A DNA stretch of 64,000 bases from Syntrophomonadaceae bacterium (GTDB taxonomy: Bacteria > Bacillota > Syntrophomonadia > Syntrophomonadales > Syntrophomonadaceae): assembly GCA_012522955.1 (NCBI GenBank), contig JAAYJK010000052.1, positions 1-64,000 of the forward strand, given 5' to 3'. The stretch's first letter is position 1. Each line of letters starts with the position of its first letter. A program made the position numbers and the translations under genes. Under the pieces are notes generated by a model that saw only the letters and a program-made list of their open reading frames with translations, ran no database searches and was not told the origin of the DNA. Below are positions 1-64,000 of the stretch, piece after piece.

Positions 1-890
1 CCGCCCTGGATCCGATAGCTGACATCGCCGGACAGGGTCGCTGTACCAGTGCTGTATGCCGTCGCGGATACAACATCAAAGGTAAAGGTATTGCCGCTGA
101 TCGTCGGGCTGATGTCGCCCACCGTAACATCGCTCAGCGTGGGAGCTACAGCATTGGAAACAAATTCAATCGTATAGGTGCTTACCTTGCTCGCATCAGC
201 TGCTGCGGTCAAGGTGATGATTACAGGCGAATTGGCAATCAGGGTTGATCCCAGAACGCCATCCACAGAAGTTCCTCCCGAAGTATCCAAAAGGGCTAAG
301 GCAGCGTCCATCAGATTATCTGCCGCTAAAGCGTCTCCGGTTACGTTATAGGTACCGCCCTGGATCTGATAGCTGGCATCAGCAGACAGGGTTGCGGTAC
401 CGGCATTGTAGGCCGTAGCAGGAGCAATCGCAAAGGTAAGGGTATTGTCGCTGATCGTTGGGCTGATGCCGCCGACCGTAACATTGCTCAGAGTCGGGGC
501 TACGGCGGCCCCGGCAACGAATTCGATCGTATAGGTGCTCACCTGTCTTGCGTCAAGTGCTGAGGTCAAGGTGATCGTAACGGGAGAATTGGCAATCAGG
601 GTGGATCCCAGAACGCCATCCCCGGAAGTTCCTCCCTGAGCGTCCAATAGAGCCAGGGCAGAGGCTAATAAGTTCTCCGCAGTGGTAGCTGTTCCATCAA
701 TACTATAAGAACCTGATGAAATATTGTAGCTAACATTTACATTAAGTGTTGCAGTTCCAGTGGTATAAGCTGTTCCGGGAACTACACTGAAGGTTAGGGT
801 ATTGCCAGCGATTACCGGATCGATCGTATTCGTTCCATCACCAAGCGTTACATTGCTCAATACTGGTGTGATTACGGTTGAACCGCCGCC
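1..890 (-). repeat. Tandem 354-357 bp coding repeats
   Basis: Three copies of a roughly 118-codon unit lie head to tail inside the SLH gene. The word ccgccctggatc occurs at 1 and again at 355, and the matching agct landmarks are at 17, 371 and 728. Copies 1 and 2 are close at the DNA level and copy 3 (nearest the N terminus) is more diverged. This fits recent duplication of the distal units. More copies may lie left of the window. Confidence 0.85.
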
Positions 891-1988
891 TCCGCCGCCA
901 CCAGTGCTGCCGCCAGGACCATAAACGGTTCTTCCGTCAACAATAGCGCTGAGGCCTCTTTTAACGGTAGTGGAAGCAGGGGGAGTGTCAATCGTTACTC
1001 CGGCAACATTAATAATTGCGGACTCTATACCGGACCCGGTTACATTGGCGGCTGAATCAAACTGCATGGTGCGAACCTGGCTGTCGTTAAGCAGTATTAT
1101 GTCAACCTCGCCATCGGGATCGTTGACGATCATATTGTTTAGGACGCAGTGGTCAAGGGTCACCGAACCAGCACTCTTTATAGTGGTAATTCCGGTAACA
1201 GTTACATTCTTCAGATAAACATCACCGTCACCTGCATCAATCAACAAGTCGCCTTCGATCATAACATTTTGCAGGGTTACGTCGTCGGCAGTAATGGCTA
1301 TGTCGCTTTGGCTTGTACGGGTTCCGTTTTCAGGTCCGTAAGTTCCGGCTTTGTCCAAAAGTGTCTGGGTGAAATTCTGAATGTTCAGAGCACGGCAGAA
1401 GATAACTGCTGCTTCAGCGCGGTTGATGGATTTAGCCGGTTGGAAAGAACCGTCCGGATAACCGTTCATATAGGCTGCTTTTACCATTGCGGATATGTAA
1501 TCTTTGCTCCAGGCGGGAATGGATGCTGCATCAGTAAAATATTCAATGACTCCGTTGTTGATATCAAGTTTTAGGATGGTAGCCATGATTTTGGCCACTT
1601 CCTGGCGGCTGATATCCGCATTGGGTCTCATGGTCCCATCTTCATAACCGGCGATATAACCGGCTGCTTTGGCTTTGGCAATCTCGGTTGCGTACCAATC
1701 GCTGGCGTCGACATCACTGTAATTGATGTCTGTGGTAGCGGTATAAGCAAATGCCCGATTGGCCATAGTAATAAACTCAGCACGAGTGATGGCGTTCGCA
1801 GGCTGGAAAGTCTGATCTGGATATCCGTTGGCTACGCCCTGGTCAACCACGCACTGGATTTGCACCTCCGCCCAGTGACCGCTGACATCACTAAATTGGC
1901 TGGCGGCAATTGCCGACGGTACTGCGCAAAAGATGGCCAATACCATCATGATAGCAACAATAAAGCTTAAACGTTTGTTCTTATACAA
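1..1988 (-). CDS. S-layer homology surface protein, 3' end outside window
   Basis: Secreted cell-surface protein anchored through SLH domains; about 662 codons are visible and the gene runs off the left edge. It starts at TTG (1986-1988), 8 nt after a GGAGGG Shine-Dalgarno; no ATG is suitably placed. A signal peptide ending near SAIAA is followed by three SLH modules (about residues 25-75, 85-140 and 150-205) with typical motifs such as GYPDGSFQP and INRAE. A beta-helix-like segment follows (about 225-330, many short strand motifs with V/I/N), then a glycine linker (GGSTGGGGGGST), then tandem 118-residue repeats. The repeats look like Ig/cadherin-like adhesive modules, which is inference. Function beyond surface display is unknown. 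It is a monocistron followed upstream by a long AT-rich spacer. Confidence 0.85.
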   Translation of the reverse strand, partial: MYKNKRLSFIVAIMMVLAIFCAVPSAIAASQFSDVSGHWAEVQIQCVVDQGVANGYPDQTFQPANAITRAEFITMANRAFAYTATTDINYSDVDASDWYATEIAKAKAAGYIAGYEDGTMRPNADISRQEVAKIMATILKLDINNGVIEYFTDAASIPAWSKDYISAMVKAAYMNGYPDGSFQPAKSINRAEAAVIFCRALNIQNFTQTLLDKAGTYGPENGTRTSQSDIAITADDVTLQNVMIEGDLLIDAGDGDVYLKNVTVTGITTIKSAGSVTLDHCVLNNMIVNDPDGEVDIILLNDSQVRTMQFDSAANVTGSGIESAIINVAGVTIDTPPASTTVKRGLSAIVDGRTVYGPGGSTGGGGGGGSTVITPVLSNVTLGDGTNTIDPVIAGNTLTFSVVPGTAYTTGTATLNVNVSYNISSGSYSIDGTATTAENLLASALALLDAQGGTSGDGVLGSTLIANSPVTITLTSALDARQVSTYTIEFVAGAAVAPTLSNVTVGGISPTISDNTLTFAIAPATAYNAGTATLSADASYQIQGGTYNVTGDALAADNLMDAALALLDTSGGTSVDGVLGSTLIANSPVIITLTAAADASKVSTYTIEFVSNAVAPTLSDVTVGDISPTISGNTFTFDVVSATAYSTGTATLSGDVSYRIQG

Positions 1989-2645
1989 AACTTAATCCCT
2001 CCTTAAATTTTTGATATTATGTCCACTAAAGGATACCAGAATATGTAAAATCACCCCAAAAAAACCACGTAACATACCTTATCTTTTTCCTCATATTATA
2101 CCGATGGCCCATTGTTCAGATATAATTTTTGCATGAATTTATCAAAAACTACCTAGTATCAGATCCATGAAAAGGGTTGCAATTTGCTGATTAAAATAAG
2201 GAAAATTAGTATTCCAATTATGGTATTTTAGACACTATTAGCCTTTTTAAGTATAAGTCCCCTACCTTTTTCTAGCAAGCATTATTTGTGCATTCTCAGA
2301 GCGGATCCCTTATTAGATTGTTGCTTTTTCGCAAATCATCGCCCCCCATTTTAAAATAACATCCTCGGTTTAATCGCAACCTTAGCAAATGCTATGTAAA
2401 ATGTTTTTTATACCACCTCCCATAGAATATCCTGCACCATGTCTTACCAACTATGGTTTTTGCTAAATTTTTTTATAAATATTCTATTATACCCTAATGC
2501 TAGCATAGATTGGGCTGTGAAGTATGTCTTGCTATCCCATAGAATTTAAAATAGTTGGAAGCACTGCATATATCTTATATCTTACCATAAATATCCGGGT
2601 TTTTACTAGTATCCGCGATGCAAATCAATAGCTTCGTTATGCTAA
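1989..2645. other. AT-rich intergenic region without recognisable gene
   Basis: About 650 bp between the SLH gene start and an ArsC-like remnant. I see no ORF with a good ribosome site and no clear hairpin terminator. It should contain the promoter of the SLH gene near its left end. Confidence 0.5.
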
Positions 2646-2897
2646 TTAAACTATACTTCTCTCTATGTCCTGAGGTTCAATCAATTCAAAAGTAATCGGA
2701 TTATTATATATTATTTCTTCCCTCATAGTGCTGCTGCCAATACGGTCCAGGTTTAATCTACTATAGTCTTTGGCCTGGGAGTTAATCATAGCTTTAAGCC
2801 CAATAGCGGCTTTAACACTGATTAGTTCACCTTTGCTTAAACCTTTTTGATTAAGGTCTATAAATTGATATTTAATGTTATGTTCCTTAAAAACCGT
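2646..2897 (-). pseudogene. ArsC/Spx-family remnant, N-terminus lost
   Basis: The minus strand reads openly for 83 codons from 2897 to a TAA at 2646. It begins TVFKEHNIKYQFIDLNQKGL and continues with KGELISV, MINSQAKDYSRLN and a run resembling the REELLENPL segment of ArsC-like proteins. This matches the middle and C-terminal part of the thioredoxin-fold ArsC/Spx-related family. Upstream in the same frame lie stop codons (2898-2900 and a TGA further back), so the N-terminal CxxC region is absent. There is no start codon or ribosome site. A decayed gene is the best explanation. Confidence 0.55.
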
Positions 2898-2982
2898 TTA
2901 TCTCCGTGGCAGACTGATATTGTAATCGTGTCAAGTCAGCAACGAGACATATAATTTTCTTGGCCTCTGCATTGGTTTTTGT

Positions 2983-4590
2983 TTAATCAAAGTATTCGCT
3001 AATCTTTTGCCGCGCCTTAGCCCTTCCCCAGCTGTCACCGGGCTGCCCGGCTACTTCATCAGCTTGCTGCTGCTGAATCAGGAGATATTCCTTCAGCTTA
3101 AACTGCAGATCCGGATCATTGCTTTGTTCATACACCATCAAGGCCGAATCCACACCTGCCGGCCCGGAGCGGTACAATATCTCCACATCAAATTCCTCCA
3201 GCGTTCCAGACAGGTAACGCTCCCCATTGTATCTGGCTACCAGGCTGTCAGGATTTACTATACACAAGATACAGAACATAACCACCCCTACCCCGACTGC
3301 CAGGCGAGTTATGGAGAATGACCATTTTTGCAAGGCTATACTTCCCCCGCAAATAATGGCCATAAAGATCATAAAAACACAGGGCAAGAACCGGCGCATA
3401 GATAAACCGTATGCTCCAATGTACAAGGCCATTTTGCTAAAGGCAGTGGCAATAAGCAGCAGGGTGAGAATGGCCAGCAATGCGTTGAGTATCTTGAGGA
3501 ATATATGATTCCTAGACTGTTGACTCAAAATATTGGCTGCTGTCAATACCAAGAGGTTAATGACTGCGATTCGACACAACTCAAAGAATCCGCTGCGGGC
3601 GTATTCGGAATAAATCTGCCATCCTTCCGGCCGTTGGCCCACAAAGGCAGAGAAGAAATAGGGCAATTGGCTCCCGATGAATACAATGTAAAGCATAGAT
3701 AGCGAGCCCATTAAAATGTAAACCGTAGTCATGGGGAGTATTCGCAAGCCTGAAATATTTTTAAGGGTACTGTCCTTATCAAACAAATCAGTACCTCTTT
3801 TATGAGTACTGCCGGCAACCAGACCGAATATATAAGCTGCAATGGGAATGGCCAGAATGAGCTGCCAGAATGTTTCCCAAAAGTCCTCGCCTATCCCCCG
3901 AAATCCGTCCAATATCCCGTTAATGAGTTGAGCAAAGCCACCGCTGTCCGCTTCCATTAGCAGGGGTAAAACCATAAGCGCAACAATAAAAGTTAAGAAC
4001 AAACCTAAGGCTACAGAGAAAAATTGTCTTCCCCGCCTGAGCTTGTTGGTTCCCATAAGGGCCAGACCCTGATACTGACAGCCGAAATTACTGAATGGAA
4101 TAACAAATAAAGCATTATAGCCGTCCAATAAAAGCAAATTGCTGGTTTGGCCTAAAACGAGCAGTCCGGTAGCACATAGGATCCAGTATACGGCGCTGCA
4201 GAATAACAACAGGCCGTGCCAGGGTGCCAGTCCGTTGTTGCTCCATAAACTAAAGCTTATTCCTATCAGCATCACCACCCCCAGCCAGAACCAACCGGCC
4301 TTAGGGATCTGCACCCCTTTTTTCCGTAAATACAAGGTCACGGAGCCGCAGAATACCAGGGTGAACAAGGTCACTCCCCAGCCCTGCCAGGCAAACAATA
4401 CCCAACGGGCAAAAAGAAAGCCCAGTACAAAAGCAAAGAGGGCAAAATAACTATCCCAGCGGTCGGCGGCAAAAGGTACTTTTTCTTTATTAAGTAGGGG
4501 CACTGCCGCTACGTTTTCCTTAGATTCGCCCCCAACCAAGGTTTCCGAGATCAGATCCGCCTCATTATTATTCATGGAAGTCTCATTCAT
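2983..4590 (-). CDS. DUF4153/DUF4173-type multi-spanning membrane protein
   Basis: Integral membrane protein of 535 residues with about a dozen hydrophobic segments. After a polar N-terminal stretch (MNETSMNNNEADLI) come tightly spaced helices. The region around YSEYARSGFFELCRIAVINL is typical of the DUF4153/DUF4173 group, whose function is unknown. The start is ATG at 4590, 8 nt after AAGGAGGA, which itself overlaps the stop of the upstream HTH gene; a longer reading to 4650 would ignore this site. Last gene of a three-gene operon with a DUF2975 protein and a small HTH regulator. The soluble C-terminal tail (about 95 residues) holds a Gln-rich helix. Possibly a transporter or sensor part; not known. 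Confidence 0.75.
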   Translation of the reverse strand: MNETSMNNNEADLISETLVGGESKENVAAVPLLNKEKVPFAADRWDSYFALFAFVLGFLFARWVLFAWQGWGVTLFTLVFCGSVTLYLRKKGVQIPKAGWFWLGVVMLIGISFSLWSNNGLAPWHGLLLFCSAVYWILCATGLLVLGQTSNLLLLDGYNALFVIPFSNFGCQYQGLALMGTNKLRRGRQFFSVALGLFLTFIVALMVLPLLMEADSGGFAQLINGILDGFRGIGEDFWETFWQLILAIPIAAYIFGLVAGSTHKRGTDLFDKDSTLKNISGLRILPMTTVYILMGSLSMLYIVFIGSQLPYFFSAFVGQRPEGWQIYSEYARSGFFELCRIAVINLLVLTAANILSQQSRNHIFLKILNALLAILTLLLIATAFSKMALYIGAYGLSMRRFLPCVFMIFMAIICGGSIALQKWSFSITRLAVGVGVVMFCILCIVNPDSLVARYNGERYLSGTLEEFDVEILYRSGPAGVDSALMVYEQSNDPDLQFKLKEYLLIQQQQADEVAGQPGDSWGRAKARQKISEYFD

Positions 4591-4604
4591 TTCACCTATC
4601 CTCC

Positions 4605-4817
4605 TTAGTCCTGGTTGGATTGATATTCCAGTATATCTCCGGGCTGACACTCCAAGGCTTTACAGATCGCCTCCATGGTGGAAAAGCGAATAGCTTTAGC
4701 CTTGCCGGTTTTGAGAATGGAGAGATTGGCTGGACTGATGCCTATTTTCTCAGCCAATTCGCCGGAGGATATTTTTCGTTTGGCCATCATTACATCCAAA
4801 TTTACTACAATTGGCAT
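4605..4817 (-). CDS. Small Cro/CI-type HTH regulator
   Basis: A 70-residue DNA-binding protein consisting of just one helix-turn-helix domain (KISSGELAEKIGISPANLSI, residues about 15-34, then a recognition-helix continuation). It belongs to the YozG-like HTH_26 group, which in Firmicutes is typically encoded beside a DUF2975 membrane protein, as here. It lies 21 nt after the DUF2975 gene and its stop overlaps the Shine-Dalgarno of the downstream membrane gene, so the three are probably cotranscribed and translationally coupled. It probably regulates its own operon; that is inference. Confidence 0.85.
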   Translation of the reverse strand: MPIVVNLDVMMAKRKISSGELAEKIGISPANLSILKTGKAKAIRFSTMEAICKALECQPGDILEYQSNQD

Positions 4818-4838
4818 GGTTTAAGCTCCCCCCTCTCT

Positions 4839-5288
4839 CTATACTATATAATCAGCTTCGTCTTTCAGCTCCACTGCCTGGGCTACTACATTTTTTACCA
4901 CCCGCACGATCAAGCCCATAAAAGCAGCAGCCACCGCCAAAAAGAACCAAGGAAAATAGTAAAGTAGAGAAAACAGAGCAATACCCGCCCCTACAAAACA
5001 ACTCCAGGAAATCCGCCTCAGTAGTTCCACGTTTTTGGGGATAAATACTTGTCCAATCTCGATCTGACGCAGCAATTTCAACAGACTAAAGAGCAGATAA
5101 GCAGCAGGAATAAATCCCACATAGATAGTAGCCATAAAATAGGCTGCTTTTTCCTCAAGCCCGGCCTGTGAAAACTCCACAAACCATTGGGTCAGCCAGG
5201 GCGCTGTCACTACTACAGCTATCAGCAAAGCCATGAACAGCAGAACGCACAGCTTACTTAAAATGATGGATTTTTCTCCATTCCACAT
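4839..5288 (-). CDS. DUF2975 membrane protein
   Basis: A 149-residue protein with four hydrophobic helices (about residues 12-30, 50-68, 90-112 and 115-135). The short conserved polar stretch QIEIGQVFIPKNVELLRRIS lies between helices 2 and 3, which is characteristic of DUF2975. First gene of the operon with the HTH and the DUF4153/4173-like gene. The family has no defined biochemical role; its constant pairing with a small HTH protein suggests a membrane-linked regulatory pair. The leader at 5290-5420 is very AT-rich and contains the promoter region. Confidence 0.8.
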   Translation of the reverse strand: MWNGEKSIILSKLCVLLFMALLIAVVVTAPWLTQWFVEFSQAGLEEKAAYFMATIYVGFIPAAYLLFSLLKLLRQIEIGQVFIPKNVELLRRISWSCFVGAGIALFSLLYYFPWFFLAVAAAFMGLIVRVVKNVVAQAVELKDEADYIV

Positions 5289-5577
5289 AGATTTCTTCCT
5301 CTCTGCACCGGGTGGAATGCACCCTTAATTATGTGCAGTATAGCAAAATATATAATGTTATACAATATATATTTATTGTTATTCAATATATTTTATTCGT
5401 TTAATAATAAATAGCTATTACTGGCAATCCTAATTTATTACTTCCCTCTCGGTTTATAAATCAGGATGCAGTTTCCTGTTAGTTAACTTTTTCAACTAAA
5501 GTCAGCTGCAAATCCATCGTCAGAATAGGAATCACCGGGTACAATAAGATTAGAAAATAAAGGTGAGGTGATTCATT

Positions 5578-6690
5578 ATGAATAAACTGAATTTGAGTAA
5601 TAGTATTATTCAAAAAAGAAAGGAGAAAGGTATAACTCAGGAAAAGCTGGCAGAGTATATGGGCGTGTCCAAAGCATCGGTTTCCAAATGGGAGTCCGGG
5701 CAAAGCTATCCTGATATATTGCTGCTACCGGAACTGGCCACCTATTTCAATATTTCAGTGGATGAACTCTTGGGATACTCGCCGCAGATGAGCAGAGAGG
5801 AAATCAAAAAAGTATATAACAAATTCTCTCACGACTTTGCCGTCAAACCATTTGATGAAGTAATGGAAGCCTGTAAAGAGACCATCCGGGAATACTACGC
5901 CTGTTTTCCGCTTTTGCTGGCCATGATCCAATTGCTGCTGAACCACTCAATGTTAGCTAAAAGCGAGGAGACCAAAAAAGAAATGCTGCAAGAGTGTATT
6001 GAACTGTGTCAGCGGGTAAAAGAGGAATCAGACAGCATTCGGGACGCAAAAAATGCCAACATCATGGAAGCCATGGCGGAAATGGCCCGGGGAAACATCT
6101 CGAAGGTTATTGATTTGCTGGATGATCAGCTGATTCCCTACAGCGGAGATGATGTGATGCTGGTTATGGCCTATCAGATGCTGGGTGAAAACCAGCAAGC
6201 CAAAAAAGTTAATCAGATCATGCTCTATCAGAATGTGATCGGTACCTTAACCCTTTTGACCAATTATCTGACCCTGCACATGACCGAACCGGACCTGTTT
6301 GACCGCATCTATTCCCAAGGAGTACAGATAATCGAGGCTTTTGACATGAAAGATATTCTGACCAATGCGGTTTTCGGCATTCATATCGCTGCTGCCCAGG
6401 GATATCTTATGCAGCAAAAGACGGAAAGGGCCTTACAGGCATTAGAGGAATATGTGAACATTGTCTGCGGCTTTAAGTTCCCCTTGAAGTTAAAAGGCAA
6501 CGATTATTTCAACCAGGTAGATGAATGGTTGGAGGAAAACGTCACCATCGGCTCCAGCGCTCCCTTAGACGATATATCAGTAAAGGCCAATTTGATCAGG
6601 ACCATTGAAGAAAATCCTGCCTTCGTGTCCATTAGAGAAGAGGAACAGTTCAAAAAGCTGATAAAAAAGCTGAAAGAAAAATTGGGCTAA
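5578..6690 (+). CDS. XRE-family HTH regulator with long helical C-terminus
   Basis: A 370-residue protein. Residues about 8-62 form a Cro/CI HTH (ITQEKLAEYMGVSKASVSKW, then an ISVDELLGY ending). The remaining 300 residues are alpha-helical and resemble the TPR-like C-terminal domain seen in many Firmicute XRE regulators that sense a ligand or partner. The start at ATG 5578 follows a GGTGAGGTG ribosome site. It is divergent from the DUF2975 operon across a 289-bp AT-rich gap, so it may control that operon. No adjacent peptide pheromone gene was seen. Confidence 0.85.
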   Translation: MNKLNLSNSIIQKRKEKGITQEKLAEYMGVSKASVSKWESGQSYPDILLLPELATYFNISVDELLGYSPQMSREEIKKVYNKFSHDFAVKPFDEVMEACKETIREYYACFPLLLAMIQLLLNHSMLAKSEETKKEMLQECIELCQRVKEESDSIRDAKNANIMEAMAEMARGNISKVIDLLDDQLIPYSGDDVMLVMAYQMLGENQQAKKVNQIMLYQNVIGTLTLLTNYLTLHMTEPDLFDRIYSQGVQIIEAFDMKDILTNAVFGIHIAAAQGYLMQQKTERALQALEEYVNIVCGFKFPLKLKGNDYFNQVDEWLEENVTIGSSAPLDDISVKANLIRTIEENPAFVSIREEEQFKKLIKKLKEKLG

Positions 6691-6750
6691 ACAATGTTTG
6701 ATGTATATAAGTTAGGAGTAGTATTCTCAGATAGATTCTTCCCGGTTAAC

Positions 6751-6788
6751 ATCGAAGACAAGAGGCTTGCGTGCCTCTTATCTTCGAT
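6751..6788 (-). terminator. Hairpin between convergent genes
   Basis: Arms 6751-6766 and 6773-6788 pair over 16 bp with one mismatch that becomes G-U on the minus-strand RNA; the loop is 6 nt. It lies between the ends of the XRE regulator and the CoA-transferase B gene, so it may terminate either transcript. There is no clear U tract. Confidence 0.55.
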
Positions 6789-6827
6789 TATCAGGTATGG
6801 TTCTTGAGCCACCATATTATGATTCTT

Positions 6828-7634
6828 TTACCTCATGCCATAGACATTCAACGGGTCAATTTTTTCCCTGAGTATTTTTATTTCCTCCAATAAGAGTTGC
6901 TCGTTCTCACTGGCCCTAGATACATCAATATCAAAACCGGTACTATTTTTTATGTCATCAGGAGTAACTCCAGGAAAGATCTTATCAACATACATTATTC
7001 TACTGTCTTCATCATATTTCATAATGCCCAGGGTAGAGATGAAGGCATTTGGTCCGCCCTGCATTCCCATCTCTTCACGTCTTACCATTTCTCCACTGGG
7101 CCATTTTTTTACCATCCAGCCGGGAGTAGTGAGGTAATCAACCTTTTCCACCACCCTACGTTTCTGGTGGGCCATCAGGGTTACTGTAGTTTTGGCAAAT
7201 ACACCAATGTCTACTGCTCCTGCAGTACCTGCAAGTCTTTTGGCCGGTTTATTATAGTCACCACCTATAAAGGTAGAATTTACATTCCCATATTTATCTA
7301 TCTGGGCACCACCTATAAACCCGAAATCAATTTCTCCTCGGCTAAGTGGAAACAGTCCTTCCGGATCTCCCATCTGCCACGAAGAACCGTAGGTTAAGCG
7401 GCTATCCATAATTGAAATAGGTAATTCCTCTGGTTTAGCGTCAGCCTGCCCAGTTTCCACAAAAATTATCATATTAGGACTATAGAGCAATTTCGCCAAT
7501 TGAGTTGCTACCAGGGGCAATCCGGTTCCGATCAAGCCTTTTTGACAATCAAAATTTTTTAGGAACCGGGCCGCGTTTATAACCATTGCTTCTGCAGCAG
7601 TATAGTCACCAATCTTTGCATATTTATCAGCCAT
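6828..7634 (-). CDS. Glutaconate CoA-transferase-like subunit B
   Basis: Catalytic subunit of a class I-type CoA-transferase that moves CoA between acids; 268 residues. It aligns along its length with GctB of Acidaminococcus: the GTGLPL nucleotide/CoA-loop, the VETG motif with the expected catalytic glutamate (Glu60), FIGGAQIDKYGNVNST, the KRR stretch, and DYLTTPGW. The presence of the glutamate argues for a true transferase rather than an IpdB-like hydrolase. The start at ATG 7634 follows GGGAGGG, one base after the stop of the A subunit, so the two are translationally coupled. The acid substrate cannot be read from sequence; glutaconate, a branched or an aromatic acid are all possible. Confidence 0.85.
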   Translation of the reverse strand: MADKYAKIGDYTAAEAMVINAARFLKNFDCQKGLIGTGLPLVATQLAKLLYSPNMIIFVETGQADAKPEELPISIMDSRLTYGSSWQMGDPEGLFPLSRGEIDFGFIGGAQIDKYGNVNSTFIGGDYNKPAKRLAGTAGAVDIGVFAKTTVTLMAHQKRRVVEKVDYLTTPGWMVKKWPSGEMVRREEMGMQGGPNAFISTLGIMKYDEDSRIMYVDKIFPGVTPDDIKNSTGFDIDVSRASENEQLLLEEIKILREKIDPLNVYGMR

Positions 7635-7635
7635 T

Positions 7636-8601
7636 TTATATCCCTCCCTGTCTTCTAGGTTTATATCCATAAGGAGGAATGCTTCGAAGTTTTTCCAGAC
7701 GGGTAGCACCAAGTCTTTCTAAATATCCCTCATGATCTTTGGCATCAAAAATCCATTTATCTGCCCATTGGTTAAATCCTTCTTCGGTAACACATCCTTG
7801 AGCGTATTCTTTTAAAAATGGGATATCCATGTCATAGAAATTATAAACTTGCCCTGGATGCCCTCCCCATGGAACTTCAACAATCATATCCACTGAAGTA
7901 CATGGAATTTGGTTGCGATTAGGATCACGACGCAAGTACTCTTCTGGTACCACTTGTTCTGCTGTAACAATAACTTTTTTGGCGGCATGAACAGCATAAT
8001 GATCAAAAGTTAAACTGCCGTCTATACGCACAGTCCCTTCTTCTCCTACCTGTTGCACATGGCAAACACATACATCACACTGAATAGCGGGATATAATTG
8101 AACCAAACCCATATCATAAAAAGGATCCTCCATAAGCTGATATTTCTTGTCAGGTAAGGTTCTGGCATCTCTTGCTATGGCACGGGCTTTACTAAGGTTG
8201 TCATATTCGGGATTAAGCACATCGGTTCCTAAACAGGTTTTGGTAGCAATAAAAGGGGCTCCTGCCATTGCTGCCAGTAATCCCAGGCTCAAATCCAGAT
8301 GACCGATATCGTCAATAACAATCTTGCCTGATTCACTCAATCTTTTTATATTAGGTGATATGCCAAAGGCTCCATTGGATGTATAACAACCCCGATAGGC
8401 GCCTAAACATTGGCCACCAGCCAGCAAATCTCCCGGAATAGAGCAGGTTCCTAGCAGTACCAGATTCTTCTTTTGCTGACGGATCATTTCACAGACTGCT
8501 GCTATCGGTCGTCTATCTTCAACTATGCCACCGAAAAAAATACAATCTCCATTTTGTATTTCCTGTATCGCCTCTTTGAGGCTTACGACTTTACTTTTCA
8601 T
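7636..8601 (-). CDS. Glutaconate CoA-transferase-like subunit A (copy 2)
   Basis: A 321-residue A subunit; pairs with the B subunit directly downstream. Family features: the N-terminal VSLKEAIQEIQNGD, the FFGGIVEDRRP loop, CYTSNGAFG, the EEYLRRDPNRNQIPCTSVDM block, GGHPGQVYNFYDMDIPFL, and a C-terminal region close to GctA (KDHEGYLERLGATRLEKL). The Shine-Dalgarno GGAGG precedes ATG 8601. It is a close paralogue of the gene just upstream, and the two share the long RRDPNRNQIPCT block. Together with the B subunit it should make the soluble heteromeric enzyme. Confidence 0.85.
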   Translation of the reverse strand: MKSKVVSLKEAIQEIQNGDCIFFGGIVEDRRPIAAVCEMIRQQKKNLVLLGTCSIPGDLLAGGQCLGAYRGCYTSNGAFGISPNIKRLSESGKIVIDDIGHLDLSLGLLAAMAGAPFIATKTCLGTDVLNPEYDNLSKARAIARDARTLPDKKYQLMEDPFYDMGLVQLYPAIQCDVCVCHVQQVGEEGTVRIDGSLTFDHYAVHAAKKVIVTAEQVVPEEYLRRDPNRNQIPCTSVDMIVEVPWGGHPGQVYNFYDMDIPFLKEYAQGCVTEEGFNQWADKWIFDAKDHEGYLERLGATRLEKLRSIPPYGYKPRRQGGI

Positions 8602-8627
8602 GGCTATCCTCCTTCACTCTTTCTCAA

Positions 8628-9620
8628 TCATCTGAATCTTTGACGATATCCGTAAGGGGGTAATGTCCTTAACCCTTGGATTCTACCTGCTCCCAGTTTA
8701 TCAAGATATTTATCCCGACAATCAAGATTAATTACCCATTCCTCTATCCAGCTAGCAAAACCGTCTTCGGTTTTAGCTGATGATACATACTCTTTTATAA
8801 AGGGAATATCTATATCATAGAAATTTTGAACCTGACTGGGATGTCCTCCCCATGGTACTTCTACCACCATGTCAACAGCAGTACAGGGAATCTGGTTACG
8901 ATTAGGATCACGGCGCAGGTATTCTTCTGGAAGCACCTGCTCCGCTGTAAGTATTACTCTACGAGCTCCATGAACAAAATAATGATCAAATCCTAGGCTG
9001 CCAAAAATTCTAGCCGTTCCTTTTTCGCCAGCCTGTTGAACATGAATTATAGCTACATCAGCGGGCATAGCGGGCTGCAATTTTATCGTGCCTTTTCCAT
9101 AAAACGGATCTTCCATTAACACAAATTTTTGATGGGGAATCATTTCAGGATTGCCGGCTGCATTCTTGAGATACTCATTCCTGCTGTATTCCTCATTTAC
9201 CACATCACTGCCCAATGTAGCAGAGGTTGCCACAAAAGGGCTTCCAACCATAGCTGCCATGCTTCCCAGAATAATATCGATATGTCCTATTTCATCTGGA
9301 AAGAACTCTCTTTTTTCAATCTTTCTAAGAGTAGCAGGTGATAACCCAAATGTAGCCATCCCGGTATAGCAACCCCGCCAAGCTATAGCACATCCATTTC
9401 CTACCAGAATATCTTCAGCTAATGAACATTCTGCTAAGAGAATTAATCCTTTCTTGGCCTGCCTGACTATTTCATAAGCGGCAGCCATGGGCCTACGGGT
9501 ATCAACAAAGGATCCTAAAAAAAGTACATCTCCATCATTAATTGTACTTATGGCTTCTTTAAGAGATACCAGTTTATTCTCTTTGTTGCTTTTGTGCTTA
9601 TCAAAAAAATATTTTTGCAT
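8628..9620 (-). CDS. Glutaconate CoA-transferase-like subunit A (copy 1)
   Basis: A 330-residue paralogue of the following gene with the same block order: VSLKEAISTINDGD, FLGSFVDTRRP, CYTGMATFG, EEYLRRDPNRNQIPCTAVDM, GGHPSQVQNFYDIDIPF and KYLDKLGAGRIQGL. It differs in an extra 16-residue basic N terminus and a weak ribosome site (no GGAGG before ATG 9620), so the real start may lie further in. First intact gene of the operon driven by the sigma-54 promoter at 9794-9809. Two A subunits with one B subunit suggests alternative partners or a mixed complex; which A subunit is active is unknown. Confidence 0.8.
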   Translation of the reverse strand: MQKYFFDKHKSNKENKLVSLKEAISTINDGDVLFLGSFVDTRRPMAAAYEIVRQAKKGLILLAECSLAEDILVGNGCAIAWRGCYTGMATFGLSPATLRKIEKREFFPDEIGHIDIILGSMAAMVGSPFVATSATLGSDVVNEEYSRNEYLKNAAGNPEMIPHQKFVLMEDPFYGKGTIKLQPAMPADVAIIHVQQAGEKGTARIFGSLGFDHYFVHGARRVILTAEQVLPEEYLRRDPNRNQIPCTAVDMVVEVPWGGHPSQVQNFYDIDIPFIKEYVSSAKTEDGFASWIEEWVINLDCRDKYLDKLGAGRIQGLRTLPPYGYRQRFR

Positions 9621-9632
9621 ATAATCTAAGGT

Positions 9633-9740
9633 TTACATGCAGAGTTCCCCACCTTGACCTTCTCTTACCAGAAGATTACTGGCGGGTACTTTAAGTTCTT
9701 CAAATACTACATGTAGTGAGCCTCCTCCTTCCCCAAAAAT
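9633..9740 (-). pseudogene. Acyl-CoA dehydrogenase fragment
   Basis: In one frame the minus strand reads GEGGGSLHVVFEELKVPASN followed by LLVREGQG and then a stop at 9633. This matches the conserved middle of acyl-CoA dehydrogenases (the V-x-F-D/E-x-V-R-V-P-A-S-N-L-L-G-x-E-G-x-G block). Further 5' in the same frame, near 9765, is a strong GGGAGGTGG site with GTG codons but with stops in between. This looks like an internally deleted former first gene of the CoA-transferase operon. Confidence 0.55.
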
Positions 9741-9793
9741 CTATAATCTAATTAAAGACTATTTTTCCACCACCTCCCTTATTAGTTAATTAA

Positions 9794-9809
9794 TGCAAAA
9801 AGCATGCCA
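9794..9809 (-). promoter_or_regulatory. Sigma-54 (-24/-12) promoter
   Basis: The minus strand reads TGGCATGCTTTTTGCA, matching the RpoN consensus TGGCAC-N5-TTGCW with GG and GC exactly 10 nt apart. Transcription would start near 9783, ahead of the acyl-CoA dehydrogenase remnant and the CoA-transferase genes. A nearly identical element precedes the thiolase operon at 26120-26135. Confidence 0.75.
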
Positions 9810-10115
9810 TTTTCTTCTTTGCTAAAACCCCTAAATTATTGGGCTTTTATCATAAGAAAAATTTATTATTTTGGGTCTTTGGTGTTATTGCCACATAAGA
9901 GCCAAAAAGTGCATTAAAACAAGTCATAATCAGTGGCAAAATTAAAAGACATTTTAGCAATAATGCCAAAATGTCTTTGGTCTTCAGTATTTACCATACA
10001 TCTATTTAATAATTTTATGCTTTCTCATTTTCTTAGTGTTTGCCCGATCCGGCAGCCGAAGTCCCAGACTGGTTCTATCCCTAATCTCGGGTGGGAATCT
10101 GTAGAGCATTTCTGT
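9810..10115. other. Intergenic regulatory region
   Basis: About 300 bp without a supported gene. It contains the inverted repeat and the GTCTTTGGT direct repeats noted for the sigma-54 operon. The remaining sequence to 10164 holds only the hairpin behind the SLH gene. Confidence 0.5.
9945..9978. promoter_or_regulatory. Inverted repeat, candidate enhancer site
   Basis: Arms 9945-9955 and 9968-9978 (AAAGACATTTT / AAAATGTCTTT) are perfectly complementary. The site lies about 160-195 bp upstream of the predicted sigma-54 start. The word GTCTTTGGT recurs at 9875 and 9973. The position fits an upstream activator site, but no experiment or second copy confirms it. Confidence 0.35.
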
Positions 10116-10152
10116 ACCTGGGGAAATCAGCCTTGAATATGATCCCCCAGGT
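10116..10152 (-). terminator. Hairpin after SLH gene
   Basis: Arms ACCTGGGG (10116-10123) and CCCCAGGT (10145-10152) lie 13 nt beyond the SLH stop codon; the loop is 21 nt. No T tract follows, so termination is only likely. Confidence 0.4.
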
Positions 10153-10164
10153 GCTGTCTAGTTG

Positions 10165-11664
10165 TTACCGTACCGCTTCGTAGGTCCTTACCGCCATCAA
10201 AACCGCGGCTTCCCGAGACGCCATACCATATCCCACCGCTTCTTGAGATGTGGTTATGGCCTTGGGCATAAAGTTACCTTTAGTATCTCCTTTGATGATT
10301 CCAATTTTGGACATATATTTGGTGGCTTCCACGGCCCAATCAGAAATATACTTCTGGTCAGGGAAATCGGCTACTCCGATAATGCTGTAATCAGCCTCTG
10401 GCGCAATAGCTTTTATAGTACGGAAAAGCATGGTCGCACACTGTTCCCGGTTAATTAAAACCCGGGGGGAGAAACTAGTATCGGAAGTGCCCAGGGTTAT
10501 TCCTACGGCATAAGCCTTTAAAACTTGGGGATTGTTGGTATCAATAAAAGGATTGGGTGAAACCGGGGCTGCGGCTTGGCCGCTGGTTTTTTCATAAAGC
10601 CGAATGGCCAATTCAGCAAACTCTTCCCGGCTGATGGCTTGGGTCATATCCGCACCTTTCAATATATCAGGTATGAGCTCGTAATCGGCTGCTTTATCAA
10701 GCTCTGCTACTGCCCAGCTGTTGGCATTGCTATAAAAGGCCGGCGTGCCAATCTCCAGCACATTGGAGAAGGGAGAACGTAGGAAGGAACCATCAGGCTT
10801 CTGCATCTCAAAATACATACGGAAATAATAGGTATTCTGCTCGATGTTTACTTCAGCCCATCCGCCTTGATCGATGGGATCCACATCTAAATCGTCGGAC
10901 AGCATGTTACCTGCTTTTTCAAAGGGCATGTCGCCGCTTTCGGTAGCCCACTGACCACCGCCGATTTTCCAGTCCAGTTTAGTCCAGACACTGGTCTGTT
11001 GATTAGCCTGTTCCACACTATCAGGTATGGTACAGGTGAAATGGAAATAGGGCTGACCATTTTCATATGCCTTTAATTCACCGGCTAAGTTCTTGGGAGC
11101 CTCCAGACTATTGGGAATTTGAGCAGCTGAATTCTTGCCTATGGAAGCTATTTCCGAATAGGGCGATACTACACATCTGAAACTTGCCCCATCTTCATAC
11201 TCGTATACATAGCGGTAACGAAAAGAATAGGTGTTATTTTGCAGGTCAAAACTATCTAGATTTAAAGAAAATTCGAAAACAGGTATATCGAAAGCGTTTC
11301 TTTCATCATGTCCGATATTATTTAGATAACCGCAGACATTAAACAGCTCATAAGTGCTTTCATAATATTCCATTACGCCTACGTTACTGGTACCACTCCA
11401 TGTCTTGTTAAATTGCCAGGGGCCGTCATTGATTTTCCAATCCAATTCATATAATAGCCATAACTCATCTTCACTGTCGTTCATTAAATCCATTATACTA
11501 TCCGGCTGAGTCAAACGAAGGAATAATTCTCCGCTATCACCTGGGCGAACAGACAGACTTACCGGTTTATCCAAGGTAACAGAAGAAAATTCATCATTGG
11601 CATAGGCCATTCCTGGCATAAGCAGCATTAGGCCAATTATCAGCGCAATAACTCTCTTTAGCAT
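10165..11664 (-). CDS. Secreted protein with C-terminal SLH domains
   Basis: A 499-residue protein. It starts at ATG 11664 after GGAGGG; the earlier in-frame ATG at 11721 lacks a site and would spoil the signal peptide. A signal peptide ends near GMAYA. Residues about 25-310 form a beta-rich domain with two related halves (each with a Y-E-L/K-L-DWKI motif: LLYELDWKINDGPW and VWTKLDWKIGGGQW). This suggests an internal duplication of an uncharacterised surface domain. The last 190 residues carry three SLH-like modules (ISREEFAELAIRLYE; LINREQCATMLFRTI; ITTSQEAVGYG), with the third the weakest. Likely bound to cell-wall polymer; ligand unknown. Confidence 0.85.
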   Translation of the reverse strand: MLKRVIALIIGLMLLMPGMAYANDEFSSVTLDKPVSLSVRPGDSGELFLRLTQPDSIMDLMNDSEDELWLLYELDWKINDGPWQFNKTWSGTSNVGVMEYYESTYELFNVCGYLNNIGHDERNAFDIPVFEFSLNLDSFDLQNNTYSFRYRYVYEYEDGASFRCVVSPYSEIASIGKNSAAQIPNSLEAPKNLAGELKAYENGQPYFHFTCTIPDSVEQANQQTSVWTKLDWKIGGGQWATESGDMPFEKAGNMLSDDLDVDPIDQGGWAEVNIEQNTYYFRMYFEMQKPDGSFLRSPFSNVLEIGTPAFYSNANSWAVAELDKAADYELIPDILKGADMTQAISREEFAELAIRLYEKTSGQAAAPVSPNPFIDTNNPQVLKAYAVGITLGTSDTSFSPRVLINREQCATMLFRTIKAIAPEADYSIIGVADFPDQKYISDWAVEATKYMSKIGIIKGDTKGNFMPKAITTSQEAVGYGMASREAAVLMAVRTYEAVR

Positions 11665-11775
11665 GTTAAACCCTCCAATTCCATAAATATTAACGGACCA
11701 CAGGCCTGAATTATGCCTCAAGACCTGCTGCCCTTGTGTCCTGAATCCCAGTGGCTAATTGTGTTGCATATTTAG

Positions 11776-12285
11776 CTACTGGCTTATCTCATAATTGATG
11801 GTCACTGCCTTGGTCTCTGAATCATACATTAAAGAAATCTTGGTATTCTCGTCTTTACTGGCACTGTAGTTGTAAGCTGTGTCACTGGTAAACTCATAGG
11901 AATCATTAGTAAAACCCTGATCTTTTATCTCTTCCAAATAGCCACCAAAATCCTCTTGACTAACTTCTTCCAACATGATCATACAGTATTGCTCTGAATT
12001 CATGGCTGAAACCACAGTACCTTTGCTTAAATGTGGAATCTGCTTGGCGGCACCGCTATCAGGCCATTTGGCTTCTCCAAAACTAAATTCTTCCCCATCT
12101 GTTCCTTTGATGCTAACTTTGTCACCGTCTAAATCTACCTTGCTATCTCCATCAACAGCTTTGTTGATTATTCCTTCAACAACTGACTCGGCTACTTTTT
12201 CCTCCATCTTTTCCTTAGCTCCGCAACCGCTTACCGCCACTGCCATGAAAACCACCAGTAAAATGATTACTACCTTTTTGAACAT
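11776..12285 (-). CDS. Lipoprotein of unknown function
   Basis: A 169-residue lipoprotein. The N-terminal hydrophobic segment ends in the lipobox AVSGC with Cys21, followed by a charged helix (KEKMEEKVAESVVEG). The rest is a small alpha/beta domain with no family that I recognise. It starts at ATG 12285 after GAGGG. It lies between two other envelope genes on the same strand (DUF4870-like upstream, SLH protein downstream) but with spacings of 53 and 111 nt, so shared transcription is uncertain. Confidence 0.75.
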   Translation of the reverse strand: MFKKVVIILLVVFMAVAVSGCGAKEKMEEKVAESVVEGIINKAVDGDSKVDLDGDKVSIKGTDGEEFSFGEAKWPDSGAAKQIPHLSKGTVVSAMNSEQYCMIMLEEVSQEDFGGYLEEIKDQGFTNDSYEFTSDTAYNYSASKDENTKISLMYDSETKAVTINYEISQ

Positions 12286-12338
12286 TTATAATCCCTCTTT
12301 TCTTATGATGTGATGCTCCCATCTGATAACCGTAAGGG

Positions 12339-12686
12339 CTACTTTATCAACTGGTACTTGCCAATAATTGGTAGGGGCTTGCCCTTCCCATTAAGCCCAT
12401 TTATTAATCCTATAACAGCTAGAATGAAAACTCCCAGAGCGAAAAAGGGCAGCAGCATCCAGCCAATTATCGGAATAATGCTCAAAACAATGCTTCCTCC
12501 CAGTCCCAGTAAAAGCAGCAGCAATCCCTGGTTGGCATGGTACCTGCCAAAGGGTGAGTTGGGGCAAGCCACCAAAGGCAGGAAAAAAATAATATAGGCA
12601 AGTCCTGCCATAACCTTATTACCTTCAATATCTTCTGAGCTGAATGTAGTAGTTTGATTAGTCTCCTCATGGAAATCTGTCATCAT
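12339..12686 (-). CDS. DUF4870-like small membrane protein
   Basis: A 115-residue protein with a polar N terminus and three hydrophobic helices. The pattern GLAYIIFFLPLVAC, then FGRYHANQGLLLLLLG, then a helix pair, then GKGKPLPIIGKY matches the DUF4870/TIC20-like fold common in Firmicutes (a conserved H-N-Q-G after the first helix). Start ATG 12686 or 12683 after AGGAGG. Function unknown. Followed by the lipoprotein gene. Confidence 0.75.
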   Translation of the reverse strand: MMTDFHEETNQTTTFSSEDIEGNKVMAGLAYIIFFLPLVACPNSPFGRYHANQGLLLLLLGLGGSIVLSIIPIIGWMLLPFFALGVFILAVIGLINGLNGKGKPLPIIGKYQLIK

Positions 12687-12902
12687 TAGAACCTCCTTAT
12701 TAGTTATATGTTGACATTTTTCAATATACCAGTGCTTAAAGCATAAGTAATCACCCCCAGGGTGACTGATGAAAAATCACCTTACGAGTGATCTGGTGAG
12801 TTTGTATGGTTTCGGATGTCAAAAAAGGGTTTTGTACAGATATGGCAAACTATTATATTAGAATGTTTTGCCAAATAATTTAAACTAAAAGAGGCATGAA
12901 AT

Positions 12903-14297
12903 ATGAAAAATAATTTCTTAGCTTCCATATTGTTAATTTTAATAATGATCTCCACATTAGCTGGATGCGGTGAAGGTGCAAAGATCGATCCTTCCGATCC
13001 TGTTACCCTTAATTTGTGGCATAATTACGGTGGTCAGCTTAAAGAGACTATGGACAATATGGTAGATGAATTTAATGAAAGCATTGGTACTGAAAAAGGT
13101 ATTATAATTAATGTTACTTCTATTTCTGGTAGCGCTACTCTCCATGAAAAACTTACTATGGCAGCTCATAAAGACCCAGGCGCCCCTAACCTGCCCGATA
13201 TCACCACTGCCTATCCTAAAACTGCTCTTATTCTGGCTGACAAAGGCTTGTTAACTGACCTGAATAGTCAGTTTTCAGACCAGGAATTATCGGCCTATAT
13301 TCCGGACTTTTTAGAAGAAGGGCGGATAAACGGAGACAGTCTTTATGTCTTCCCTACTGCTAAGTCAACCGAAGTATTGTTTGTTAATACTACATTATTC
13401 AATAGATTTGCCCGGGACACGGGAGCTAAAATGGAGGATCTACAATCCTTTGAAGGAATTGTCAGGACTGCATCTCTTTATTATGAATGGACTGACCAAC
13501 AAACACCTGATGTAGCAAATGACGGTAAAATGTTCTATATGCCTGATTCACTATTTAATTTTTCACTGATAGCTTGTAAACAGCTGGGGGTAAAATTCAT
13601 CAATGACGGTAATTTCTGCTTTTCCTCACCACAGTATAAAAGGATATGGGAATGTTATTATCAATCTGCCGTTTTAGGACGATTCGCGGTTTTTGACGGT
13701 TATGCTACCGACCTGGCAAAAACTGGTGATATAGTATGTTCGACCGGATCAACGGCAGGAGTATCATTTTTCTCTCCCACAGTGACCTATGCAGATAATA
13801 CCTCTGAACCAGCTGAACTGGCTATCCTTCCCTACCCGGTTTTTGAAGGCAGTAAAAAGACCGCTATTCAAAGAGGTGCCGGTATGTGTGTGATCAAATC
13901 CACCCCAGAAAAAGAATACGCTGCCGCAGTTTTCTTAAAATGGTTTACCAACCCGGAAAACAACTTGCGCTTCGTTTCATCTACCGGCTATCTTCCGGTA
14001 ACTGAAGAGGCCTTCGGGGACATTATGTCCCAGGAAATAGATAAGGTGTCTGATGACAGTATTAAGAAACTACTGCAAACAGCCAGGATAATGCAACAAG
14101 AATATGAGTTCTGCATTCCTCCACTGTTCGATGGGATCGATGAAATGCAGAAGGAATATGAAAGCCAGCTTAGGGAAGTAACAGCAGCTTCACGGGCATC
14201 TCTAAACCATATCTCCGAAAGTGATAAAAATACCGCATACAAAACAATGGCTCCTGCTGCCTTTGATGATTTTATAAACCAGCTTTCGAAAATCTAA
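12903..14297 (+). CDS. Extracellular solute-binding lipoprotein, family 1
   Basis: Sugar-type ABC substrate-binding protein of 464 residues, exported and lipid-anchored at Cys22 (STLAGC). The family shows in LNLWHNYGG near the mature start, the DITTAYPKTA hinge region, the LAILPYPVFEG strand and the C-terminal FLKWFTNPENNLRFVSSTGY block. No ABC permease or ATPase gene lies nearby. Instead it is followed, 21 nt later, by a membrane-bound LuxR regulator, so it probably acts as a ligand receptor for that regulator rather than for uptake (inference). The start at ATG 12903 has only a weak ribosome site (AGAGG). Confidence 0.85.
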   Translation: MKNNFLASILLILIMISTLAGCGEGAKIDPSDPVTLNLWHNYGGQLKETMDNMVDEFNESIGTEKGIIINVTSISGSATLHEKLTMAAHKDPGAPNLPDITTAYPKTALILADKGLLTDLNSQFSDQELSAYIPDFLEEGRINGDSLYVFPTAKSTEVLFVNTTLFNRFARDTGAKMEDLQSFEGIVRTASLYYEWTDQQTPDVANDGKMFYMPDSLFNFSLIACKQLGVKFINDGNFCFSSPQYKRIWECYYQSAVLGRFAVFDGYATDLAKTGDIVCSTGSTAGVSFFSPTVTYADNTSEPAELAILPYPVFEGSKKTAIQRGAGMCVIKSTPEKEYAAAVFLKWFTNPENNLRFVSSTGYLPVTEEAFGDIMSQEIDKVSDDSIKKLLQTARIMQQEYEFCIPPLFDGIDEMQKEYESQLREVTAASRASLNHISESDKNTAYKTMAPAAFDDFINQLSKI

Positions 14298-14318
14298 TTT
14301 GTAATGGAGCTATGACCA

Positions 14319-15938
14319 TTGAAAAACATATTCAACAAGCAGGGTCAAAATTTGATAAAGCAGTTGAACGCTTCAGCCACGTGTGGTATTTCCATGAACA
14401 CCAGACTTTTTCTGCTATTGATTGTACTGGTTGTTACTATAATTTTGGGAGTAATAGCTATACTGTTGATTACCGGCACTTTTACCGCCGGTCTGGATGA
14501 GAGAGAGACATTGTTCCAAAATGAACTCCTTCATACTTCGGACCAGATCTCCGGGCAATATGGTGAGCTTTCCGTACAAGTCATCAAGTTTTCCGAAGAA
14601 TTATCAGGTAATATTGAACAAAAAGCGCAAGACTTAGGTATATCAGTGTCAGAATTAGCCAAACACCCGGATAAATTGGAAAAAATTATATCAGATCAAT
14701 TTGATGTTACTTACTTATCTCTGGAGAGGTTCAAATGCAGCGGCATTTTCTTTATTTTGGACGCCACCGTCAATCCCACTCTTTACAATTCGCAAAACTC
14801 CAAAGCAGGTTTGTATTTGAAGAACATGGAGCCTAATATAATCAATTCATCTCATCCTAACATTATTGTACTGCGAGGTTTTCCCAGCCTGGGACGCAAC
14901 AACTCACTATCCCTGCATACCCAGTGGAAAATGGAATTTGATGTTAGCAACGCTTCCTATTATCATCTTCCCATTCAAGCAGCCCGTTCTAACCGGGAAC
15001 TTCCTTTATCCCGGCTCTATCATTGGACTCCGGCTCTAAGTTTGCCAGGAACCAGTGAAGAAACCATGATTTGCTCAGTGCCTCTAATTGATTCCCAGGG
15101 TAATGTTTTTGGTGTATGTGGATTAGACATAAGCAGTATGCTATTTAAGCTGTCATATAAGCCCCAAACCGGCGATTATAGTCGCTTGTTCTATATCCTC
15201 GCTCCCCATAGCGGCTCAGCCATCAACCTTCGGGAGGCCATGGTAGCTGGAGGTTATTCATCCAGAATAATGTCCAAAAGCGAATCGCCCCTTACCATTT
15301 CCCAAACCAAGGGGGCTTTTTACTCCTACCACCAGGGCGAGAACATCTCCTTCTGGGGACTCCACACTCCGATACACTTATATCCCGAAGGATCTGCTTT
15401 TGCTGACAAACAATGGATAGCAGCGATACTGATTCCGGAAGAGGATATTGTACTATCTATAACCCGCCTAAATGTGCTGTTAATATCTTTGCTGTTGCTC
15501 TTGGTTGTAGTAGGAATAATAGCTTCACTATTAATAAGCAAAAGATTCTTAAAGCCCATCTCAAAAGGGTTAGAGCTTATCAAATCAGAGGACTTGAGGG
15601 AAGCTCCCCGAACCAGAATACCTGAAATAGACAATCTAATAGAATTCCTGGCTAACCGCAATGAAGCTCTTTATGAAGGAGCCAAACAAAAAAACTTATC
15701 CTTTACGCTTCTGGATGAGTTTGCCCGGAATACAGAAACACTATCACCTTCGGAGCTCTCAGTATATGACCTCTATGCCCAGGGATATACTGCCAAAGAA
15801 ATTGCAGAAACATTATGTCTAAGTATAAACACCATCAAAACCCACAGCAAACACATTTATGCCAAACTTAATATTACTTCTCGCGCTGAGCTCCTTTTAT
15901 ATGTAAACTTGCTGGAAGAAATAGATAAGGAAGTATAA
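14319..15938 (+). CDS. Membrane Cache-type sensor with LuxR DNA-binding domain
   Basis: A 539-residue one-component regulator. A transmembrane helix (about residues 29-52) is followed by a 300-residue extracytoplasmic Cache-like domain, including a strand VFGVCGLDIS typical of double-Cache folds. A second transmembrane helix (about 382-405) and a short linker lead to a C-terminal LuxR HTH (about 475-535: LSPSELSVYDLYAQGYTAKE, then LCLSINTIKTHSKHIYAKL). It starts at TTG 14319 after GGAG; the only ATG downstream (14394) lacks a site. There is no kinase or receiver domain, so signal passes directly from outside to DNA binding, perhaps needing proteolysis or binding at the membrane. Operon with the solute-binding lipoprotein. 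Confidence 0.85.
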   Translation: MKNIFNKQGQNLIKQLNASATCGISMNTRLFLLLIVLVVTIILGVIAILLITGTFTAGLDERETLFQNELLHTSDQISGQYGELSVQVIKFSEELSGNIEQKAQDLGISVSELAKHPDKLEKIISDQFDVTYLSLERFKCSGIFFILDATVNPTLYNSQNSKAGLYLKNMEPNIINSSHPNIIVLRGFPSLGRNNSLSLHTQWKMEFDVSNASYYHLPIQAARSNRELPLSRLYHWTPALSLPGTSEETMICSVPLIDSQGNVFGVCGLDISSMLFKLSYKPQTGDYSRLFYILAPHSGSAINLREAMVAGGYSSRIMSKSESPLTISQTKGAFYSYHQGENISFWGLHTPIHLYPEGSAFADKQWIAAILIPEEDIVLSITRLNVLLISLLLLLVVVGIIASLLISKRFLKPISKGLELIKSEDLREAPRTRIPEIDNLIEFLANRNEALYEGAKQKNLSFTLLDEFARNTETLSPSELSVYDLYAQGYTAKEIAETLCLSINTIKTHSKHIYAKLNITSRAELLLYVNLLEEIDKEV

Positions 15939-15984
15939 TCCTTTTACGCGGATAGCCTTGGCTATCCGCGTAAAAGGATTATAC
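15933..15984. terminator. 25-bp perfect palindrome at convergent gene ends
   Basis: Arms 15933-15957 and 15960-15984 are perfectly complementary, with a 2-nt TT spacer. The left arm includes the TAA stop (15936-15938) of the LuxR gene. It sits between convergent genes and could stop transcripts from both sides, although neither side has a strong T run. Confidence 0.6.
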
Positions 15985-16031
15985 AACTTATGCTTGACTT
16001 TGATTAACTCGTCTTTTGTTCCTCCCTGTCC

Positions 16032-16730
16032 TTATTCTGGTATATTAGGCAATTGAGACATATCCATTACCTGGGCATCAGCAGGAAGCTGGAATAGATC
16101 CTCAGGTTGTTTTCCAAGATTGTAGTTTTTATACTCAACTACAATCTTGCCTTCAGCTGATTCTGTTTCCATTCTGATGGGCATTCCTTGGTCTTTCGTT
16201 AACCACATTTTACTGAGGGTACCTTCATCTCCGCTTATGCTTACTACCACACAATCATATCCATTCATTTTTTCATGACCAATAATTTTATAGTTATCCA
16301 GATCCTCTTCTTCGCTCCACTCATTGGGCAAATCGTTGGGCACTTCAATATCCGGTATTTTCATTGCCATTTTCTCTGTCGGACTATAAACCCAGGCTTC
16401 ACCATTCCCATTGGCAATCATAATTGACGTAATCCCAACTGTTTCTGTTTCCACCCTCATTTTCTTGCCGCTTATCCAATACTTACTGTGCGTGGTCATG
16501 GTTTGATCACTTCCAGTGACAGTGCTTTCAACTTCAAAAGACAGGTCGGTAACTTCCTTGGCAGAGTTCATGATTTTTTCCAATTCATTTTCGTTAGAAC
16601 TGCCCTTTTCTTCTTCTGCTACTGGCGGTGATGAAGCCTCTGGGACCTTTTCGCTGCTGCCACACCCGACCAGGACCATGCAGCAGGTCATCAAGAGAGC
16701 AACCATCAAATAAACAGAACATCTCCTCAT
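16032..16730 (-). CDS. LolA-like / outer-lipoprotein-sorting-type lipoprotein
   Basis: A 232-residue lipoprotein (lipobox LVGC, Cys23) with a Ser/Glu-rich linker. A LolA/LppX-like beta domain follows: VESTVTGSDQTMTTHSKYWI, MRVETE, WVYSPTEKMAMKIP, YDCVVVS, and GMPIRMETESAEGKIVVEY. In Firmicutes, proteins of this kind bind lipids or act in sporulation or envelope stress; the ligand is unknown here. Start ATG 16730 lies 7 nt after AAGGAGG; an earlier TTG (16736) is too close to the site. Monocistronic, divergent from the BlaI-type regulator. Confidence 0.75.
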   Translation of the reverse strand: MRRCSVYLMVALLMTCCMVLVGCGSSEKVPEASSPPVAEEEKGSSNENELEKIMNSAKEVTDLSFEVESTVTGSDQTMTTHSKYWISGKKMRVETETVGITSIMIANGNGEAWVYSPTEKMAMKIPDIEVPNDLPNEWSEEEDLDNYKIIGHEKMNGYDCVVVSISGDEGTLSKMWLTKDQGMPIRMETESAEGKIVVEYKNYNLGKQPEDLFQLPADAQVMDMSQLPNIPE

Positions 16731-16946
16731 TAACAAACCTCCTTCAATTCTAGATTATGCTAATACTTGATATTTTTATGATACACAACTATTCCTAAAA
16801 ATCACATAGGATAAAAGTCTATATTATAGGCTTGTTCACAAATAATAGTACATCGACTCGAAACCAATGTTTCCTGGCAGCTTCAGCACAGTAATATGCC
16901 CATATTAATCTTGCATAATTTACAATAACTTTTGGAACCCCCATAC

Positions 16947-16990
16947 TTGACAAGTGTGGGCTATTACAGTAGACTTGTAATTAGGTCTAC
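16947..16990 (+). promoter_or_regulatory. Promoter with BlaI-type operator
   Basis: TTGACA (16947-16952), a 17-nt spacer and TAGACT (16970-16975) form a good sigma-A promoter. Over its -10 box lie two inverted repeats. One is ATTACA-N7-TGTAAT (16963-16981), close to the known BlaI/MecI operator pattern. The second, wider one pairs GTAGAC (16969) with GTCTAC (16985). This suggests that the BlaI-like product encoded 28 nt downstream represses its own operon. Confidence 0.7.
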
Positions 16991-17017
16991 CGCAATAAAC
17001 CTTCAGAGGTAATCCTT

Positions 17018-17377
17018 ATGGAAAAATTAAAATTGTTTGATGCCGAGTATAAATTAGCCGTTCTGGTTTGGGATAATGAGCCCATTAATTCTACTGATCT
17101 AGTGAGATTATGTGCTGAGCAGTTGGGTTGGAAGAAATCTACCACCTACACCATGCTAAAGAAATTGTGTGAGCGCGACATTCTTCAGAACCGGGAGGCA
17201 ACAGTTACTGCGCTGGTCAAACGCGAAGATGTACAAAAATATGAAAGCAGAGCGGTCTTGGCCAGATCATTTGACGGCTCCCTGCCCCAATTCCTTACCG
17301 CCTTCCTTGACAACCACAAGCTATCCCAGCAGGAAGCCGAGGAATTGAAGAAGATTATTGAGGAGGCCGTAGAATGA
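17018..17377 (+). CDS. BlaI/MecI/CopY-family repressor
   Basis: A 119-residue winged-helix repressor: LFDAEYKLAVLVWDNEPINS, then LVRLCAEQLGWKKSTTYTML (recognition helix) and a C-terminal dimerisation helix region (HKLSQQEAEELKKIIEEA). The family binds as a dimer and is inactivated by a partner M56 membrane protease. Its stop overlaps the start of that protease gene (ATGA, 17374-17377). An operator over its own promoter is visible. The Shine-Dalgarno AGAGG precedes ATG 17018. Confidence 0.92.
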   Translation: MEKLKLFDAEYKLAVLVWDNEPINSTDLVRLCAEQLGWKKSTTYTMLKKLCERDILQNREATVTALVKREDVQKYESRAVLARSFDGSLPQFLTAFLDNHKLSQQEAEELKKIIEEAVE

Positions 17378-19572
17378 GCATCTTACCTGAACTGTTTTCC
17401 ACCATACTGGGTATAAGTATCACCGCGTCCTTGGTTATTATGGGAGTGGTTTTGGTGCGCATGTTCTTAAGAAAAGCGCCCAAGGTCTTCTCTTATGCCT
17501 TATGGGCGGTGGTTCTGTTTAGGCTCCTATGTCCCTTATCCTTCACTTCTGCTCTTAGTTTTCTAGGTCTTCTTAATATTAACCCTTTGAATAATGCCGG
17601 TGCATTGTCGTATGTGCCCAATATATTCAATCCTGCTCCAGCATCCTCCTTCCCAGTGGGTATGGACAACTCGGAGCAAACCATAAATTCTTTTTCACAG
17701 TCGACTGCAAGTATAGCCAACCTCAGCCCTATGCCTACAGCAATGGAGGTCTTAAGTATTATCTGGCTACTGGGAATTGTGATACTACTCACTTACAGTA
17801 TAGTCTCATATATAAAAGTAAGACAAAAACTATTACCCGCCACCCTGCTGATGGGCAATATTTATGAATCAGATCAGATCGACACCGCTTTTGTCTGTGG
17901 TTTTATCAAGCCCAGAATCTATGTTCCGGTAGGGGTTGAGGAGGCCGATTTACCTTACATTTTGGAACATGAGGAAACCCATATCCGCCGTAAGGATTAT
18001 CTCATCAAACCCTTGGCGTTTTTGGTACTCATCTTGCATTGGTTTAATCCTCTGGTTTGGTGGTCTTTTTCCCTTATGAGCCGGGATATGGAAATGTCCT
18101 GTGACGAGTGTGTGTTGAACCGGTTGGGTAAAGGGGTAAAAGCTGCTTACTCAGGTTCACTGCTATCACTATCAGTTAGTAGGTCTGCTCCTTTGCTGGC
18201 CCATCCATTGGCTTTTGGGGAAAGCAACGTTAAGGCCCGGATTAAGAATGTCATCAATTACCAGCAACCCAGGTTTTGGGTCATAATAGTGGCTATCCTG
18301 GCAGTTGGCCTATCAGTACTGGTTTTCACCACGAATCCTGAAAAGGATGAATTAGATCCCATTCGCAGTTTAGCCTGGAAAGTAATGGAACGGGATATTG
18401 CCAATTATGAATTAAACCCGGAGGTTAATATCATTGACCATAAAATAACCCGCCTGGAATTGATAAAGAGTTTTGATGATCTGACAGATACCCCCATACA
18501 TGTTTATGCCCTGGAATACCGGTTGCTTCCTGATGATTTGAGCAAAGTAGTTCTGGCCGGTGGTATGCAGATAGATGAAGATGGTTGGCTGAAAGAAACC
18601 TGCAGCATGGGCAGTCCATTATTGCTGGTATCTGAAAATAAAGAGTTAAGGGAACTGGCAGGGATAGTCTGGACGGGAGAAGCTCAAGAACTGGAGTCAG
18701 CGGTTAAGGATTTCTTGGCCCAAAAAGCCTCCCAAGAAGCTAAGATAGAAAAGCTGGTGGAAGAAAATCTATCCATAATAATGTCTTCACCTAAAGAAGC
18801 TTCCAGCCCCTATGCTTATATTCAGGCCCATGAGCAGGAATATGAAAATATAAAGAAATTTGGGGGAGACGAAGCTCTGCAATATATGCTGGCCCAGTTC
18901 GAAAAGGGCAATGCCGAGGGTCTGCGCGGGTTTATCATGATGCAGTTGTGTAAGGATTTTCTTGGCATTCGCAACAACGTAACAAATAATTCTCTATCTC
19001 CCATGGAGTGGTACCGTGCCCTGGATATCAGAGAAGAGACCAGCCTGTCGGATTTTCAGTATGACGGACAGGATCCCATCAAAAAACTGGTTTATGCTAC
19101 CGAAGTAGTACAGAACTCCATTCCTCACCTAGGATTCACTATAGTTGCCCCCAAAATATTTGGCAGCTATGAAGAGGGCCAGTTGCTGAGAGTCTTTGTC
19201 ACCACCTATAGCGCCAGATACAAGCTTTACGATAAGGTGCTGGATCAGGTGGGGGGCGGAGTTATCCCCGCAGCTATCACCTATAAAAAGGATATAAACG
19301 GCAATTATATGCTGCTCGACTATGAACAGTCCCAGGATGGCGCTCATTGGGCTCCTTCCGTGCGGGAATATTGCCGGATGCCGGTATCCGGCCAGGAGAT
19401 TCCAGGGCTAGCCGATGCCATAATCAATCATTACTCTAATTACAATGACCTGCGTCAACTTCATTTTGACAATCTGTATAAGCATTTATCTGCCCATGGC
19501 ATAAAGGAGGCCACCCTCACTAACCCTCAGGGCGAGATCCTGTTTTCCATGAGCTGGCCGAATAGGCAATAG
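17374..19572 (+). CDS. M56-family membrane metalloprotease (BlaR1-like antirepressor)
   Basis: A 732-residue protein. The N-terminal 315 residues form the M56 protease: helices near 10-30, 37-56, 120-147 and 297-317, and a zinc motif HEETH at residues 199-203 (ILEHEETHIRRKDYL), followed by SRDMEMSCDECVL. It should cleave the cognate BlaI-type repressor after a signal. The remaining 415 extracytoplasmic residues lack the penicillin-binding STxK sensor of BlaR1 and resemble nothing I can name. They end in a possible DUF4829/DUF5301-like small domain (FVTTYSARYKLYDK). The signal is therefore probably not a beta-lactam. Coupled to the repressor by overlapping stop and start. Confidence 0.88.
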   Translation: MSILPELFSTILGISITASLVIMGVVLVRMFLRKAPKVFSYALWAVVLFRLLCPLSFTSALSFLGLLNINPLNNAGALSYVPNIFNPAPASSFPVGMDNSEQTINSFSQSTASIANLSPMPTAMEVLSIIWLLGIVILLTYSIVSYIKVRQKLLPATLLMGNIYESDQIDTAFVCGFIKPRIYVPVGVEEADLPYILEHEETHIRRKDYLIKPLAFLVLILHWFNPLVWWSFSLMSRDMEMSCDECVLNRLGKGVKAAYSGSLLSLSVSRSAPLLAHPLAFGESNVKARIKNVINYQQPRFWVIIVAILAVGLSVLVFTTNPEKDELDPIRSLAWKVMERDIANYELNPEVNIIDHKITRLELIKSFDDLTDTPIHVYALEYRLLPDDLSKVVLAGGMQIDEDGWLKETCSMGSPLLLVSENKELRELAGIVWTGEAQELESAVKDFLAQKASQEAKIEKLVEENLSIIMSSPKEASSPYAYIQAHEQEYENIKKFGGDEALQYMLAQFEKGNAEGLRGFIMMQLCKDFLGIRNNVTNNSLSPMEWYRALDIREETSLSDFQYDGQDPIKKLVYATEVVQNSIPHLGFTIVAPKIFGSYEEGQLLRVFVTTYSARYKLYDKVLDQVGGGVIPAAITYKKDINGNYMLLDYEQSQDGAHWAPSVREYCRMPVSGQEIPGLADAIINHYSNYNDLRQLHFDNLYKHLSAHGIKEATLTNPQGEILFSMSWPNRQ

Positions 19573-19623
19573 GAAAACTGGGCCAGGTTTCCCCTTCCAC
19601 AGAGTTAACCCCGCCATAAACAA

Positions 19624-19647
19624 GCTTCATCATGCAAATGATGAAGC
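19624..19647 (+). terminator. Hairpin after M56 gene
   Basis: Perfect 10-bp arms GCTTCATCAT / ATGATGAAGC with loop gcaa, 52 nt after the stop codon. No T tract follows, so it may be an RNA-end stabiliser or a weak terminator. Confidence 0.45.
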
Positions 19648-19759
19648 GAATAAAGTGGAAGCCAAAATATTTCAGTAAATCTTGGGAACTGCTTATTTCT
19701 GAGCGGGCACCTGAGCTTGTCTGAGCTAAACTGTGCCTCCATATTGATACTTTGGAAAG

Positions 19760-20131
19760 CTAATTATCACTGATTATTCTGGCTCCAAAAGGTATAAGGC
19801 CCAGCATAGCAAATTTAAAATGCTGGAGTCCGAAGGGTATCCCAATGATGGTTACACAGAAAATCAAACCTATGATAACATGAGTAATGGCAAACTCCCA
19901 GCCAAAAACGATAAGCCAGATGATATTGAAGATCAATCCGCCCGCCCCAAAATGACCCAGTTCTATCTCTCTTCCAAAAGGCCACAAAACAAAACCGGCG
20001 ATCTTGAAACACTGCAGCCCAAAGGGTATCCCTATGATGGTTATACACAAAACCACACCGGATAAAGCCCATAAAACAGCGGCAATAATTCCACCGATCA
20101 GCAGCCAGATAAGATTACCTATAAAATTCAT
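19760..20131 (-). CDS. YccF (DUF307) family membrane protein
   Basis: A 123-residue protein made of two repeats of the YccF module. Each has a hydrophobic helix followed by ITIIGIPFGLQ (residues about 31-41 and 93-103) and a short F-x-x-A/G-x-W/L-P-F-G segment. It starts at ATG 20131 after GGGGTGAG. A small integral membrane protein of unknown function, found across bacteria. Alone on this strand. Confidence 0.9.
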   Translation of the reverse strand: MNFIGNLIWLLIGGIIAAVLWALSGVVLCITIIGIPFGLQCFKIAGFVLWPFGREIELGHFGAGGLIFNIIWLIVFGWEFAITHVIIGLIFCVTIIGIPFGLQHFKFAMLGLIPFGARIISDN

Positions 20132-20498
20132 TTTCTCACCCCATTTCTTAACTTCTGCCTCAAAAACATCAATAGCTTGCCTCTGTCCCTGGTTCTCATG
20201 ATACTACACTTATATATTATATTTATATCCTTTCGTAAAAGCCTATAACCCACCATACACCATACATCTGCATCGAAGCACTAAGGGCAGATTCTTACAA
20301 ATTGTTGTTCTTTCTCGAATAATGGCATAATTATATTGCTGGCAAAGCATAAGTTGGATATACTATTCGTATTCAGGTCCAAGACTTTCGTTGGCAACCA
20401 TATTAAATAAAATCTTATTCTAATATGGCTGAAATTTCGCAAGAAAGCTTGGTCTGGCAGCTTGGCCCATATTATTTTACCCAAGGGAGGATATTGAA
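20132..20498. other. Intergenic region
   Basis: About 370 bp without a convincing gene. It would hold the yccF promoter (minus strand) on its left and the promoter of the small plus-strand ORF on its right. No repeat or strong hairpin was recognised. Confidence 0.4.
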
Positions 20499-20609
20499 AT
20501 GAATCAGCCAAAAAGACCTTGGTACAACCGGGTTTCACCCTGAATCCTAATGTATAGCCTGCTGGGTGCAGGATTAATAATATACGCTTTGATTAAATAT
20601 TTTATCTAA
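20499..20609 (+). CDS. 36-codon membrane micro-ORF with in-frame TGA
   Basis: AAGGGAGGA followed 8 nt later by ATG opens a frame: MNQPKRPWYNRVSP, then TGA (20541-20543), then ILMYSLLGAGLIIYALIKYF, a further I, and TAA at 20607. The two halves read as one small single-pass membrane protein with a basic N terminus, interrupted at codon 15. A short hairpin (CCTGC, loop TGGGT, GCAGG; 20558-20572) follows the TGA, with its loop 19 nt downstream and a G in loop position two. That agrees with loose rules for bacterial SECIS elements. A TGG-to-TGA nonsense mutation is the simpler alternative. I do not recognise the family. Confidence 0.4.
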
Positions 20610-20701
20610 ATCTTTAGGGGATTATGTGGCGCCTAGCTAGAGATCAATGTTGAGCTTCTTTATCCGTTTCCAGGGGCAGGATGCATGATGGCAATAATTT
20701 T

Positions 20702-22669
20702 TTAATCCGCTTCAGTCAACAAAGGTAAAATCCCGGTAAAATAATCAAGTGCTTCTGGATTACCCAAGGCGTCTCTATTAGTGACCTTGCGCCCGTTTAT
20801 AATATTGCTGACTGCACTTTCCACCTTTTTACCATTCAGGGTGGTGGGGATATCAGGCACTTGCATAATAATGGCCGGAACATGACGGGGAGAAGCATTT
20901 ACTCGCAAAACCTTTGCTATTTCTTCTTTAAGTTCGTCATCCAGTTCAATCCCCTCTTGGGTTTGAACAAAAAGGATAATCCTCTGGTCACCCCTATAAT
21001 TTTGTCCAATGGCCAAGCTATCAGCAATTTGGGGTATTTTTTCCACCTGATTATAGATTTCTGCAGTACCGATTCTAACCCCGGATGGTTTTAAGATGGA
21101 ATCAGAGCGACCAAAATACGTTATTCCCCCGGTATCGGAATGTATCATTACGTAATCTCCATGATGCCAAATGCCAGGATAAACTCTAAAATAAGCATCC
21201 AAATAGCGGCTGCCATCCGGATCATCCCAAAATTTTATCGGCATTGAGGGGGCAGGCAGTTCACAAACCAATTCCCCCTGTTCATCTCTTACTTGCTCTC
21301 CCTTTTCATTATACGCATTTATCTTCATGCCCAGCCCGGGGCCTTGAAGCTCCCCGGAATAAACGGGACTAATAGGATTGCCCGATGACAAACAGCCGTT
21401 AATTTCAGTTCCCCCAGCAATAGAATTAAAATGCAAGTCTTCTTTAATCTCTTTATAAATGTATTCAAATCCCTCGTTGGTGAGCACCGAACCAGTCTGG
21501 GATATGGCTCTTAGATACGGGAGTGAAACAGCTTCTTTAGGTGAAAATTGTTCTTTCATAATAGTATGCACATAGCTGGCGCTGAGCCCGAATATAGTAA
21601 CCCGCTCTTCCTCCAGTATCTTCCATATAGCGCTGGTGTCGGGATAGGATGGATTACCGTCATAGAGCACTATTGAAGCACCAGTTCCTATAGCTGCAGC
21701 CTGCCAGTTCCACATCATCCAACTGCAGCTGGTGATATAAAGCATACGGTCAGAAGGCTTCATGTCATTATGCAAAACCAGTTCTTTTAGTTGATTAATT
21801 AAAACACCTGCTGCCGATTGTACCATGCATTTGGGTTTGCCGGTGGTTCCTGATGAAAACATTATAAAAAGAGGGTGTTGGGAAGGAAGTTGCTCGAACT
21901 CAAAACCCTCCGCCGCATTCCTGACCAGAAAGTCTGCATAGGAAACACTACCTGGAATTTCATTTATTATAGAACTATCACCCCTATAAGGAGAGATAAC
22001 CACCCTTCTAATAGAAGGAATTCCTTCTAGAATTGCTTTTACATTTTCTATAACGTCGAATGGCTTTCCTTTATAGAGATATCCATCACTTGTAAACAAA
22101 ACCACAGGTTTCACCTGGCCCAACCGGTCAATGGCTGCCTGGGGTCCAATATCAGTAGCGCAGGAACACCATACCGCACCTACAGCTGAACAAGCTAGCA
22201 TGGCGATAACTGTTTGAGGCATATTGGGCATATAGGCCGCGATTATGTCCCCTGCTTTTATTCCCTCTTGCCTCAGGGCTTCAGCAAGGCCTACCACCTG
22301 TTTATATAAGTCCTTATGGCTAATCTCTGATCGGACTTGATTTTCACCCCGAAAGATAATAGCCGGATCCAGGCTGGAAGAAAAGCGCAGCATATTCTCG
22401 GCATAGTTTAATTTTGCGTCTATGAACCAGCCAGCTCCGGGAAATTCTGATAAATCATGGACTAGATTTGAATAAGGCCGAGAACTTTTTATATCCAGAT
22501 AGTGCCATAGTGTGTCCCAAAATTCGATAGGGTAATCAACCGACCACTTATAAAGAGACTGGTAATCATCGATGGCCAGTCCCAATTTGGCATTTACGTA
22601 CTCCATAAAAGCATACATATTAGTATTTTTTACATATTCATCAGAGGGCTTCCATAATAGCTTTCTCAT
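20702..22669 (-). CDS. Acetoacetyl-CoA synthetase
   Basis: Acetoacetate + ATP + CoA to acetoacetyl-CoA + AMP + PPi (EC 6.2.1.16); 655 residues, cytosolic. ANL superfamily with an N-terminal extension typical of acetoacetate-CoA ligase (LWKPSDEYVKNTNMYAFMEY). The ATP loop MFSSGTTGKPKCM lies near residue 270, with GGTEINGC, the hinge YFGRSDSILKPSGVRIGTAE, and the catalytic lysine in TTLNGKKVESAV near the C terminus. The start at ATG 22669 lies 8 nt after GGGAG; the GTG at 22678 overlaps that site. It lies downstream of the thiolase / CoA-transferase operon, 302 nt away, so it could recycle free acetoacetate into the same pathway. Other 3-oxoacids may also be accepted. Confidence 0.9.
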   Translation of the reverse strand: MRKLLWKPSDEYVKNTNMYAFMEYVNAKLGLAIDDYQSLYKWSVDYPIEFWDTLWHYLDIKSSRPYSNLVHDLSEFPGAGWFIDAKLNYAENMLRFSSSLDPAIIFRGENQVRSEISHKDLYKQVVGLAEALRQEGIKAGDIIAAYMPNMPQTVIAMLACSAVGAVWCSCATDIGPQAAIDRLGQVKPVVLFTSDGYLYKGKPFDVIENVKAILEGIPSIRRVVISPYRGDSSIINEIPGSVSYADFLVRNAAEGFEFEQLPSQHPLFIMFSSGTTGKPKCMVQSAAGVLINQLKELVLHNDMKPSDRMLYITSCSWMMWNWQAAAIGTGASIVLYDGNPSYPDTSAIWKILEEERVTIFGLSASYVHTIMKEQFSPKEAVSLPYLRAISQTGSVLTNEGFEYIYKEIKEDLHFNSIAGGTEINGCLSSGNPISPVYSGELQGPGLGMKINAYNEKGEQVRDEQGELVCELPAPSMPIKFWDDPDGSRYLDAYFRVYPGIWHHGDYVMIHSDTGGITYFGRSDSILKPSGVRIGTAEIYNQVEKIPQIADSLAIGQNYRGDQRIILFVQTQEGIELDDELKEEIAKVLRVNASPRHVPAIIMQVPDIPTTLNGKKVESAVSNIINGRKVTNRDALGNPEALDYFTGILPLLTEAD

Positions 22670-22851
22670 TTGATTCACTCCCAGATTAGTTTTACACCAA
22701 AGGGACTATTTAACCTTTCTACATCCTTTGATAAATTTCCTATCTAATCATCAGAAATTTGCATAATTCGACATATATCTGGTCAAGGCTAATCATTGAC
22801 CATAGTGATTGAATTCCCGCAATGACACCAAGAACTAAGAACATATGGTAG

Positions 22852-22894
22852 CATTTACCACGACCGCCTTATGGGAAGGCGGTCGTGGTAAATG
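22852..22894 (-). terminator. 19-bp perfect hairpin
   Basis: Arms 22852-22870 and 22876-22894 pair perfectly around a 5-nt loop. The hairpin lies 78 nt beyond the CoA-transferase stop and about 180 nt before the acetoacetyl-CoA synthetase start. It probably ends or attenuates the thiolase operon transcript. There is no T run. Confidence 0.6.
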
Positions 22895-22971
22895 TTGGAA
22901 TCAGTAATGTGATTTACTTTATTAAAAACCAATCACTCTAGGATAAATCAAGATACCCTCCTCCATGATAT

Positions 22972-24315
22972 CTATTTAATACTGGCAAAGGGGTAGAAAT
23001 TCTTTTTCATACTGGCCCGCAATTCTCCTCGCAGTTGGGGATGGGCTATGGAAATCAGTTCTTTGGCTCGTTCAGTGCGGGATTTATACCTGAGATTGGC
23101 TATGCCATATTCGCTAACTACATACTGAGCATAAGTGCGGGGTACAGTAACCGGGGACCCTAAAGGCAGCTCGGGAACTATAGAAGAACGCAGTGAGCCG
23201 TCTGGCATTACTCGGGAGGAACTGAGCAAGGTGATGCCCTTGCCTCCTTCTGACCAGTAGGATCCAATCATGAAATCCAACTGCCCCCCGGATCCGCTAA
23301 TTTGAGTATGACCCACTCCCTCGGAATTGATTTGGCCACTCAAATCTATCATCAAGGCCATATTCATAGCTATCATGTTGGGATGCCGAGCAATAAAACC
23401 CGGGTTATTGGTATATGAAGATGGATAAAACTCACAGGCCGGATTTTCTCTGACATAGTCATACATTTCTTGGTCTCCCATACAAAAGGTAGCTACCGTA
23501 ACCCCTTTATGAAATGGCTTGCGTTTATTGGTAACTATACCTTTAGATATCAGTTGCGGCAAACCGATGGGAAACATTTCGGTTAGTACTCCCAGGTCCT
23601 GTTTGCCCTCTAAACCGCATACAACGGCCTCAGGTATGCCACCTATTCCCATCTGAATGGTATCCCCATCATTTATCAACTCCAGTACATACTCAGCTAT
23701 GCTCTTATCAATTTCACCGGGGGTACCCCGGCTAAAAACAGGTATGGCGGTTGAGTTTGTTACAAAATAATCGAATTCGGAGATATGCATCCAGTTATCC
23801 CCGTATATTACTGGCATTTGATCATTGACTTCTCCTATGGTTATTCGTTGTTTTCCCGCTGCTCTTCCATTTCTAATGGTTTCCATGGTATAGAAATTGG
23901 TCAGGCCTAAATTCACATAGCCTTGGTCATTAGGTCGAGTGACCATGGCAATAAATACATCTGATTTATGCCAGGTTTTCTGAGCCAGGTCTGAACTCAT
24001 AACCGGATAAAAATCAGCCTGCTTGGTATTATTCATTTTCCGGCCAGTGGCAATACTGAAACCTGGTATATAATTAATATGACCGTCTAATTGCATCATA
24101 TATTCAGGATCCAAGAATTTATAAGGGTACAAGGCAATAGTATCCAATATTCTTACCCCCTGCAATTCCTGGTAGCGATGTAATATGGCGTTGAATAGAT
24201 CAGCTGAGCCGGCTCCAATAGCCAAACCCGTACCAATTACATCCCCGGATTGAACCAATTGTGCCGCTTGCTCTAAAGTTATTAACTTTTTTTCATATTC
24301 CTTTTTCCATGCCAT
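22972..24315 (-). CDS. Acyl-CoA:acetate/4-hydroxybutyrate-type CoA-transferase
   Basis: A 447-residue single-chain CoA-transferase of the acetyl-CoA hydrolase/transferase family (group with 4-hydroxybutyrate and butyryl-CoA:acetate CoA-transferases). Key features: IQMGIGGIPEAVV, then GVLTEMFPIG with the catalytic Glu246, VEGVGHTQ-like GVGHTQISGSGGQLDF, and the C-terminal VVSEYGIANLRYKSRTERAK and FYPFASIK-type end. The start at ATG 24315 follows GGGGGAG. It is the third gene of the thiolase-DUF35-transferase operon (33 nt after DUF35). It likely activates a short-chain acid with acetyl- or acetoacetyl-CoA; the exact acid cannot be told. Confidence 0.85.
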   Translation of the reverse strand: MAWKKEYEKKLITLEQAAQLVQSGDVIGTGLAIGAGSADLFNAILHRYQELQGVRILDTIALYPYKFLDPEYMMQLDGHINYIPGFSIATGRKMNNTKQADFYPVMSSDLAQKTWHKSDVFIAMVTRPNDQGYVNLGLTNFYTMETIRNGRAAGKQRITIGEVNDQMPVIYGDNWMHISEFDYFVTNSTAIPVFSRGTPGEIDKSIAEYVLELINDGDTIQMGIGGIPEAVVCGLEGKQDLGVLTEMFPIGLPQLISKGIVTNKRKPFHKGVTVATFCMGDQEMYDYVRENPACEFYPSSYTNNPGFIARHPNMIAMNMALMIDLSGQINSEGVGHTQISGSGGQLDFMIGSYWSEGGKGITLLSSSRVMPDGSLRSSIVPELPLGSPVTVPRTYAQYVVSEYGIANLRYKSRTERAKELISIAHPQLRGELRASMKKNFYPFASIK

Positions 24316-24348
24316 AAATATCTCCCCCTTTATGAATTGCACCATTCA

Positions 24349-24774
24349 TCAAACGTTTTCTATCTGTTCTATATAACTGAATACCGGCCGGGCAGCTTCA
24401 CCGGCGGAATACCTATCGCCCGGGAATACTCTATGTCCTAAGCCGACTCTTTTGCCAATCAGCTTCATATTTACCCGCTTAGGATCAACATCATCCAAAT
24501 TGCCCATGATCCAAGGCCCCTCATCCAGTTGGACCATTACTATGGTAATAGGCAATTCGTTTTCCCGACCCTCGGAATTCAGATAGGAAGTAGTAAAGGT
24601 AAGCACTTGGCCTTTCCCACTTAATTCCACCACCTCTTGATTGGTTCCGGCACATTCCTGGCAAACCATCATGGGAGGACAGGTTACTGTCCCACAATCA
24701 TTGCACTTCAAGCCTAATAGCTTATTGCGCTTTAGTGCTTTATTATAATCTTTGAAAATCACTTTGTATTCCAT
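24349..24774 (-). CDS. DUF35 Zn-ribbon/OB-fold acyl-CoA-associated protein
   Basis: A 141-residue protein with a rubredoxin-like zinc ribbon (CNDCGTVTCPPMMVCQEC, residues about 23-40) and an OB fold (GKGQVLTFTTSYLN, then GPWIMGNLDDVDPKRVNMKL). In archaea and some bacteria, proteins of this family bind thiolases and channel CoA intermediates. It lies 16 nt behind the thiolase gene, so it is most likely that enzyme's partner. The start at ATG 24774 follows GAGGGGGG. The reading frame open to 24870 overlaps the thiolase gene and is not the real start. Confidence 0.9.
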   Translation of the reverse strand: MEYKVIFKDYNKALKRNKLLGLKCNDCGTVTCPPMMVCQECAGTNQEVVELSGKGQVLTFTTSYLNSEGRENELPITIVMVQLDEGPWIMGNLDDVDPKRVNMKLIGKRVGLGHRVFPGDRYSAGEAARPVFSYIEQIENV

Positions 24775-24790
24775 ATTAAACCCCCCTCTT

Positions 24791-25966
24791 TTATGCGGCT
24801 GAAAAGATAATGCTGACCAGTACTCCATCGCCACCCAAAGTATCCATAAGTGCATGTTTGGCTTCATCAACCTGTCTTCCTTGCTCGACCAGCTGTCCTC
24901 GTAACTGACGGGTCAATTCATAGGCCTGGGATACTCCGGTAGCCCCAATGGGATGTCCTTTGGCCTTTAAGCCTCCCGACATATTAATGGGTATCTTGCC
25001 TCCCAGCCTGGTTTCTCCTCTTTCCCAAGCTTCCCCGGCGGTGCCGAATTCAAATAGACCCAGTCCCTCGGCGGCAATGATAGCGGCAATACTGAAACAG
25101 TCATGTAGTTCACAAACATCAATGTCCTGAGGAGTAAGGCCAGCCATTCGGTAAGCCTGCTCTGCAGCCAATTCTCTGGCTCTAAGCCGGGGTAAATACT
25201 GGTATTGGGAACTTAGCTTACCGGAGGAAGTCTGCCCAATTCCGCTAATATAAACCGGTTGGTTGGTGAGTTTTTTAGCTACCTCTTCTGAAGCCAGGAC
25301 AACTGCAGCTGCTCCATCCGAGAAGGGGCAAGCATCATGCAGTTGTATAGGAGTGGTAACCATGAAACTCTTAAGAACCTCCTCTTTGCTCAATTGCTTA
25401 TGAATCTGGGCATGGGGGTTTTTCATAGCATATTCATGAGATTGAACAGAGACCGCTGCCATCTGTTCCTTCAGCCGCTCCAGCGGTATTCTGTAACGGT
25501 GGGCGTAGAGGTGGGCCAACAGACCAAAAGCAGCGGGAAAGGTGAATCCGGTTGGAAACTCGTAACGACTGTCCCCAAACATGGCAAAGGTTCTGGTAGC
25601 CAAGGCAGTTCCCATGGCCGTTGCCCTTTCCACCCCACCCACCAAGACAATATCATAATATCCGGAAGCTACCCATATAAAGGCATCTCGCAAAGCTATG
25701 CTGCCTGAAGCACAAGCCCCTTCAAACCTGGTAGCCGGCACATTAAAACAACCAATATCGTTAGCAAAAAATGACTGTACCATTCCCTGCCCCTCAGCAA
25801 AGTCTCCCAACACATTGCCCACATTTATCGCCTGAATGTCTCTGGCTTCTAAACTTGATTCCCTAATGGCATCCATAGCTACTTCTGATAACATTTCTAC
25901 CGATGTTTTGGGCGAGTTAAAACAAAATTTACTATGTCCCCCACCCAGCACCACAACTCTTCTCAT
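24791..25966 (-). CDS. SCP2/DitF-type thiolase
   Basis: A 391-residue thiolase-fold enzyme forming or cleaving a 3-oxoacyl-CoA. The acyl-accepting cysteine is Cys85 (FEGACASGS). Further motifs are the CELHDCFSIA segment and GGLKAKGHPIGATG with the catalytic histidine. The second cysteine loop found in degradative thiolases is replaced by TLGGDG, as in the SCP2-type branch. First gene of the operon with DUF35 and a CoA-transferase; the sigma-54 promoter at 26120-26135 lies about 155 nt upstream. Chemistry could be acetoacetyl-CoA formation or cleavage, or action on a branched substrate. The start at ATG 25966 follows GGAGGA. Confidence 0.88.
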   Translation of the reverse strand: MRRVVVLGGGHSKFCFNSPKTSVEMLSEVAMDAIRESSLEARDIQAINVGNVLGDFAEGQGMVQSFFANDIGCFNVPATRFEGACASGSIALRDAFIWVASGYYDIVLVGGVERATAMGTALATRTFAMFGDSRYEFPTGFTFPAAFGLLAHLYAHRYRIPLERLKEQMAAVSVQSHEYAMKNPHAQIHKQLSKEEVLKSFMVTTPIQLHDACPFSDGAAAVVLASEEVAKKLTNQPVYISGIGQTSSGKLSSQYQYLPRLRARELAAEQAYRMAGLTPQDIDVCELHDCFSIAAIIAAEGLGLFEFGTAGEAWERGETRLGGKIPINMSGGLKAKGHPIGATGVSQAYELTRQLRGQLVEQGRQVDEAKHALMDTLGGDGVLVSIIFSAA

Positions 25967-26119
25967 ACTAAATCCTCCTCTCCAAAATAGCCCTAGGCTC
26001 TAATTTGAGTCTGACCTTAATTCAAAAAAGCATTAGCCCGCTTACAACTACCTCGCTGCCATCCCCTGAATAGATATTGCTGTTTGCTGCTTAACTTAAT
26101 GGTGTTCACTAAACATAAG

Positions 26120-26135
26120 CGCAAAAACCATGCCA
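26120..26135 (-). promoter_or_regulatory. Sigma-54 (-24/-12) promoter of thiolase operon
   Basis: The minus strand reads TGGCATGGTTTTTGCG; the invariant GG (26134-26133) and GC (26122-26121) are 10 nt apart. It shares 14 of 16 bases with the element at 9794-9809. Predicted start about 26109, leaving a 143-nt leader to the thiolase ATG. A sigma-54 activator gene lies directly upstream. Confidence 0.8.
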
Positions 26136-26217
26136 GGGTTAAGAAGGCCCAAAATCAGGCCTTAAGGTCATTTATCTTTTTCAATTCAAGGCATTTCAGC
26201 AGTGAGAAAAAAATACC

Positions 26218-26258
26218 AGAGCGCAAGTTTGCAGTAGGATACTGCAAGCTTGCGCTCT
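26218..26258 (-). promoter_or_regulatory. Long inverted repeat: activator site or terminator
   Basis: Arms 26218-26236 and 26240-26258 pair over 19 bp with one T/C difference, around a 3-nt centre. It lies 110-150 bp upstream of the predicted sigma-54 start, the usual place for an enhancer site. It is also 250 nt beyond the end of the activator gene and could terminate that transcript. Both roles are possible. Confidence 0.5.
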
Positions 26259-26283
26259 TTCGCTGGCGGTATTTGGCATCAGC

Positions 26284-26505
26284 CAATATTTAGGGCCCTT
26301 TTGAAATGGTCTTGCCAACTGGACAGACATTGGGGGACGGCAATTTTGCCGTGGCTTTTTCAGCAGCGGCAGTACTATATAAGACCGCACTGCAAAAGTG
26401 AAAGTAAAGCCTGCTTGCACAGCACATGATAACTGCCTGGAGCAGGCTGTAAAGCGGCTAAAGCGGGTGTCAAGCTTGGTAGGCAAAGCCCTGCAGCACT
26501 GAGTT
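26284..26505. other. GC-rich structured intergenic block
   Basis: About 220 bp richer in GC than the flanks and full of short inverted repeats: ACGGCAA/TTGCCGT near 26340, GGCAGT/ACTGC near 26365-26395, and AGCCTGCT/AGCAGGCT around 26407-26450. No ORF in it resembles a protein. It could be a structured RNA or the remnant of a repeat element; no known RNA family was recognised. Confidence 0.35.
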
Positions 26506-28614
26506 TCATATTTTGTGCTCACCCAGAGCTATTCCATATTTAGCTGCTTTCCTGAGAACGGTTGAAGGATCTATCTTTAGTTCCTGAGCTATTTCCCGGG
26601 TAATTTGGAAACGGGCAACGGCTAGTTCCAAAATCTGCTTTTCCACTACTTCCACCGCTTCCCGCAGAGGCATAATCCCTGAAACAGAAATCTGAGGATG
26701 ACTTGGTTGATGAATAGTGTTTCTTAAATGCAAGGGCAAGTGTTCTCGGCACAGGACATTCTCGGCTATGGTTACTACCAGTCTCTCCACCAGATTCTCC
26801 AATTCCCTAACGTTTCCGGGCCAATCATATTCCATAAGTATATCAATCACATGGTTGGACCATACCTTATTCATCTTATATTTTCTATTGAATAGCTTGA
26901 TAAAATGGGCCAGCAAAAGGGGAATCTCTTCCTTTCTGGCCCTAAGGGGCGGAATCTCAATAGGAACTACATTTAATCGATAATATAGATCTTGCCGAAA
27001 TTCGTTCTTTTCTACCATCTCCAGTATATCCCGATTGGTTGCCGCCAGAATGCGTAAATCAATAGGTATGGTTCTTTCCCCTCCTACCCGTATAAGTTCT
27101 TTGCTTTGCACCACCCGCAACAAGTTAGCCTGTAAATTGAAGGGCAGTTCACTTATCTCATCCAGGAGCAGGGTGCCTCCGTTGGCCAGTTCAAAATACC
27201 CGGCCTTCCCACCTTTTTTGGCTCCCGTGAAAGCTCCATCTTCGTATCCGAACAACTCGGTTTCCAGTAGATGGTGGGAGATAGCCCCACAATTGATTTT
27301 AATGAAGGGGCCATTTTTTCGTGGACTGTTTTTATGTATGGTCTCAGCAATAAGCTCCTTTCCGGTCCCCGATTCTCCACTTATCAATACGGTGGAATCA
27401 ACCTGAGACAGGCGGATTACGGTCTCCAGCAATTCTTTCATTTTCTGGGAGCAGATAATTAGTTTTTCTGAGCCGGAATATTGCATCCGCAATGAGCGCA
27501 GCTCGGATTCATAGTGTTTACTCAACCCCTGCGCCTGCTCCAGTTGCTGTTGCAAACGCATCAACTCGGTTATTTCTCTCACATTAGAGACTACCCGAAA
27601 TATTTTCCCTTTGCGATCAAATACGGGAGTCCCTGTACTTAAGGCGGTGGCGCCGGTTATAGTCTTCTGTATAATGGTCTGGGGTTTTTTCTCTTGCAAT
27701 ACAAGCGCACTTACCGAAACCGAAACCACTCCTTTTTCATTAACCAAATCCTCAACATTGCGGCCCAAGAGTTCATTTCGGGGAAATCCGGTCAGTTTTT
27801 CAAAAGCTTCATTTAAGCGCAGAGTAGTTCCAGCCCCATCCGTAAGATATATACCATCATGGGAAGATTCTATTATGGCATCAAGCTCAGCATTCAATTC
27901 TTTTACGTTTTCTAACTCCCTGGATATGCTCTCCAATTCCGATATATCCTGAAGAACCGCTACCGCTCCCATTATCCTGCCGCCTTTTTTAATCGGGGTG
28001 CGATTGGAGATAAAGCTGCGATGCTTGAGCTCTATTTTCTGCACCGGTTTGCTAACTCCGGTATCCAGAATTTCCTTTAGTCCGCTATTAGGGATAACTT
28101 CCTTTATATCCTGTCCTCGAACCTCACTGCTCTTTAAACCCAGGAATTTCTCTGCAGCTCGATTCAATACACTAATTTTGCCACTGCTATCTGTAGATAC
28201 AATTAAATTATGGGTAGAGTCCAATATAGCGGCGAATTCGCTAGCCATGGCGGTGAAGGAATTGAAATAGGCTCGGGCCAGGTCGGTTCTGGTAATCATC
28301 CCAATAACCAGCTTGCCCTCCATCACCGGCAGGCGTCCTACCTTACTATTCAGAAGATCTATTACTTGCTCTTCAGGCAACCCCAGAACAAGATCCTTTT
28401 TCATTAAAGCTGCCGCTGGAGTGTGGGGATTAAGATCTTGAGCCAATACCCGATATATATGGCTCTTGGTTAGCAATCCCAACAGTTCTCCTTTTTCGTT
28501 TACTATCGGAGCCCCGTCGATTTGCTGGTCTAAAAACAATTGGCTGGCTTCTTTTATGGTCTGGGAAGGCTTTAAAACCATTAGATCAGTACTCATGATT
28601 TCACTTAATTTCAT
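26506..28614 (-). CDS. Sigma-54-dependent activator with CBS and PAS domains
   Basis: A 702-residue bacterial enhancer-binding protein. Order: two CBS motifs (about 1-120; IMSTDLMVLKPSQTIKEAS and VIGMITRTDLAR), two PAS domains (about 125-235 and 245-360), and a sigma-54 AAA+ domain (about 385-620). The AAA+ domain has Walker A GESGTGKE, the sigma-54 contact loop GAFTGA, GGTLLLDEISELP and YDWPGNVRELENL. A C-terminal Fis-type HTH (ITREIAQELKIDPSTVLRKA) follows. CBS domains may bind an adenosyl compound and PAS a small acid, which is inference. The start at ATG 28614 follows AGAGG. It sits between the thiolase operon and an anion transporter, so it probably activates the sigma-54 promoter at 26120 and possibly the one at 9794. 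Confidence 0.92.
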   Translation of the reverse strand: MKLSEIMSTDLMVLKPSQTIKEASQLFLDQQIDGAPIVNEKGELLGLLTKSHIYRVLAQDLNPHTPAAALMKKDLVLGLPEEQVIDLLNSKVGRLPVMEGKLVIGMITRTDLARAYFNSFTAMASEFAAILDSTHNLIVSTDSSGKISVLNRAAEKFLGLKSSEVRGQDIKEVIPNSGLKEILDTGVSKPVQKIELKHRSFISNRTPIKKGGRIMGAVAVLQDISELESISRELENVKELNAELDAIIESSHDGIYLTDGAGTTLRLNEAFEKLTGFPRNELLGRNVEDLVNEKGVVSVSVSALVLQEKKPQTIIQKTITGATALSTGTPVFDRKGKIFRVVSNVREITELMRLQQQLEQAQGLSKHYESELRSLRMQYSGSEKLIICSQKMKELLETVIRLSQVDSTVLISGESGTGKELIAETIHKNSPRKNGPFIKINCGAISHHLLETELFGYEDGAFTGAKKGGKAGYFELANGGTLLLDEISELPFNLQANLLRVVQSKELIRVGGERTIPIDLRILAATNRDILEMVEKNEFRQDLYYRLNVVPIEIPPLRARKEEIPLLLAHFIKLFNRKYKMNKVWSNHVIDILMEYDWPGNVRELENLVERLVVTIAENVLCREHLPLHLRNTIHQPSHPQISVSGIMPLREAVEVVEKQILELAVARFQITREIAQELKIDPSTVLRKAAKYGIALGEHKI

Positions 28615-28889
28615 ATCAAACCTCTTCTGATTAACCATTTTCAGTAATATCATCTATTTCATAGTATTTCTTGAAAATGTAATAATTTCCTTCATTAGTA
28701 TAATATAATTGTGCGGCCATTTCTTAATCACAAAAACCACGAAGCCGTAATCTGGAATTGCTTCCGTCAAATAGTCTCTCCCTTTGCTCATTTTGCGGTC
28801 CCGCATTGGAATAGCTTGGGGAGAAGTTTTATTCTGGCCAGCCGCTAAAGCTCTTCATTTCTCATACATAGCCCATGGTTTTATCCGTA
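28615..28889. other. Intergenic region upstream of activator
   Basis: Roughly 275 bp (383 bp to the next gene) with no supported gene. The part next to 28614 is AT-rich and must contain the activator promoter; I found no sigma-54-like element here. Confidence 0.4.
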
Positions 28890-28922
28890 AAATAAGACCG
28901 CCCTATAATAATAGAGCGGTCC
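28890..28922 (-). terminator. Intrinsic terminator of transporter gene
   Basis: A GGACCGC...GCGGTC stem with an AT-rich inner part is followed on the minus strand by TTATTTTA. It lies 77 nt beyond the transporter stop codon. Confidence 0.7.
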
Positions 28923-28998
28923 TAGGATTCTACCACCGTTTAAGCGACCAGCTTGGTCAGATATTGGGGTCTATTATACCCGAGTAGGGTCATATATT

Positions 28999-30402
28999 CT
29001 ATGGAATCATTCCGGTTATCTGCCATAAAGGTACTGAAGCCAGTAAGGCCACTATATTCAGGACCGCATAGGCTATTGACATTTTAATGGTTTGGGAATG
29101 CTTGATCATCCCATGAGCTGCATAGTTGGCTGCCAGGAAGGTGGTATTTTGATAGATAACATTCCATAAGTTAACTGAACACAAGACTGCAAATGATGTT
29201 ACCAGGGGATTAATGCCTGCTTCTATGGCCAGTGGGGTTAATAATACCACAAAAATAGTTAAGGTGGCAGTTTGTGATACCAGAACAAAACGCAGGAAGA
29301 ACAGTAAGACAGCTAAGGCCACTACGAATACATACATATTGGACATAAGAGGGAATATATACGGGCCTACCATCTGGGCCATCCATTTGTCGATGCCCAG
29401 GGCGGGGAATACGGCGGCCAGGTTAATGATGGCACCTATAAATATAATTGAATCCCAGGCAATCTTGGAGCGAAAGTCAGTGCGCTCAAATACTTTAAAA
29501 GCCAACATAAGACATAAGGCAGTCAGTGCTACTATGGTGGACGAAACCCCATGCATTCTCTCGGTCATCCACATTATTAGAGAAATGGCTAATATTATCA
29601 AGACTACTTTTTCGTGCTTGCTCATGGGTCCCATAGCGGCTTGTTGTTCCTTGATATAGCCATGGTCCATTTCTAGGTTTTCTTTGGGCTTGTACAATAA
29701 TTGTATAGCAAAATATGCGCCTACCGTTACTACCAGTCCCCACACCCAGCTGGATGAGAACCAGGACATCCAGGTAATAGTAGAACCAATATCCGGAGGC
29801 AAGAGCCCTACTAAGGTGTAATTAAAGAAAGATGCGCTTAAAAACATAGGGTAGAGCACGCCCAGGGACATAAACATGGCGGCAAAAAGCCCTCCCATAC
29901 CTTCACTCTGGTTTTCATACCCTAATTGTTCTCCAATGGCTTTAGAGAAGGGGGCTACAATGGATACCTTGGCTGTTGCGCTGGGGATCAAAGGGTTGAG
30001 GATGACACCCACAGCAAAAATGGCCGTGGTCATGCCCTTATAGGTAGCAGGAAATTTGCTCATAACCATCAGAGCGGTTCGAGCTAAAAGCCCACTCTGA
30101 GCCACTCCCACTCCCATACCTAAAGCACCTAGTAATAACCAAAAAGTAGTGCCGGAAAAAGCGGCAAAGGCAGTGGTAAAAGGAACTACCTCAAGTACTA
30201 CCCAGGCAGAACACATTAGAATAGCGGTAACGTAATCGGGCAAAACCTCCACAATCCACCAGGTTACTGCACAAACGAATATACCTAATGCTATCATTGC
30301 ATTGGTATCCAAGGAGGCCGGGGGGTTGATCAGGGAGACAATTATTCCAATAATTATCCCTGCAATACCTCCAATAGCCTGCTTCAGACTCAATCCAAAC
30401 AT
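28999..30402 (-). CDS. DASS/SLC13-type anion symporter
   Basis: Integral membrane transporter of 467 residues with about 12 helices. It belongs to the divalent anion:Na+ symporter (ArsB/NhaD superfamily) group. It shows NPLIPSATAKVSIVAPFSKA in the first half, and FVLVSQTATLTIFVVLLTPL with the following polar loop in the second, the two re-entrant ligand-binding regions. Substrates of the family are di- and tricarboxylates or sulfate. The neighbouring genes suggest an organic acid that is activated by the CoA-transferase or acetoacetyl-CoA synthetase (inference). The start at ATG 30402 follows GAGAGGAGAG. Followed by an intrinsic terminator. Confidence 0.85.
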   Translation of the reverse strand: MFGLSLKQAIGGIAGIIIGIIVSLINPPASLDTNAMIALGIFVCAVTWWIVEVLPDYVTAILMCSAWVVLEVVPFTTAFAAFSGTTFWLLLGALGMGVGVAQSGLLARTALMVMSKFPATYKGMTTAIFAVGVILNPLIPSATAKVSIVAPFSKAIGEQLGYENQSEGMGGLFAAMFMSLGVLYPMFLSASFFNYTLVGLLPPDIGSTITWMSWFSSSWVWGLVVTVGAYFAIQLLYKPKENLEMDHGYIKEQQAAMGPMSKHEKVVLIILAISLIMWMTERMHGVSSTIVALTALCLMLAFKVFERTDFRSKIAWDSIIFIGAIINLAAVFPALGIDKWMAQMVGPYIFPLMSNMYVFVVALAVLLFFLRFVLVSQTATLTIFVVLLTPLAIEAGINPLVTSFAVLCSVNLWNVIYQNTTFLAANYAAHGMIKHSQTIKMSIAYAVLNIVALLASVPLWQITGMIP

Positions 30403-31224
30403 TTTTTCTCTCCTCTCATTACTCCCATTAACCGACATGAACATCCAATACAGAATTTAAGCATTATACTCCATAATGACTTATGTTCCCCCTCATAAAT
30501 CAAGTCTCACAGTATAATCAGCTGCTATAATTCTAGTAAATATTGAAGTCCAGACAACTGTTTTAATGTATTTGAGGTTATATTGTAACAGACAGCGACG
30601 GAAAGCCCGGAATTGGATAAAAAATGACTATAGAACACAAGAACTGGGAGTAACTTACCCGAATAATGCCAGAGAAAATAAATTGTTAAGACTCAGCTGC
30701 AATTGATTAGATCTTCATAGCATTTTCTTTTCCGGTAATACATCCCAGCCAGAAATGCTTTATAATCACAAGTATTTTAAATAAATTAATTATCAAGATG
30801 GTAATTCCAGAATAAAACCTATTCTGCCCACTGTCTCTTCTAATAATCACCTCCACCACCTGATTATATAAAAACGGAGCTATATTGTATATATTATTAG
30901 TTTGTAAAATAAATAGCAATCCCCAAAATCATCTTCTTCCATTAAGAGTAGCTTAAGCCTGGACCCGGCTTAATAGTCCAATTTTCAGGCATTATTTGGC
31001 AAACATCGATATAGGACTTTTTACTCATATTGCGGCATCAATACAGATATCGTGCGTACAATGCAGCAGCGCCCAACCCTTTCCGGATCTAGCGCCAGCG
31101 CGGGAGGCAGCAAAAAAGAAATGGAAAGACCTGCTTTTAGCAGGCCTTAAATATGCAACTGTCAGATCATTGCCTGGCAAACTCCCCGAGATTACGCAGT
31201 GGTATGGGTAATCATTTTTAGCAG
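30403..31224. other. Long intergenic region
   Basis: About 820 bp. It holds the transporter promoter region on its right side, one weak small ORF (30707-30856), and a GC-richer stretch at 31040-31200 with a small hairpin CCTGC-TTTTA-GCAGG (31130-31145), perhaps the terminator of the SLH gene to its right. No repeat or known RNA was recognised. Confidence 0.4.
30707..30856 (-). CDS. Possible 49-residue membrane peptide
   Basis: The minus frame from GTG 30856 encodes a basic start (MEVIIRRDSGQNRFYSG) and then one hydrophobic helix (ITILIINLFKILVIIKHFW). A purine-rich run (GGTGGTGGAGG) precedes it. No family recognised and no coupling to neighbours. It may be a chance ORF in an AT-rich spacer. 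Confidence 0.2.
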   Translation of the reverse strand: MEVIIRRDSGQNRFYSGITILIINLFKILVIIKHFWLGCITGKENAMKI

Positions 31225-32505
31225 TTACTTCCTATAAGGAACTGCAAATCCTCTTATGCCGGCTGCGTAAGGTGCAACCTCATATTGCTGGAAGAATATA
31301 ACCAGGGAATTGTTCTCCAAATAAAAACCCTGGTCTTCACTGATGCCCTGGAATCCATATTCTGCCGGAAAATATTGGTCCGGATTCTGGTCAATTACTT
31401 CCTGTATGGTTTTATTTATCATATCTTTATAGTCATAGTCTTCTAAAAAGAACTCGCTTAAAGATATTTCTTCTCCAGTATTAATATTAAAATTATAAGC
31501 CTTTCTTTCGGTTAGTCCATGAGCTCCTCCAGTATATGAGTAATAGTCAACATAGAAACTGAGAATATCCTGGTATACCCCATATTTGTAGTAACGACTG
31601 ACCAAAGCATAAGTGTGATAAGGCTCAGTGAGTATATACTCGGACATGGATTGGGCTTCAGCCATCATGACTTCTTGACGATCCAGAGCTTCTTGTTCGA
31701 AAAACTGGTTAAGCTGCTTTTGGACTTCTTCATTTGGTAAACCGGAGAAGACCGGTATATGCATATCAATATCAATAAGCTCCAAGCTTTTCTCTATCGT
31801 CTTTGCTTCCACTCTTATGTCCATATCCGGAGAAGTCTGGGCCGGATTATACTTCATCAGATCAACACAGCCGTTGAGTACTTTAGCCAACTCTCCCCGC
31901 TTAATGGGATCATAAGGACGAAAGAGCTTTTCATTTCCTTTCATAAGCCCAGTATTGCTGACAAAGACCATAGCATTACTTTCTTCCTGGCTCAGATCCC
32001 CGGTGTCATCATATATGGGCATCAGCATTATCATGGGTACGCTAATTCCCTTGGCGTTAAAAGCCCGATATACAGTAGTGGCCAGCTCAATTCGGCTTAC
32101 GCTCTGACTTCCCTTAAAGGCATCAACCGGTAATAAGATGTGATTCACCGCCCCTAATAGCAGTGCTTGCGAATACCATTCCCCATCTTCCACATCATAA
32201 TAATAATCAGTTACGGACGGTTCTTTAATGAAGCGGATATTTCCGTAGTCCAAATCAAAGACCCGATCCATTACCACCGCTAATTGGAATCTATTGGCAT
32301 AGGCCTCAGGGGAAAATAATCTAGATCCATACTGATCAACCCCCATGCCTTGCATCAAACCCTGATTATAGGCCAGGTCAATTTCACTTTCTGCCCAGTG
32401 TCCTTTAGTATCAATAAAGACCTGGTTGGAAACCTGGGCCTGGATAGCAATAGGGGCTATCAACAAGAATACGGCAGTTAACATTAGAGCAATAATTTTT
32501 TTCAT
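31225..32505 (-). CDS. SLH-domain protein with C-terminal DUF3298 (RsiV-like) domain
   Basis: A 426-residue exported protein. It starts at ATG 32505 after GGGAGGA, with a signal peptide ending near IAIQAQ. Three SLH-like modules occupy about residues 30-230 (GHWAESEIDLAYNQGLMQGM; YSQALLLGAVNHIL with SRIELATTVYRAF; and FRPYDPIKRGELAKVLN). The C-terminal half (about 255-426) is a PdaC/RsiV-type DUF3298/DUF4163 domain with the diagnostic YTGGAHGLTERKAYNFNINT and a final IFFQQYEVAPYAAG. This domain pair is common in Firmicutes, and the DUF3298 part may bind a cell-wall or lysozyme-like ligand. Confidence 0.88.
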   Translation of the reverse strand: MKKIIALMLTAVFLLIAPIAIQAQVSNQVFIDTKGHWAESEIDLAYNQGLMQGMGVDQYGSRLFSPEAYANRFQLAVVMDRVFDLDYGNIRFIKEPSVTDYYYDVEDGEWYSQALLLGAVNHILLPVDAFKGSQSVSRIELATTVYRAFNAKGISVPMIMLMPIYDDTGDLSQEESNAMVFVSNTGLMKGNEKLFRPYDPIKRGELAKVLNGCVDLMKYNPAQTSPDMDIRVEAKTIEKSLELIDIDMHIPVFSGLPNEEVQKQLNQFFEQEALDRQEVMMAEAQSMSEYILTEPYHTYALVSRYYKYGVYQDILSFYVDYYSYTGGAHGLTERKAYNFNINTGEEISLSEFFLEDYDYKDMINKTIQEVIDQNPDQYFPAEYGFQGISEDQGFYLENNSLVIFFQQYEVAPYAAGIRGFAVPYRK

Positions 32506-32606
32506 ATTGTATCCTCCCAACTATCTTTACTAACTACTACGATGTTTGTTAGGCCAACTTGCACCCCCAAAGAATTTACCTCATCATTCCAGGTACTAAA
32601 CCAGAT

Positions 32607-33401
32607 TTAGAGCAATTCTATATGGAATACTTCCTGATCGGAAAGGGTATTTATCTCCTTCTCTGCATAAGCTGGTTTCAGGGTAATATTTAGTGTTTTT
32701 TCTTCCCTAACCCATATAGTCTGGTATATATTCGGTTCCAGGTTAAAAGAAAAGCGCGGTGGATTAGATAATCTGGCTCGAGTAATGCCTTGGATACAAT
32801 CTCCCAAACAAAGGGATCCCAATACAGTAACCCTCAGTTCAGGCGACATTACTTTTCCCAAGTATTCTTCTGCAATAGCAGCCATACGTACAGCTAGATG
32901 TAAGTCCCGGCATTCTTCGCGATGATGCACCCGGGCATGCCTGAACATGAGGTCTTGCCGAATTTCCCGATTTTTGCCCATGATATACGGAGTATCCGGG
33001 GAAAACACTATGTCATTTTCATAATAGGGTTTAATATCGATTACTGGTGTACCCCCTATGGCATCCAGTCCCTGCAAATAAAGCCTGCCGTTTTCCACTT
33101 TATCCAGTTGGGCCAGGCACATAGCTACTGGATTTGGACGCCCATAAGCACGCAGGGCAAAAACCCCATATTCAGGCAGATTGGGGTTAACCTTTTTAGG
33201 AGAAGTTTTCAGCAGATCCCGGGGAGCTTTATGGAACCAGGCTAAAATCCATACATGAGAATTTTCTTCAATTCCCTGCAGGGCTTCCTGATATTCCGGA
33301 TATACCTGAATCACTGCGGGAGTACCTCCTATGGGCATATTCTGGGCATCTTGGTAGTCCGACAACACTATACCCACTGGTTTTAAAACTATCTCACTCA
33401 A
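32607..33401 (-). CDS. trmO: TrmO-family tRNA methyltransferase with extra C-terminal domain
   Basis: A 264-residue protein. The N-terminal 125 residues form the TrmO (UPF0066) fold that N6-methylates t6A37 in tRNA using SAM: LKPVGIV at the start, HVWILAWFHKA, GVFALRAYGRPNPVAM, and LDAIGGTPVIDIKPY. The second half (about 135-264) is unlike the usual TrmO tail. It resembles a degenerate FmdE-like domain (HHREECRDLHLAVRMAAIAE with GDCIQGITRARL), where metal-binding Cys/His are partly changed. The start is TTG 33401, 9 nt after AGAAGGAGGT; the ATG at 33425 lies upstream of that site. The role of the extra domain is not known. Monocistronic. Confidence 0.85.
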   Translation of the reverse strand: MSEIVLKPVGIVLSDYQDAQNMPIGGTPAVIQVYPEYQEALQGIEENSHVWILAWFHKAPRDLLKTSPKKVNPNLPEYGVFALRAYGRPNPVAMCLAQLDKVENGRLYLQGLDAIGGTPVIDIKPYYENDIVFSPDTPYIMGKNREIRQDLMFRHARVHHREECRDLHLAVRMAAIAEEYLGKVMSPELRVTVLGSLCLGDCIQGITRARLSNPPRFSFNLEPNIYQTIWVREEKTLNITLKPAYAEKEINTLSDQEVFHIELL

Positions 33402-33495
33402 TTTCTGTATACCTCCTTCTCTCATCCTTCCAATCCTTGCTTATTCCTGGTTATCAAACTTATGACTGAATAATAATTAACTGATCATTTTAAGC

Positions 33496-33610
33496 TTAAG
33501 CAACAGGAGTATTCCTGATGGCATCCATTTTTTCCTTACTCTGAGCATATATTCTTCCTCCCTGCTGGTCAACTATGGATTTAGCAATGGAAAGTACTAG
33601 ACCATAGAAA
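33496..33610 (-). pseudogene. Histidine-kinase C-terminal remnant
   Basis: The minus frame ends with GLVLSIAKSIVDQQGGRIYA followed by QSKEK and a stop at 33496. This copies the G2-box tail of histidine-kinase ATPase domains (GLGLSIVKxIVExHGGRIxAES). The N, G1 and kinase regions are missing, and the upstream reading is a hydrophobic unrelated stretch. Best seen as a fragment left by deletion. Confidence 0.5.
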
Positions 33611-33768
33611 CTTGAGCTTAGGATGGCCCCTACTGCCAAGAATATTAACATTAAACTGTTCAGGTCTTTTTGCTGAGGGCTGCGGTCCTCCAATACGATT
33701 CGGTATACATTAATACCTGGAATATTAGCTGTTTTCCCCGTATAATTATATCTACAGGGAGGGGTGTA

Positions 33769-36700
33769 ATGATGCAACTTAACCCAAAGGATTTTGATCT
33801 TAAAGATAAAAGTGAAGTTCTGTTTAATGAAAGTTTGAATCAAGCTTGGCAGGATTTAGTATCTTACCAGGCTGATTTAATAATTGGGGTTCCTTTCTAT
33901 AATGAAAAAGATACCTTACCCCTTATTTTAAGAACTATAGAGGAAGCACTATTTGGTATAGAAAACTACCACAAGCCCTTGGTTTTATGCGTTGGTGACC
34001 CGGAAGGAGCTGAGGCTCTGGCCGCCATAAAAAGTATGGATTTTCACTTTCCCCACTATGAATTCTTGATGTCGCCTGGCGGCAACGGCAGGGGGGCTAG
34101 CATTAGAGCAATGCTAGAAATAGCCAATGATCTTAGCTCCGACCTGCTGATTCTGGCGGCGGATTTAATCCAAGATCAAGATCGAGGACTAAAGGCAGAT
34201 TGGATAAACAGGATAATAGAACCACTGGGATTAAAATATGATTTTGTGCTTGCCACCTACCATGAGCACTATTTTGATAACTCTATCAATAGCTTTTTTG
34301 TAGAGCCCTTGCTGGAGAATTTTTACGGTTTTCGTATCGAAGGATCTTTAAGTGGAATGTATGCTCTTTCGCAAAATTTAGTAGAAGATTTGTGTATGGA
34401 ATTGAAATTCTGGCCCGAAATCACCAGAAGCTATGGCATTGATCCCTGGATAATTACCCGGGTTATGAGTTGGAAGAAAGACCTGTGCGAAGTCTACCTG
34501 GGAGCCAAACTGGAGCCTTTTTCCCTGGAAAAAGTGAATTATGTTTTTAAACAAATAGCCTGGGCTCTGTTTGAATGCATTAAACGAGATGAAGACCACT
34601 GGTTGAAAAAGCCCGTTATTTTTCGGGCTCCGGATATACATGGGATGAAAAATGAGGAAGAACCTATGGAAGTTAGGTTCAGTGCTGAGGGACTGGTATG
34701 GTTCTTTAAGCGAAATTTTCATCAGTATGCCCCAGTATATGAAGCATCGGTAGATGAACATGTGTATAAAGACCTGCAAAACTCGGTTCTGGCTCCCAGC
34801 CGGGAATTTAGCTTCAAATCGGAGAACTGGGCTAAACTGGTTCTTTCCCTGCTATTTGAGTACTCCTTTAACCGGGAACTGCAGGGAGATGACATTTTAA
34901 ACACTCTTACTACCGCCTTTAACGGTAGAATAGCCGGTTATGTTATGCAAATTCAGCTTTTAGGGGAAAAGCTGGAAGGTCTTAGGGATTTTGATCTCAG
35001 TCATTTGCTGATCATGGAGGCTGAAATGGTGAAAGCCCAACAACATAGATCTTTTCTACAACTCAGAGATGTTTTCCTGGATAAATGGAAAACCAAGCTG
35101 TTGGAAGTTACACCTCCCCTTACTCCATCTCGTTACCTGGAATATGTACCGGGAATACCCATTGTTTTACCTAATACCGTAATAGGTAAGGGTGGCAAAG
35201 CGGCATATACCGAAGAAGTTTTTAACCGTTTGCAGAAACGCTATCAAGAAGGATTTGAACATGTAATTCAACAATCTTTGGGAGTACCTGCCGATGCGCC
35301 AGCCTCTGCCATATGCATTCGTTATCACCAGTACATGCAAGAATTAGAAAACACTATGGAAACTCTATTCCCCGGTGATTTATACAGCGAAGAAGGAGTA
35401 GCCCAGGTTTTGCAACGCCTCTTTGAGCTCTTGCCTCATCAGAAAATGTATTCAGTCCGGGATGATACCTTTAAAGAAATGGTAGTAAGATTCCCCCCGG
35501 TTAATATTATGATTCCGGCCGGATACCATAGTACACGAGATTTATTGGAGGGAATGGATATCAGGGATACAGTAAGCCTGGCTAACCTGATTGAGACTCG
35601 TAAATATTCGGATCGGGCACTATTATGGATATTGGATAACCTGCGCCCTGAAGGCCTGGAAGAAGTGGATATCAAGTATATTGTCTTGGACCCCAGATTC
35701 GGTCAGATAGCTCGTCTGGGAAATATATCCAATCTCAATAAAATTACCACCCGAATAGTTGCTACTCCTTTCAACAAAGGCATGGGAGGAAATTTTCCAC
35801 GTATACGCTTTTGTCTGTTTATTGCCCGTCATATTACTATTGCAGAAAACTATGCCCATCTGTGGAGAACCTTTGCTCGGGAACGCAAAAATTTGGGAAA
35901 CAAGATAAGGAATTCCTTAATTGGACGATATGAAACCGCTGCTTTTTCAGCCCATAATATTTTTGAAAACCTTCATCATCGCTCCCTGGTCCAGAGTTTT
36001 AGGGGCTTAGCCCAGAGGCTGCAGGAACAAGGTCTAAAGCAGGAAGCCGAAATTATAAGGATAATGTGCGATAGTTACGGTTTGAGTCAGGTACTGGATG
36101 ACGGTACTTTTCTCCCCCTCTCAGCCTGGAGTTGGGCCAGCTACAACTATAAAGGAGGGCAAGGAGTGCCTACTCCCCTATCCAGTCATGTGGAAGAAAA
36201 ATGGTTTAACCAGGATTTGCTGGAAGAAATTTATAAAGAACTGGGGTATGATATTAGCGGCATTGAATCAGGCGTTCAGCAGCTGATTGGTGAAGGAAGA
36301 GCCAGTGAAAATGTTCTAGATACCCTCTTGGGGATAAAGCCAAAAGATGTAAGCGTGGTAGCCCAGGAAGCTATAGCCTATTCCCCAGCCCAGCAATTGC
36401 ATCGCTATTCCGGCAATCCCATTCTCAGCCCTATTAAAGAGCATTACTGGGAAAATAAATATGTACTCAACGCTGCCTGTCTAAGGCTTCAAGGCTTGGT
36501 TTATATCCTATACCGGGCTTATGGAGATGACCAGGTATCCCGAATCGGGTTGGCGGTAAGCGATGGATACAAAATAATAGAACGCATGCCAGAACCCATA
36601 TTTGCACCAGCTACTGAGAAAGAAAGTCGAGGTTGTGAAGATCCCAGGACAGTTGTCATCGATGATGAGATTTATATGATGTATACTGCTTATGATGGAG

Positions 36701-37335
36701 TTATAGCCCAAATATCCGCAGCTTCCATAAAAGTATCTGATTTTCTGGCTCGTAATTTTGACCGCTGGCAAAGAAAAGGATTGGCCTTTAAAGATGTCTG
36801 GAATAAAGACGCCATACTGTTTCCCGAGAAAATACAAGGGAAATATGTTATTTATCATCGGATTGAACCCAGTATATGGGTATCTTATCTGGATAAATTG
36901 GAATTTCCGGTTCCCCGGGAAAGGCATGCCATTATCATGGGTCCCCGTTCGGGGCGGATGTGGGATTCACTAAAAATAGGAGCCGGCACTCAACCTATTA
37001 AAACTCGCTACGGATGGCTTATGATTTACCATGGGGTTGACCGTCAGCTGGTTTACCGACTGGGAGTTATCCTGGTAGATCTTAATAACCCGGAGTTGCT
37101 TATTTACCGCTCCCCTAACAGCATACTGCAGCCGGAAATGGACTATGAAATTGGGGCTGACACCGGTTCCTGGGTACCCAATGTTGTATTTACCTGTGGA
37201 GCAGTGCCGGCTTCCGAGAAAGTAATTTTGGAGGATGATGATGAAATACTGGTATATTACGGAGCTGCTGATACCCATATAGGAGTAGCTACTGCTACCC
37301 TGGCGGAGCTTATTCCGGAAGAATATCGCCGGTAA
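33769..37335 (+). CDS. Glycosyltransferase-GH130 phosphorylase fusion
   Basis: A 1188-residue cytosolic protein. Residues about 25-330 form a GT-A glycosyltransferase related to glucosyl/mannosyl-3-phosphoglycerate synthases (LIIGVPFYNEKDTLPLIL, then SPGGNGRGASIRAMLEIAND and an AADL acidic motif). Residues about 400-880 are an uncharacterised, mainly helical region (NIMIPAGYHSTRDLLEGMD; KGMGGNFPRIRFCLF). Residues about 885-1188 are a five-bladed GH130 glycoside phosphorylase (HRYSGNPILSP, ILYRAYGDD, RGCEDPR with the catalytic Asp region, KDAILFPEK, GWLMIYHG, then VVFTCGAVP). One chain could thus build and phosphorolyse the same glycoside, probably a mannoside given the neighbours (inference). 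The start at ATG 33769 or 33772 follows AGGGAGGGG. Confidence 0.88.
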   Translation: MMQLNPKDFDLKDKSEVLFNESLNQAWQDLVSYQADLIIGVPFYNEKDTLPLILRTIEEALFGIENYHKPLVLCVGDPEGAEALAAIKSMDFHFPHYEFLMSPGGNGRGASIRAMLEIANDLSSDLLILAADLIQDQDRGLKADWINRIIEPLGLKYDFVLATYHEHYFDNSINSFFVEPLLENFYGFRIEGSLSGMYALSQNLVEDLCMELKFWPEITRSYGIDPWIITRVMSWKKDLCEVYLGAKLEPFSLEKVNYVFKQIAWALFECIKRDEDHWLKKPVIFRAPDIHGMKNEEEPMEVRFSAEGLVWFFKRNFHQYAPVYEASVDEHVYKDLQNSVLAPSREFSFKSENWAKLVLSLLFEYSFNRELQGDDILNTLTTAFNGRIAGYVMQIQLLGEKLEGLRDFDLSHLLIMEAEMVKAQQHRSFLQLRDVFLDKWKTKLLEVTPPLTPSRYLEYVPGIPIVLPNTVIGKGGKAAYTEEVFNRLQKRYQEGFEHVIQQSLGVPADAPASAICIRYHQYMQELENTMETLFPGDLYSEEGVAQVLQRLFELLPHQKMYSVRDDTFKEMVVRFPPVNIMIPAGYHSTRDLLEGMDIRDTVSLANLIETRKYSDRALLWILDNLRPEGLEEVDIKYIVLDPRFGQIARLGNISNLNKITTRIVATPFNKGMGGNFPRIRFCLFIARHITIAENYAHLWRTFARERKNLGNKIRNSLIGRYETAAFSAHNIFENLHHRSLVQSFRGLAQRLQEQGLKQEAEIIRIMCDSYGLSQVLDDGTFLPLSAWSWASYNYKGGQGVPTPLSSHVEEKWFNQDLLEEIYKELGYDISGIESGVQQLIGEGRASENVLDTLLGIKPKDVSVVAQEAIAYSPAQQLHRYSGNPILSPIKEHYWENKYVLNAACLRLQGLVYILYRAYGDDQVSRIGLAVSDGYKIIERMPEPIFAPATEKESRGCEDPRTVVIDDEIYMMYTAYDGVIAQISAASIKVSDFLARNFDRWQRKGLAFKDVWNKDAILFPEKIQGKYVIYHRIEPSIWVSYLDKLEFPVPRERHAIIMGPRSGRMWDSLKIGAGTQPIKTRYGWLMIYHGVDRQLVYRLGVILVDLNNPELLIYRSPNSILQPEMDYEIGADTGSWVPNVVFTCGAVPASEKVILEDDDEILVYYGAADTHIGVATATLAELIPEEYRR

Positions 37336-37484
37336 TGGCCCCTAGCCATATAGATTTTCAACTTTTGTAATGGTAGGCGCGGATATTTATGCATCCAAAC
37401 CCGCGTAATATAACTTTGCACGGAGGACTCAAGCACAAGAATGGAAATCCCGGGAAAGCTAAAAACCTGATTAATTAAAGCAAC

Positions 37485-37514
37485 GCCAGCTTTGAAGCAA
37501 ACTGGCTTCTTTTT
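37485..37514 (+). terminator. Intrinsic terminator of the fusion gene
   Basis: Stem GCCAG...CTGGC with an inner TTTG/CAAA helix, then TTCTTTTT, 150 nt past the stop codon of the glycosyltransferase fusion. Confidence 0.75.
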
Positions 37515-37547
37515 GAGTTGCCATGCTTTAGAAACTAGTATCTATAT

Positions 37548-38720
37548 TCATGGCTCTTTTGAGAGTACTAACTGCCCCGCCCCCAATCGCTCCAGTATTT
37601 CCAGACTGATCTTATGATAAAGGGCTGCTACACTATCCCAGCTTAAGGAACCCCCCATTTCAGCAGTTTTTCGTTCCAGCTCTTCTTGCAAGCTGGGATT
37701 GCTCAAAAGGCAGTCCAATAAACCGGCCAGAGCGTCAGCATCAGGCCTTTCAGCAAGCAAGCCCCTTCCCCCCTCCAGCAATTCTCGAGCATATTCGTAA
37801 GGGGTAGATATAATGGCACGTCCGGTGCCCGTGGCGAAAGCCAGGGTGCCAGATACCGCCTGGTCCAGGTTGGGATAAGGACTGAGGTAAATATCAGTCA
37901 GGTATAGATAATCTCCCAATTCTTCATTGGTGAGATAACGATTTTCAAAGATCACATGCTCTTCCAGTTTTAAATCCCTAACCTGCTGCATTATGTTTTC
38001 CCGATAGCGCTCTCCTTCATTCCTCAGCAATACCGGATGAGTCGCTCCCGCAATGACATATAATACCCGGGGATGTTTCTCCACCACCCCGGCCAAGGCC
38101 TTGAGTCCGATTTCCAAACCTTTTCCCGGTCCGATCAGACCGAAGGTGGTAATAATAGTCCGGTTTTGCCAACCACGCTGCTCTTTAAGAACTTTCCTAT
38201 CCTGGGGTCTAAAATCCGGCACTCCATGGGGGACCACAAAAGTTTGCTGGGGCTTTATTGCATAAATATCTAACATTAGGCTTCGAGCCCGCTCGGTCAT
38301 ACATATGACTCCGGAAGCCAAATCTGCCAGACGACTCAAAACCTGCTGCTGCCTCTGGGATGGATGTGGCAATACGGTATGAGTTACTAGCAGGAAAGGC
38401 TTTTTAAGCTGCTCGGCCAAAGCTACAATGTATTCTCCATCCGGCCCCCCGAATATACCATATTCATGCTGTATTATAATCATATCCACCGCTATCTCCT
38501 GATTGACCCAGTGGGCCAAGGCAGTATAGTCAGCTTTATTCTCCTGCTGTATTGTCCACACTACCTCCACTGGATAATCATAAGTTTGAAAGGGGTCCTC
38601 CATGGCAGCCATCAGTATCCGGGGCTGATATGGTATTAAATGGTCCCTTAAGTCTTTGGAGAAATTGGCAATTCCGCATTTACGGGGAGGATAAGTACTC
38701 ACAATCAAACAATCATTCAT
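37548..38720 (-). CDS. GT4-family glycosyltransferase
   Basis: A 390-residue retaining glycosyltransferase, GT-B fold. The N-terminal STYPPRKCGIANFSKDLRDH binds the acceptor side. The C-terminal half has TFGLIGPGKGLEIGLKALA, YLSPYPNLDQAVSGTLAFAT and the E-x7-E-like donor loop (YEYARELLEGGRG). With GDP-mannose genes upstream on the same strand it is likely a mannosyltransferase, though its acceptor cannot be told. The start at ATG 38720 follows GGAGGTGAC. It is convergent with the GT-GH130 fusion; together they form a mannoside module. Confidence 0.85.
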   Translation of the reverse strand: MNDCLIVSTYPPRKCGIANFSKDLRDHLIPYQPRILMAAMEDPFQTYDYPVEVVWTIQQENKADYTALAHWVNQEIAVDMIIIQHEYGIFGGPDGEYIVALAEQLKKPFLLVTHTVLPHPSQRQQQVLSRLADLASGVICMTERARSLMLDIYAIKPQQTFVVPHGVPDFRPQDRKVLKEQRGWQNRTIITTFGLIGPGKGLEIGLKALAGVVEKHPRVLYVIAGATHPVLLRNEGERYRENIMQQVRDLKLEEHVIFENRYLTNEELGDYLYLTDIYLSPYPNLDQAVSGTLAFATGTGRAIISTPYEYARELLEGGRGLLAERPDADALAGLLDCLLSNPSLQEELERKTAEMGGSLSWDSVAALYHKISLEILERLGAGQLVLSKEP

Positions 38721-39110
38721 CTTGGAGTCACCTCCTATTTTCTTGGTAATTGGATCAGATATGCTTGTAGCTTATAAGCTGAGTCTGGTGCTTTGGGCTA
38801 TGGGTGGATAGCAGTGCAGTAATGGCGAGCTCTGACGTATTATCGCCTATTATGTATGTTGGTTTAATATTAGCATATTTCCCCGCCCCATGCTATCTTA
38901 GCCTAAATTAGTCCAGCCCCGTGTTAATCAGCAGTGGCTGCCCCAATGGGCCCACGAGCATGAGCTCTAAAGCCTTTTTTATGGGCTTATATCAACGATT
39001 GCTTAAACCATGATAGATACCTCTAAGGGAACCTTTTAGGGATATACCATAAAGAATATTCAGGTTTAATGAAGGCTCCTACCTATAAACTTAATGCCTA
39101 TTACCTACAA
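38721..39110. other. Intergenic region with a decayed segment
   Basis: 390 bp between the GT4 gene and phosphomannomutase. Apart from the possible HydF-like scrap at 38908-39000 and a small AAGCC/GGCTT hairpin near 38970-38988 I see no feature. The GT4 promoter probably lies in the left half. Confidence 0.4.
38908..39000 (-). pseudogene. Possible HydF GTPase-domain scrap
   Basis: The minus frame contains IKKALELMLVGPLGQPLLIN followed by TGLD and a stop, with AIVDISP readable one frame away just before it. The order resembles the switch region of the HydF GTPase (IVSD-P...DPVxKAMELxPxGPVxLIDTAGLDD). It is only about 30 residues and needs a frame change, so the call is weak. Confidence 0.25.
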
Positions 39111-40475
39111 CTAGACGATATTTATGCCCAGGCTAGTTAGAAAGGCAAATAGTTCAGCGCTTATTTGGTCAAGTGCTTCAGGAGTGTTGCCTTCGCAGCG
39201 TACAATTAATTCAGGACCGGTATTGGAAGCCCGAACCAAGCCCCATCCTCCTGGAAATAGAATTCGCGCTCCATCCACATCCAGTACTTTATAAATTCTT
39301 CTGAAATGCTGCAAGACCTGTTCTACTACCTGGAATTTGTCTTCATCACTGCTTTTTACTCGGATTTCCGGAGTAGCATAATACTTGTTGATATCGGCCA
39401 ACAGCCCGGTCAAATCTTGATCACTATGGGATAGTATTCGCAGGAGCCTGGCAGCAGCATATAAGGCATCATCATATCCATAATATTCATCCGCGAAAAA
39501 CAAATGTCCTGACATCTCCCCGGTAAAAACAGCTCCGGTTTCTCTCATTTTGCCCTTGATTAAAGAGTGCCCGGTTTTATACAATAAAGGCTTACCACCC
39601 AAACGATTAATCTCATCTATTAAGCTCTGAGAGCATTTTACCTCTACAATGCATTCTGCTCCGGGATATTGTGGTAAAATTTCCCGCCAGAAAAGAATCA
39701 TCAGCATATCGCCCCAGATAATGTTGCCTTCACGATCTACCACTCCCAAGCGATCTCCGTCACCATCCAGACCTATGCCTAGATCAGCCTCTTCCTGCTT
39801 GACCAGCTTAATCATATCCTGGCAGTTCTCTACCGCTACCGGATCAGGGTGGTGATAAGGGAAGGAAGGATCTGATTCGCAATAAAGTTCAACTACCTCA
39901 CAACCCAGCTCCCGGAACAGGCGCGGCGCAAAGAGGGAGGCGGTACCGCTGCCACAGTCAACTACTACTTTTAAGAGCTTGGGTCCCAACTGAATTTTAC
40001 CCTTTATCATTTCCATATAGTCGTCTATTACATCAACTTCCCTTAAGCTGCCGGATGATCCGGAAACAAAATCGCTATTCTGGGCCCGTCGGCGTATCTC
40101 TTGAATCTCATCCCCATATATGGTTGTTTCCCCCAGCAGCATTTTAAAGCCGTTGAATTCCGCAGCATTGTGGCTGGCCGTAATCATCAGGCCAGCATTA
40201 ACATTAAGATGCCGGGCGGCAAAATAGAAAATAGGGGTAACAACCACTCCTAGGTCTAATACCTCACAGCCTGAATCCAATAAGGCCTGAACCGTTATTT
40301 CCCTTAAGCGGGGCGAGGACAATCTGTTGTCCCGGCCCAGCAGCATCTTATTCCAGCCACGCTGGGCTGCCTGGGCCGCTAAAGCCCGCGCGATTTTATA
40401 TACCGCATCCTCGGTTAAATCCTGGTCGACTATACCGCGAATATCATACAATCTAAAAATATTAGGATTTATCAA
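39111..40475 (-). CDS. Phosphomannomutase/phosphoglucomutase
   Basis: Interconverts mannose-6-phosphate and mannose-1-phosphate (or the glucose phosphates); 454 residues, alpha-D-phosphohexomutase family. Motifs in order: FRLYDIRGIVDQDL, the phosphoserine loop MITASHNAAEFNG, the metal loop GLDGDGDRLG, the sugar loop GEMSGHLFF, and the phosphate loop RASNTGPELIVRCEG. The start is TTG 40475, 8 nt after AAGGAG; the GTG at 40484 overlaps that site. It follows manC by 41 nt and so supplies mannose-1-phosphate for GDP-mannose. Confidence 0.92.
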   Translation of the reverse strand: MINPNIFRLYDIRGIVDQDLTEDAVYKIARALAAQAAQRGWNKMLLGRDNRLSSPRLREITVQALLDSGCEVLDLGVVVTPIFYFAARHLNVNAGLMITASHNAAEFNGFKMLLGETTIYGDEIQEIRRRAQNSDFVSGSSGSLREVDVIDDYMEMIKGKIQLGPKLLKVVVDCGSGTASLFAPRLFRELGCEVVELYCESDPSFPYHHPDPVAVENCQDMIKLVKQEEADLGIGLDGDGDRLGVVDREGNIIWGDMLMILFWREILPQYPGAECIVEVKCSQSLIDEINRLGGKPLLYKTGHSLIKGKMRETGAVFTGEMSGHLFFADEYYGYDDALYAAARLLRILSHSDQDLTGLLADINKYYATPEIRVKSSDEDKFQVVEQVLQHFRRIYKVLDVDGARILFPGGWGLVRASNTGPELIVRCEGNTPEALDQISAELFAFLTSLGINIV

Positions 40476-40516
40476 GCGTTTCACTCCTTAAGCAAAAATT
40501 TTTGGCCTGAATAATT

Positions 40517-41572
40517 CTATATAACATCTTTATACCCGGCAGCCTTTAAAGCTTCCACCACTTGTTTCAATTCCGGAGCCCGGTCTTTGCTGCAAACCAA
40601 CAGACTGTCCTGGTTATCCACGATTATCAATCCTTCCACCCCCAGGGTGGCCACTACTCTCTGGGGAGAATAAACCATACATTCACTGGTATCCACAAAT
40701 ACCCCCTGGCTTTCCAGTATGTTGCCCCTGGTGTCAGGCTTATGGTAGCGTTCCAGAGCCGCCCAGCTGCCCACATCGTCCCAAGCAAAGGAAGCGGGTA
40801 TTATCAGCACCTGGCTGCACTTTTCCATGATACCATAATCTATGGAAATTTTGGGCAATTCTTCGTATACTTCTCTTATAATATCTCTTTCCTGCTTACT
40901 GCCTAGGCTATTAGCGATAAGATGCAATCCTCGGTCCAATTGGGGAAGATGTTGGGCTATCAATCCCAGCAGCAAGTCGGTGCGCCAGACAAAGATACCG
41001 CTATTCCAAAGGTAAGTAGTCTGAGCCAAATAGCTTAGAGCCGTTTCCAAATCAGGTTTTTCATGAAAAGCCCGGGTTTCATATATTTGCCTACCCTCTA
41101 TCTCCTGCCATAGTTTTCCTTGTTGAATATAGCCAAATCCGGTTTCGGGCCTATATGGCTTGATGCCAATGGTTAGCACCCACTCCCCACCTTCAGCTAG
41201 GCTGGCCGCTGCCCTGATTGTATTTTGGAAAGCTTCCGTATCGGCAATAAAATGATCGGCTGGTAGAACCAGCATGATCCCTTGCGGATCCCGGTCTTGT
41301 ATATAAACTGCTGCCAATCCTGCGGCTGCTGCAGTATCTCGCCCGCAGTATTCGCATATGATGTGGCTTAGGTTAAGCTCAGGCAGTTGTTCTTGCACTA
41401 ATTCCTGATATAGTATATCAGTTACCACATAAATATCCTCTGGAGCCAGCAGCCCTTTGAGTCTGTCTAGGGTCAGCTGCAGCATGGTACGCCTGCCCAG
41501 CAAGGGCAAAAACTGTTTGGGTTTCTCGCGACGAGATAGGGGCCAAAAACGCTCTCCTCTGCCGCCAGCCAT
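40517..41572 (-). CDS. manC: Mannose-1-phosphate guanylyltransferase
   Basis: Makes GDP-mannose from mannose-1-phosphate and GTP; 351 residues from the first ATG. Motifs: MAGGRGERFWPLSRREKPKQ, the LPADHFI metal site, the product loop FHEKPD with LWNSGIFVW, and SFAWDDVGSW. The usual first beta strand (K-x-x-x-A-V-I before MAGG) is not included when starting at the ATG. The upstream codons do encode KLIYAVI in frame but contain no ATG, GTG or TTG, only ATA or ATT, and ATA at 41585-41587 lies 7 nt after AGAGGTG. The true start may therefore be non-standard. It lies upstream of phosphomannomutase in one operon. Confidence 0.9.
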   Translation of the reverse strand: MAGGRGERFWPLSRREKPKQFLPLLGRRTMLQLTLDRLKGLLAPEDIYVVTDILYQELVQEQLPELNLSHIICEYCGRDTAAAAGLAAVYIQDRDPQGIMLVLPADHFIADTEAFQNTIRAAASLAEGGEWVLTIGIKPYRPETGFGYIQQGKLWQEIEGRQIYETRAFHEKPDLETALSYLAQTTYLWNSGIFVWRTDLLLGLIAQHLPQLDRGLHLIANSLGSKQERDIIREVYEELPKISIDYGIMEKCSQVLIIPASFAWDDVGSWAALERYHKPDTRGNILESQGVFVDTSECMVYSPQRVVATLGVEGLIIVDNQDSLLVCSKDRAPELKQVVEALKAAGYKDVI

Positions 41573-41655
41573 AATTACAGCATATATAAGCTTTCACCTC
41601 TTTCCATAAACGTTACAGCGCTTACATCAGATGGAACAGTTATTGCCTGTATTGC

Positions 41656-41855
41656 CTATATTATCTCATAAAGCAAATTATTCGGGAAATTATTTCGTTT
41701 TACTACTAGGGATCCGAGCTCACAACCTAAATCTTGGGCTATTACCGGACATTTAATTTTCAATATAAAATATATTTCCTTATAATCGCTTCCACTAAGG
41801 GTTTCATAATTGGCCTGTCCTTTGGCCACAACTAAATCAGCCTGTTCAAAGCTAG
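41656..41855 (-). pseudogene. DUF89 (ARMT1-like) C-terminal remnant
   Basis: An open minus frame from about 41855 to TAG at 41656 reads FEQADLVVAKGQANYETLSG then IYFILKIKCPVIAQDLGCEL and GSLVVKR. This is the C-terminal metal-site block of DUF89 phosphatases (DLVIAKGQANYETL, then LKAKCPVIA). A stop just upstream removes the rest. It overlaps the last bases of the following DUF2284 gene's coding end. Confidence 0.65.
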
Positions 41856-42571
41856 TGAATTAAGTCATATGCAAGGGATTTAACCATCATCTGGTACCGG
41901 GAGCCTGGAATTGTAAAGCGGGTACAGCTAAGAGCATTCAGGTTGTTTAGCATATTATCCAGGATTCGATTCTGAGCCTGGCGCTCCTGACAAAATAATC
42001 CCATCACTTTGCTTATACTTTCTACCTTTTCTTCTCCGCTAATATACCATTGCAGCTTGATTCCAAAAACCTGCTGTAAAAGTTTTGCCGCTTCTATACC
42101 AGTAGCTCCTATGGCATAGGTCCGGCGCTGAGGGTTGATACAATACCGGTATCCCCGCATATAGTTGCAGATAGCCAAACCGCATCCCATACAATGACCG
42201 CTGTTTAAAAACAGGATATTTTCTGCTATGGAGTCCAGGACCCGGTAACCCAGCCTGGTAAAAAGAGCGGATATTATAATATCTGGAAAGCGGTATTGCA
42301 TATAGGGCATCTTGGAACTGGCATAGGTGGCAGGAAGATATTTGGTGTAATAGCGGGCAAAAAATACCACCCCGTAAGGATAATCAATCTCTAGGGCTGA
42401 AAAGGGAGGAGCCCAGGGAGCACAGCCTCCTGAGCCGTAACTCTCACATCCTTCCTGGCACCAACTCCTTACCAAATCATAATTATAGCTGATCTCCCCG
42501 CTGTCAATGGCTCGATAACCCACCTCCAGGGGATAATGATTATTCTTCCCACTGCTGTATATGTACCACAT
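41852..42571 (-). CDS. DUF2284-like cysteine-rich protein
   Basis: A 239-residue probable metal-binding protein with two Cys groups: CQEGCESYGSGGCAPWAPP (residues about 38-56) and HCMGCGLAICNYMRGYRYC (about 130-150). It resembles the DUF2284 predicted metal-binding family. No catalytic function is known. It starts at ATG 42571 after GGAGGAAAG. The ending overlaps the DUF89 remnant, which points to a deletion just downstream. Confidence 0.65.
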   Translation of the reverse strand: MWYIYSSGKNNHYPLEVGYRAIDSGEISYNYDLVRSWCQEGCESYGSGGCAPWAPPFSALEIDYPYGVVFFARYYTKYLPATYASSKMPYMQYRFPDIIISALFTRLGYRVLDSIAENILFLNSGHCMGCGLAICNYMRGYRYCINPQRRTYAIGATGIEAAKLLQQVFGIKLQWYISGEEKVESISKVMGLFCQERQAQNRILDNMLNNLNALSCTRFTIPGSRYQMMVKSLAYDLIH

Positions 42572-42692
42572 CTTTCCTCCTGTCCTCAGTGGCTTATTTT
42601 ATCCTTGCAGAAATCTCCTCCAGGCCCCGGCTCCAAGGCATAACTATAAAGACTTAAGCAGCCAAGTTTAGGACTTTCAATCCCAGCGGTAC

Positions 42693-42881
42693 TTAATTGG
42701 CTGCACCGGGACTATAAATGCTCAACATCGACTCGGGTATAATATACGATTTGTTGTTGATTAAAACCAACATCAAGACGTCATCAGGGGCTCTCTTGCC
42801 ACGCCTTCCCACGATCTTCCCAACATAATTATAAAAGGGGTGCCGGGGATGGTTCACAATGACTAAATCTCCATATTCCAC
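42693..42881 (-). CDS. Small SH3/KOW-like protein
   Basis: A 62-residue protein of predicted all-beta structure (EYGDLVIVNHPRHPFYNYVG, IVGRRGKRAPDDVLMLVLIN, IPESMLSIY). It looks like an isolated SH3-like or KOW-like barrel. I do not know the family. The start GTG 42881 lies 6-8 nt after GGGTGGAGGTG; frames open upstream lack a site. Confidence 0.55.
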   Translation of the reverse strand: MEYGDLVIVNHPRHPFYNYVGKIVGRRGKRAPDDVLMLVLINNKSYIIPESMLSIYSPGAAN

Positions 42882-43048
42882 TTGGTTCACCTCCACCCTT
42901 TTGTTTATCGGCAGGCAGAGTATGAGTATTAGTTTATACATATAATGAATGGGGCTATTGCCTGTATTGGTATATTTGTATTCACCAGGCTATGAATTAG
43001 ACCAGGCTGAAGGTTTATGCCATTTACAGAGGAGGTTATGTGATAAAA

Positions 43049-43573
43049 CTATTTGTCACCTGTATCTTCTATTAATCTGACCCGCTGGCGCAGATAATAA
43101 ACTCCGGTTAATAATACTATTAACAGGCTGCCCAGGACCGCTAGGCTCAAACCCAGATTCCTGCTCCGGTTAAAATAATCGCCCAGAGCTACATAAGCTA
43201 TAGCCCATGGCATCATACCCAGAGCCGAAGAAGTAATAAAGATAGTCGGAGAAACTCCGCTTAAACCTGAGCCAATGTTTATTATTGGAGTAGGGAGCAC
43301 TGGAAAAATCCTAATGCTTAACAAGAGCAGAAAGATGGTTTTAGAATTCATATGGTCTAATTTCAATCGATACTTTCGTTGCCAGGGCTGAAAAAAACCG
43401 ACTCCGGTATACCGGGCCAAAAAATAAATGGCAAGGGTGCCAGTCAAGGCTCCCATCCAGGCTATAAAAACACCCAGGCATTTACCGTAAATAATGCCTG
43501 CTACTCCAGCTAAAATAGCAAAGGGTACTAGAGGCGCTATGGCCTGAACAAAAAACAAAAGACTAATAACCAA
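43049..43573 (-). CDS. VTT-domain (TVP38/DedA-like) membrane protein
   Basis: Integral membrane protein, 174 residues from TTG 43573. Family features: FVQAIAPLVPFAILAGVAGI, IYGKCLGVFIAWMGALTGT, and RIFPVLPTPIINIGSGLSGV with the later helices. The family acts in lipid scrambling or membrane homeostasis. The family N terminus is missing from this start. In frame upstream there are 21 further codons (ELSNIDSISAYIGQFGVYGP) reaching an ATA at 43634-43636, placed 9 nt after AGAGGAG, which itself touches the stop of the hydrolase gene. Translation may begin there. Operon with the alpha/beta hydrolase. Confidence 0.85.
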   Translation of the reverse strand: MVISLLFFVQAIAPLVPFAILAGVAGIIYGKCLGVFIAWMGALTGTLAIYFLARYTGVGFFQPWQRKYRLKLDHMNSKTIFLLLLSIRIFPVLPTPIINIGSGLSGVSPTIFITSSALGMMPWAIAYVALGDYFNRSRNLGLSLAVLGSLLIVLLTGVYYLRQRVRLIEDTGDK

Positions 43574-43650
43574 TGGGCCGTAAACCCCAAATTGGCCAAT
43601 ATAAGCGCTGATACTGTCAATATTGCTTAGTTCTATCTTACCGCACTCCT

Positions 43651-44412
43651 CTACTCATTTACAAAGTGTTTTTTCAGCCACTTAATGGTTATTTCCTCTC
43701 TATCCCTGATTTTGTTTTCAAAGCGATGATCAGCATCATCAACTATAACCATTTCAGCATTACAAAGCCTATTATACATATAACGAGCATTATATACTGC
43801 TACCACACTATCATCCTGCCCCTGTACAATTAAAACCGGACGAGTATGTACATCTTTTAAATAATCATCCATATTGTGCTGGAAAAAATCTTCTACGAAG
43901 CCTGGTTTAATATGATAGTCCCCCGATTCATCAATTATGGTAACTGTTCGTCCTTGGATAAGCTGTTCATAAGCCTCTTCCATAACCCGGGTGAAAGTTT
44001 GCTGCAGTTCCACCGGCGTAGACCAAAGAATGAATCCTTTTACCCGGCTCTCTTCTGCTCCTCCAGCCAGCACGGTACTACCCCCGAAACTTCTGCCTAA
44101 CAGTATAATCGGCTTTTGATAGCTATGGCATGCATAGTCAATAACTGTTTTTAAATCTTGCACCTGACGGCTCAGGGTGATATCACTGAAATCCCCATCA
44201 CTCTCACCTGATCCGGTAAAATCAAAGGCTAACAGCCCCATTCCCAGCTCATTGATTTCTTGGGCAAAGGCACAGATACGATCGCTGTTTTCTTTTCTTC
44301 CCCTGAATCCGTGGCAGGTTATAAGCAGGTAGTCAAAACTGTCCGGCAAGAAGATCAGGGCAGCTATTCTTTCCTGATTTTCTTTCATGATTTTCAGGGT
44401 TTGCACAAACAT
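43651..44412 (-). CDS. Alpha/beta hydrolase
   Basis: A 253-residue serine hydrolase. Motifs: oxyanion region ITCHGFRGRKEN, a GSGES strand turn, the nucleophile elbow LGRSFGGS (Ser near 109), an Asp in VQGQDDSVV, and a His in VDDADHRFE near the C terminus. The full triad is present. Similar to FrsA/BD-FAE-like short-chain esterases; substrate unknown. The start at ATG 44412 follows AAGAGGG. Upstream gene of a pair with the VTT protein. Confidence 0.85.
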   Translation of the reverse strand: MFVQTLKIMKENQERIAALIFLPDSFDYLLITCHGFRGRKENSDRICAFAQEINELGMGLLAFDFTGSGESDGDFSDITLSRQVQDLKTVIDYACHSYQKPIILLGRSFGGSTVLAGGAEESRVKGFILWSTPVELQQTFTRVMEEAYEQLIQGRTVTIIDESGDYHIKPGFVEDFFQHNMDDYLKDVHTRPVLIVQGQDDSVVAVYNARYMYNRLCNAEMVIVDDADHRFENKIRDREEITIKWLKKHFVNE

Positions 44413-44437
44413 CCCTCTTTTCTTAAACCAACACTAA

Positions 44438-44623
44438 CTACATGGGCTTCTGGGGTTTATTTTTATCTTCTGATTCGTGTCTGACCCGATAATTGCATAA
44501 ATCACACACAAAGGTAGGCCCATCCTTCTCCTGCTCCAGCAATTTCTTATAGTCCTTATGATCCTCTGTTACGTCATAGCTTTTACCGCACAAAAGGCAC
44601 CGGGCTGTAACTATCTTGCTCAT
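44438..44623 (-). CDS. DUF2197-like zinc-ribbon protein
   Basis: A 61-residue protein with two zinc-knuckle pairs, CLLCGKSYDV (residues 9-12) and FVCDLCNYRV (about 39-43), separated by a charged helix. It resembles the small YlaI/DUF2197 family. The start at ATG 44623 follows GGAGGAAGG. Location between a YkgJ-type Cys protein and a hydrolase gives no clear role. Confidence 0.75.
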   Translation of the reverse strand: MSKIVTARCLLCGKSYDVTEDHKDYKKLLEQEKDGPTFVCDLCNYRVRHESEDKNKPQKPM

Positions 44624-44657
44624 GTCCTTCCTCCTCTCCCCACCTAAGTCCCCATCT

Positions 44658-45308
44658 TTATAGTACCATTTGTTTAAATAAATCTGAAGATAATACCTTT
44701 TTCATCATTACTTGGCTATAATCCTCTTTTCCGCTGAATCCGTTCTTCCCCCAGTCCTCTGGCCTGATCCGAACACTCCGCCTGCGGTTTATAGGCAGAT
44801 TTTGGCCCCTGGAGGCAAAAGCTTTCAAGCTGATCCTTATCAAGTCATCCATACCCTTATTAACCACTTGACTTCTTAGTTCTTCTGCCCGAGCAGTGGT
44901 TGGGCAGCAAATATAAGTCTGGCATACAAAAGGCCGTTTATTATATATAGCACAGGTGCCATTGGATTGCAGAAATATGCAACTGCCGTCCCCTTTTCGT
45001 CGTAAGGTTATATCAAGCACCTGCTCCTGGGCTTCTACCCATAAATATTTATAGGCCTCAATCAGACCGATCCCTTTTATATCCATAAGCTGCTTCACAT
45101 CAATTGAAGTCAAGGGAACCCATTCGTGGCAACAGAGGTCACATCCATAACAATTGCTTCGTCCTGGAGACCATAAACGCTGTATAAGTCCCTCTTCAAT
45201 AAATTGGTTTAAGTGATCCAGAAGGTTTTGTATGGTAGCATGATCGTTCCTTATTTTTATATCGTAGGAAGGCCGACCTTCTATAGTCAGGTATTTTATT
45301 TCCATCAT
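44658..45308 (-). CDS. YkgJ-family cysteine cluster protein
   Basis: A 216-residue protein of the CxxCxxCC...C family (UPF0153/YkgJ): CYGCDLCCHEWVPLTSIDVK (residues about 53-72), then GSCIFLQSNGTCAIYNKRPF and VCQTYICC. Such proteins bind zinc or an iron-sulfur cluster. The first helix (HATIQNLLDHLNQFIEEG) precedes the cluster. The start at ATG 45308 or the next ATG follows AAAGGA. Function unknown. Confidence 0.85.
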   Translation of the reverse strand: MMEIKYLTIEGRPSYDIKIRNDHATIQNLLDHLNQFIEEGLIQRLWSPGRSNCYGCDLCCHEWVPLTSIDVKQLMDIKGIGLIEAYKYLWVEAQEQVLDITLRRKGDGSCIFLQSNGTCAIYNKRPFVCQTYICCPTTARAEELRSQVVNKGMDDLIRISLKAFASRGQNLPINRRRSVRIRPEDWGKNGFSGKEDYSQVMMKKVLSSDLFKQMVL

Positions 45309-45373
45309 CTTTACCAGATTTCCTTTCCTAACGATGCCCCTGTATTGAATACCTTCAAATCAAACTTTACCCA

Positions 45374-45694
45374 TTAGGGCGATTCTTTAGTAGCTTCGGG
45401 AACAATTTTAATATAGAGTACTCGCTGGTAATTATAGGAACCTACTATATTGCCCCGGGCATCATAAAGATAATTCAGGGATGAACCACCTACATATACT
45501 TTACCATCCTGTTGAATGCCCAAATCTTTTATGTAGGCTTCCAGAGTTTGATTATCCGTAAAATATATTTTCGCCTTGATTAGTTCCCCTTGACTGCTCT
45601 TGGCGGGAACACCCAAAAGTTCAGAAATATTATAATTGCATCCACTCAAGAGTAAGAAGGACAGAAGCAAGAAACATAGGATTCTTAGTCTCAT
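45374..45694 (-). CDS. Small GerMN-like lipoprotein
   Basis: A 106-residue lipoprotein with lipobox LLSGC (Cys19). The short beta domain AKIYFTDNQTLEAYIKDLGI followed by VLYIKIVPEA may be a reduced GerMN-like or ribosomal-S1-unrelated beta fold; not certain. The start ATG 45694 overlaps the stop of the Lon-type protease gene (ATGA) and follows AAGGAGGAAG, so it is translated with the protease. Confidence 0.7.
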   Translation of the reverse strand: MRLRILCFLLLSFLLLSGCNYNISELLGVPAKSSQGELIKAKIYFTDNQTLEAYIKDLGIQQDGKVYVGGSSLNYLYDARGNIVGSYNYQRVLYIKIVPEATKESP

Positions 45695-48153
45695 TTTCTC
45701 TTCCTCCTTTTTCCGGCCGACCAAGAGGTTCTGGGGCGGCTAATGGACCTGGATTTTTCCTTAGTCCCTATCTTCCTTTTAAGACTCCAGGCTTCCAGCT
45801 GCTGGTTGGCCAAGTAATGAATGGTCCCCGGGGCGAATCGGCCATGCTCATCCTTACTCCCAGCCTCAGTATGGGTAAGTACTTCCAGGCCTTCATCAAT
45901 GTGATTTACGGCCCAGATATTAAAGAGCTTGTTCCTTACTGCTTCAACTACTTCTTCATCGAGCATTAGATTGGGCATATTCTTACGGGGAATAATTATT
46001 CCATGATTGGCCAGACAGCCCTTTTCCTTGCAAACCTTGTAAAAACCTTCAATTTTTTCATTTACCCCTCCTACCGGCTGTATTTCACCATTTTGGTTCA
46101 CTGAACCGGTAACTGCTATTCTCTGATCAATGGGTATCCGGGCCAAACTAGAGATCAAGGCATATAATTCTGCACTGGATGCACTATCTCCATCCACTCC
46201 CCCGTAACTCTGTTCAAAGGTAAGACTGGCCGAAAGGGTCAAGGGTTTATCCTGGGCATATTGATGACCCAGATAGCCATTAAGAGTCAAAACTCCTTTA
46301 CTATGAATATGACCGCTCATAGCGATTTCACGTTCAATATTAACCAGTCCTTTTTCTCCCATAAAGGTTTTGGCAGTAATCCTTACCGGTATGCCAAATT
46401 TGTATTCACCAACCTGATATACGGCCAGACCGTTAACCTCGCCAATCATATCCCCTTCTACATTGATTATAAGCGTATTCCGCTTAATTGCTTCAAGTAT
46501 CTTCTCTTCCGAGAGAGAGTTGCGATATATTCGCTGCTCTATGGCCTTTTGTACATGGGCCGCAGTTACCAGTTCAGACCGGTGGTATTCGGCGGCACAA
46601 TGAGCTTCATATATCAGTTCCAACAGCTTATTAAAAGAGGTGCTGAGTTTATCTTGATCATCGGTCATTCTACTCCCATATTCAACAATAGTAGCAACTG
46701 CCTCAGGACCGAAATGCTTTAAACCTTCAGCCTCACATACAGAACTGATTAAGCGGGCATAATCATTGACATGCCGGCGACTTCGCTGCATTTCATCATC
46801 AAAATCAGCCCTTATCTTAAACAGTTTGGAAAACTCCTGGTCATAATGATGCAAGAGATAATAGTAGGATGATTCTCCTACCAATACCACTTTTATATCC
46901 AGAGGAATAGGCTCTGGCTGTAAAGTCTCGGTATTGGTAATTCCAATCATGCGGGATATGTTTTCAACCGCTATTTCTCTATTTTTGATTACCCTTTTTA
47001 AGGTATCCCAAACATAAACGTTTTTTAGCAGGTCATAAACCCTTATTACCAGATAACCTCCATTAGCCCTATGTATAGAGCCAGCCTTTATCTTGGAAAA
47101 GTCAGTAGCCAATATTCCAAACTCGCCCTCATACTCAATCTGACCGAATAAATTGGCAAAAGTAGGGTTGTTCTCAAATATAACCGGTGCATGCCGGCCT
47201 TCGGAATTGTCTACCAAGAGGTTAACCTGGTAACGCCTCAAGAATGAGCGTTTATCAATACGCCGCAAAATACTTAAAGGGTTATTCTCTTCAGGATGCA
47301 CCAGTATATCCAGATGACTTAGAAAATCCTGCTGTACTCCTTGCAGGTATTCCAATACCTGGAGGTAATCCTTATATTTACTGAACAATTCGTCGAACAG
47401 AGGCTGGCTGACCTGTCTCGAGGTCTCCTCCTCCAGATCTCTCAATCGCTCTTTCATCACTTTTTCCATCTGCCGATATTTCGTGGTAGCCTCATTGATC
47501 TTTTCCTGAACCATAGCACTATTGCTCATCAACTCAGCTCGCTCTTCTTCACTTAATGTTACATATTCTTCCTGCCCCATTACTTCCCCATTTTTATTAA
47601 TGGGAATGGTATTAAGCCCCCCTTGCTGACCCTGGGCAATGGAAAAGCCATGTAGCCGAGCTTCCTGATCCAATTCCAGATATAGAGTATTGGTTTCGCT
47701 CAGGAATTCATTAAATATGGCATTTTTCTGAGCAGTATAGTCTTCGCTAGCCAGTACGTTTATTACTGCTTCGATAAGTTTATCTATGCAAGCGCTTAGC
47801 TCCTGCTGTAGTTGTTTGCCTTTACCAGCAGGTATTTTTAAAGCACAAGGAATATCGGGTTTTTTAAAATTGTAAACATAGCACCAGTCAGGAGGTACTG
47901 GTTTTCTATTGGCCTTTTGCTGCAACATATTGTGGGCCAGAGTAGTTTTGCCGGTTCCAGTTTGACCAGCCAAGTATATGTTGTACCCCTCGCTATCTAT
48001 GTCCAAACCAATGGAAATGGCACCTATGGCCCTCTCCTGGCCGATTATCCCAGTTAGCGGTTTTAGTTCAGCCGTGCTGTTAAACTTAAAGCTGCGGGGA
48101 TTGCATTTTTTCCGTAATTCCCCTGGTTTCAAGCGATATTTATTTGCATTCAC
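45691..48153 (-). CDS. Lon-family ATP-dependent protease (LonB/LonC-like)
   Basis: An 820-residue AAA+ protease of family S16. The N-terminal ATPase has LAGQTGTGKTTLA near residue 60, and a long helical insertion with coiled-coil character spans about residues 180-260. The AAA core continues (NGGYLVIRVYDLLKNVYVWD; VVLVGESSYYYLL). The C-terminal protease has GGVDGDSASSAELYALISSL with the catalytic serine and GGVNEKIEGFYKVCKEKGC with the catalytic lysine. It resembles the Firmicute YcbZ/'putative ATP-dependent protease' group, not the heat-shock Lon with an N-domain. The start GTG 48153 lies 9 nt after GGAGG; the ATG at 48162 abuts that site. Confidence 0.93.
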   Translation of the reverse strand: MNANKYRLKPGELRKKCNPRSFKFNSTAELKPLTGIIGQERAIGAISIGLDIDSEGYNIYLAGQTGTGKTTLAHNMLQQKANRKPVPPDWCYVYNFKKPDIPCALKIPAGKGKQLQQELSACIDKLIEAVINVLASEDYTAQKNAIFNEFLSETNTLYLELDQEARLHGFSIAQGQQGGLNTIPINKNGEVMGQEEYVTLSEEERAELMSNSAMVQEKINEATTKYRQMEKVMKERLRDLEEETSRQVSQPLFDELFSKYKDYLQVLEYLQGVQQDFLSHLDILVHPEENNPLSILRRIDKRSFLRRYQVNLLVDNSEGRHAPVIFENNPTFANLFGQIEYEGEFGILATDFSKIKAGSIHRANGGYLVIRVYDLLKNVYVWDTLKRVIKNREIAVENISRMIGITNTETLQPEPIPLDIKVVLVGESSYYYLLHHYDQEFSKLFKIRADFDDEMQRSRRHVNDYARLISSVCEAEGLKHFGPEAVATIVEYGSRMTDDQDKLSTSFNKLLELIYEAHCAAEYHRSELVTAAHVQKAIEQRIYRNSLSEEKILEAIKRNTLIINVEGDMIGEVNGLAVYQVGEYKFGIPVRITAKTFMGEKGLVNIEREIAMSGHIHSKGVLTLNGYLGHQYAQDKPLTLSASLTFEQSYGGVDGDSASSAELYALISSLARIPIDQRIAVTGSVNQNGEIQPVGGVNEKIEGFYKVCKEKGCLANHGIIIPRKNMPNLMLDEEVVEAVRNKLFNIWAVNHIDEGLEVLTHTEAGSKDEHGRFAPGTIHYLANQQLEAWSLKRKIGTKEKSRSISRPRTSWSAGKRRKRK

Positions 48154-48251
48154 CGATGGCATCCTCCATTATCTTATTAATTACTGGCCTTTCTTTATAA
48201 ATATGTGATTTAGCTTATTCATGCTATACACATTATATGAATATTTAAACA

Positions 48252-49085
48252 TCAAAAGCTGAAGCTGGACCCTACATCCATTTTAAATACGCGCTGTCCT
48301 CCCAATTGATTATAGAGCTCAGCAGCAGCGTAAAAACCAGTACAGTGGCCCACGATTATTTTTTGTATCTCATAGATCTTTAAAGCCTCTATGGTTTTTT
48401 CTAATCTTAATGGAGAAGCAGTCATTAGATGGGTACCTCCCATATAAGCTAAAACCCGGGTGCGCCCTGTCTGTTTTAGACAATAATCCAGAGTGTTAAT
48501 CATACCAGAATGTGAACAACCGCTCAAGATGATCAAGCCCTCAGGATGATCGATAACCAGGGCTATATCATCAGGCAGCGAATCCTGGTATAACTTACCA
48601 TCCTTCTCATAGACAAAATTTCCTCCCACGTCTTCATATTCAGTCAGGCGGGGTATTTCACCGGTTAGATAGATACCGGAGTAAATTTCGCTAAAACTAT
48701 CAATTGGAATCACCTGAGCTCCCATCTTTATCGCTTCATCTCTAGTAAATCTGCATCCTATATCCACCTGTTTACCCCCTGGCAAGTTGACCAGGCGGTG
48801 AGCGAAGATTCCAGAATGAGCATAAATATTTCTGCCCCCATACTGTTGCAAAAAAGGAAGCACCGCCCCGGTATGATCATAATGGCCATGGCTTATGAAT
48901 AGATCCTGGACCTGAGATAGATCCACTCCCAATGCCCTACTGTTACTAAACAGGGCCGCGTGGGATCCGGTATCGAAGAGTATATTATGCCCGTCCACCA
49001 GCACCTGGGCTGAGAATCCATATTCGCCCAGTAGCGGCGACCTAGGGGTGGTGTTCTCCACCAGCACCTTAATAACTGTATTCAA
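48252..49085 (-). CDS. MBL-fold metallohydrolase
   Basis: A 277-residue metallo-beta-lactamase-fold protein. Metal ligands are in LFISHGHYDHTGAVLPFLQQ, GCSHSGMIN (third histidine) and a C-terminal VGHCTGF. NILFDTGSHAALF precedes them. It is closest to the group annotated as dihydropterin aminobenzene phosphate synthase-like (DUF/MptA-unrelated archaeal type), with unknown bacterial substrate. The start TTG 49085 lies 9 nt after AAAGGAGG; an earlier TTG (49094) directly follows the site. Monocistronic. Confidence 0.85.
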   Translation of the reverse strand: MNTVIKVLVENTTPRSPLLGEYGFSAQVLVDGHNILFDTGSHAALFSNSRALGVDLSQVQDLFISHGHYDHTGAVLPFLQQYGGRNIYAHSGIFAHRLVNLPGGKQVDIGCRFTRDEAIKMGAQVIPIDSFSEIYSGIYLTGEIPRLTEYEDVGGNFVYEKDGKLYQDSLPDDIALVIDHPEGLIILSGCSHSGMINTLDYCLKQTGRTRVLAYMGGTHLMTASPLRLEKTIEALKIYEIQKIIVGHCTGFYAAAELYNQLGGQRVFKMDVGSSFSF

Positions 49086-49425
49086 TATCTGCAACCTCCT
49101 TTAATTCTAGATCTATTGATAAATTGCTCTGTTATATATATTACTTACCATGTGGTCAAGGGTGTCTTTAAGCAAGAAGTTCTTTCTATATTATTCTAAG
49201 TTATAACATACTTTCCCTTTATAATTAAGCATTCTCTATATTCTCATTTAATGCAATTAATCAACTCATCAGGCAAAATATTATCTAAAAACAGTCGAAA
49301 TTGGGTTTTGATTTTACCAGGCTTGGTACAAGTATCTTCTGGAGTATGTCTCCCGAGGGTGTAGTATGGTGGCCAATATGGACAGTACAAATAAAAGATG
49401 ATTATGAAAGTACACAAATTGAAAC

Positions 49426-49451
49426 CCGTTGCTTATAGCAATAAGCAACGG
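49426..49451. terminator. 11-bp perfect hairpin
   Basis: CCGTTGCTTAT / ATAAGCAACGG around loop AGCA in the middle of a gene-free stretch. No T run on either side. Its transcript is unknown. Confidence 0.35.
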
Positions 49452-49573
49452 CAGGATTATTACGTAGGCTGGTTCTGCTGGCTGAAGGTACGGAATAGTG
49501 GGCAGGCAAGGCTATACCTAGATAAAATAGACAGCTAGTAAGAACATACAATGCTAAGTGCTGAATAATCAAA

Positions 49574-49606
49574 GCCAGGGAAATGCTTACAACAGCTTTC
49601 CCCGGC
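49574..49606 (-). terminator. Terminator of cold-shock gene
   Basis: GCCGGGGAAA pairs with TTTCCCTGGC on the minus strand (one G-U), followed by TTTGATTATT, 21 nt beyond the cold-shock stop codon. Confidence 0.65.
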
Positions 49607-49626
49607 CTTGATAATACTATCTGGTC

Positions 49627-49830
49627 TTAAGACAATATGTGCAGATTCTTGGCTTCTTGACCATTAGACCCTTTTACTACCTCGAATTCAACTTCCTGGC
49701 CGTTGCTTGTACTCAAATGGCCTGCATAAACCTGCAGGGTATACCGGTCAAACGACACGGCATTTCCATCCTGGCCCTCAATTACACCAATTCCTCTACC
49801 TTTGTCATACCATTTAACTTTTCCTAACAT
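49627..49830 (-). CDS. Divergent cold-shock-domain protein
   Basis: A 67-residue single cold-shock domain: MLGKVKWYDKGRGIGVIEGQ at the N terminus and VEFEVVKGSNGQEAKNLHIL at the end. The nucleic-acid-binding RNP1 motif (KGFGFI) is changed to KGRGIGVI and RNP2 (VFVHY) to VSFDRY. The fold is kept but two or more stacking aromatics are missing. The start ATG 49830 follows GAAAGGATTG. A separate 24-codon ORF with a strong ribosome site lies 76 nt upstream in the probable leader. Confidence 0.85.
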   Translation of the reverse strand: MLGKVKWYDKGRGIGVIEGQDGNAVSFDRYTLQVYAGHLSTSNGQEVEFEVVKGSNGQEAKNLHILS

Positions 49831-49905
49831 ATAAATCAATCCTTTCAAATATAAATTACCAAATTGGTCCTAGCTTTTCACATCCAACCTAAACCCTGCT
49901 GTAGG

Positions 49906-49980
49906 TTATGGAGGTTGATTGGTTGCGATTAACTCATTTGCAGCCACAAATCCGCTTACTCTGACCCGAGAATGCTGCAT
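49906..49980 (-). CDS. 24-residue leader-like peptide
   Basis: A very good ribosome site (AAAGGAGGAC, 5 nt spacer) is followed by ATG 49980 and 24 sense codons to TAA at 49906: MQHSRVRVSGFVAANELIAT followed by NQPP. It lies just ahead of the cold-shock gene on the same strand. It could be a leader peptide, a small functional protein or the decayed start of another gene. No homologue is known to me. Confidence 0.4.
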   Translation of the reverse strand: MQHSRVRVSGFVAANELIATNQPP

Positions 49981-50755
49981 AAAAGTCCTCCTTTCCTTTT
50001 ATTACTGGCTATTACACTTGTATGTATATCCCTGTAAAACATATCCTCTATTTTTAATACATATCAGTTTTGCATCTTAATATATTCAGGTAATCCTCTT
50101 CCCGCCTCACTTATTCCCCCTAAATTTTGTTGTTTGAGATCCAGTCGCTTCTTTTATCCCCCCGCAAGTGCAGAAAGACACTGAAGCCAGCCAGTGTCTT
50201 TCTCAAGGGAATATACAGTTCATAAAACATGCCCGAGGAGGGTGTTTAATTCCTGGAAACCCATGCTTCTTCTAAAGCGTCTCATTAATTAGCACAGTAG
50301 TTCACTGGCTAATTCTTAAGGCTTCCAAACCACCCCTCCACAGATAATGGCTCGGCTCAGTGTCAATCCTGCCCTACCAAGCTTAGTTTTTGTATCTGTT
50401 TAATCCTGTCTAACGGTCTAAAGGATTTACCCACAGCTCGCTCAACACCGGGGATAGGATTATTCATATTATTGCATATATTGACATATTTATATATTAA
50501 TTATTCTGAATATTTTTATTATTATAACGTATTGTTTATAATTATAGTGTCGAATTATGTCATGTTTTTCAATTTATCGCTAAACTAAAACAGGATGAAG
50601 AGTAAAGGCAGGTTCGGCATTTAATCTCCTCATTATGTACTATCCCAATGTCAGAATATGTCATGCTTCTTTTGATTTTTTGCTGGCTTAATACAGGATC
50701 CAAAGTGAAGGCAGCTTCTGTGCTAAGACTTTCCTGCTGCATAATTGGTTGGATT
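49981..50755. other. Long gene-poor region
   Basis: About 775 bp. Contains a perfect hairpin (50172-50203) and a very AT-rich stretch (50460-50570). The minus frame open at 50569-50901 overlaps the penicillin-binding protein end and has no start site. No known RNA was recognised. Confidence 0.4.
50172..50203. terminator. 12-bp perfect hairpin
   Basis: AGAAAGACACTG / CAGTGTCTTTCT around an 8-nt loop, in the gap between the penicillin-binding protein and the cold-shock gene. On the plus strand it is followed by CAAGGG, on the minus strand by GCACTTGCG, so it has no T run. Confidence 0.35.
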
Positions 50756-52678
50756 TCAGGGAGCCACTGCTTCCAGCAGCCAATCCAGGTGGGAAGTATG
50801 ATAGTAGCATATTTCTTGGGGTTCAGTTCCTTCAATAAAAGCCATCTGTATACTGCGGGCACAGGAATCAGTAGCCACCAATCCAGAGTCCAGGCAAACA
50901 TTCATCAAATGTATGCCATCTGGTTTTTTGAAATCTCTGGGAGCCAGACTGGCCGAAGCCTCCCGTATAAAATTTGCCCAGATGGGACCAGCGGCTACAC
51001 CTCCTACCAGATTGACATTGCGTCCCTGATCATACCCTACCCAGACTGCACAGCAAAGCTGAGGTGTGTAGCCAACAAACCAAGCATCGTTATAATCGTC
51101 AGTAGTACCGGTTTTCCCAGCGGCGGGTCTGCCCACCAATACCTGCAAATGAGCCCCGGTTCCACCCGGTTCCATTACCCCCTTAAGCATATCGCTAATT
51201 ATATAAGCATTCTCCGGACTTACTGCCTGTGTTTGCTGGGCATAGGATTCCTCCAATATCTGTCCATGCTGATCTACTACTTTTAAAATATACCTAGGCT
51301 GGCTATAAATTCCTTCATTGGCAAAAACGCAATAGGCAGCGGCCATATTCAGAGGACTTACTTCCTTGGAACCCAGAGGCAGTGAAAGTATGGGCTCAAT
51401 ATTTTTAAATCCAAATTTCTCAGCATGGTCAGCAACCTGTTGTGGGCCTAATGATTGATTAAGCCTTACCGCTATCACATTATCAGAAATCATCAGGGCT
51501 TCCTTGAGCGTGAATTCCTTCCAGTGGTATTTTTCCTCCCCATAATCTTCCGGGGTATAAGTATCACCGTCAGGTAGTCTAAATTCCACTTCTTCACATT
51601 TGATTTGGTCTGCTTCGGTCATTCCCCATTCCATGGCCAGGGAATAAAGAAAGGGCTTAAACGTCGACCCCGGTTGCCGTTTGGAAAATACCCGGTTATA
51701 GTTGGAAAGAGCGAAGTCCCGACCTCCGATTAAAGCTCTGATATGTCCATTACTAACGTCCAGGGCAACCAGGGCGGCCTGTACATTAGCTTCTCTTTCC
51801 CGCATACCCTCCTGATAGGCCTTTTGAGCAGCCTTTTGCATATCTAGATCCAAGGTGGTGTATATCTTCAATCCACCTTGATAGACCATCCTTTCCCCAT
51901 ATTTTTCAGATAAATAATCCCGTACCATAGCAATAAAATAAGGGGCCTCTCCCACTACATAATCTGCTGCTTGGTATTGCAGTTCTCTAGCCTCAATATC
52001 ATCCCGCTCTGCTTGGCCGATATATCCTTCCTCCACCATGCGCTGCAGAACTAGTCCTTGTCTCTGTTTGGCTGCCTCGGGGTTGACATAAGGATCATAT
52101 AAACTTGGTGCATTGGGCAAACCTGCTAAGAGGGCTGACTCCTCAATGCTTAAATCCCGAGCATTTTTATTGAAAAAGGTGCGGGCTGCCACCTCCAATC
52201 CATAAGCTCCATGGCCAAAGTATATACTATTACAATACCTAGTAAGAATTTCATCCTTAGTATAGCTGCGCTCCAGTTCCAGAGCATAGAATAATTCTTT
52301 TATTTTTCGGATTAGGGTTCGCTCATTACTCAAAAAAAGGGTTTTGGCTGTTTGCTGGGTAATAGTACTGCCGCCGGCAGTAATTTTGCCCGCCTTCAGA
52401 TTGAGAAATAATGCTCGAAGTATGCCAGTAAAGTCGATACCATGATGATTATAAAAGTTCTTGTCTTCTACTGCTATGATAGCGGCTTTGAAACTCTCCG
52501 GTATATCTTCAAAGCCTATGCTAATGCGATTCTCTTCGGCCAATCCTTTTATGGGCCGACCCTTGATATCAAACACCACAGAAGCTTCCGGTACTTCTAT
52601 GGAGGCTATTTGATTACCGCATCCACTGCATAGCAGAAGGCCTATTAATAGCCATATTAAAACCTGCTTCTTGAACAT
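50756..52678 (-). CDS. Class A penicillin-binding protein (PBP1A family), lipoprotein form
   Basis: A 640-residue peptidoglycan synthase outside the membrane. It has a GT51 transglycosylase domain (about 50-220; AVEDKNFYNHHGIDFTGILR with Glu71, GGSTITQQTAKTLF, RKIKELFYALELERSYTKDE) and a transpeptidase domain (about 290-600). The active-site serine is in PGSTFKP (Ser339), followed by SDN and AAGKTGTTDDYNDAWFVGYT. Unlike usual class A enzymes the N terminus is a lipoprotein signal (LLCSGC, Cys20), so it is predicted to be lipid-anchored rather than held by a transmembrane helix. The start at ATG 52678 follows TAGGAGGTAG. Confidence 0.9.
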   Translation of the reverse strand: MFKKQVLIWLLIGLLLCSGCGNQIASIEVPEASVVFDIKGRPIKGLAEENRISIGFEDIPESFKAAIIAVEDKNFYNHHGIDFTGILRALFLNLKAGKITAGGSTITQQTAKTLFLSNERTLIRKIKELFYALELERSYTKDEILTRYCNSIYFGHGAYGLEVAARTFFNKNARDLSIEESALLAGLPNAPSLYDPYVNPEAAKQRQGLVLQRMVEEGYIGQAERDDIEARELQYQAADYVVGEAPYFIAMVRDYLSEKYGERMVYQGGLKIYTTLDLDMQKAAQKAYQEGMREREANVQAALVALDVSNGHIRALIGGRDFALSNYNRVFSKRQPGSTFKPFLYSLAMEWGMTEADQIKCEEVEFRLPDGDTYTPEDYGEEKYHWKEFTLKEALMISDNVIAVRLNQSLGPQQVADHAEKFGFKNIEPILSLPLGSKEVSPLNMAAAYCVFANEGIYSQPRYILKVVDQHGQILEESYAQQTQAVSPENAYIISDMLKGVMEPGGTGAHLQVLVGRPAAGKTGTTDDYNDAWFVGYTPQLCCAVWVGYDQGRNVNLVGGVAAGPIWANFIREASASLAPRDFKKPDGIHLMNVCLDSGLVATDSCARSIQMAFIEGTEPQEICYYHTSHLDWLLEAVAP

Positions 52679-52751
52679 AAACTACCTCCTATTTCCTAAA
52701 ATACCCATTATTGTATTATTTAATTCGGCTTTAAGCAGGAGAAAATGGCAC

Positions 52752-52792
52752 AAAAAACCCTTGCCATCTTCCGAGTGGACTAAAGCAAGGGC
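52752..52792 (-). terminator. Intrinsic terminator of DUF47 gene
   Basis: CCCTTGC / GCAAGGG stem and then TTTTTT on the minus strand, 9 nt after the stop codon of the DUF47 gene. Confidence 0.85.
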
Positions 52793-52800
52793 TTAATTCC

Positions 52801-53430
52801 TTATGAGTATTTCACACAGATATTTATTAACAAATCTGCCATATCTTCTATATAGTCCTGAGCCATCTCAATATGCTCATATACTTCCCGCCATTTAATT
52901 AATTGGATGGGTTCATTCTCATGCTCTTCGAACAACCTGGCCACTCCATTGCGATATAGATTATCCTGCTTTTTTTCCAGCTTGATTATCTTTTTACAGC
53001 ATTCAATTATTTCTTTGTTTTTACGTTCAATTTTATCCAGCATATGAAAAGCCTGCTCCATCAGATTAATGGATTCGCATAAGACTTCTACCATTTTTTT
53101 GACCTGGTGATCCGGGTTACCTGCTTTATACAGTATCATGCGGTCTATGATACCAGTAATGTAATCCAGTGTAGTGGCCAGCTTTTGCACCAGTTGAAAG
53201 GCATCTTCCCGGTCAAAAGGCAAAATGAAACTGGTATTTAATCGCCGCATGAGCTCCTGGATAATTCGGTCTCCCTCATGTTCCATGGCAGTTAGTTTGG
53301 CCATTTTAACATCCAAATCCCGGTAGTCATGCACTACATTTTGTAGTATTTCTCCACCCCGCACTACTACCCGGGCGCTCTCATTAAATAGCAAAAATAA
53401 TTGTTCGTCCTTTTTTCCAAATAACCGCAA
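52801..53430 (-). CDS. DUF47 / PhoU-like protein
   Basis: A 209-residue all-helical protein (MRLFGKKDEQLFLLFNESAR at the start, then MEHEGDRIIQELMRRLNTSF, the diagnostic PFDREDAFQL, and ALEYIEDMAD-like AQDYIEDMADLLINI at the end). The family usually accompanies Pit-type phosphate transporters and regulates them; no Pit gene lies in this window. The start TTG 53430 follows GGGGGGATAA; the earlier in-frame TTG is upstream of that site. A strong terminator follows. Confidence 0.85.
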   Translation of the reverse strand: MRLFGKKDEQLFLLFNESARVVVRGGEILQNVVHDYRDLDVKMAKLTAMEHEGDRIIQELMRRLNTSFILPFDREDAFQLVQKLATTLDYITGIIDRMILYKAGNPDHQVKKMVEVLCESINLMEQAFHMLDKIERKNKEIIECCKKIIKLEKKQDNLYRNGVARLFEEHENEPIQLIKWREVYEHIEMAQDYIEDMADLLINICVKYS

Positions 53431-53542
53431 TGTTATCCCCCCTAACAAATTGCAGTTATAGTTATCATGATGCCCTATATTATACCACGATTGCCATTAA
53501 TATATATAGATCCCCCATGTATACCTGAGCAAAGGATATTAT

Positions 53543-54421
53543 TTACAAACCTCGCATATAATCCGGTCGCAGATAGTTTCTGTCATTCCGTCTTATTATC
53601 TCATCTATCAAGGCTAGTATAGCTTTCTTATCATCTGGCAATTTCCCCTTGATGGGTAAATAATTGGAAGCATGATTGCTGCGAAATTCGCTGTCCTTTA
53701 CATCCAAATTCTCAATTATTATACGTAGTTCCTCCAATATTTCGAATGGTTCGGGCAGTTCGAATTCTCCTTTTTGCTGACGGCGGTATAATACACTATT
53801 TGGTGTTAGCATCAAGGTTAAAGCGGCAATATAATCCGGATTCATTTCATTGCAGATTTTAGCCGTATTAAGAGCATGGTCTACCGCTTTAGGAGTTCTT
53901 CCGGCCAAACCTAATAATACGGTCACCGATAGGAGTATTCCCGCTTCTCGGATTCTTCTACCGGCCGCTACCATTTCATCGTAGCTAACCCCTTTTCTAA
54001 TGTCTTGAAGTAATTCTTCATCTCCGGTTTCCACTCCCAGGTAAGCTATGGTTAATCCTCGCTCCTTTAATTGCCCCAGTTCCTCTAAGCTTTTATTTAA
54101 AATGCTGTCCGGGCTGGCATATATCCCTACATGCTTCAAACTAGGGAAATTCTGGTATAGGGCATCCAGAATCTGCAAGAGCTCGTCATTCTCCATGGCC
54201 AAAGCATCACCATCGGCCAAAAACACCTTTTCTAAATCATGGTAGTAATTCTTGGCCATACGAATATCGGTTAATATTTCTTTTAATTCTCTTACCCGAT
54301 ACTTCTTATCCTTATACATACTGCAAAAAGTACAGCGATTATGGCTGCAACCTACTGTGCACTGCAAGATATAACTTCTGGCTTCACTAGGTGGTCTAAA
54401 AATATTTCCTTCGTATCGCAT
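53543..54421 (-). CDS. Radical SAM protein
   Basis: A 292-residue radical SAM enzyme with the cluster motif CTVGCSHNRCTFC (residues about 22-34). SAM-binding elements are VFLADGDALAM and YLGVETGDEELLQDIRKG, and a strand SVTVLLGLAGR follows. Architecture is like the YhcC/Elp3-related small radical SAM group without a C-terminal extra domain. The reaction is unknown. The start ATG 54421 follows AGGGGG. Divergent from the spore protein gene. Confidence 0.9.
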   Translation of the reverse strand: MRYEGNIFRPPSEARSYILQCTVGCSHNRCTFCSMYKDKKYRVRELKEILTDIRMAKNYYHDLEKVFLADGDALAMENDELLQILDALYQNFPSLKHVGIYASPDSILNKSLEELGQLKERGLTIAYLGVETGDEELLQDIRKGVSYDEMVAAGRRIREAGILLSVTVLLGLAGRTPKAVDHALNTAKICNEMNPDYIAALTLMLTPNSVLYRRQQKGEFELPEPFEILEELRIIIENLDVKDSEFRSNHASNYLPIKGKLPDDKKAILALIDEIIRRNDRNYLRPDYMRGL

Positions 54422-54555
54422 ATAAATACCCCCTGTTGTTTATATTATAAACCATATTTGCTACTTACTTAAGCAGGTCCAATTATCTTCCTGCTATAAA
54501 ATTCGTTTATTTAAGCAAAATAATATTGATGCGAGTTTGGTAAGGAGGTTATATC

Positions 54556-54729
54556 TTGGCCAAAAATCGAGGAATCATGTCGGAACAATTGAAGTATGAA
54601 ATTGCTCGTGAACTCGGCGTTGACCAGATCGTGGCTTCGCAGGGATGGGGTGCAGTTACATCCCGAGACTGCGGAAACATGGTAAGTAAAGCCATTCAAA
54701 TGGCTGAAAAATCCCTCACCAAAGCATAA
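54556..54729 (+). CDS. Alpha/beta-type small acid-soluble spore protein
   Basis: A 57-residue DNA-coating spore protein. It contains MSEQLKYEIARELGVDQ, with the KYEIA segment that the Gpr protease cuts in germination, and the DNA-contact C-terminal part TSRDCGNMVSKAIQMAEKSL. Two variations from the common type: WGAVTSRDCG in place of GxxTSRANG, and a Cys. The start TTG 54556 follows TAAGGAGG by 7 nt. It is followed by an intrinsic terminator, so it is a monocistron; expression is expected late in the forespore. Confidence 0.9.
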   Translation: MAKNRGIMSEQLKYEIARELGVDQIVASQGWGAVTSRDCGNMVSKAIQMAEKSLTKA

Positions 54730-54751
54730 TATACTCGCATTAAATGGAGGT

Positions 54752-54790
54752 GAGTCAAAGGAAGGATTCCTTTGACTCATTTCTTATTCT
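54752..54790 (+). terminator. Intrinsic terminator of spore-protein gene
   Basis: Perfect 12-bp stem GAGTCAAAGGAA / TTCCTTTGACTC, 3-nt loop, then ATTTCTTATTCT. Confidence 0.85.
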
Positions 54791-54818
54791 AAATAGCATC
54801 CAGGATTTCGCACTTGAC

Positions 54819-56719
<1,901 letters not shown>

Positions 56720-56781
56720 TTATATTATCGCATTATTTCCTAATTTTCAAGTTATACCGGCTATGAAGACTTTTTGCTACT

Positions 56782-56834
56782 ACAAATTTGATTCCCATGC
56801 GAAAAGTAATATTTCGCATGGGAATCAAATTTGT
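56782..56834 (-). terminator. 23-bp perfect hairpin before guaB
   Basis: Arms 56782-56804 and 56812-56834 are perfectly complementary; the loop is 7 nt. It starts 8 nt after the stop of the small HTH gene and ends about 100 nt before the guaB start, so it may end the first transcript or attenuate guaB. On the minus strand the following bases are AGTAGCAAAAAG, not a T run; on the plus strand TTTTCTTT follows. Confidence 0.6.
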
Positions 56835-56842
56835 TTTCTTTA

Positions 56843-57079
56843 TTAGTCTCCTCCCATAACGGATCCCGCCCCGTAGTGCATAAAGTGATCATAAAGGGAT
56901 TGGATGGTTTTCCGGCTCACACCAAATTTTTCTGCCAATTGCTCTGCCTCCAGACCGGATTGCAGGCTACGTAAAAATTCTGCCCCGTCTATACCCACCT
57001 CTGCTGCCATTTCCTCCACTGATGGTATTCTGCTCCAAGGGGGATAGGAGCCTTGTACTTCTTGCTCTTTTTCGTTCAT
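56843..57079 (-). CDS. Small HTH protein
   Basis: A 78-residue protein with an acidic N terminus and a helix-turn-helix-like C-terminal half (LEAEQLAEKFGVSRKTIQSL, residues about 42-61) followed by YDHFMHYGAGSVMGGD. It may bind DNA, but the domain is short and no family is known to me. The start ATG 57079 follows TAGGAGGCG. It lies upstream of guaB, with a strong hairpin between them. Confidence 0.7.
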   Translation of the reverse strand: MNEKEQEVQGSYPPWSRIPSVEEMAAEVGIDGAEFLRSLQSGLEAEQLAEKFGVSRKTIQSLYDHFMHYGAGSVMGGD

Positions 57080-57136
57080 ATATTATCGCCTCCTAGCAAT
57101 ACTATTGTTCCTGTAAGTCAGGCAAATAATACTTAA

Positions 57137-57164
57137 TAAAAAAATAGGCTATTTTTAGCCTATT
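57137..57164 (-). terminator. Intrinsic terminator
   Basis: AATAGGCTA / TAGCCTATT stem followed by TTTTTTATT on the minus strand, 30 nt after the stop of the 57194-57535 gene. Confidence 0.85.
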
Positions 57165-57193
57165 GTAAGCAGAGGGCCATTGTCCCCACCATG

Positions 57194-57535
57194 CTAGAAG
57201 CGGATTAACTCGGAATTCATAACCGTGGTACCAGGCCGGTTTCTTCCATCGCTGCTACGGCCGGTGACATAAAAACGAACACTGCTGCTGAAGGCACTAG
57301 CCTGTGCTTCCCATGCCTCCAGATTACTTACATCCAGATTAACAGTGAGGGTTTCAAATGGACGCAGGGAGTAGGTGTTGTTAAATATTTGTCTTTTGGG
57401 AGTAAAAGAGAGATCATACAACCTGACCGATACCTGACGAGTATAGGAAGTATTGTTAAGTCCCAGGATTCTGATGGAACTCATATCTGAACTGCTGGCA
57501 ATGGGACCAGTGGTCCAGCTGATTCTTGTCGCCAT
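57194..57535 (-). CDS. Conserved-looking hypothetical, beta-rich protein
   Basis: A 113-residue protein, no signal peptide, rich in Ser/Thr/Asn and predicted beta strands (MATRISWTTGPIASS; IRILGLNNTSYTRQVSVRLY; ETLTVNLDVSNLEAW; SVRFYVTGRS). It looks like a small beta-sandwich that could be a spore-surface or secreted structural protein, but I know no family. The start ATG 57535 follows AAAGGGTGG. It is followed by a strong terminator. Confidence 0.55.
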   Translation of the reverse strand: MATRISWTTGPIASSSDMSSIRILGLNNTSYTRQVSVRLYDLSFTPKRQIFNNTYSLRPFETLTVNLDVSNLEAWEAQASAFSSSVRFYVTGRSSDGRNRPGTTVMNSELIRF

Positions 57536-57652
57536 CACATACCACCCTTTGTTAATAAAGAAATTCCTATTGTACTGTATGTTAATCTTTTGATAATGTT
57601 ACCAAAGGATGGCTCTCTGCAGGTCCAATGGACTTATTATTATCCGGTGACT

Positions 57653-57922
57653 TTATATGGAATTGTTTTTTAGCCTCATATGAGTACTATCCAGGTCTAC
57701 CACGATAACTTCCCGTCCAATTTTCTTTACCGCCTCCCAGGGAATTACTAGTTTTTGACGATCAGTCCAGAAATTAAAGGCATTTCCTTTGTTAGGCAAT
57801 ATGATGGATACTATCTGCCCTGATTCCTCATCAATAACCATATCTGAATCCCCTACCGTCCCCATTCTCATGCCATCATAAATATTAACCATTTCTTTGC
57901 CTACCAGTTCATTGAGCCGCAC
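57653..57922 (-). CDS. ymxH: YlmC/YmxH-family PRC-barrel sporulation protein
   Basis: An 89-residue protein: MRLNELVGKEMVNIYDGMRM, GDSDMVIDEESGQIVSIILP and LVIPWEAVKKIGREVIVVDL. It has the PRC-barrel pattern of the YlmC/YmxH family linked to sporulation in Clostridia and Bacilli. The start is GTG 57922, 7 nt after AAAGGAGGA. It lies 12 nt behind dut and is the last gene of the pnp-region operon, matching the order in other Firmicutes. Confidence 0.9.
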   Translation of the reverse strand: MRLNELVGKEMVNIYDGMRMGTVGDSDMVIDEESGQIVSIILPNKGNAFNFWTDRQKLVIPWEAVKKIGREVIVVDLDSTHMRLKNNSI

Positions 57923-57934
57923 CCCAATCCTCCT

Positions 57935-58372
57935 TTACACTCCGGTATGTCCAAATCCTCCTGCACCTCGGGCAGTGTCATCAAGATTCTCAACCTCTAT
58001 CAGTTCTGCTCGTTCTACCCGGCTGAATATCATCTGGGCTATTCTTTCTCCTCTTTCTAAAATATACTCTTTGTCCCCCAGATTTATAACTATCACCTTT
58101 ATTTCTCCTCGATAATCAGCATCTATGGTTCCAGGAGTGTTTAACAGGGTAAGACCATGTTTAAGGGCCAGACCACTGCGTGGTCTTATCTGGGCTTCAT
58201 ATCCTTCCGGAATAGAGATAGCAATACCCGTTGCTACCAGAACCCTAGCTCCCTTGGCGATAGTTATATCTTCCGAGTTGGCCGCATAAAGATCTACCCC
58301 TGAAGAATCCGGAGTCATATAACGGGGCAGAGGCATGTCAAATGAGTGCAGTCGCTTAATGGCTATTTTCAT
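57935..58372 (-). CDS. dut: dUTP diphosphatase
   Basis: Hydrolyses dUTP to dUMP + PPi; trimeric enzyme, 145 residues. All five motifs are visible: [44 protein letters not shown] and the C-terminal arm [11 protein letters not shown]. The start ATG 58372 follows AGAGAGGAAC; the frame remains open to 58411 without a site. It lies between the M16 protease and ymxH. Confidence 0.95.
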
Positions 58373-58433
58373 GTAAAGTTCCTCTCTTATATTATTAGAA
58401 GATAAGTTCATGGAGAACAGGTCTTTTCCTTGA

Positions 58434-59702
58434 TCATCCCCAAAGGATTTGGTATTGCTTTTCCACCTCTTGCATTACTCCGGCCGGACCGATGGCTGCT
58501 ACCGAAATTCCTTGATCTCCTAACAGTTTAATAGCCAGATCTTGGATTTGTTCCGGCTCTACCTGCATAACCCGCTCAATAGCTTCTTCTGGACTTATAA
58601 TCTTATCATACATAATAATGGCTTTACCCAATCGACTCATGCGATTCATGACACTTTCCAATCCCAAGTACATACTGGATTTTATTAAACTGCGGGTTCT
58701 ATCCAGTTCCCCTTCGCTAATTCCTTGGTTTAGCAGGGCTTGGATTTGCTGGTGCAAGGCCTCAAAACACTGATCTATCTTATTCTGCCCAGTCCCTATA
58801 TATATGGAATAGGATCCGGTATCAGAATAATTGGAAGGATAGGAATAAATGGAATAAGCCAATCCCAATTCTTCTCTAAGTTTTTGAAACAGTCTTGAAC
58901 TCATTCCCCCACCCAATATGCTGTTCATAACATTCATGGCATAACGCTGATCATCATGATAGGATAAGCCTTGTACTCCAACACAGATTTGCACCTGTTC
59001 GGTGTCCTTTTCCATAAGATCCAAAAAACCAGTATACTCATTGGGATTGCTGCAAGGAAAATCCAGCTCTGCAACACTTTGCTCACTCAGCAGCTTTTCA
59101 ATTAAATCCTTAATAGCTGAGGCTTGCACATTGCCGGCTACTGATATAACCATATTCGAAGGAATATAGCTAGCCTGGTAGAATCCATAAACATCATCCC
59201 GGTTAAAACCGGTGACCGTTTCCAGGGTTCCCAAAATGGGTGATCCCATGGGGTGATCAAGCCACAAGCGCCGGGCAAAACGATCGTGAATCAGATCATC
59301 CGGTGCATCTTCATTCATATTGATTTCTTCTACTACTACCCCTTTCTCAGTCTCAAAATCGCGACTGTGAAAGCGGGAGTTAAATACCATATCAAACATT
59401 ATTTCAGCTGCCATGTTAATATTCTCATCAAGAGTGCGAGCGTAAACACAGGTGTACTCTTTTGAAGTAAAAGCATTTAACTGCCCTCCGATACCCTCAA
59501 ATCTCTCGGCAATGTCCCGAGCGGTCAAATCTTCGGTTCCTTTAAAAAGCATGTGTTCTATAAAATGACTGGCCCCTTTCATCCCAGCTGGTTCATGCCG
59601 GGACCCTACTCCAATGTATATACCTATGGCGGCTGAACGCACATGGGGTATCTCCTCTACTACCAGTTTTGCTCCATTACTCAGGCTCCAATAACTAATC
59701 AT
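58434..59702 (-). CDS. M16-family zinc protease (MlpA/YmxG-like)
   Basis: A 422-residue inverzincin protease. The zinc motif HxxEH is in [13 protein letters not shown] (residues about 44-56) with the distal Glu in [20 protein letters not shown]. The C-terminal half repeats the fold and has the R/Y pair in [20 protein letters not shown]. The start at ATG 59702 follows GGGGGGATA. The order pnp - ylxY - M16 protease - dut - ymxH is conserved in Firmicutes. Substrate unknown. Confidence 0.93.
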
Positions 59703-59751
59703 TATATCCCCCCGAAAATAGCATAGTTTATTATTCTTTTTAAGCCTTTAA

Positions 59752-60870
59752 TTAGTATAACATTTCTTTTAGTTTTATAAGCCATCGCTGGCTCTTTTCT
59801 ATGTCCTTCCTGCTAATCAGCTTTATACTGGCAAATAACTCATCATCAACGTAGACATGCAAAACCCCCAGGACTTGATTAGCCTTTACTGGGGCGCTAA
59901 TAGAATAATCCATTTCTACAATTTTTTCAACCTGCACCAGTCTCTCTTCCCGTCCGGACCATATTAACAGGTCTTTTTCCGGATATATCTCCACGTAATC
60001 GCTAAGGCCCTGGCTTATTTTCAGCTCTTTAAAGGGTATATTCTTATCTATTATTCTCTCCAGGCTTACTTCCCCGTAACCATAATTCAATAGCCGGCTA
60101 CAATCACCATTCCGATCATGGGAATTAAGAGCTACAGCAATCAACTGCCTACTATCTCTTTTGGCTGATGCCACCAAGCATTTGCCAGCAGCATTGGTGG
60201 TTCCTGTTTTAATTCCGTTAGCTCCATTATAGCTTTGTAAAAGACTGTTGGTATTAGTAAGAGTTATTTCCTGCTGATAAGCCGGGTGTTTAAACTCTAC
60301 CTGCCTAGATGCTACCAAATCCTTAATATATTTCTTTTGTAGCAGGTAACGGCCCATTACCGCCAGATCATAAGCGGTACTCCAATGCTCATCGGCCGGC
60401 AATCCGGAGGCATTGATAAAATGGGTGTTAACGGCTCCAATGATAAAGGCTTTCTTGGACATCAAATGGGAAAATAACCTTTCATTGCCGGCCACATGCT
60501 CAGCCAGCGCCACCGCTGCATCATTGGAGGATTTCACCAGGGCGGCTTTGAGCAACTCTGATACCGGGAGCTTTTGCCCTTCCTTTAAACCGATGGTATA
60601 TTCAGGAGTATGATCGGCCCGGGAGCTAACTTCTACCCTGTCATCTAATTCCGCATATTCCACGCTTAATATGGCAGTCATGATTTTAGTGGTACTGGCC
60701 ACCGGCCTGATTTCCCCAGCTTTCTGGGAATATATTATTTGACCGCTATCAGCATCCAGCAGACATACATTAGAGGATGAATGGTAGGGCCGGGCCTGTG
60801 CTAATGCCCCATGTCCCAGGAAGAACAAAAGACAGCCAATAATAGCTAGTAACTTAGCCGAAGCTCTCAT
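59752..60870 (-). CDS. D-alanyl-D-alanine carboxypeptidase (DacF-like)
   Basis: A peptidase S11 of 372 residues trimming peptidoglycan peptides outside the membrane. It has a signal peptide (KLLAIIGCLLFFLGHGALAQA). The active site comprises SxxK in VASTTKIMTA, SSN in VKSSNDAAVALAEHV, and KTG in GANGIKTGTTNAAGK. The C-terminal PBP5-like domain follows (DYVEIYPEKDLLIW; VKANQVLGVLHVY). The start at ATG 60870 lies one base after the deacetylase stop; an ATG at 60885 is also possible but has no site. Part of the pnp operon; the DacF type is often forespore-specific. Confidence 0.93.
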   Translation of the reverse strand: MRASAKLLAIIGCLLFFLGHGALAQARPYHSSSNVCLLDADSGQIIYSQKAGEIRPVASTTKIMTAILSVEYAELDDRVEVSSRADHTPEYTIGLKEGQKLPVSELLKAALVKSSNDAAVALAEHVAGNERLFSHLMSKKAFIIGAVNTHFINASGLPADEHWSTAYDLAVMGRYLLQKKYIKDLVASRQVEFKHPAYQQEITLTNTNSLLQSYNGANGIKTGTTNAAGKCLVASAKRDSRQLIAVALNSHDRNGDCSRLLNYGYGEVSLERIIDKNIPFKELKISQGLSDYVEIYPEKDLLIWSGREERLVQVEKIVEMDYSISAPVKANQVLGVLHVYVDDELFASIKLISRKDIEKSQRWLIKLKEMLY

Positions 60871-60871
60871 T

Positions 60872-61600
60872 TCAGGATGCCCCATCCGTTCTTAGCAATA
60901 TGGAATCAATAGTAATCATCCCATATCCTTCACTGTTCAAATTGTTTAACAAGTCCGGCAGTGCTTTAAGGGTCGGATCGGTAGGATGCATCAAGATAAT
61001 GGCATCGTTGTGAACCTTATTGCCAACCCTTTTCACTATGGTTTCCGGACTGGGTCTTTGCCAATCAATGGTATCAACGCTCCATAAAATCAATTCATAA
61101 CCGATGGCCCCCACTGCTTTTACCAGTCTCCCATTTTGTTCCCCATAAGGCGGGGCAAAGAACCTGGTCTTTTTCCCGGTTATTTTGTTAATAACTGCCT
61201 CGGCTTTTTTTATCTGAGCCTGGGCTTCTTCATCCGATAAGCTGCTGAAATGAACGTGTTTATAGGCATGGTTCTGAATGCTATGTCCGGCCTCGCTCAT
61301 TTGCTTAAGTAGTTCCGGATTCCTTTCAGCCCAGCTGCCAGTTACAAAAAAGGTAGCCTGGGCCCGGCCTTTTTTAAACTCCTCCAACATAGCCGGAATG
61401 TACTCTTCTCCCCAATCCACATTAACACAAATAGCCACTACTTTTTTCCCCGTATTGCCCTGGTAGATGGCTTCTTTATTGCTAGCGGCTTCTACTCCGC
61501 TAAACCTATAATAACCTATAGCAAAAACCACAATAGCAGTTAACAACACTAACCCGGACATGATCCAGAGACTTTTTCTATTTACCCAATATATTCTCAT
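60872..61600 (-). CDS. ylxY: Polysaccharide deacetylase-like protein (YlxY-type)
   Basis: A 242-residue NodB-fold protein with an N-terminal membrane anchor (SLWIMSGLVLLTAIVVFAIG). Motif 1 of active deacetylases (TFDDG) is changed to VNVDWGEE, so one Asp is replaced. Motif 2 is NHAYKHVH in place of HTxxH. Motif 3 (FFAPPYGEQN) and the later DTIDWQRPS and ILMHPT remain. This resembles YlxY/PdaB-like proteins and may be a weak or altered enzyme. The start ATG 61600 overlaps the stop of the VanW gene (TAATG) and follows GGGGAGGG. Confidence 0.9.
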   Translation of the reverse strand: MRIYWVNRKSLWIMSGLVLLTAIVVFAIGYYRFSGVEAASNKEAIYQGNTGKKVVAICVNVDWGEEYIPAMLEEFKKGRAQATFFVTGSWAERNPELLKQMSEAGHSIQNHAYKHVHFSSLSDEEAQAQIKKAEAVINKITGKKTRFFAPPYGEQNGRLVKAVGAIGYELILWSVDTIDWQRPSPETIVKRVGNKVHNDAIILMHPTDPTLKALPDLLNNLNSEGYGMITIDSILLRTDGAS

Positions 61601-62394
61601 TATACCCTCCCCAGAATATTGACCCATACTTGATTTCCAGCTACCCCAACCTTAACAATAACAGGTGTTTTAAAGCTGTTTCTAAACTTTAAGTCCAGGT
61701 AACCGTAGTTTACCGTGGCATCCTTTCCTTCCGGCACATAATGAATAGGTTTACTGTGCTGATGCCTTTCAACAATTGCCAAACCCGCTGCTGTTGCAGC
61801 ATTATAAACAGTACTGGCCACCTGGCATACCCCTCCTCCGAAATCCATTGCGGTATGGCCCATTATAATTATTGGCGCAGCTTGGTAGCCCCGAAGCATA
61901 GTTCTAGGCCCCACAATTCCGTTAAAAGAAAAAACCTCTCCCGGCCACAAAAGGGTATTATTTATGGCTTTTACTGCCAAATTGATATTGCTCTGCCGCT
62001 GAACGCTGCCGCTGATCCAGGTGGAATAGGATCCAACAATATGCCTAATCTCTTCAATCTCAGTCCCCCTATGTTTAGGGTAGACTGGAATCACCCTTAA
62101 TTTCAGCTTTTCTCCGGCTGTAGCCTCTAATATCTTCTGGACGTTGTACTCCACATCAATAATGCAGCCCTTCATTTCCAGTATTATTTCTCCAGTCTTT
62201 TGATCCAGTGCCGGTTCACTTGGTACTTTCTGGTGCCTTATGGCCAGCTGTTCTACTAGTCTCACCACCTCCTCTGGCAACAGTCCTCCCACTTCTTCAC
62301 CATTGATGCTTACTCCCGGCTTAACCCCATATAAATAACGATCCAGCTTATCCAGTCCACTGGCCAGCAGGGGCAGGCTGATAAATAAGCTCAA
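61600..62394 (-). CDS. VanW-family protein, 5' end frameshifted
   Basis: 264 residues from TTG 62394. Residues about 18-100 form a peptidoglycan-binding-like (PG_binding_4) domain and about 120-255 the VanW domain: NLAVKAINNTLLWPGEVFSF, FGGGVCQVASTVYNAATAAG, HYVPEGKDATVNYGYLDLKF. TTG 62394 has no ribosome site. A good site (GGAGGTGG) with GTG 62449 (or ATA 62443) begins KIKRFFLF in another frame. Removing one base in the run at 62429-62434 would join it to KLDSRTIILLSLFISLPLLA, a complete signal anchor. Coupled to ylxY downstream. Confidence 0.85.
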   Translation of the reverse strand: MSLFISLPLLASGLDKLDRYLYGVKPGVSINGEEVGGLLPEEVVRLVEQLAIRHQKVPSEPALDQKTGEIILEMKGCIIDVEYNVQKILEATAGEKLKLRVIPVYPKHRGTEIEEIRHIVGSYSTWISGSVQRQSNINLAVKAINNTLLWPGEVFSFNGIVGPRTMLRGYQAAPIIIMGHTAMDFGGGVCQVASTVYNAATAAGLAIVERHQHSKPIHYVPEGKDATVNYGYLDLKFRNSFKTPVIVKVGVAGNQVWVNILGRV

Positions 62395-62752
62395 TAGAAT
62401 AATGGTCCTACTATCAAGTTTGAAAAAGAAAAAATCTTTTTATCTTCACCCACCTCCTCAACATCCCATCTTGTTATAGATATTCCCTTTTTCTTCAGGC
62501 TATTCTGCTTATTTTTAAATGTTAAGAAGAGGCTGCGCAGCATTAAATTATGGGTCACCAGCGCGGGGTGCGGCAGTAACGTGGGGGGGATGGTAGGGGC
62601 GGTCTTTGAGCGCCAGCTATTAAATTTTGGGCTAATAATTCACAACCACTGTTTGCTGGTCATTGCCGGGCGACCACAGGTGGCGCCCCCAATGGCTGTA
62701 CACGGTTCCTTTTGTTCTTGCTTGGTGAGCAAAGAACCCAGAAAACACAAAT
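62395..62752. other. Intergenic region with GC-rich block
   Basis: About 360 bp between pnp and VanW. A segment at 62521-62720 is markedly GC-rich and G-run rich, with overlapping inverted repeats (GGTCGCC/GGCGACC-like near 62655-62695 and GTTCTTGCT/AGCAAAGAAC at 62713-62736). No ORF resembles a protein. Possibly a structured RNA leader of the VanW operon or a repeat remnant. Confidence 0.4.
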
Positions 62753-62772
62753 AAACCGAGCCGGCTCGGTTT
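62753..62772 (-). terminator. Terminator of pnp
   Basis: The 20-bp perfect palindrome AAACCGAGCCGGCTCGGTTT is followed on the minus strand by ATTTGTGTTTTC, 21 nt beyond the pnp stop. Confidence 0.7.
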
Positions 62773-62793
62773 ACTTGGATAATATTATTTAAA

Positions 62794-64000
62794 TTATTTT
62801 TGTTTTGCCGCATTCACTAGAACGGCTTTACGAGAAAGGTTGATCCGGCCTTGCTTGTCGATTTCAGTGACTTTAACCGGAATCTGATCACCTATATCTA
62901 CCACATCTCTGACTTTGTTTACTCGCTCCTCGGCCAGCTGGGATATATGGACCAATCCTTCTTTGCCCGCAGTCCCCAGCACTCCGGGAATAATCTCGAC
63001 AAAAGCGCCAAAGTCCATTATTCTCTTAACGGTACCCATATAGGTCTTTCCAACTTCTACATCAGCAATTATGGATTCAATATAGAACTTGGCCTTCTTG
63101 GCTCCTTCTTCATCCATGGACATGATATAAAGGCTGCCATCATCTTCGATATCAATTTTACAACCGGTTTCATCAACTATCTTATGAATAGTTTTGCCCC
63201 CCGGGCCAATTATTTCTCTAATACGATCAGGATGTATCTGCATTTTGGTTAGGCGGGGTGCATAAGGAGATAATTCTGCATTAGGCTGGTCGATAACCTC
63301 CAGCATTTTGTTCATGATGAACATTCTGCCTTCACGGGCCTTAGTCATGGCAGCTGATACTATTTCTCTGTTGACTCCGGTTATTTTAATATCCATCTGG
63401 AGTGCGGTTACTCCTTTTTCGGTTCCGGCCAGTTTGAAGTCCATATCCCCCAAGGCATCTTCAATACCTTGTATATCGCTTAAAATGGCAAAGCCGTTTT
63501 CTCCTTTGACCAATCCCATGGCAATACCGGAAACTGGTGCTTTAATGGGTACACCTGCATGCATCAGGGACAGAGTGCTTCCACATACACTTCCCATAGA
63601 GCTGGATCCATTGGATTCCAGAACTTCGGATACCACCCGAATGGTGTAAGGAAAATCTTCTTCCTGAGGCAGGACTGCCAACAAAGCCCTTTCGGCCAGG
63701 GCTCCATGACCTATCTCTCTTCTACCTGGTCCCCTCATGGGGCGAGTTTCGCCGACACTGTACGGCGGGAAATTATAATGGTGGATATACCTCTTGGTTG
63801 AATCTATACCCAGTCCATCCAGGCGCTGTTCTTCGCTGGCAGAACCCAGCGTAGTTACTGATAAAACCTGAGTTTGACCTCGGGTAAATAATCCTGATCC
63901 ATGGGGACGGGATAAAAACCCAACTTGACAACTAATAGCTCTAATTTCATCCAGGTTTCTTCCATCCACTCTTTCGCCTTTTTCCAGGATGGCCTGTCTT
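62794..64000 (-). CDS. pnp: Polynucleotide phosphorylase, C-terminal part
   Basis: 3'-to-5' phosphorolytic exoribonuclease; the last 402 codons are inside the window and the start lies beyond its right edge. Visible: the second RNase PH domain ([60 protein letters not shown]), the KH domain ([20 protein letters not shown]) and the S1 domain ([20 protein letters not shown] to GRINLSRK). The short tail VLVNAAKQK follows. It heads the conserved pnp-VanW-ylxY region and has its own terminator. Confidence 0.97.

Follow-up and report, generated by a model that had tools for sequence, protein, structure and literature searches.

Two operons for acid-CoA metabolism in a Syntrophomonadaceae bacterium, gctA-gctA-gctB (gct) and thiolase-DUF35-CoA-transferase, are preceded by nearly the same sigma-54-like sequence. 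Are these sequences promoters, and does a single activator serve both? The window analysed here is a stretch of 64,000 nucleotides of contig JAAYJK010000052.1. On its minus strand, the 16-mers TGGCATGCTTTTTGCA (9794-9809) and TGGCATGGTTTTTGCG (26120-26135) have 14 of 16 bases in common and GG-N10-GC spacing, as the first-pass annotation had reported with the same coordinates and strand. Both carry GG at −24 and GC at −12, 10 bp apart, within the pattern TGGCAY-N5-TTGC, and both lie 5' of the operons that had been assigned to them, at 189 bp from the ATG of gctA1 and 169 bp from that of the thiolase gene; Pfam gave the downstream genes the names already proposed.

9795-9809, minus strand: predicted sigma-54 promoter core TGGCATGCTTTTTGC of the gct operon (sequence, strict genome pattern, shuffles, equivalent sites in relatives)
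26121-26135, minus strand: predicted sigma-54 promoter core TGGCATGGTTTTTGC of the thiolase operon (sequence, strict pattern, shuffles, sites in relatives)

These are the only strict matches in the window; in 100 shuffled versions of it the mean was 0.30, and 4 of them reached two. When one mismatch was allowed, the window count (11, compared with 9.75 by chance) was at chance level; the window alone is thus only suggestive. Matches to sigma-70-type promoters, scanned as an alternative, were at shuffle level, and no known RNA element of Rfam was matched in the window.

The genome, a 137-contig draft, was more informative. A genome-wide pattern search, which the first-pass annotation had proposed, returned 45 strict sites and none for the reversed pattern, and the spacer controls N4 and N6 gave 8 and 10 matches, so that chance would account for about 9 of the 45. 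Intergenic positions accounted for 36 of the 45 strict sites versus 5 of the 18 control matches (Fisher p = 2e-4). The lack of a sigma-54 gene, named beforehand as fatal to the proposal, does not apply: there is one rpoN gene (465 bits), together with 19 strong genes for activators (EBPs), so that rpoN, at least one EBP, spacing-specific enrichment and intergenic position are all found, as expected of sigma-54 control. At least 19 of the 32 first genes behind the sites encode acyl-CoA or CoA-transfer enzymes: 5 CoA-transferases, 5 thiolases, 4 enoyl-CoA hydratases, 2 acyl-CoA dehydrogenases, and one each of 3-hydroxyacyl-CoA dehydrogenase, Etf and acyl-CoA ligase (the crotonase of contig C26 was identified from its sequence). 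It is this setting, with one rpoN, 19 strong EBPs, 45 sites, an intergenic bias and CoA genes, that makes the two promoters credible, and it lends good support to the earlier suggestion that RpoN controls acid-CoA metabolism. Both sites are therefore genuine-looking sigma-54 promoters for genes of fatty-acid (CoA) metabolism. Their description as almost identical is true at 14 of 16 bases but uninformative, since 12.4% of the pairs among the 45 genome sites share at least as many. We thus rejected near-identity as a sign of a common activator, because about 12% of all genome site pairs match as well.

Both promoters recur before related operons in other Syntrophomonadaceae. Strict sites lie upstream of acd-gctA-gctA-gctB in G022 (L186), G008 (L187), G050 (L216) and G046 (L217), and upstream of gctA in G026 (L188). 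On the thiolase side, a strict site is located 314-437 bp past the EBP stop codon in L056, L057, L059, L060, L061, L064 and L065; the promoter thus accompanies this EBP module in 7 of 8 relatives, with no match for L058 in the stretch scanned.

The genes behind the gct promoter are as follows.

8628-9620, minus strand: gctA1, CoA-transferase subunit A, 330 aa (PF01144; PDB 1poi_A, glutaconate CoA-transferase, E = 1e-53)
7636-8601, minus strand: gctA2, second CoA-transferase subunit A, 321 aa (PF01144; tandem order in relatives)
6828-7634, minus strand: gctB, CoA-transferase subunit B, 268 aa from ATG (PF01144; 1poi_B, E = 7.5e-49)
9624-9719, minus strand: acyl-CoA dehydrogenase fossil directly next to gctA1, interrupted by an in-frame stop (tblastn, 56% over 32 residues, E = 1e-8)
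9721-9734, minus strand: ribosome-binding-site-like GGGGAAGGAGGAGG, a vestige of the acyl-CoA dehydrogenase gene (aligns with GGGAGGAGG before the G022 dehydrogenase start)

By homology the products are of the glutaconate type (class I): 1poi A and B are the best matches, and the VETG glutamate of GctB aligns to VESG of 1poi_B, a residue that we take to be catalytic. GctA2 is about 54% identical to GctA1, and the A-A-B tandem order is kept in G022, G008, G050, G046 and G026. In the relatives, EBP and acyl-CoA dehydrogenase genes stand at the promoter end of the operon; here only the dehydrogenase fossil is present, 32 codons that correspond to codons 208-239 of the G022 protein. The operon thus looks truncated, a feature that had been missed in the first-pass annotation. 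The loss of an adjacent EBP is deduced from synteny in G022 and G046. A candidate EBP-gene fossil upstream of the palindrome at 9945-9978 gave a plausible alignment but was dropped, 115 of 500 shuffles being as good, and no hbd, thiolase or crotonase fossils were found after gctB. After the deletion gctA1 is left with no close ribosome-binding site, which makes its expression uncertain. All three gct reading frames are open, with pN about 0.12 and pS about 0.69 against G022, values that average over a long history with pS near saturation. In G048, too, the related operon is disrupted, there by a transposase-like gene.

The thiolase operon has the gene of its proposed activator close by.

24791-25966, minus strand: thiolase, SCP2/DUF35-partner type (PF22691, PF00108)
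24349-24870, minus strand: DUF35 / ChsH2-like zinc-ribbon OB-fold partner protein (PF01796, PF12172)
22972-24345, minus strand: acyl-CoA:acetate-type CoA-transferase, AcetylCoA_hydro family (PF13336, PF02550)
26506-28653, minus strand: sigma-54-dependent activator (EBP), 715 aa, CBS-CBS-PAS-PAS-AAA+-HTH (PF00571 x2, PAS, PF00158, PF18024; synteny in relatives)
26223-26253, minus strand: two predicted class-B activator sites in a hairpin-capable inverted repeat (same positions in L056, L057 and L064)
26340-26349, minus strand: third predicted class-B activator site, GCAAAATTGC, centre −209 (counterparts in relatives)

The class-B pair consists of GCAAGCTTGC (26244-26253, centre −113) and GCAAACTTGC (26223-26232, centre −92), with equivalents at −115 and −94 in L056 and L057 and at −113 in L064. 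The third site recurs at −207 in L064 and, with one mismatch, at −209/−210 in L056/L057. All are of the GCAANNTTGC type, conserved in relatives beside the CBS-PAS-PAS EBP. The EBP helices of L056, L057 and L064 match those of the window EBP (IDPSTVLRKAAKYG / VDPSTVLRKAAKYG) and their class-B sites coincide in position, and relatives with other EBP helices (VDASTIV, VSQPTVI) have other repeats. The window EBP itself fits neither of two curated models: it reached 505.7 bits against PrdR (NF041552), below the cut-off of 795, and 324 bits, over the AAA+/HTH part, against AtoC (NF008469), short of both the cut-off of 714 and the receiver domain.

The gct promoter is preceded by sites of another kind, class A.

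9953-9970, minus strand: predicted activator site A1, TTTGGCATTATTGCTAAA, centred at −152 relative to the promoter (match to TTTGGCNNNNTTGCYAAA, inside the palindrome 9945-9978)
9878-9895, plus strand: predicted, weaker activator site A2, TTTGGTGTTATTGCCACA, centre −77, 2 mismatches (spacing to A1)

Exact TTTGGCNNNNTTGCYAAA occurs genome-wide only at gct A1 and, twice, before the C26 crotonase promoter, where the position agrees as well; this uniqueness is partly circular, because the pattern was drawn up after both palindromes had been seen. The A1-A2 spacing is 75 bp at gct and 76 bp at both the C26 crotonase promoter and G022, and matches of A2 quality have a background of about 0.005 per 300 bp. 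Inverted repeats 70-250 bp upstream that are repeated and conserved, as expected of an EBP-controlled operon, are thus present. A broader motif, CATTTT-N8-16-AAAATG, was rejected as a gct-specific site since it occurs at 12 places in the genome, and the inner core was the better guide; a one-mismatch class-A match at C20:1512 was discarded as a further target, as it seems to fall within a coding sequence and is not followed by a good promoter. The C26 operon, which has the same class-A pair, encodes crotonase, acyl-CoA dehydrogenase, CoA-transferase and, last, its own EBP, the paralog L037 (G000:C26:11083-12504). The EBP beside acd-gct in G022 has L037 as its nearest counterpart in this genome, and the recognition helix IDLS-S/T-LYRKLKKY is found in both.

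Because the upstream control sites differ, the two promoters probably depend on two different activator proteins. The first-pass annotation had allowed for one or related activators. The former is unsupported, the activator sites being different and at different, separately conserved positions; the latter is fair insofar as all are EBP paralogs. Judged from these sequences, a single shared activator, with the CBS-PAS-PAS EBP beside the thiolase operon activating both promoters, is unlikely. Both promoters lie on one contig, 16 kb apart, the A1 inner core GCATTATTGC is one mismatch away from class B (GCAANNTTGC), the C26 site A1 has an exact GCAATATTGC, and the helices of L037 and the window EBP have D-x-S-T-x-x-RK-x-x-KYG in common. 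Yet exact GCAANNTTGC is absent from gct, no class-A site is present in the thiolase region even at up to 3 mismatches, the site positions are unlike (−152/−77 versus −209/−113/−92), and the G022 EBP is far nearer to L037 (62% overall) than to the window EBP (43.5%). It is similarly improbable that the palindromes serve solely to terminate transcription of the genes before them and play no part in activator binding. Both major ones resemble such terminators, the repeat at 9945-9978 scoring as a stem of the terminator type followed by a T-rich tail, and in the relatives the repeats sit just past the EBP gene; however, A2 and the second C26 copy have no such tails, the 75-76 bp spacing is retained between non-orthologous operons, and the repeat sequence shifts along with the EBP recognition helix. 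The two roles could coexist in the palindromes.

That both 16-mers fit a common consensus merely by accident is very improbable: the proportion of accidental matches expected genome-wide and the shuffles that reached two sites speak for it, but both are intergenic, at a typical start-codon distance and before CoA genes like most other sites, with equivalents in relatives even where the flanking DNA has diverged. We hold it rather unlikely that the gct promoter is a relic, its EBP lost, the operon decaying, the sigma-54 site unused and gctAAB silent or read from a sigma-70-type promoter. The dehydrogenase fossil right after the promoter, the missing downstream genes, the lack of a nearby EBP, the poor translation signal of gctA1 and the breakage in G048 would fit such a state, but the promoter and both activator sites are intact, the three frames are open, amino-acid changes are far below silent ones (with the saturation of pS noted above), and sigma-70-like matches do not exceed those in shuffles.

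We therefore consider it likely that both sequences are working sigma-54 promoters, each in a different activator module, the thiolase operon being controlled by its adjacent EBP and gct by L037 in trans. The host would be a fatty-acid oxidiser resembling Syntrophomonas, with RpoN in control of most of its acyl-CoA genes, and both sites would serve as −24/−12 promoters for sigma-54 RNA polymerase. The CBS-PAS-PAS EBP, presumably in response to effector molecules, would bind GCAANNTTGC at −209, −113 and −92 and loop to the polymerase to turn on the thiolase-DUF35-CoA-transferase operon. The gct operon would descend, in shortened form, from an operon of the layout [EBP]-sigma54-acd-gctA-gctA-gctB-(hbd/thl/crt). 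It lacks the neighbouring EBP, the greater part of the acyl-CoA dehydrogenase gene and the genes after gctB, but has kept the promoter and TTTGGCNNNNTTGCYAAA at −152/−77; these TTTGGCNNNNTTGCYAAA sites would most likely be served by L037, whose crotonase operon has the same pair at the same spacing. Whether gct is a rewired orphan, which lost its EBP and dehydrogenase and was then captured in trans by L037, joining two substrate-specific fatty-acid modules into one sigma-54 regulon, is a proposition that we regard as evenly balanced.

How syntrophic fatty-acid oxidisers choose among their paralogous beta-oxidation genes has, as far as we found, not been worked out. Judging from this genome, sigma-54 and a number of one-component EBPs would form a main layer of it, in which the activator sites act as a readable code that assigns an activator to each operon, in testable combinations (L037 with crotonase and gct, the CBS-PAS-PAS EBP with the thiolase operon); gct would be an operon that has lost its neighbouring activator and kept the sites. 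In the E. coli AtoSC-atoDAEB system, a sigma-54 promoter drives a CoA-transferase pair and a thiolase, and AtoC acts as a response regulator that is phosphorylated; the window EBP, in contrast, has CBS and PAS input domains and no receiver domain. Further likenesses come from the sigma-54 regulons of Clostridiales, described for the pathway of butyrate and alcohol synthesis (Nie, Dong and Yang 2019, PMC6615313), with the promoter consensus TTGGCATNNNNNTTGCT, one-component PAS-type EBPs adjoining CoA/butyrate operons, several upstream activator sites, CBS-domain EBPs among those listed and some EBPs away from their targets. A probable difference is that 15 of the motifs there, including those of PrdR and CrbR, are TGT-N10-12-ACA, as in the AhcR group, and the recurrent repeats here are TTTGGCNNNNTTGCYAAA and GCAANNTTGC; another is that synthesis is concerned there and a family known for fatty-acid oxidation here. 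A cross-phylum survey (PMC12316311, 2025), as far as its available text goes, reports for Clostridia/Bacilli a statistical enrichment by COG, behind predicted sigma-54 promoters, of the same enzyme classes as here (acyl-CoA and 3-hydroxyacyl-CoA dehydrogenases, thiolases, enoyl-CoA hydratases, CoA-transferases (COG1788, COG2057), acetyl-CoA hydrolase and Etf); that text describes no activator-site assignment or operon decay. Syntrophomonas is mentioned in the main text of neither paper. For Syntrophomonas wolfei, the available part of PMC4324140 describes Swol_0456 and paralogs, PAS-sigma54-DNA-binding regulators from the same genus, and names neither their targets nor their binding sites. The control scheme is thus already known from other Clostridia, and is extended here to these promoters.

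Re-reading the sequence, we found both predicted sigma-54 16-mers where the first-pass annotation had placed them, on the minus strand at 9794-9809 (gctA1-gctA2-gctB CoA-transferase operon, gct) and 26120-26135 (thiolase-DUF35-CoA-transferase operon), with GG-N10-GC spacing and 14 of 16 bases identical. The window holds no other strict match to TGGCAY-N5-TTGC. Since 4 of 100 shuffled windows reached two strict matches (mean 0.30) and the count with one mismatch permitted was at chance level, the window by itself gives suggestive rather than conclusive evidence. The near-identity of the two sites, which had been taken as telling, shows just the fit of both to the consensus, since 12.4% of the pairs that the 45 strict sites of the genome can form are alike at 14/16 or more.

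The genome assembly (2.53 Mb, 137 contigs) is more informative. A sigma-54 gene, whose absence had been named as an objection to RpoN control, is present as one rpoN (465 bits), and 19 proteins carry a strong sigma-54 activation domain, five weak AAA+ matches being left out of this count. The strict pattern occurs 45 times and the reversed pattern never; four-base and six-base spacers gave 8 and 10 matches. Of the 45 strict sites 36 are intergenic, whereas among the 18 matches with an altered spacer 5 are (Fisher p = 2e-4), and the nine intragenic sites equal the number of chance matches expected (about 9 of 45). A reading frame could be assigned behind 32 of the intergenic sites, and the first genes there include five CoA-transferases, five thiolases, four enoyl-CoA hydratases (the crotonase of contig C26 was identified from its own sequence), two acyl-CoA dehydrogenases, one each of 3-hydroxyacyl-CoA dehydrogenase, Etf and acyl-CoA ligase, and also an aldehyde:ferredoxin oxidoreductase, a Zn-dehydrogenase, an Fe-S protein, regulators and unknowns. 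Relatives have a comparable excess; three further genomes of the genus, for example, contain 69-93 sites each. At the level of sequence, these data settle what the window left open for the predicted sigma-54 sites. A single 56-kb contig (C92; L148, L149) carries ten strict sites, including three divergent pairs, among thiolase, hydratase, dehydrogenase and CoA-transferase genes, and is a dense beta-oxidation island under predicted RpoN control.

The sigma-54-dependent activator (EBP) beside the thiolase operon has its closest relatives in Syntrophomonas and other Syntrophomonadaceae; in seven relatives a strict sigma-54 site lies 314-437 bp beyond the EBP stop codon. The repeat GCAANNTTGC is found upstream of the window thiolase promoter at -209, -113 and -92, in locus L064 at -207 and -113, and in L056 and L057 at -115 and -94, where further copies near -209 have one mismatch. 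These four loci encode EBPs with a common recognition helix, I/V-DPSTVLRKAAKYG. In more distant EBPs the helix is VDASTIVRKAAKYG (L059, L060, L065) or VSQPTVIRKAARYG (L061), and the repeats of those loci, read by eye, differ (GTTGCA..TGCAAC and GATACA..TGTATC, respectively). Such covariation is expected if the repeats are EBP binding sites. The gene 3' of the promoter varies: thiolase in L064, as in the window, enoyl-CoA hydratase in L056 and L057, and in L061 a 4-hydroxybutyryl-CoA-dehydratase-like gene, named from sequence.

A long near-perfect hairpin without a T tail (TTTACCACGACCGCCTT..AAGGCGGTCGTGGTAAA, 22850-22893) separates the CoA-transferase gene of the thiolase operon from an acetoacetate-CoA ligase gene and is a candidate terminator, attenuator or activator site. 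Three Syntrophomonas (L059:12436-12620 and the corresponding stretches of L060 and L065) have, after the sigma-54 promoter and ahead of a thl-hbd-crt-acd-gct operon, a conserved leader, GGCAGGTAGTTTTACGACTCTCAGTTACCCAACTTTCCTCTTATGATTTTT, about 50 nt long and with a strong stem behind it. Leader and stem (folding z = -2.95; no credible Rfam match) are a candidate regulatory RNA.

For the gct operon, the gene order in the relative G022 is EBP, sigma-54 site, acyl-CoA dehydrogenase, gctA, gctA, gctB, hbd, thiolase, crotonase, and in G046 crotonase, EBP, sigma-54 site, dehydrogenase, gctA, gctA, gctB, thiolase, hbd. The window retains just the promoter, the upstream sites and gctA-gctA-gctB, together with a fossil:

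Between promoter and gctA1, minus strand: acyl-CoA dehydrogenase fossil covering codons 208-239 and containing a stop codon in frame (E = 1e-8 by tblastn)
9624-9734, minus strand: the fossil with the old ribosome-binding site 5' of it (from the sequence)

A whole dehydrogenase gene occupies this place in G022, G008, G046 and G050, and the palindrome-to-promoter DNA is clearly homologous between the window and G022 (score 72, against at most 30 in 500 shuffles). A fossil of the last EBP codons was also sought in the window gct region; because the putative match was not significant, it is synteny alone that points to loss of an EBP gene here. Judged by these remains, the window operon looks decayed. 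At the related gct locus of another Syntrophomonas (G048, DTU019; L218), a transposase-like gene splits gctA1 from gctA2 and the dehydrogenase is absent; this operon has decayed there independently.

The best match of both GctA and GctB is glutaconate CoA-transferase 1poi, and the glutamate of the B-subunit VETG aligns with VESG of 1poi. At least six genomes keep a tandem pair of A subunits, about 54% identical, together with a single B subunit (loci compared: window 6828-9620, L186, L187, L188, L216 and L217).

Is gct then still activated, and by what? It might be a silent relic: the close ribosome-binding site of gctA1 is gone. All three reading frames are open, and pN of 0.12-0.13 with pS of 0.67-0.70 against G022 speaks for constraint, though past constraint only. 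The upstream sites have counterparts elsewhere. TTTGGCATTATTGCTAAA lies within a palindrome centred at -152, with a weaker copy at -77. Without mismatch, TTTGGCNNNNTTGCYAAA occurs at only three places genome-wide, gct and two (-148 and -72) upstream of the crotonase promoter C26:5860; as the motif was drawn up with gct and the crotonase already in view, this uniqueness is circular in part, which applies less to the spacing and to the copies in G022. The G022 copies lie at -157 and -81 (one and two mismatches), and the pairs are spaced by 75, 76 and 76 bp in gct, the C26 crotonase and G022. With up to two mismatches permitted, the background is about 0.005 matches per 300 bp.

The C26 operon (crotonase, acyl-CoA dehydrogenase, two CoA-transferases) ends with an EBP gene, L037 (C26:11083-12504). 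L037 is the nearest paralog of the G022 EBP at 62%, the next reaching 53% and the window EBP 43.5%, and the recognition helices of L037 and the G022 EBP match (IDLSTLYRKLKKY versus IDLSSLYRKLKKY). Cross-activation of gct by the thiolase EBP, the other alternative, would fit the single activator that the annotation had allowed for; the thiolase promoter region has no TTTGGCNNNNTTGCYAAA site with up to three mismatches, and the G022 EBP is nearer L037. Because of the shared site pairs and spacing, the kinship and helix of L037 and the G022 EBP, and this missing site, we consider activation of gct in trans by L037 somewhat better than an even bet. The correction to the earlier view is well defined: two predicted activators, not one, plus a decayed operon.

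A search limited to the main text of open-access papers found no sigma-54 promoter or EBP-site assignment in Syntrophomonas. PAS/sigma-54 regulators are on record from Syntrophomonas wolfei (Swol_0456 and paralogs; PMC4324140). A 2025 survey reports that acyl-CoA dehydrogenases, thiolases and CoA-transferases are enriched behind sigma-54 promoters in Clostridia (PMC12316311). Sigma-54 control of such CoA genes is therefore already known in kind, and the window promoters add new cases.
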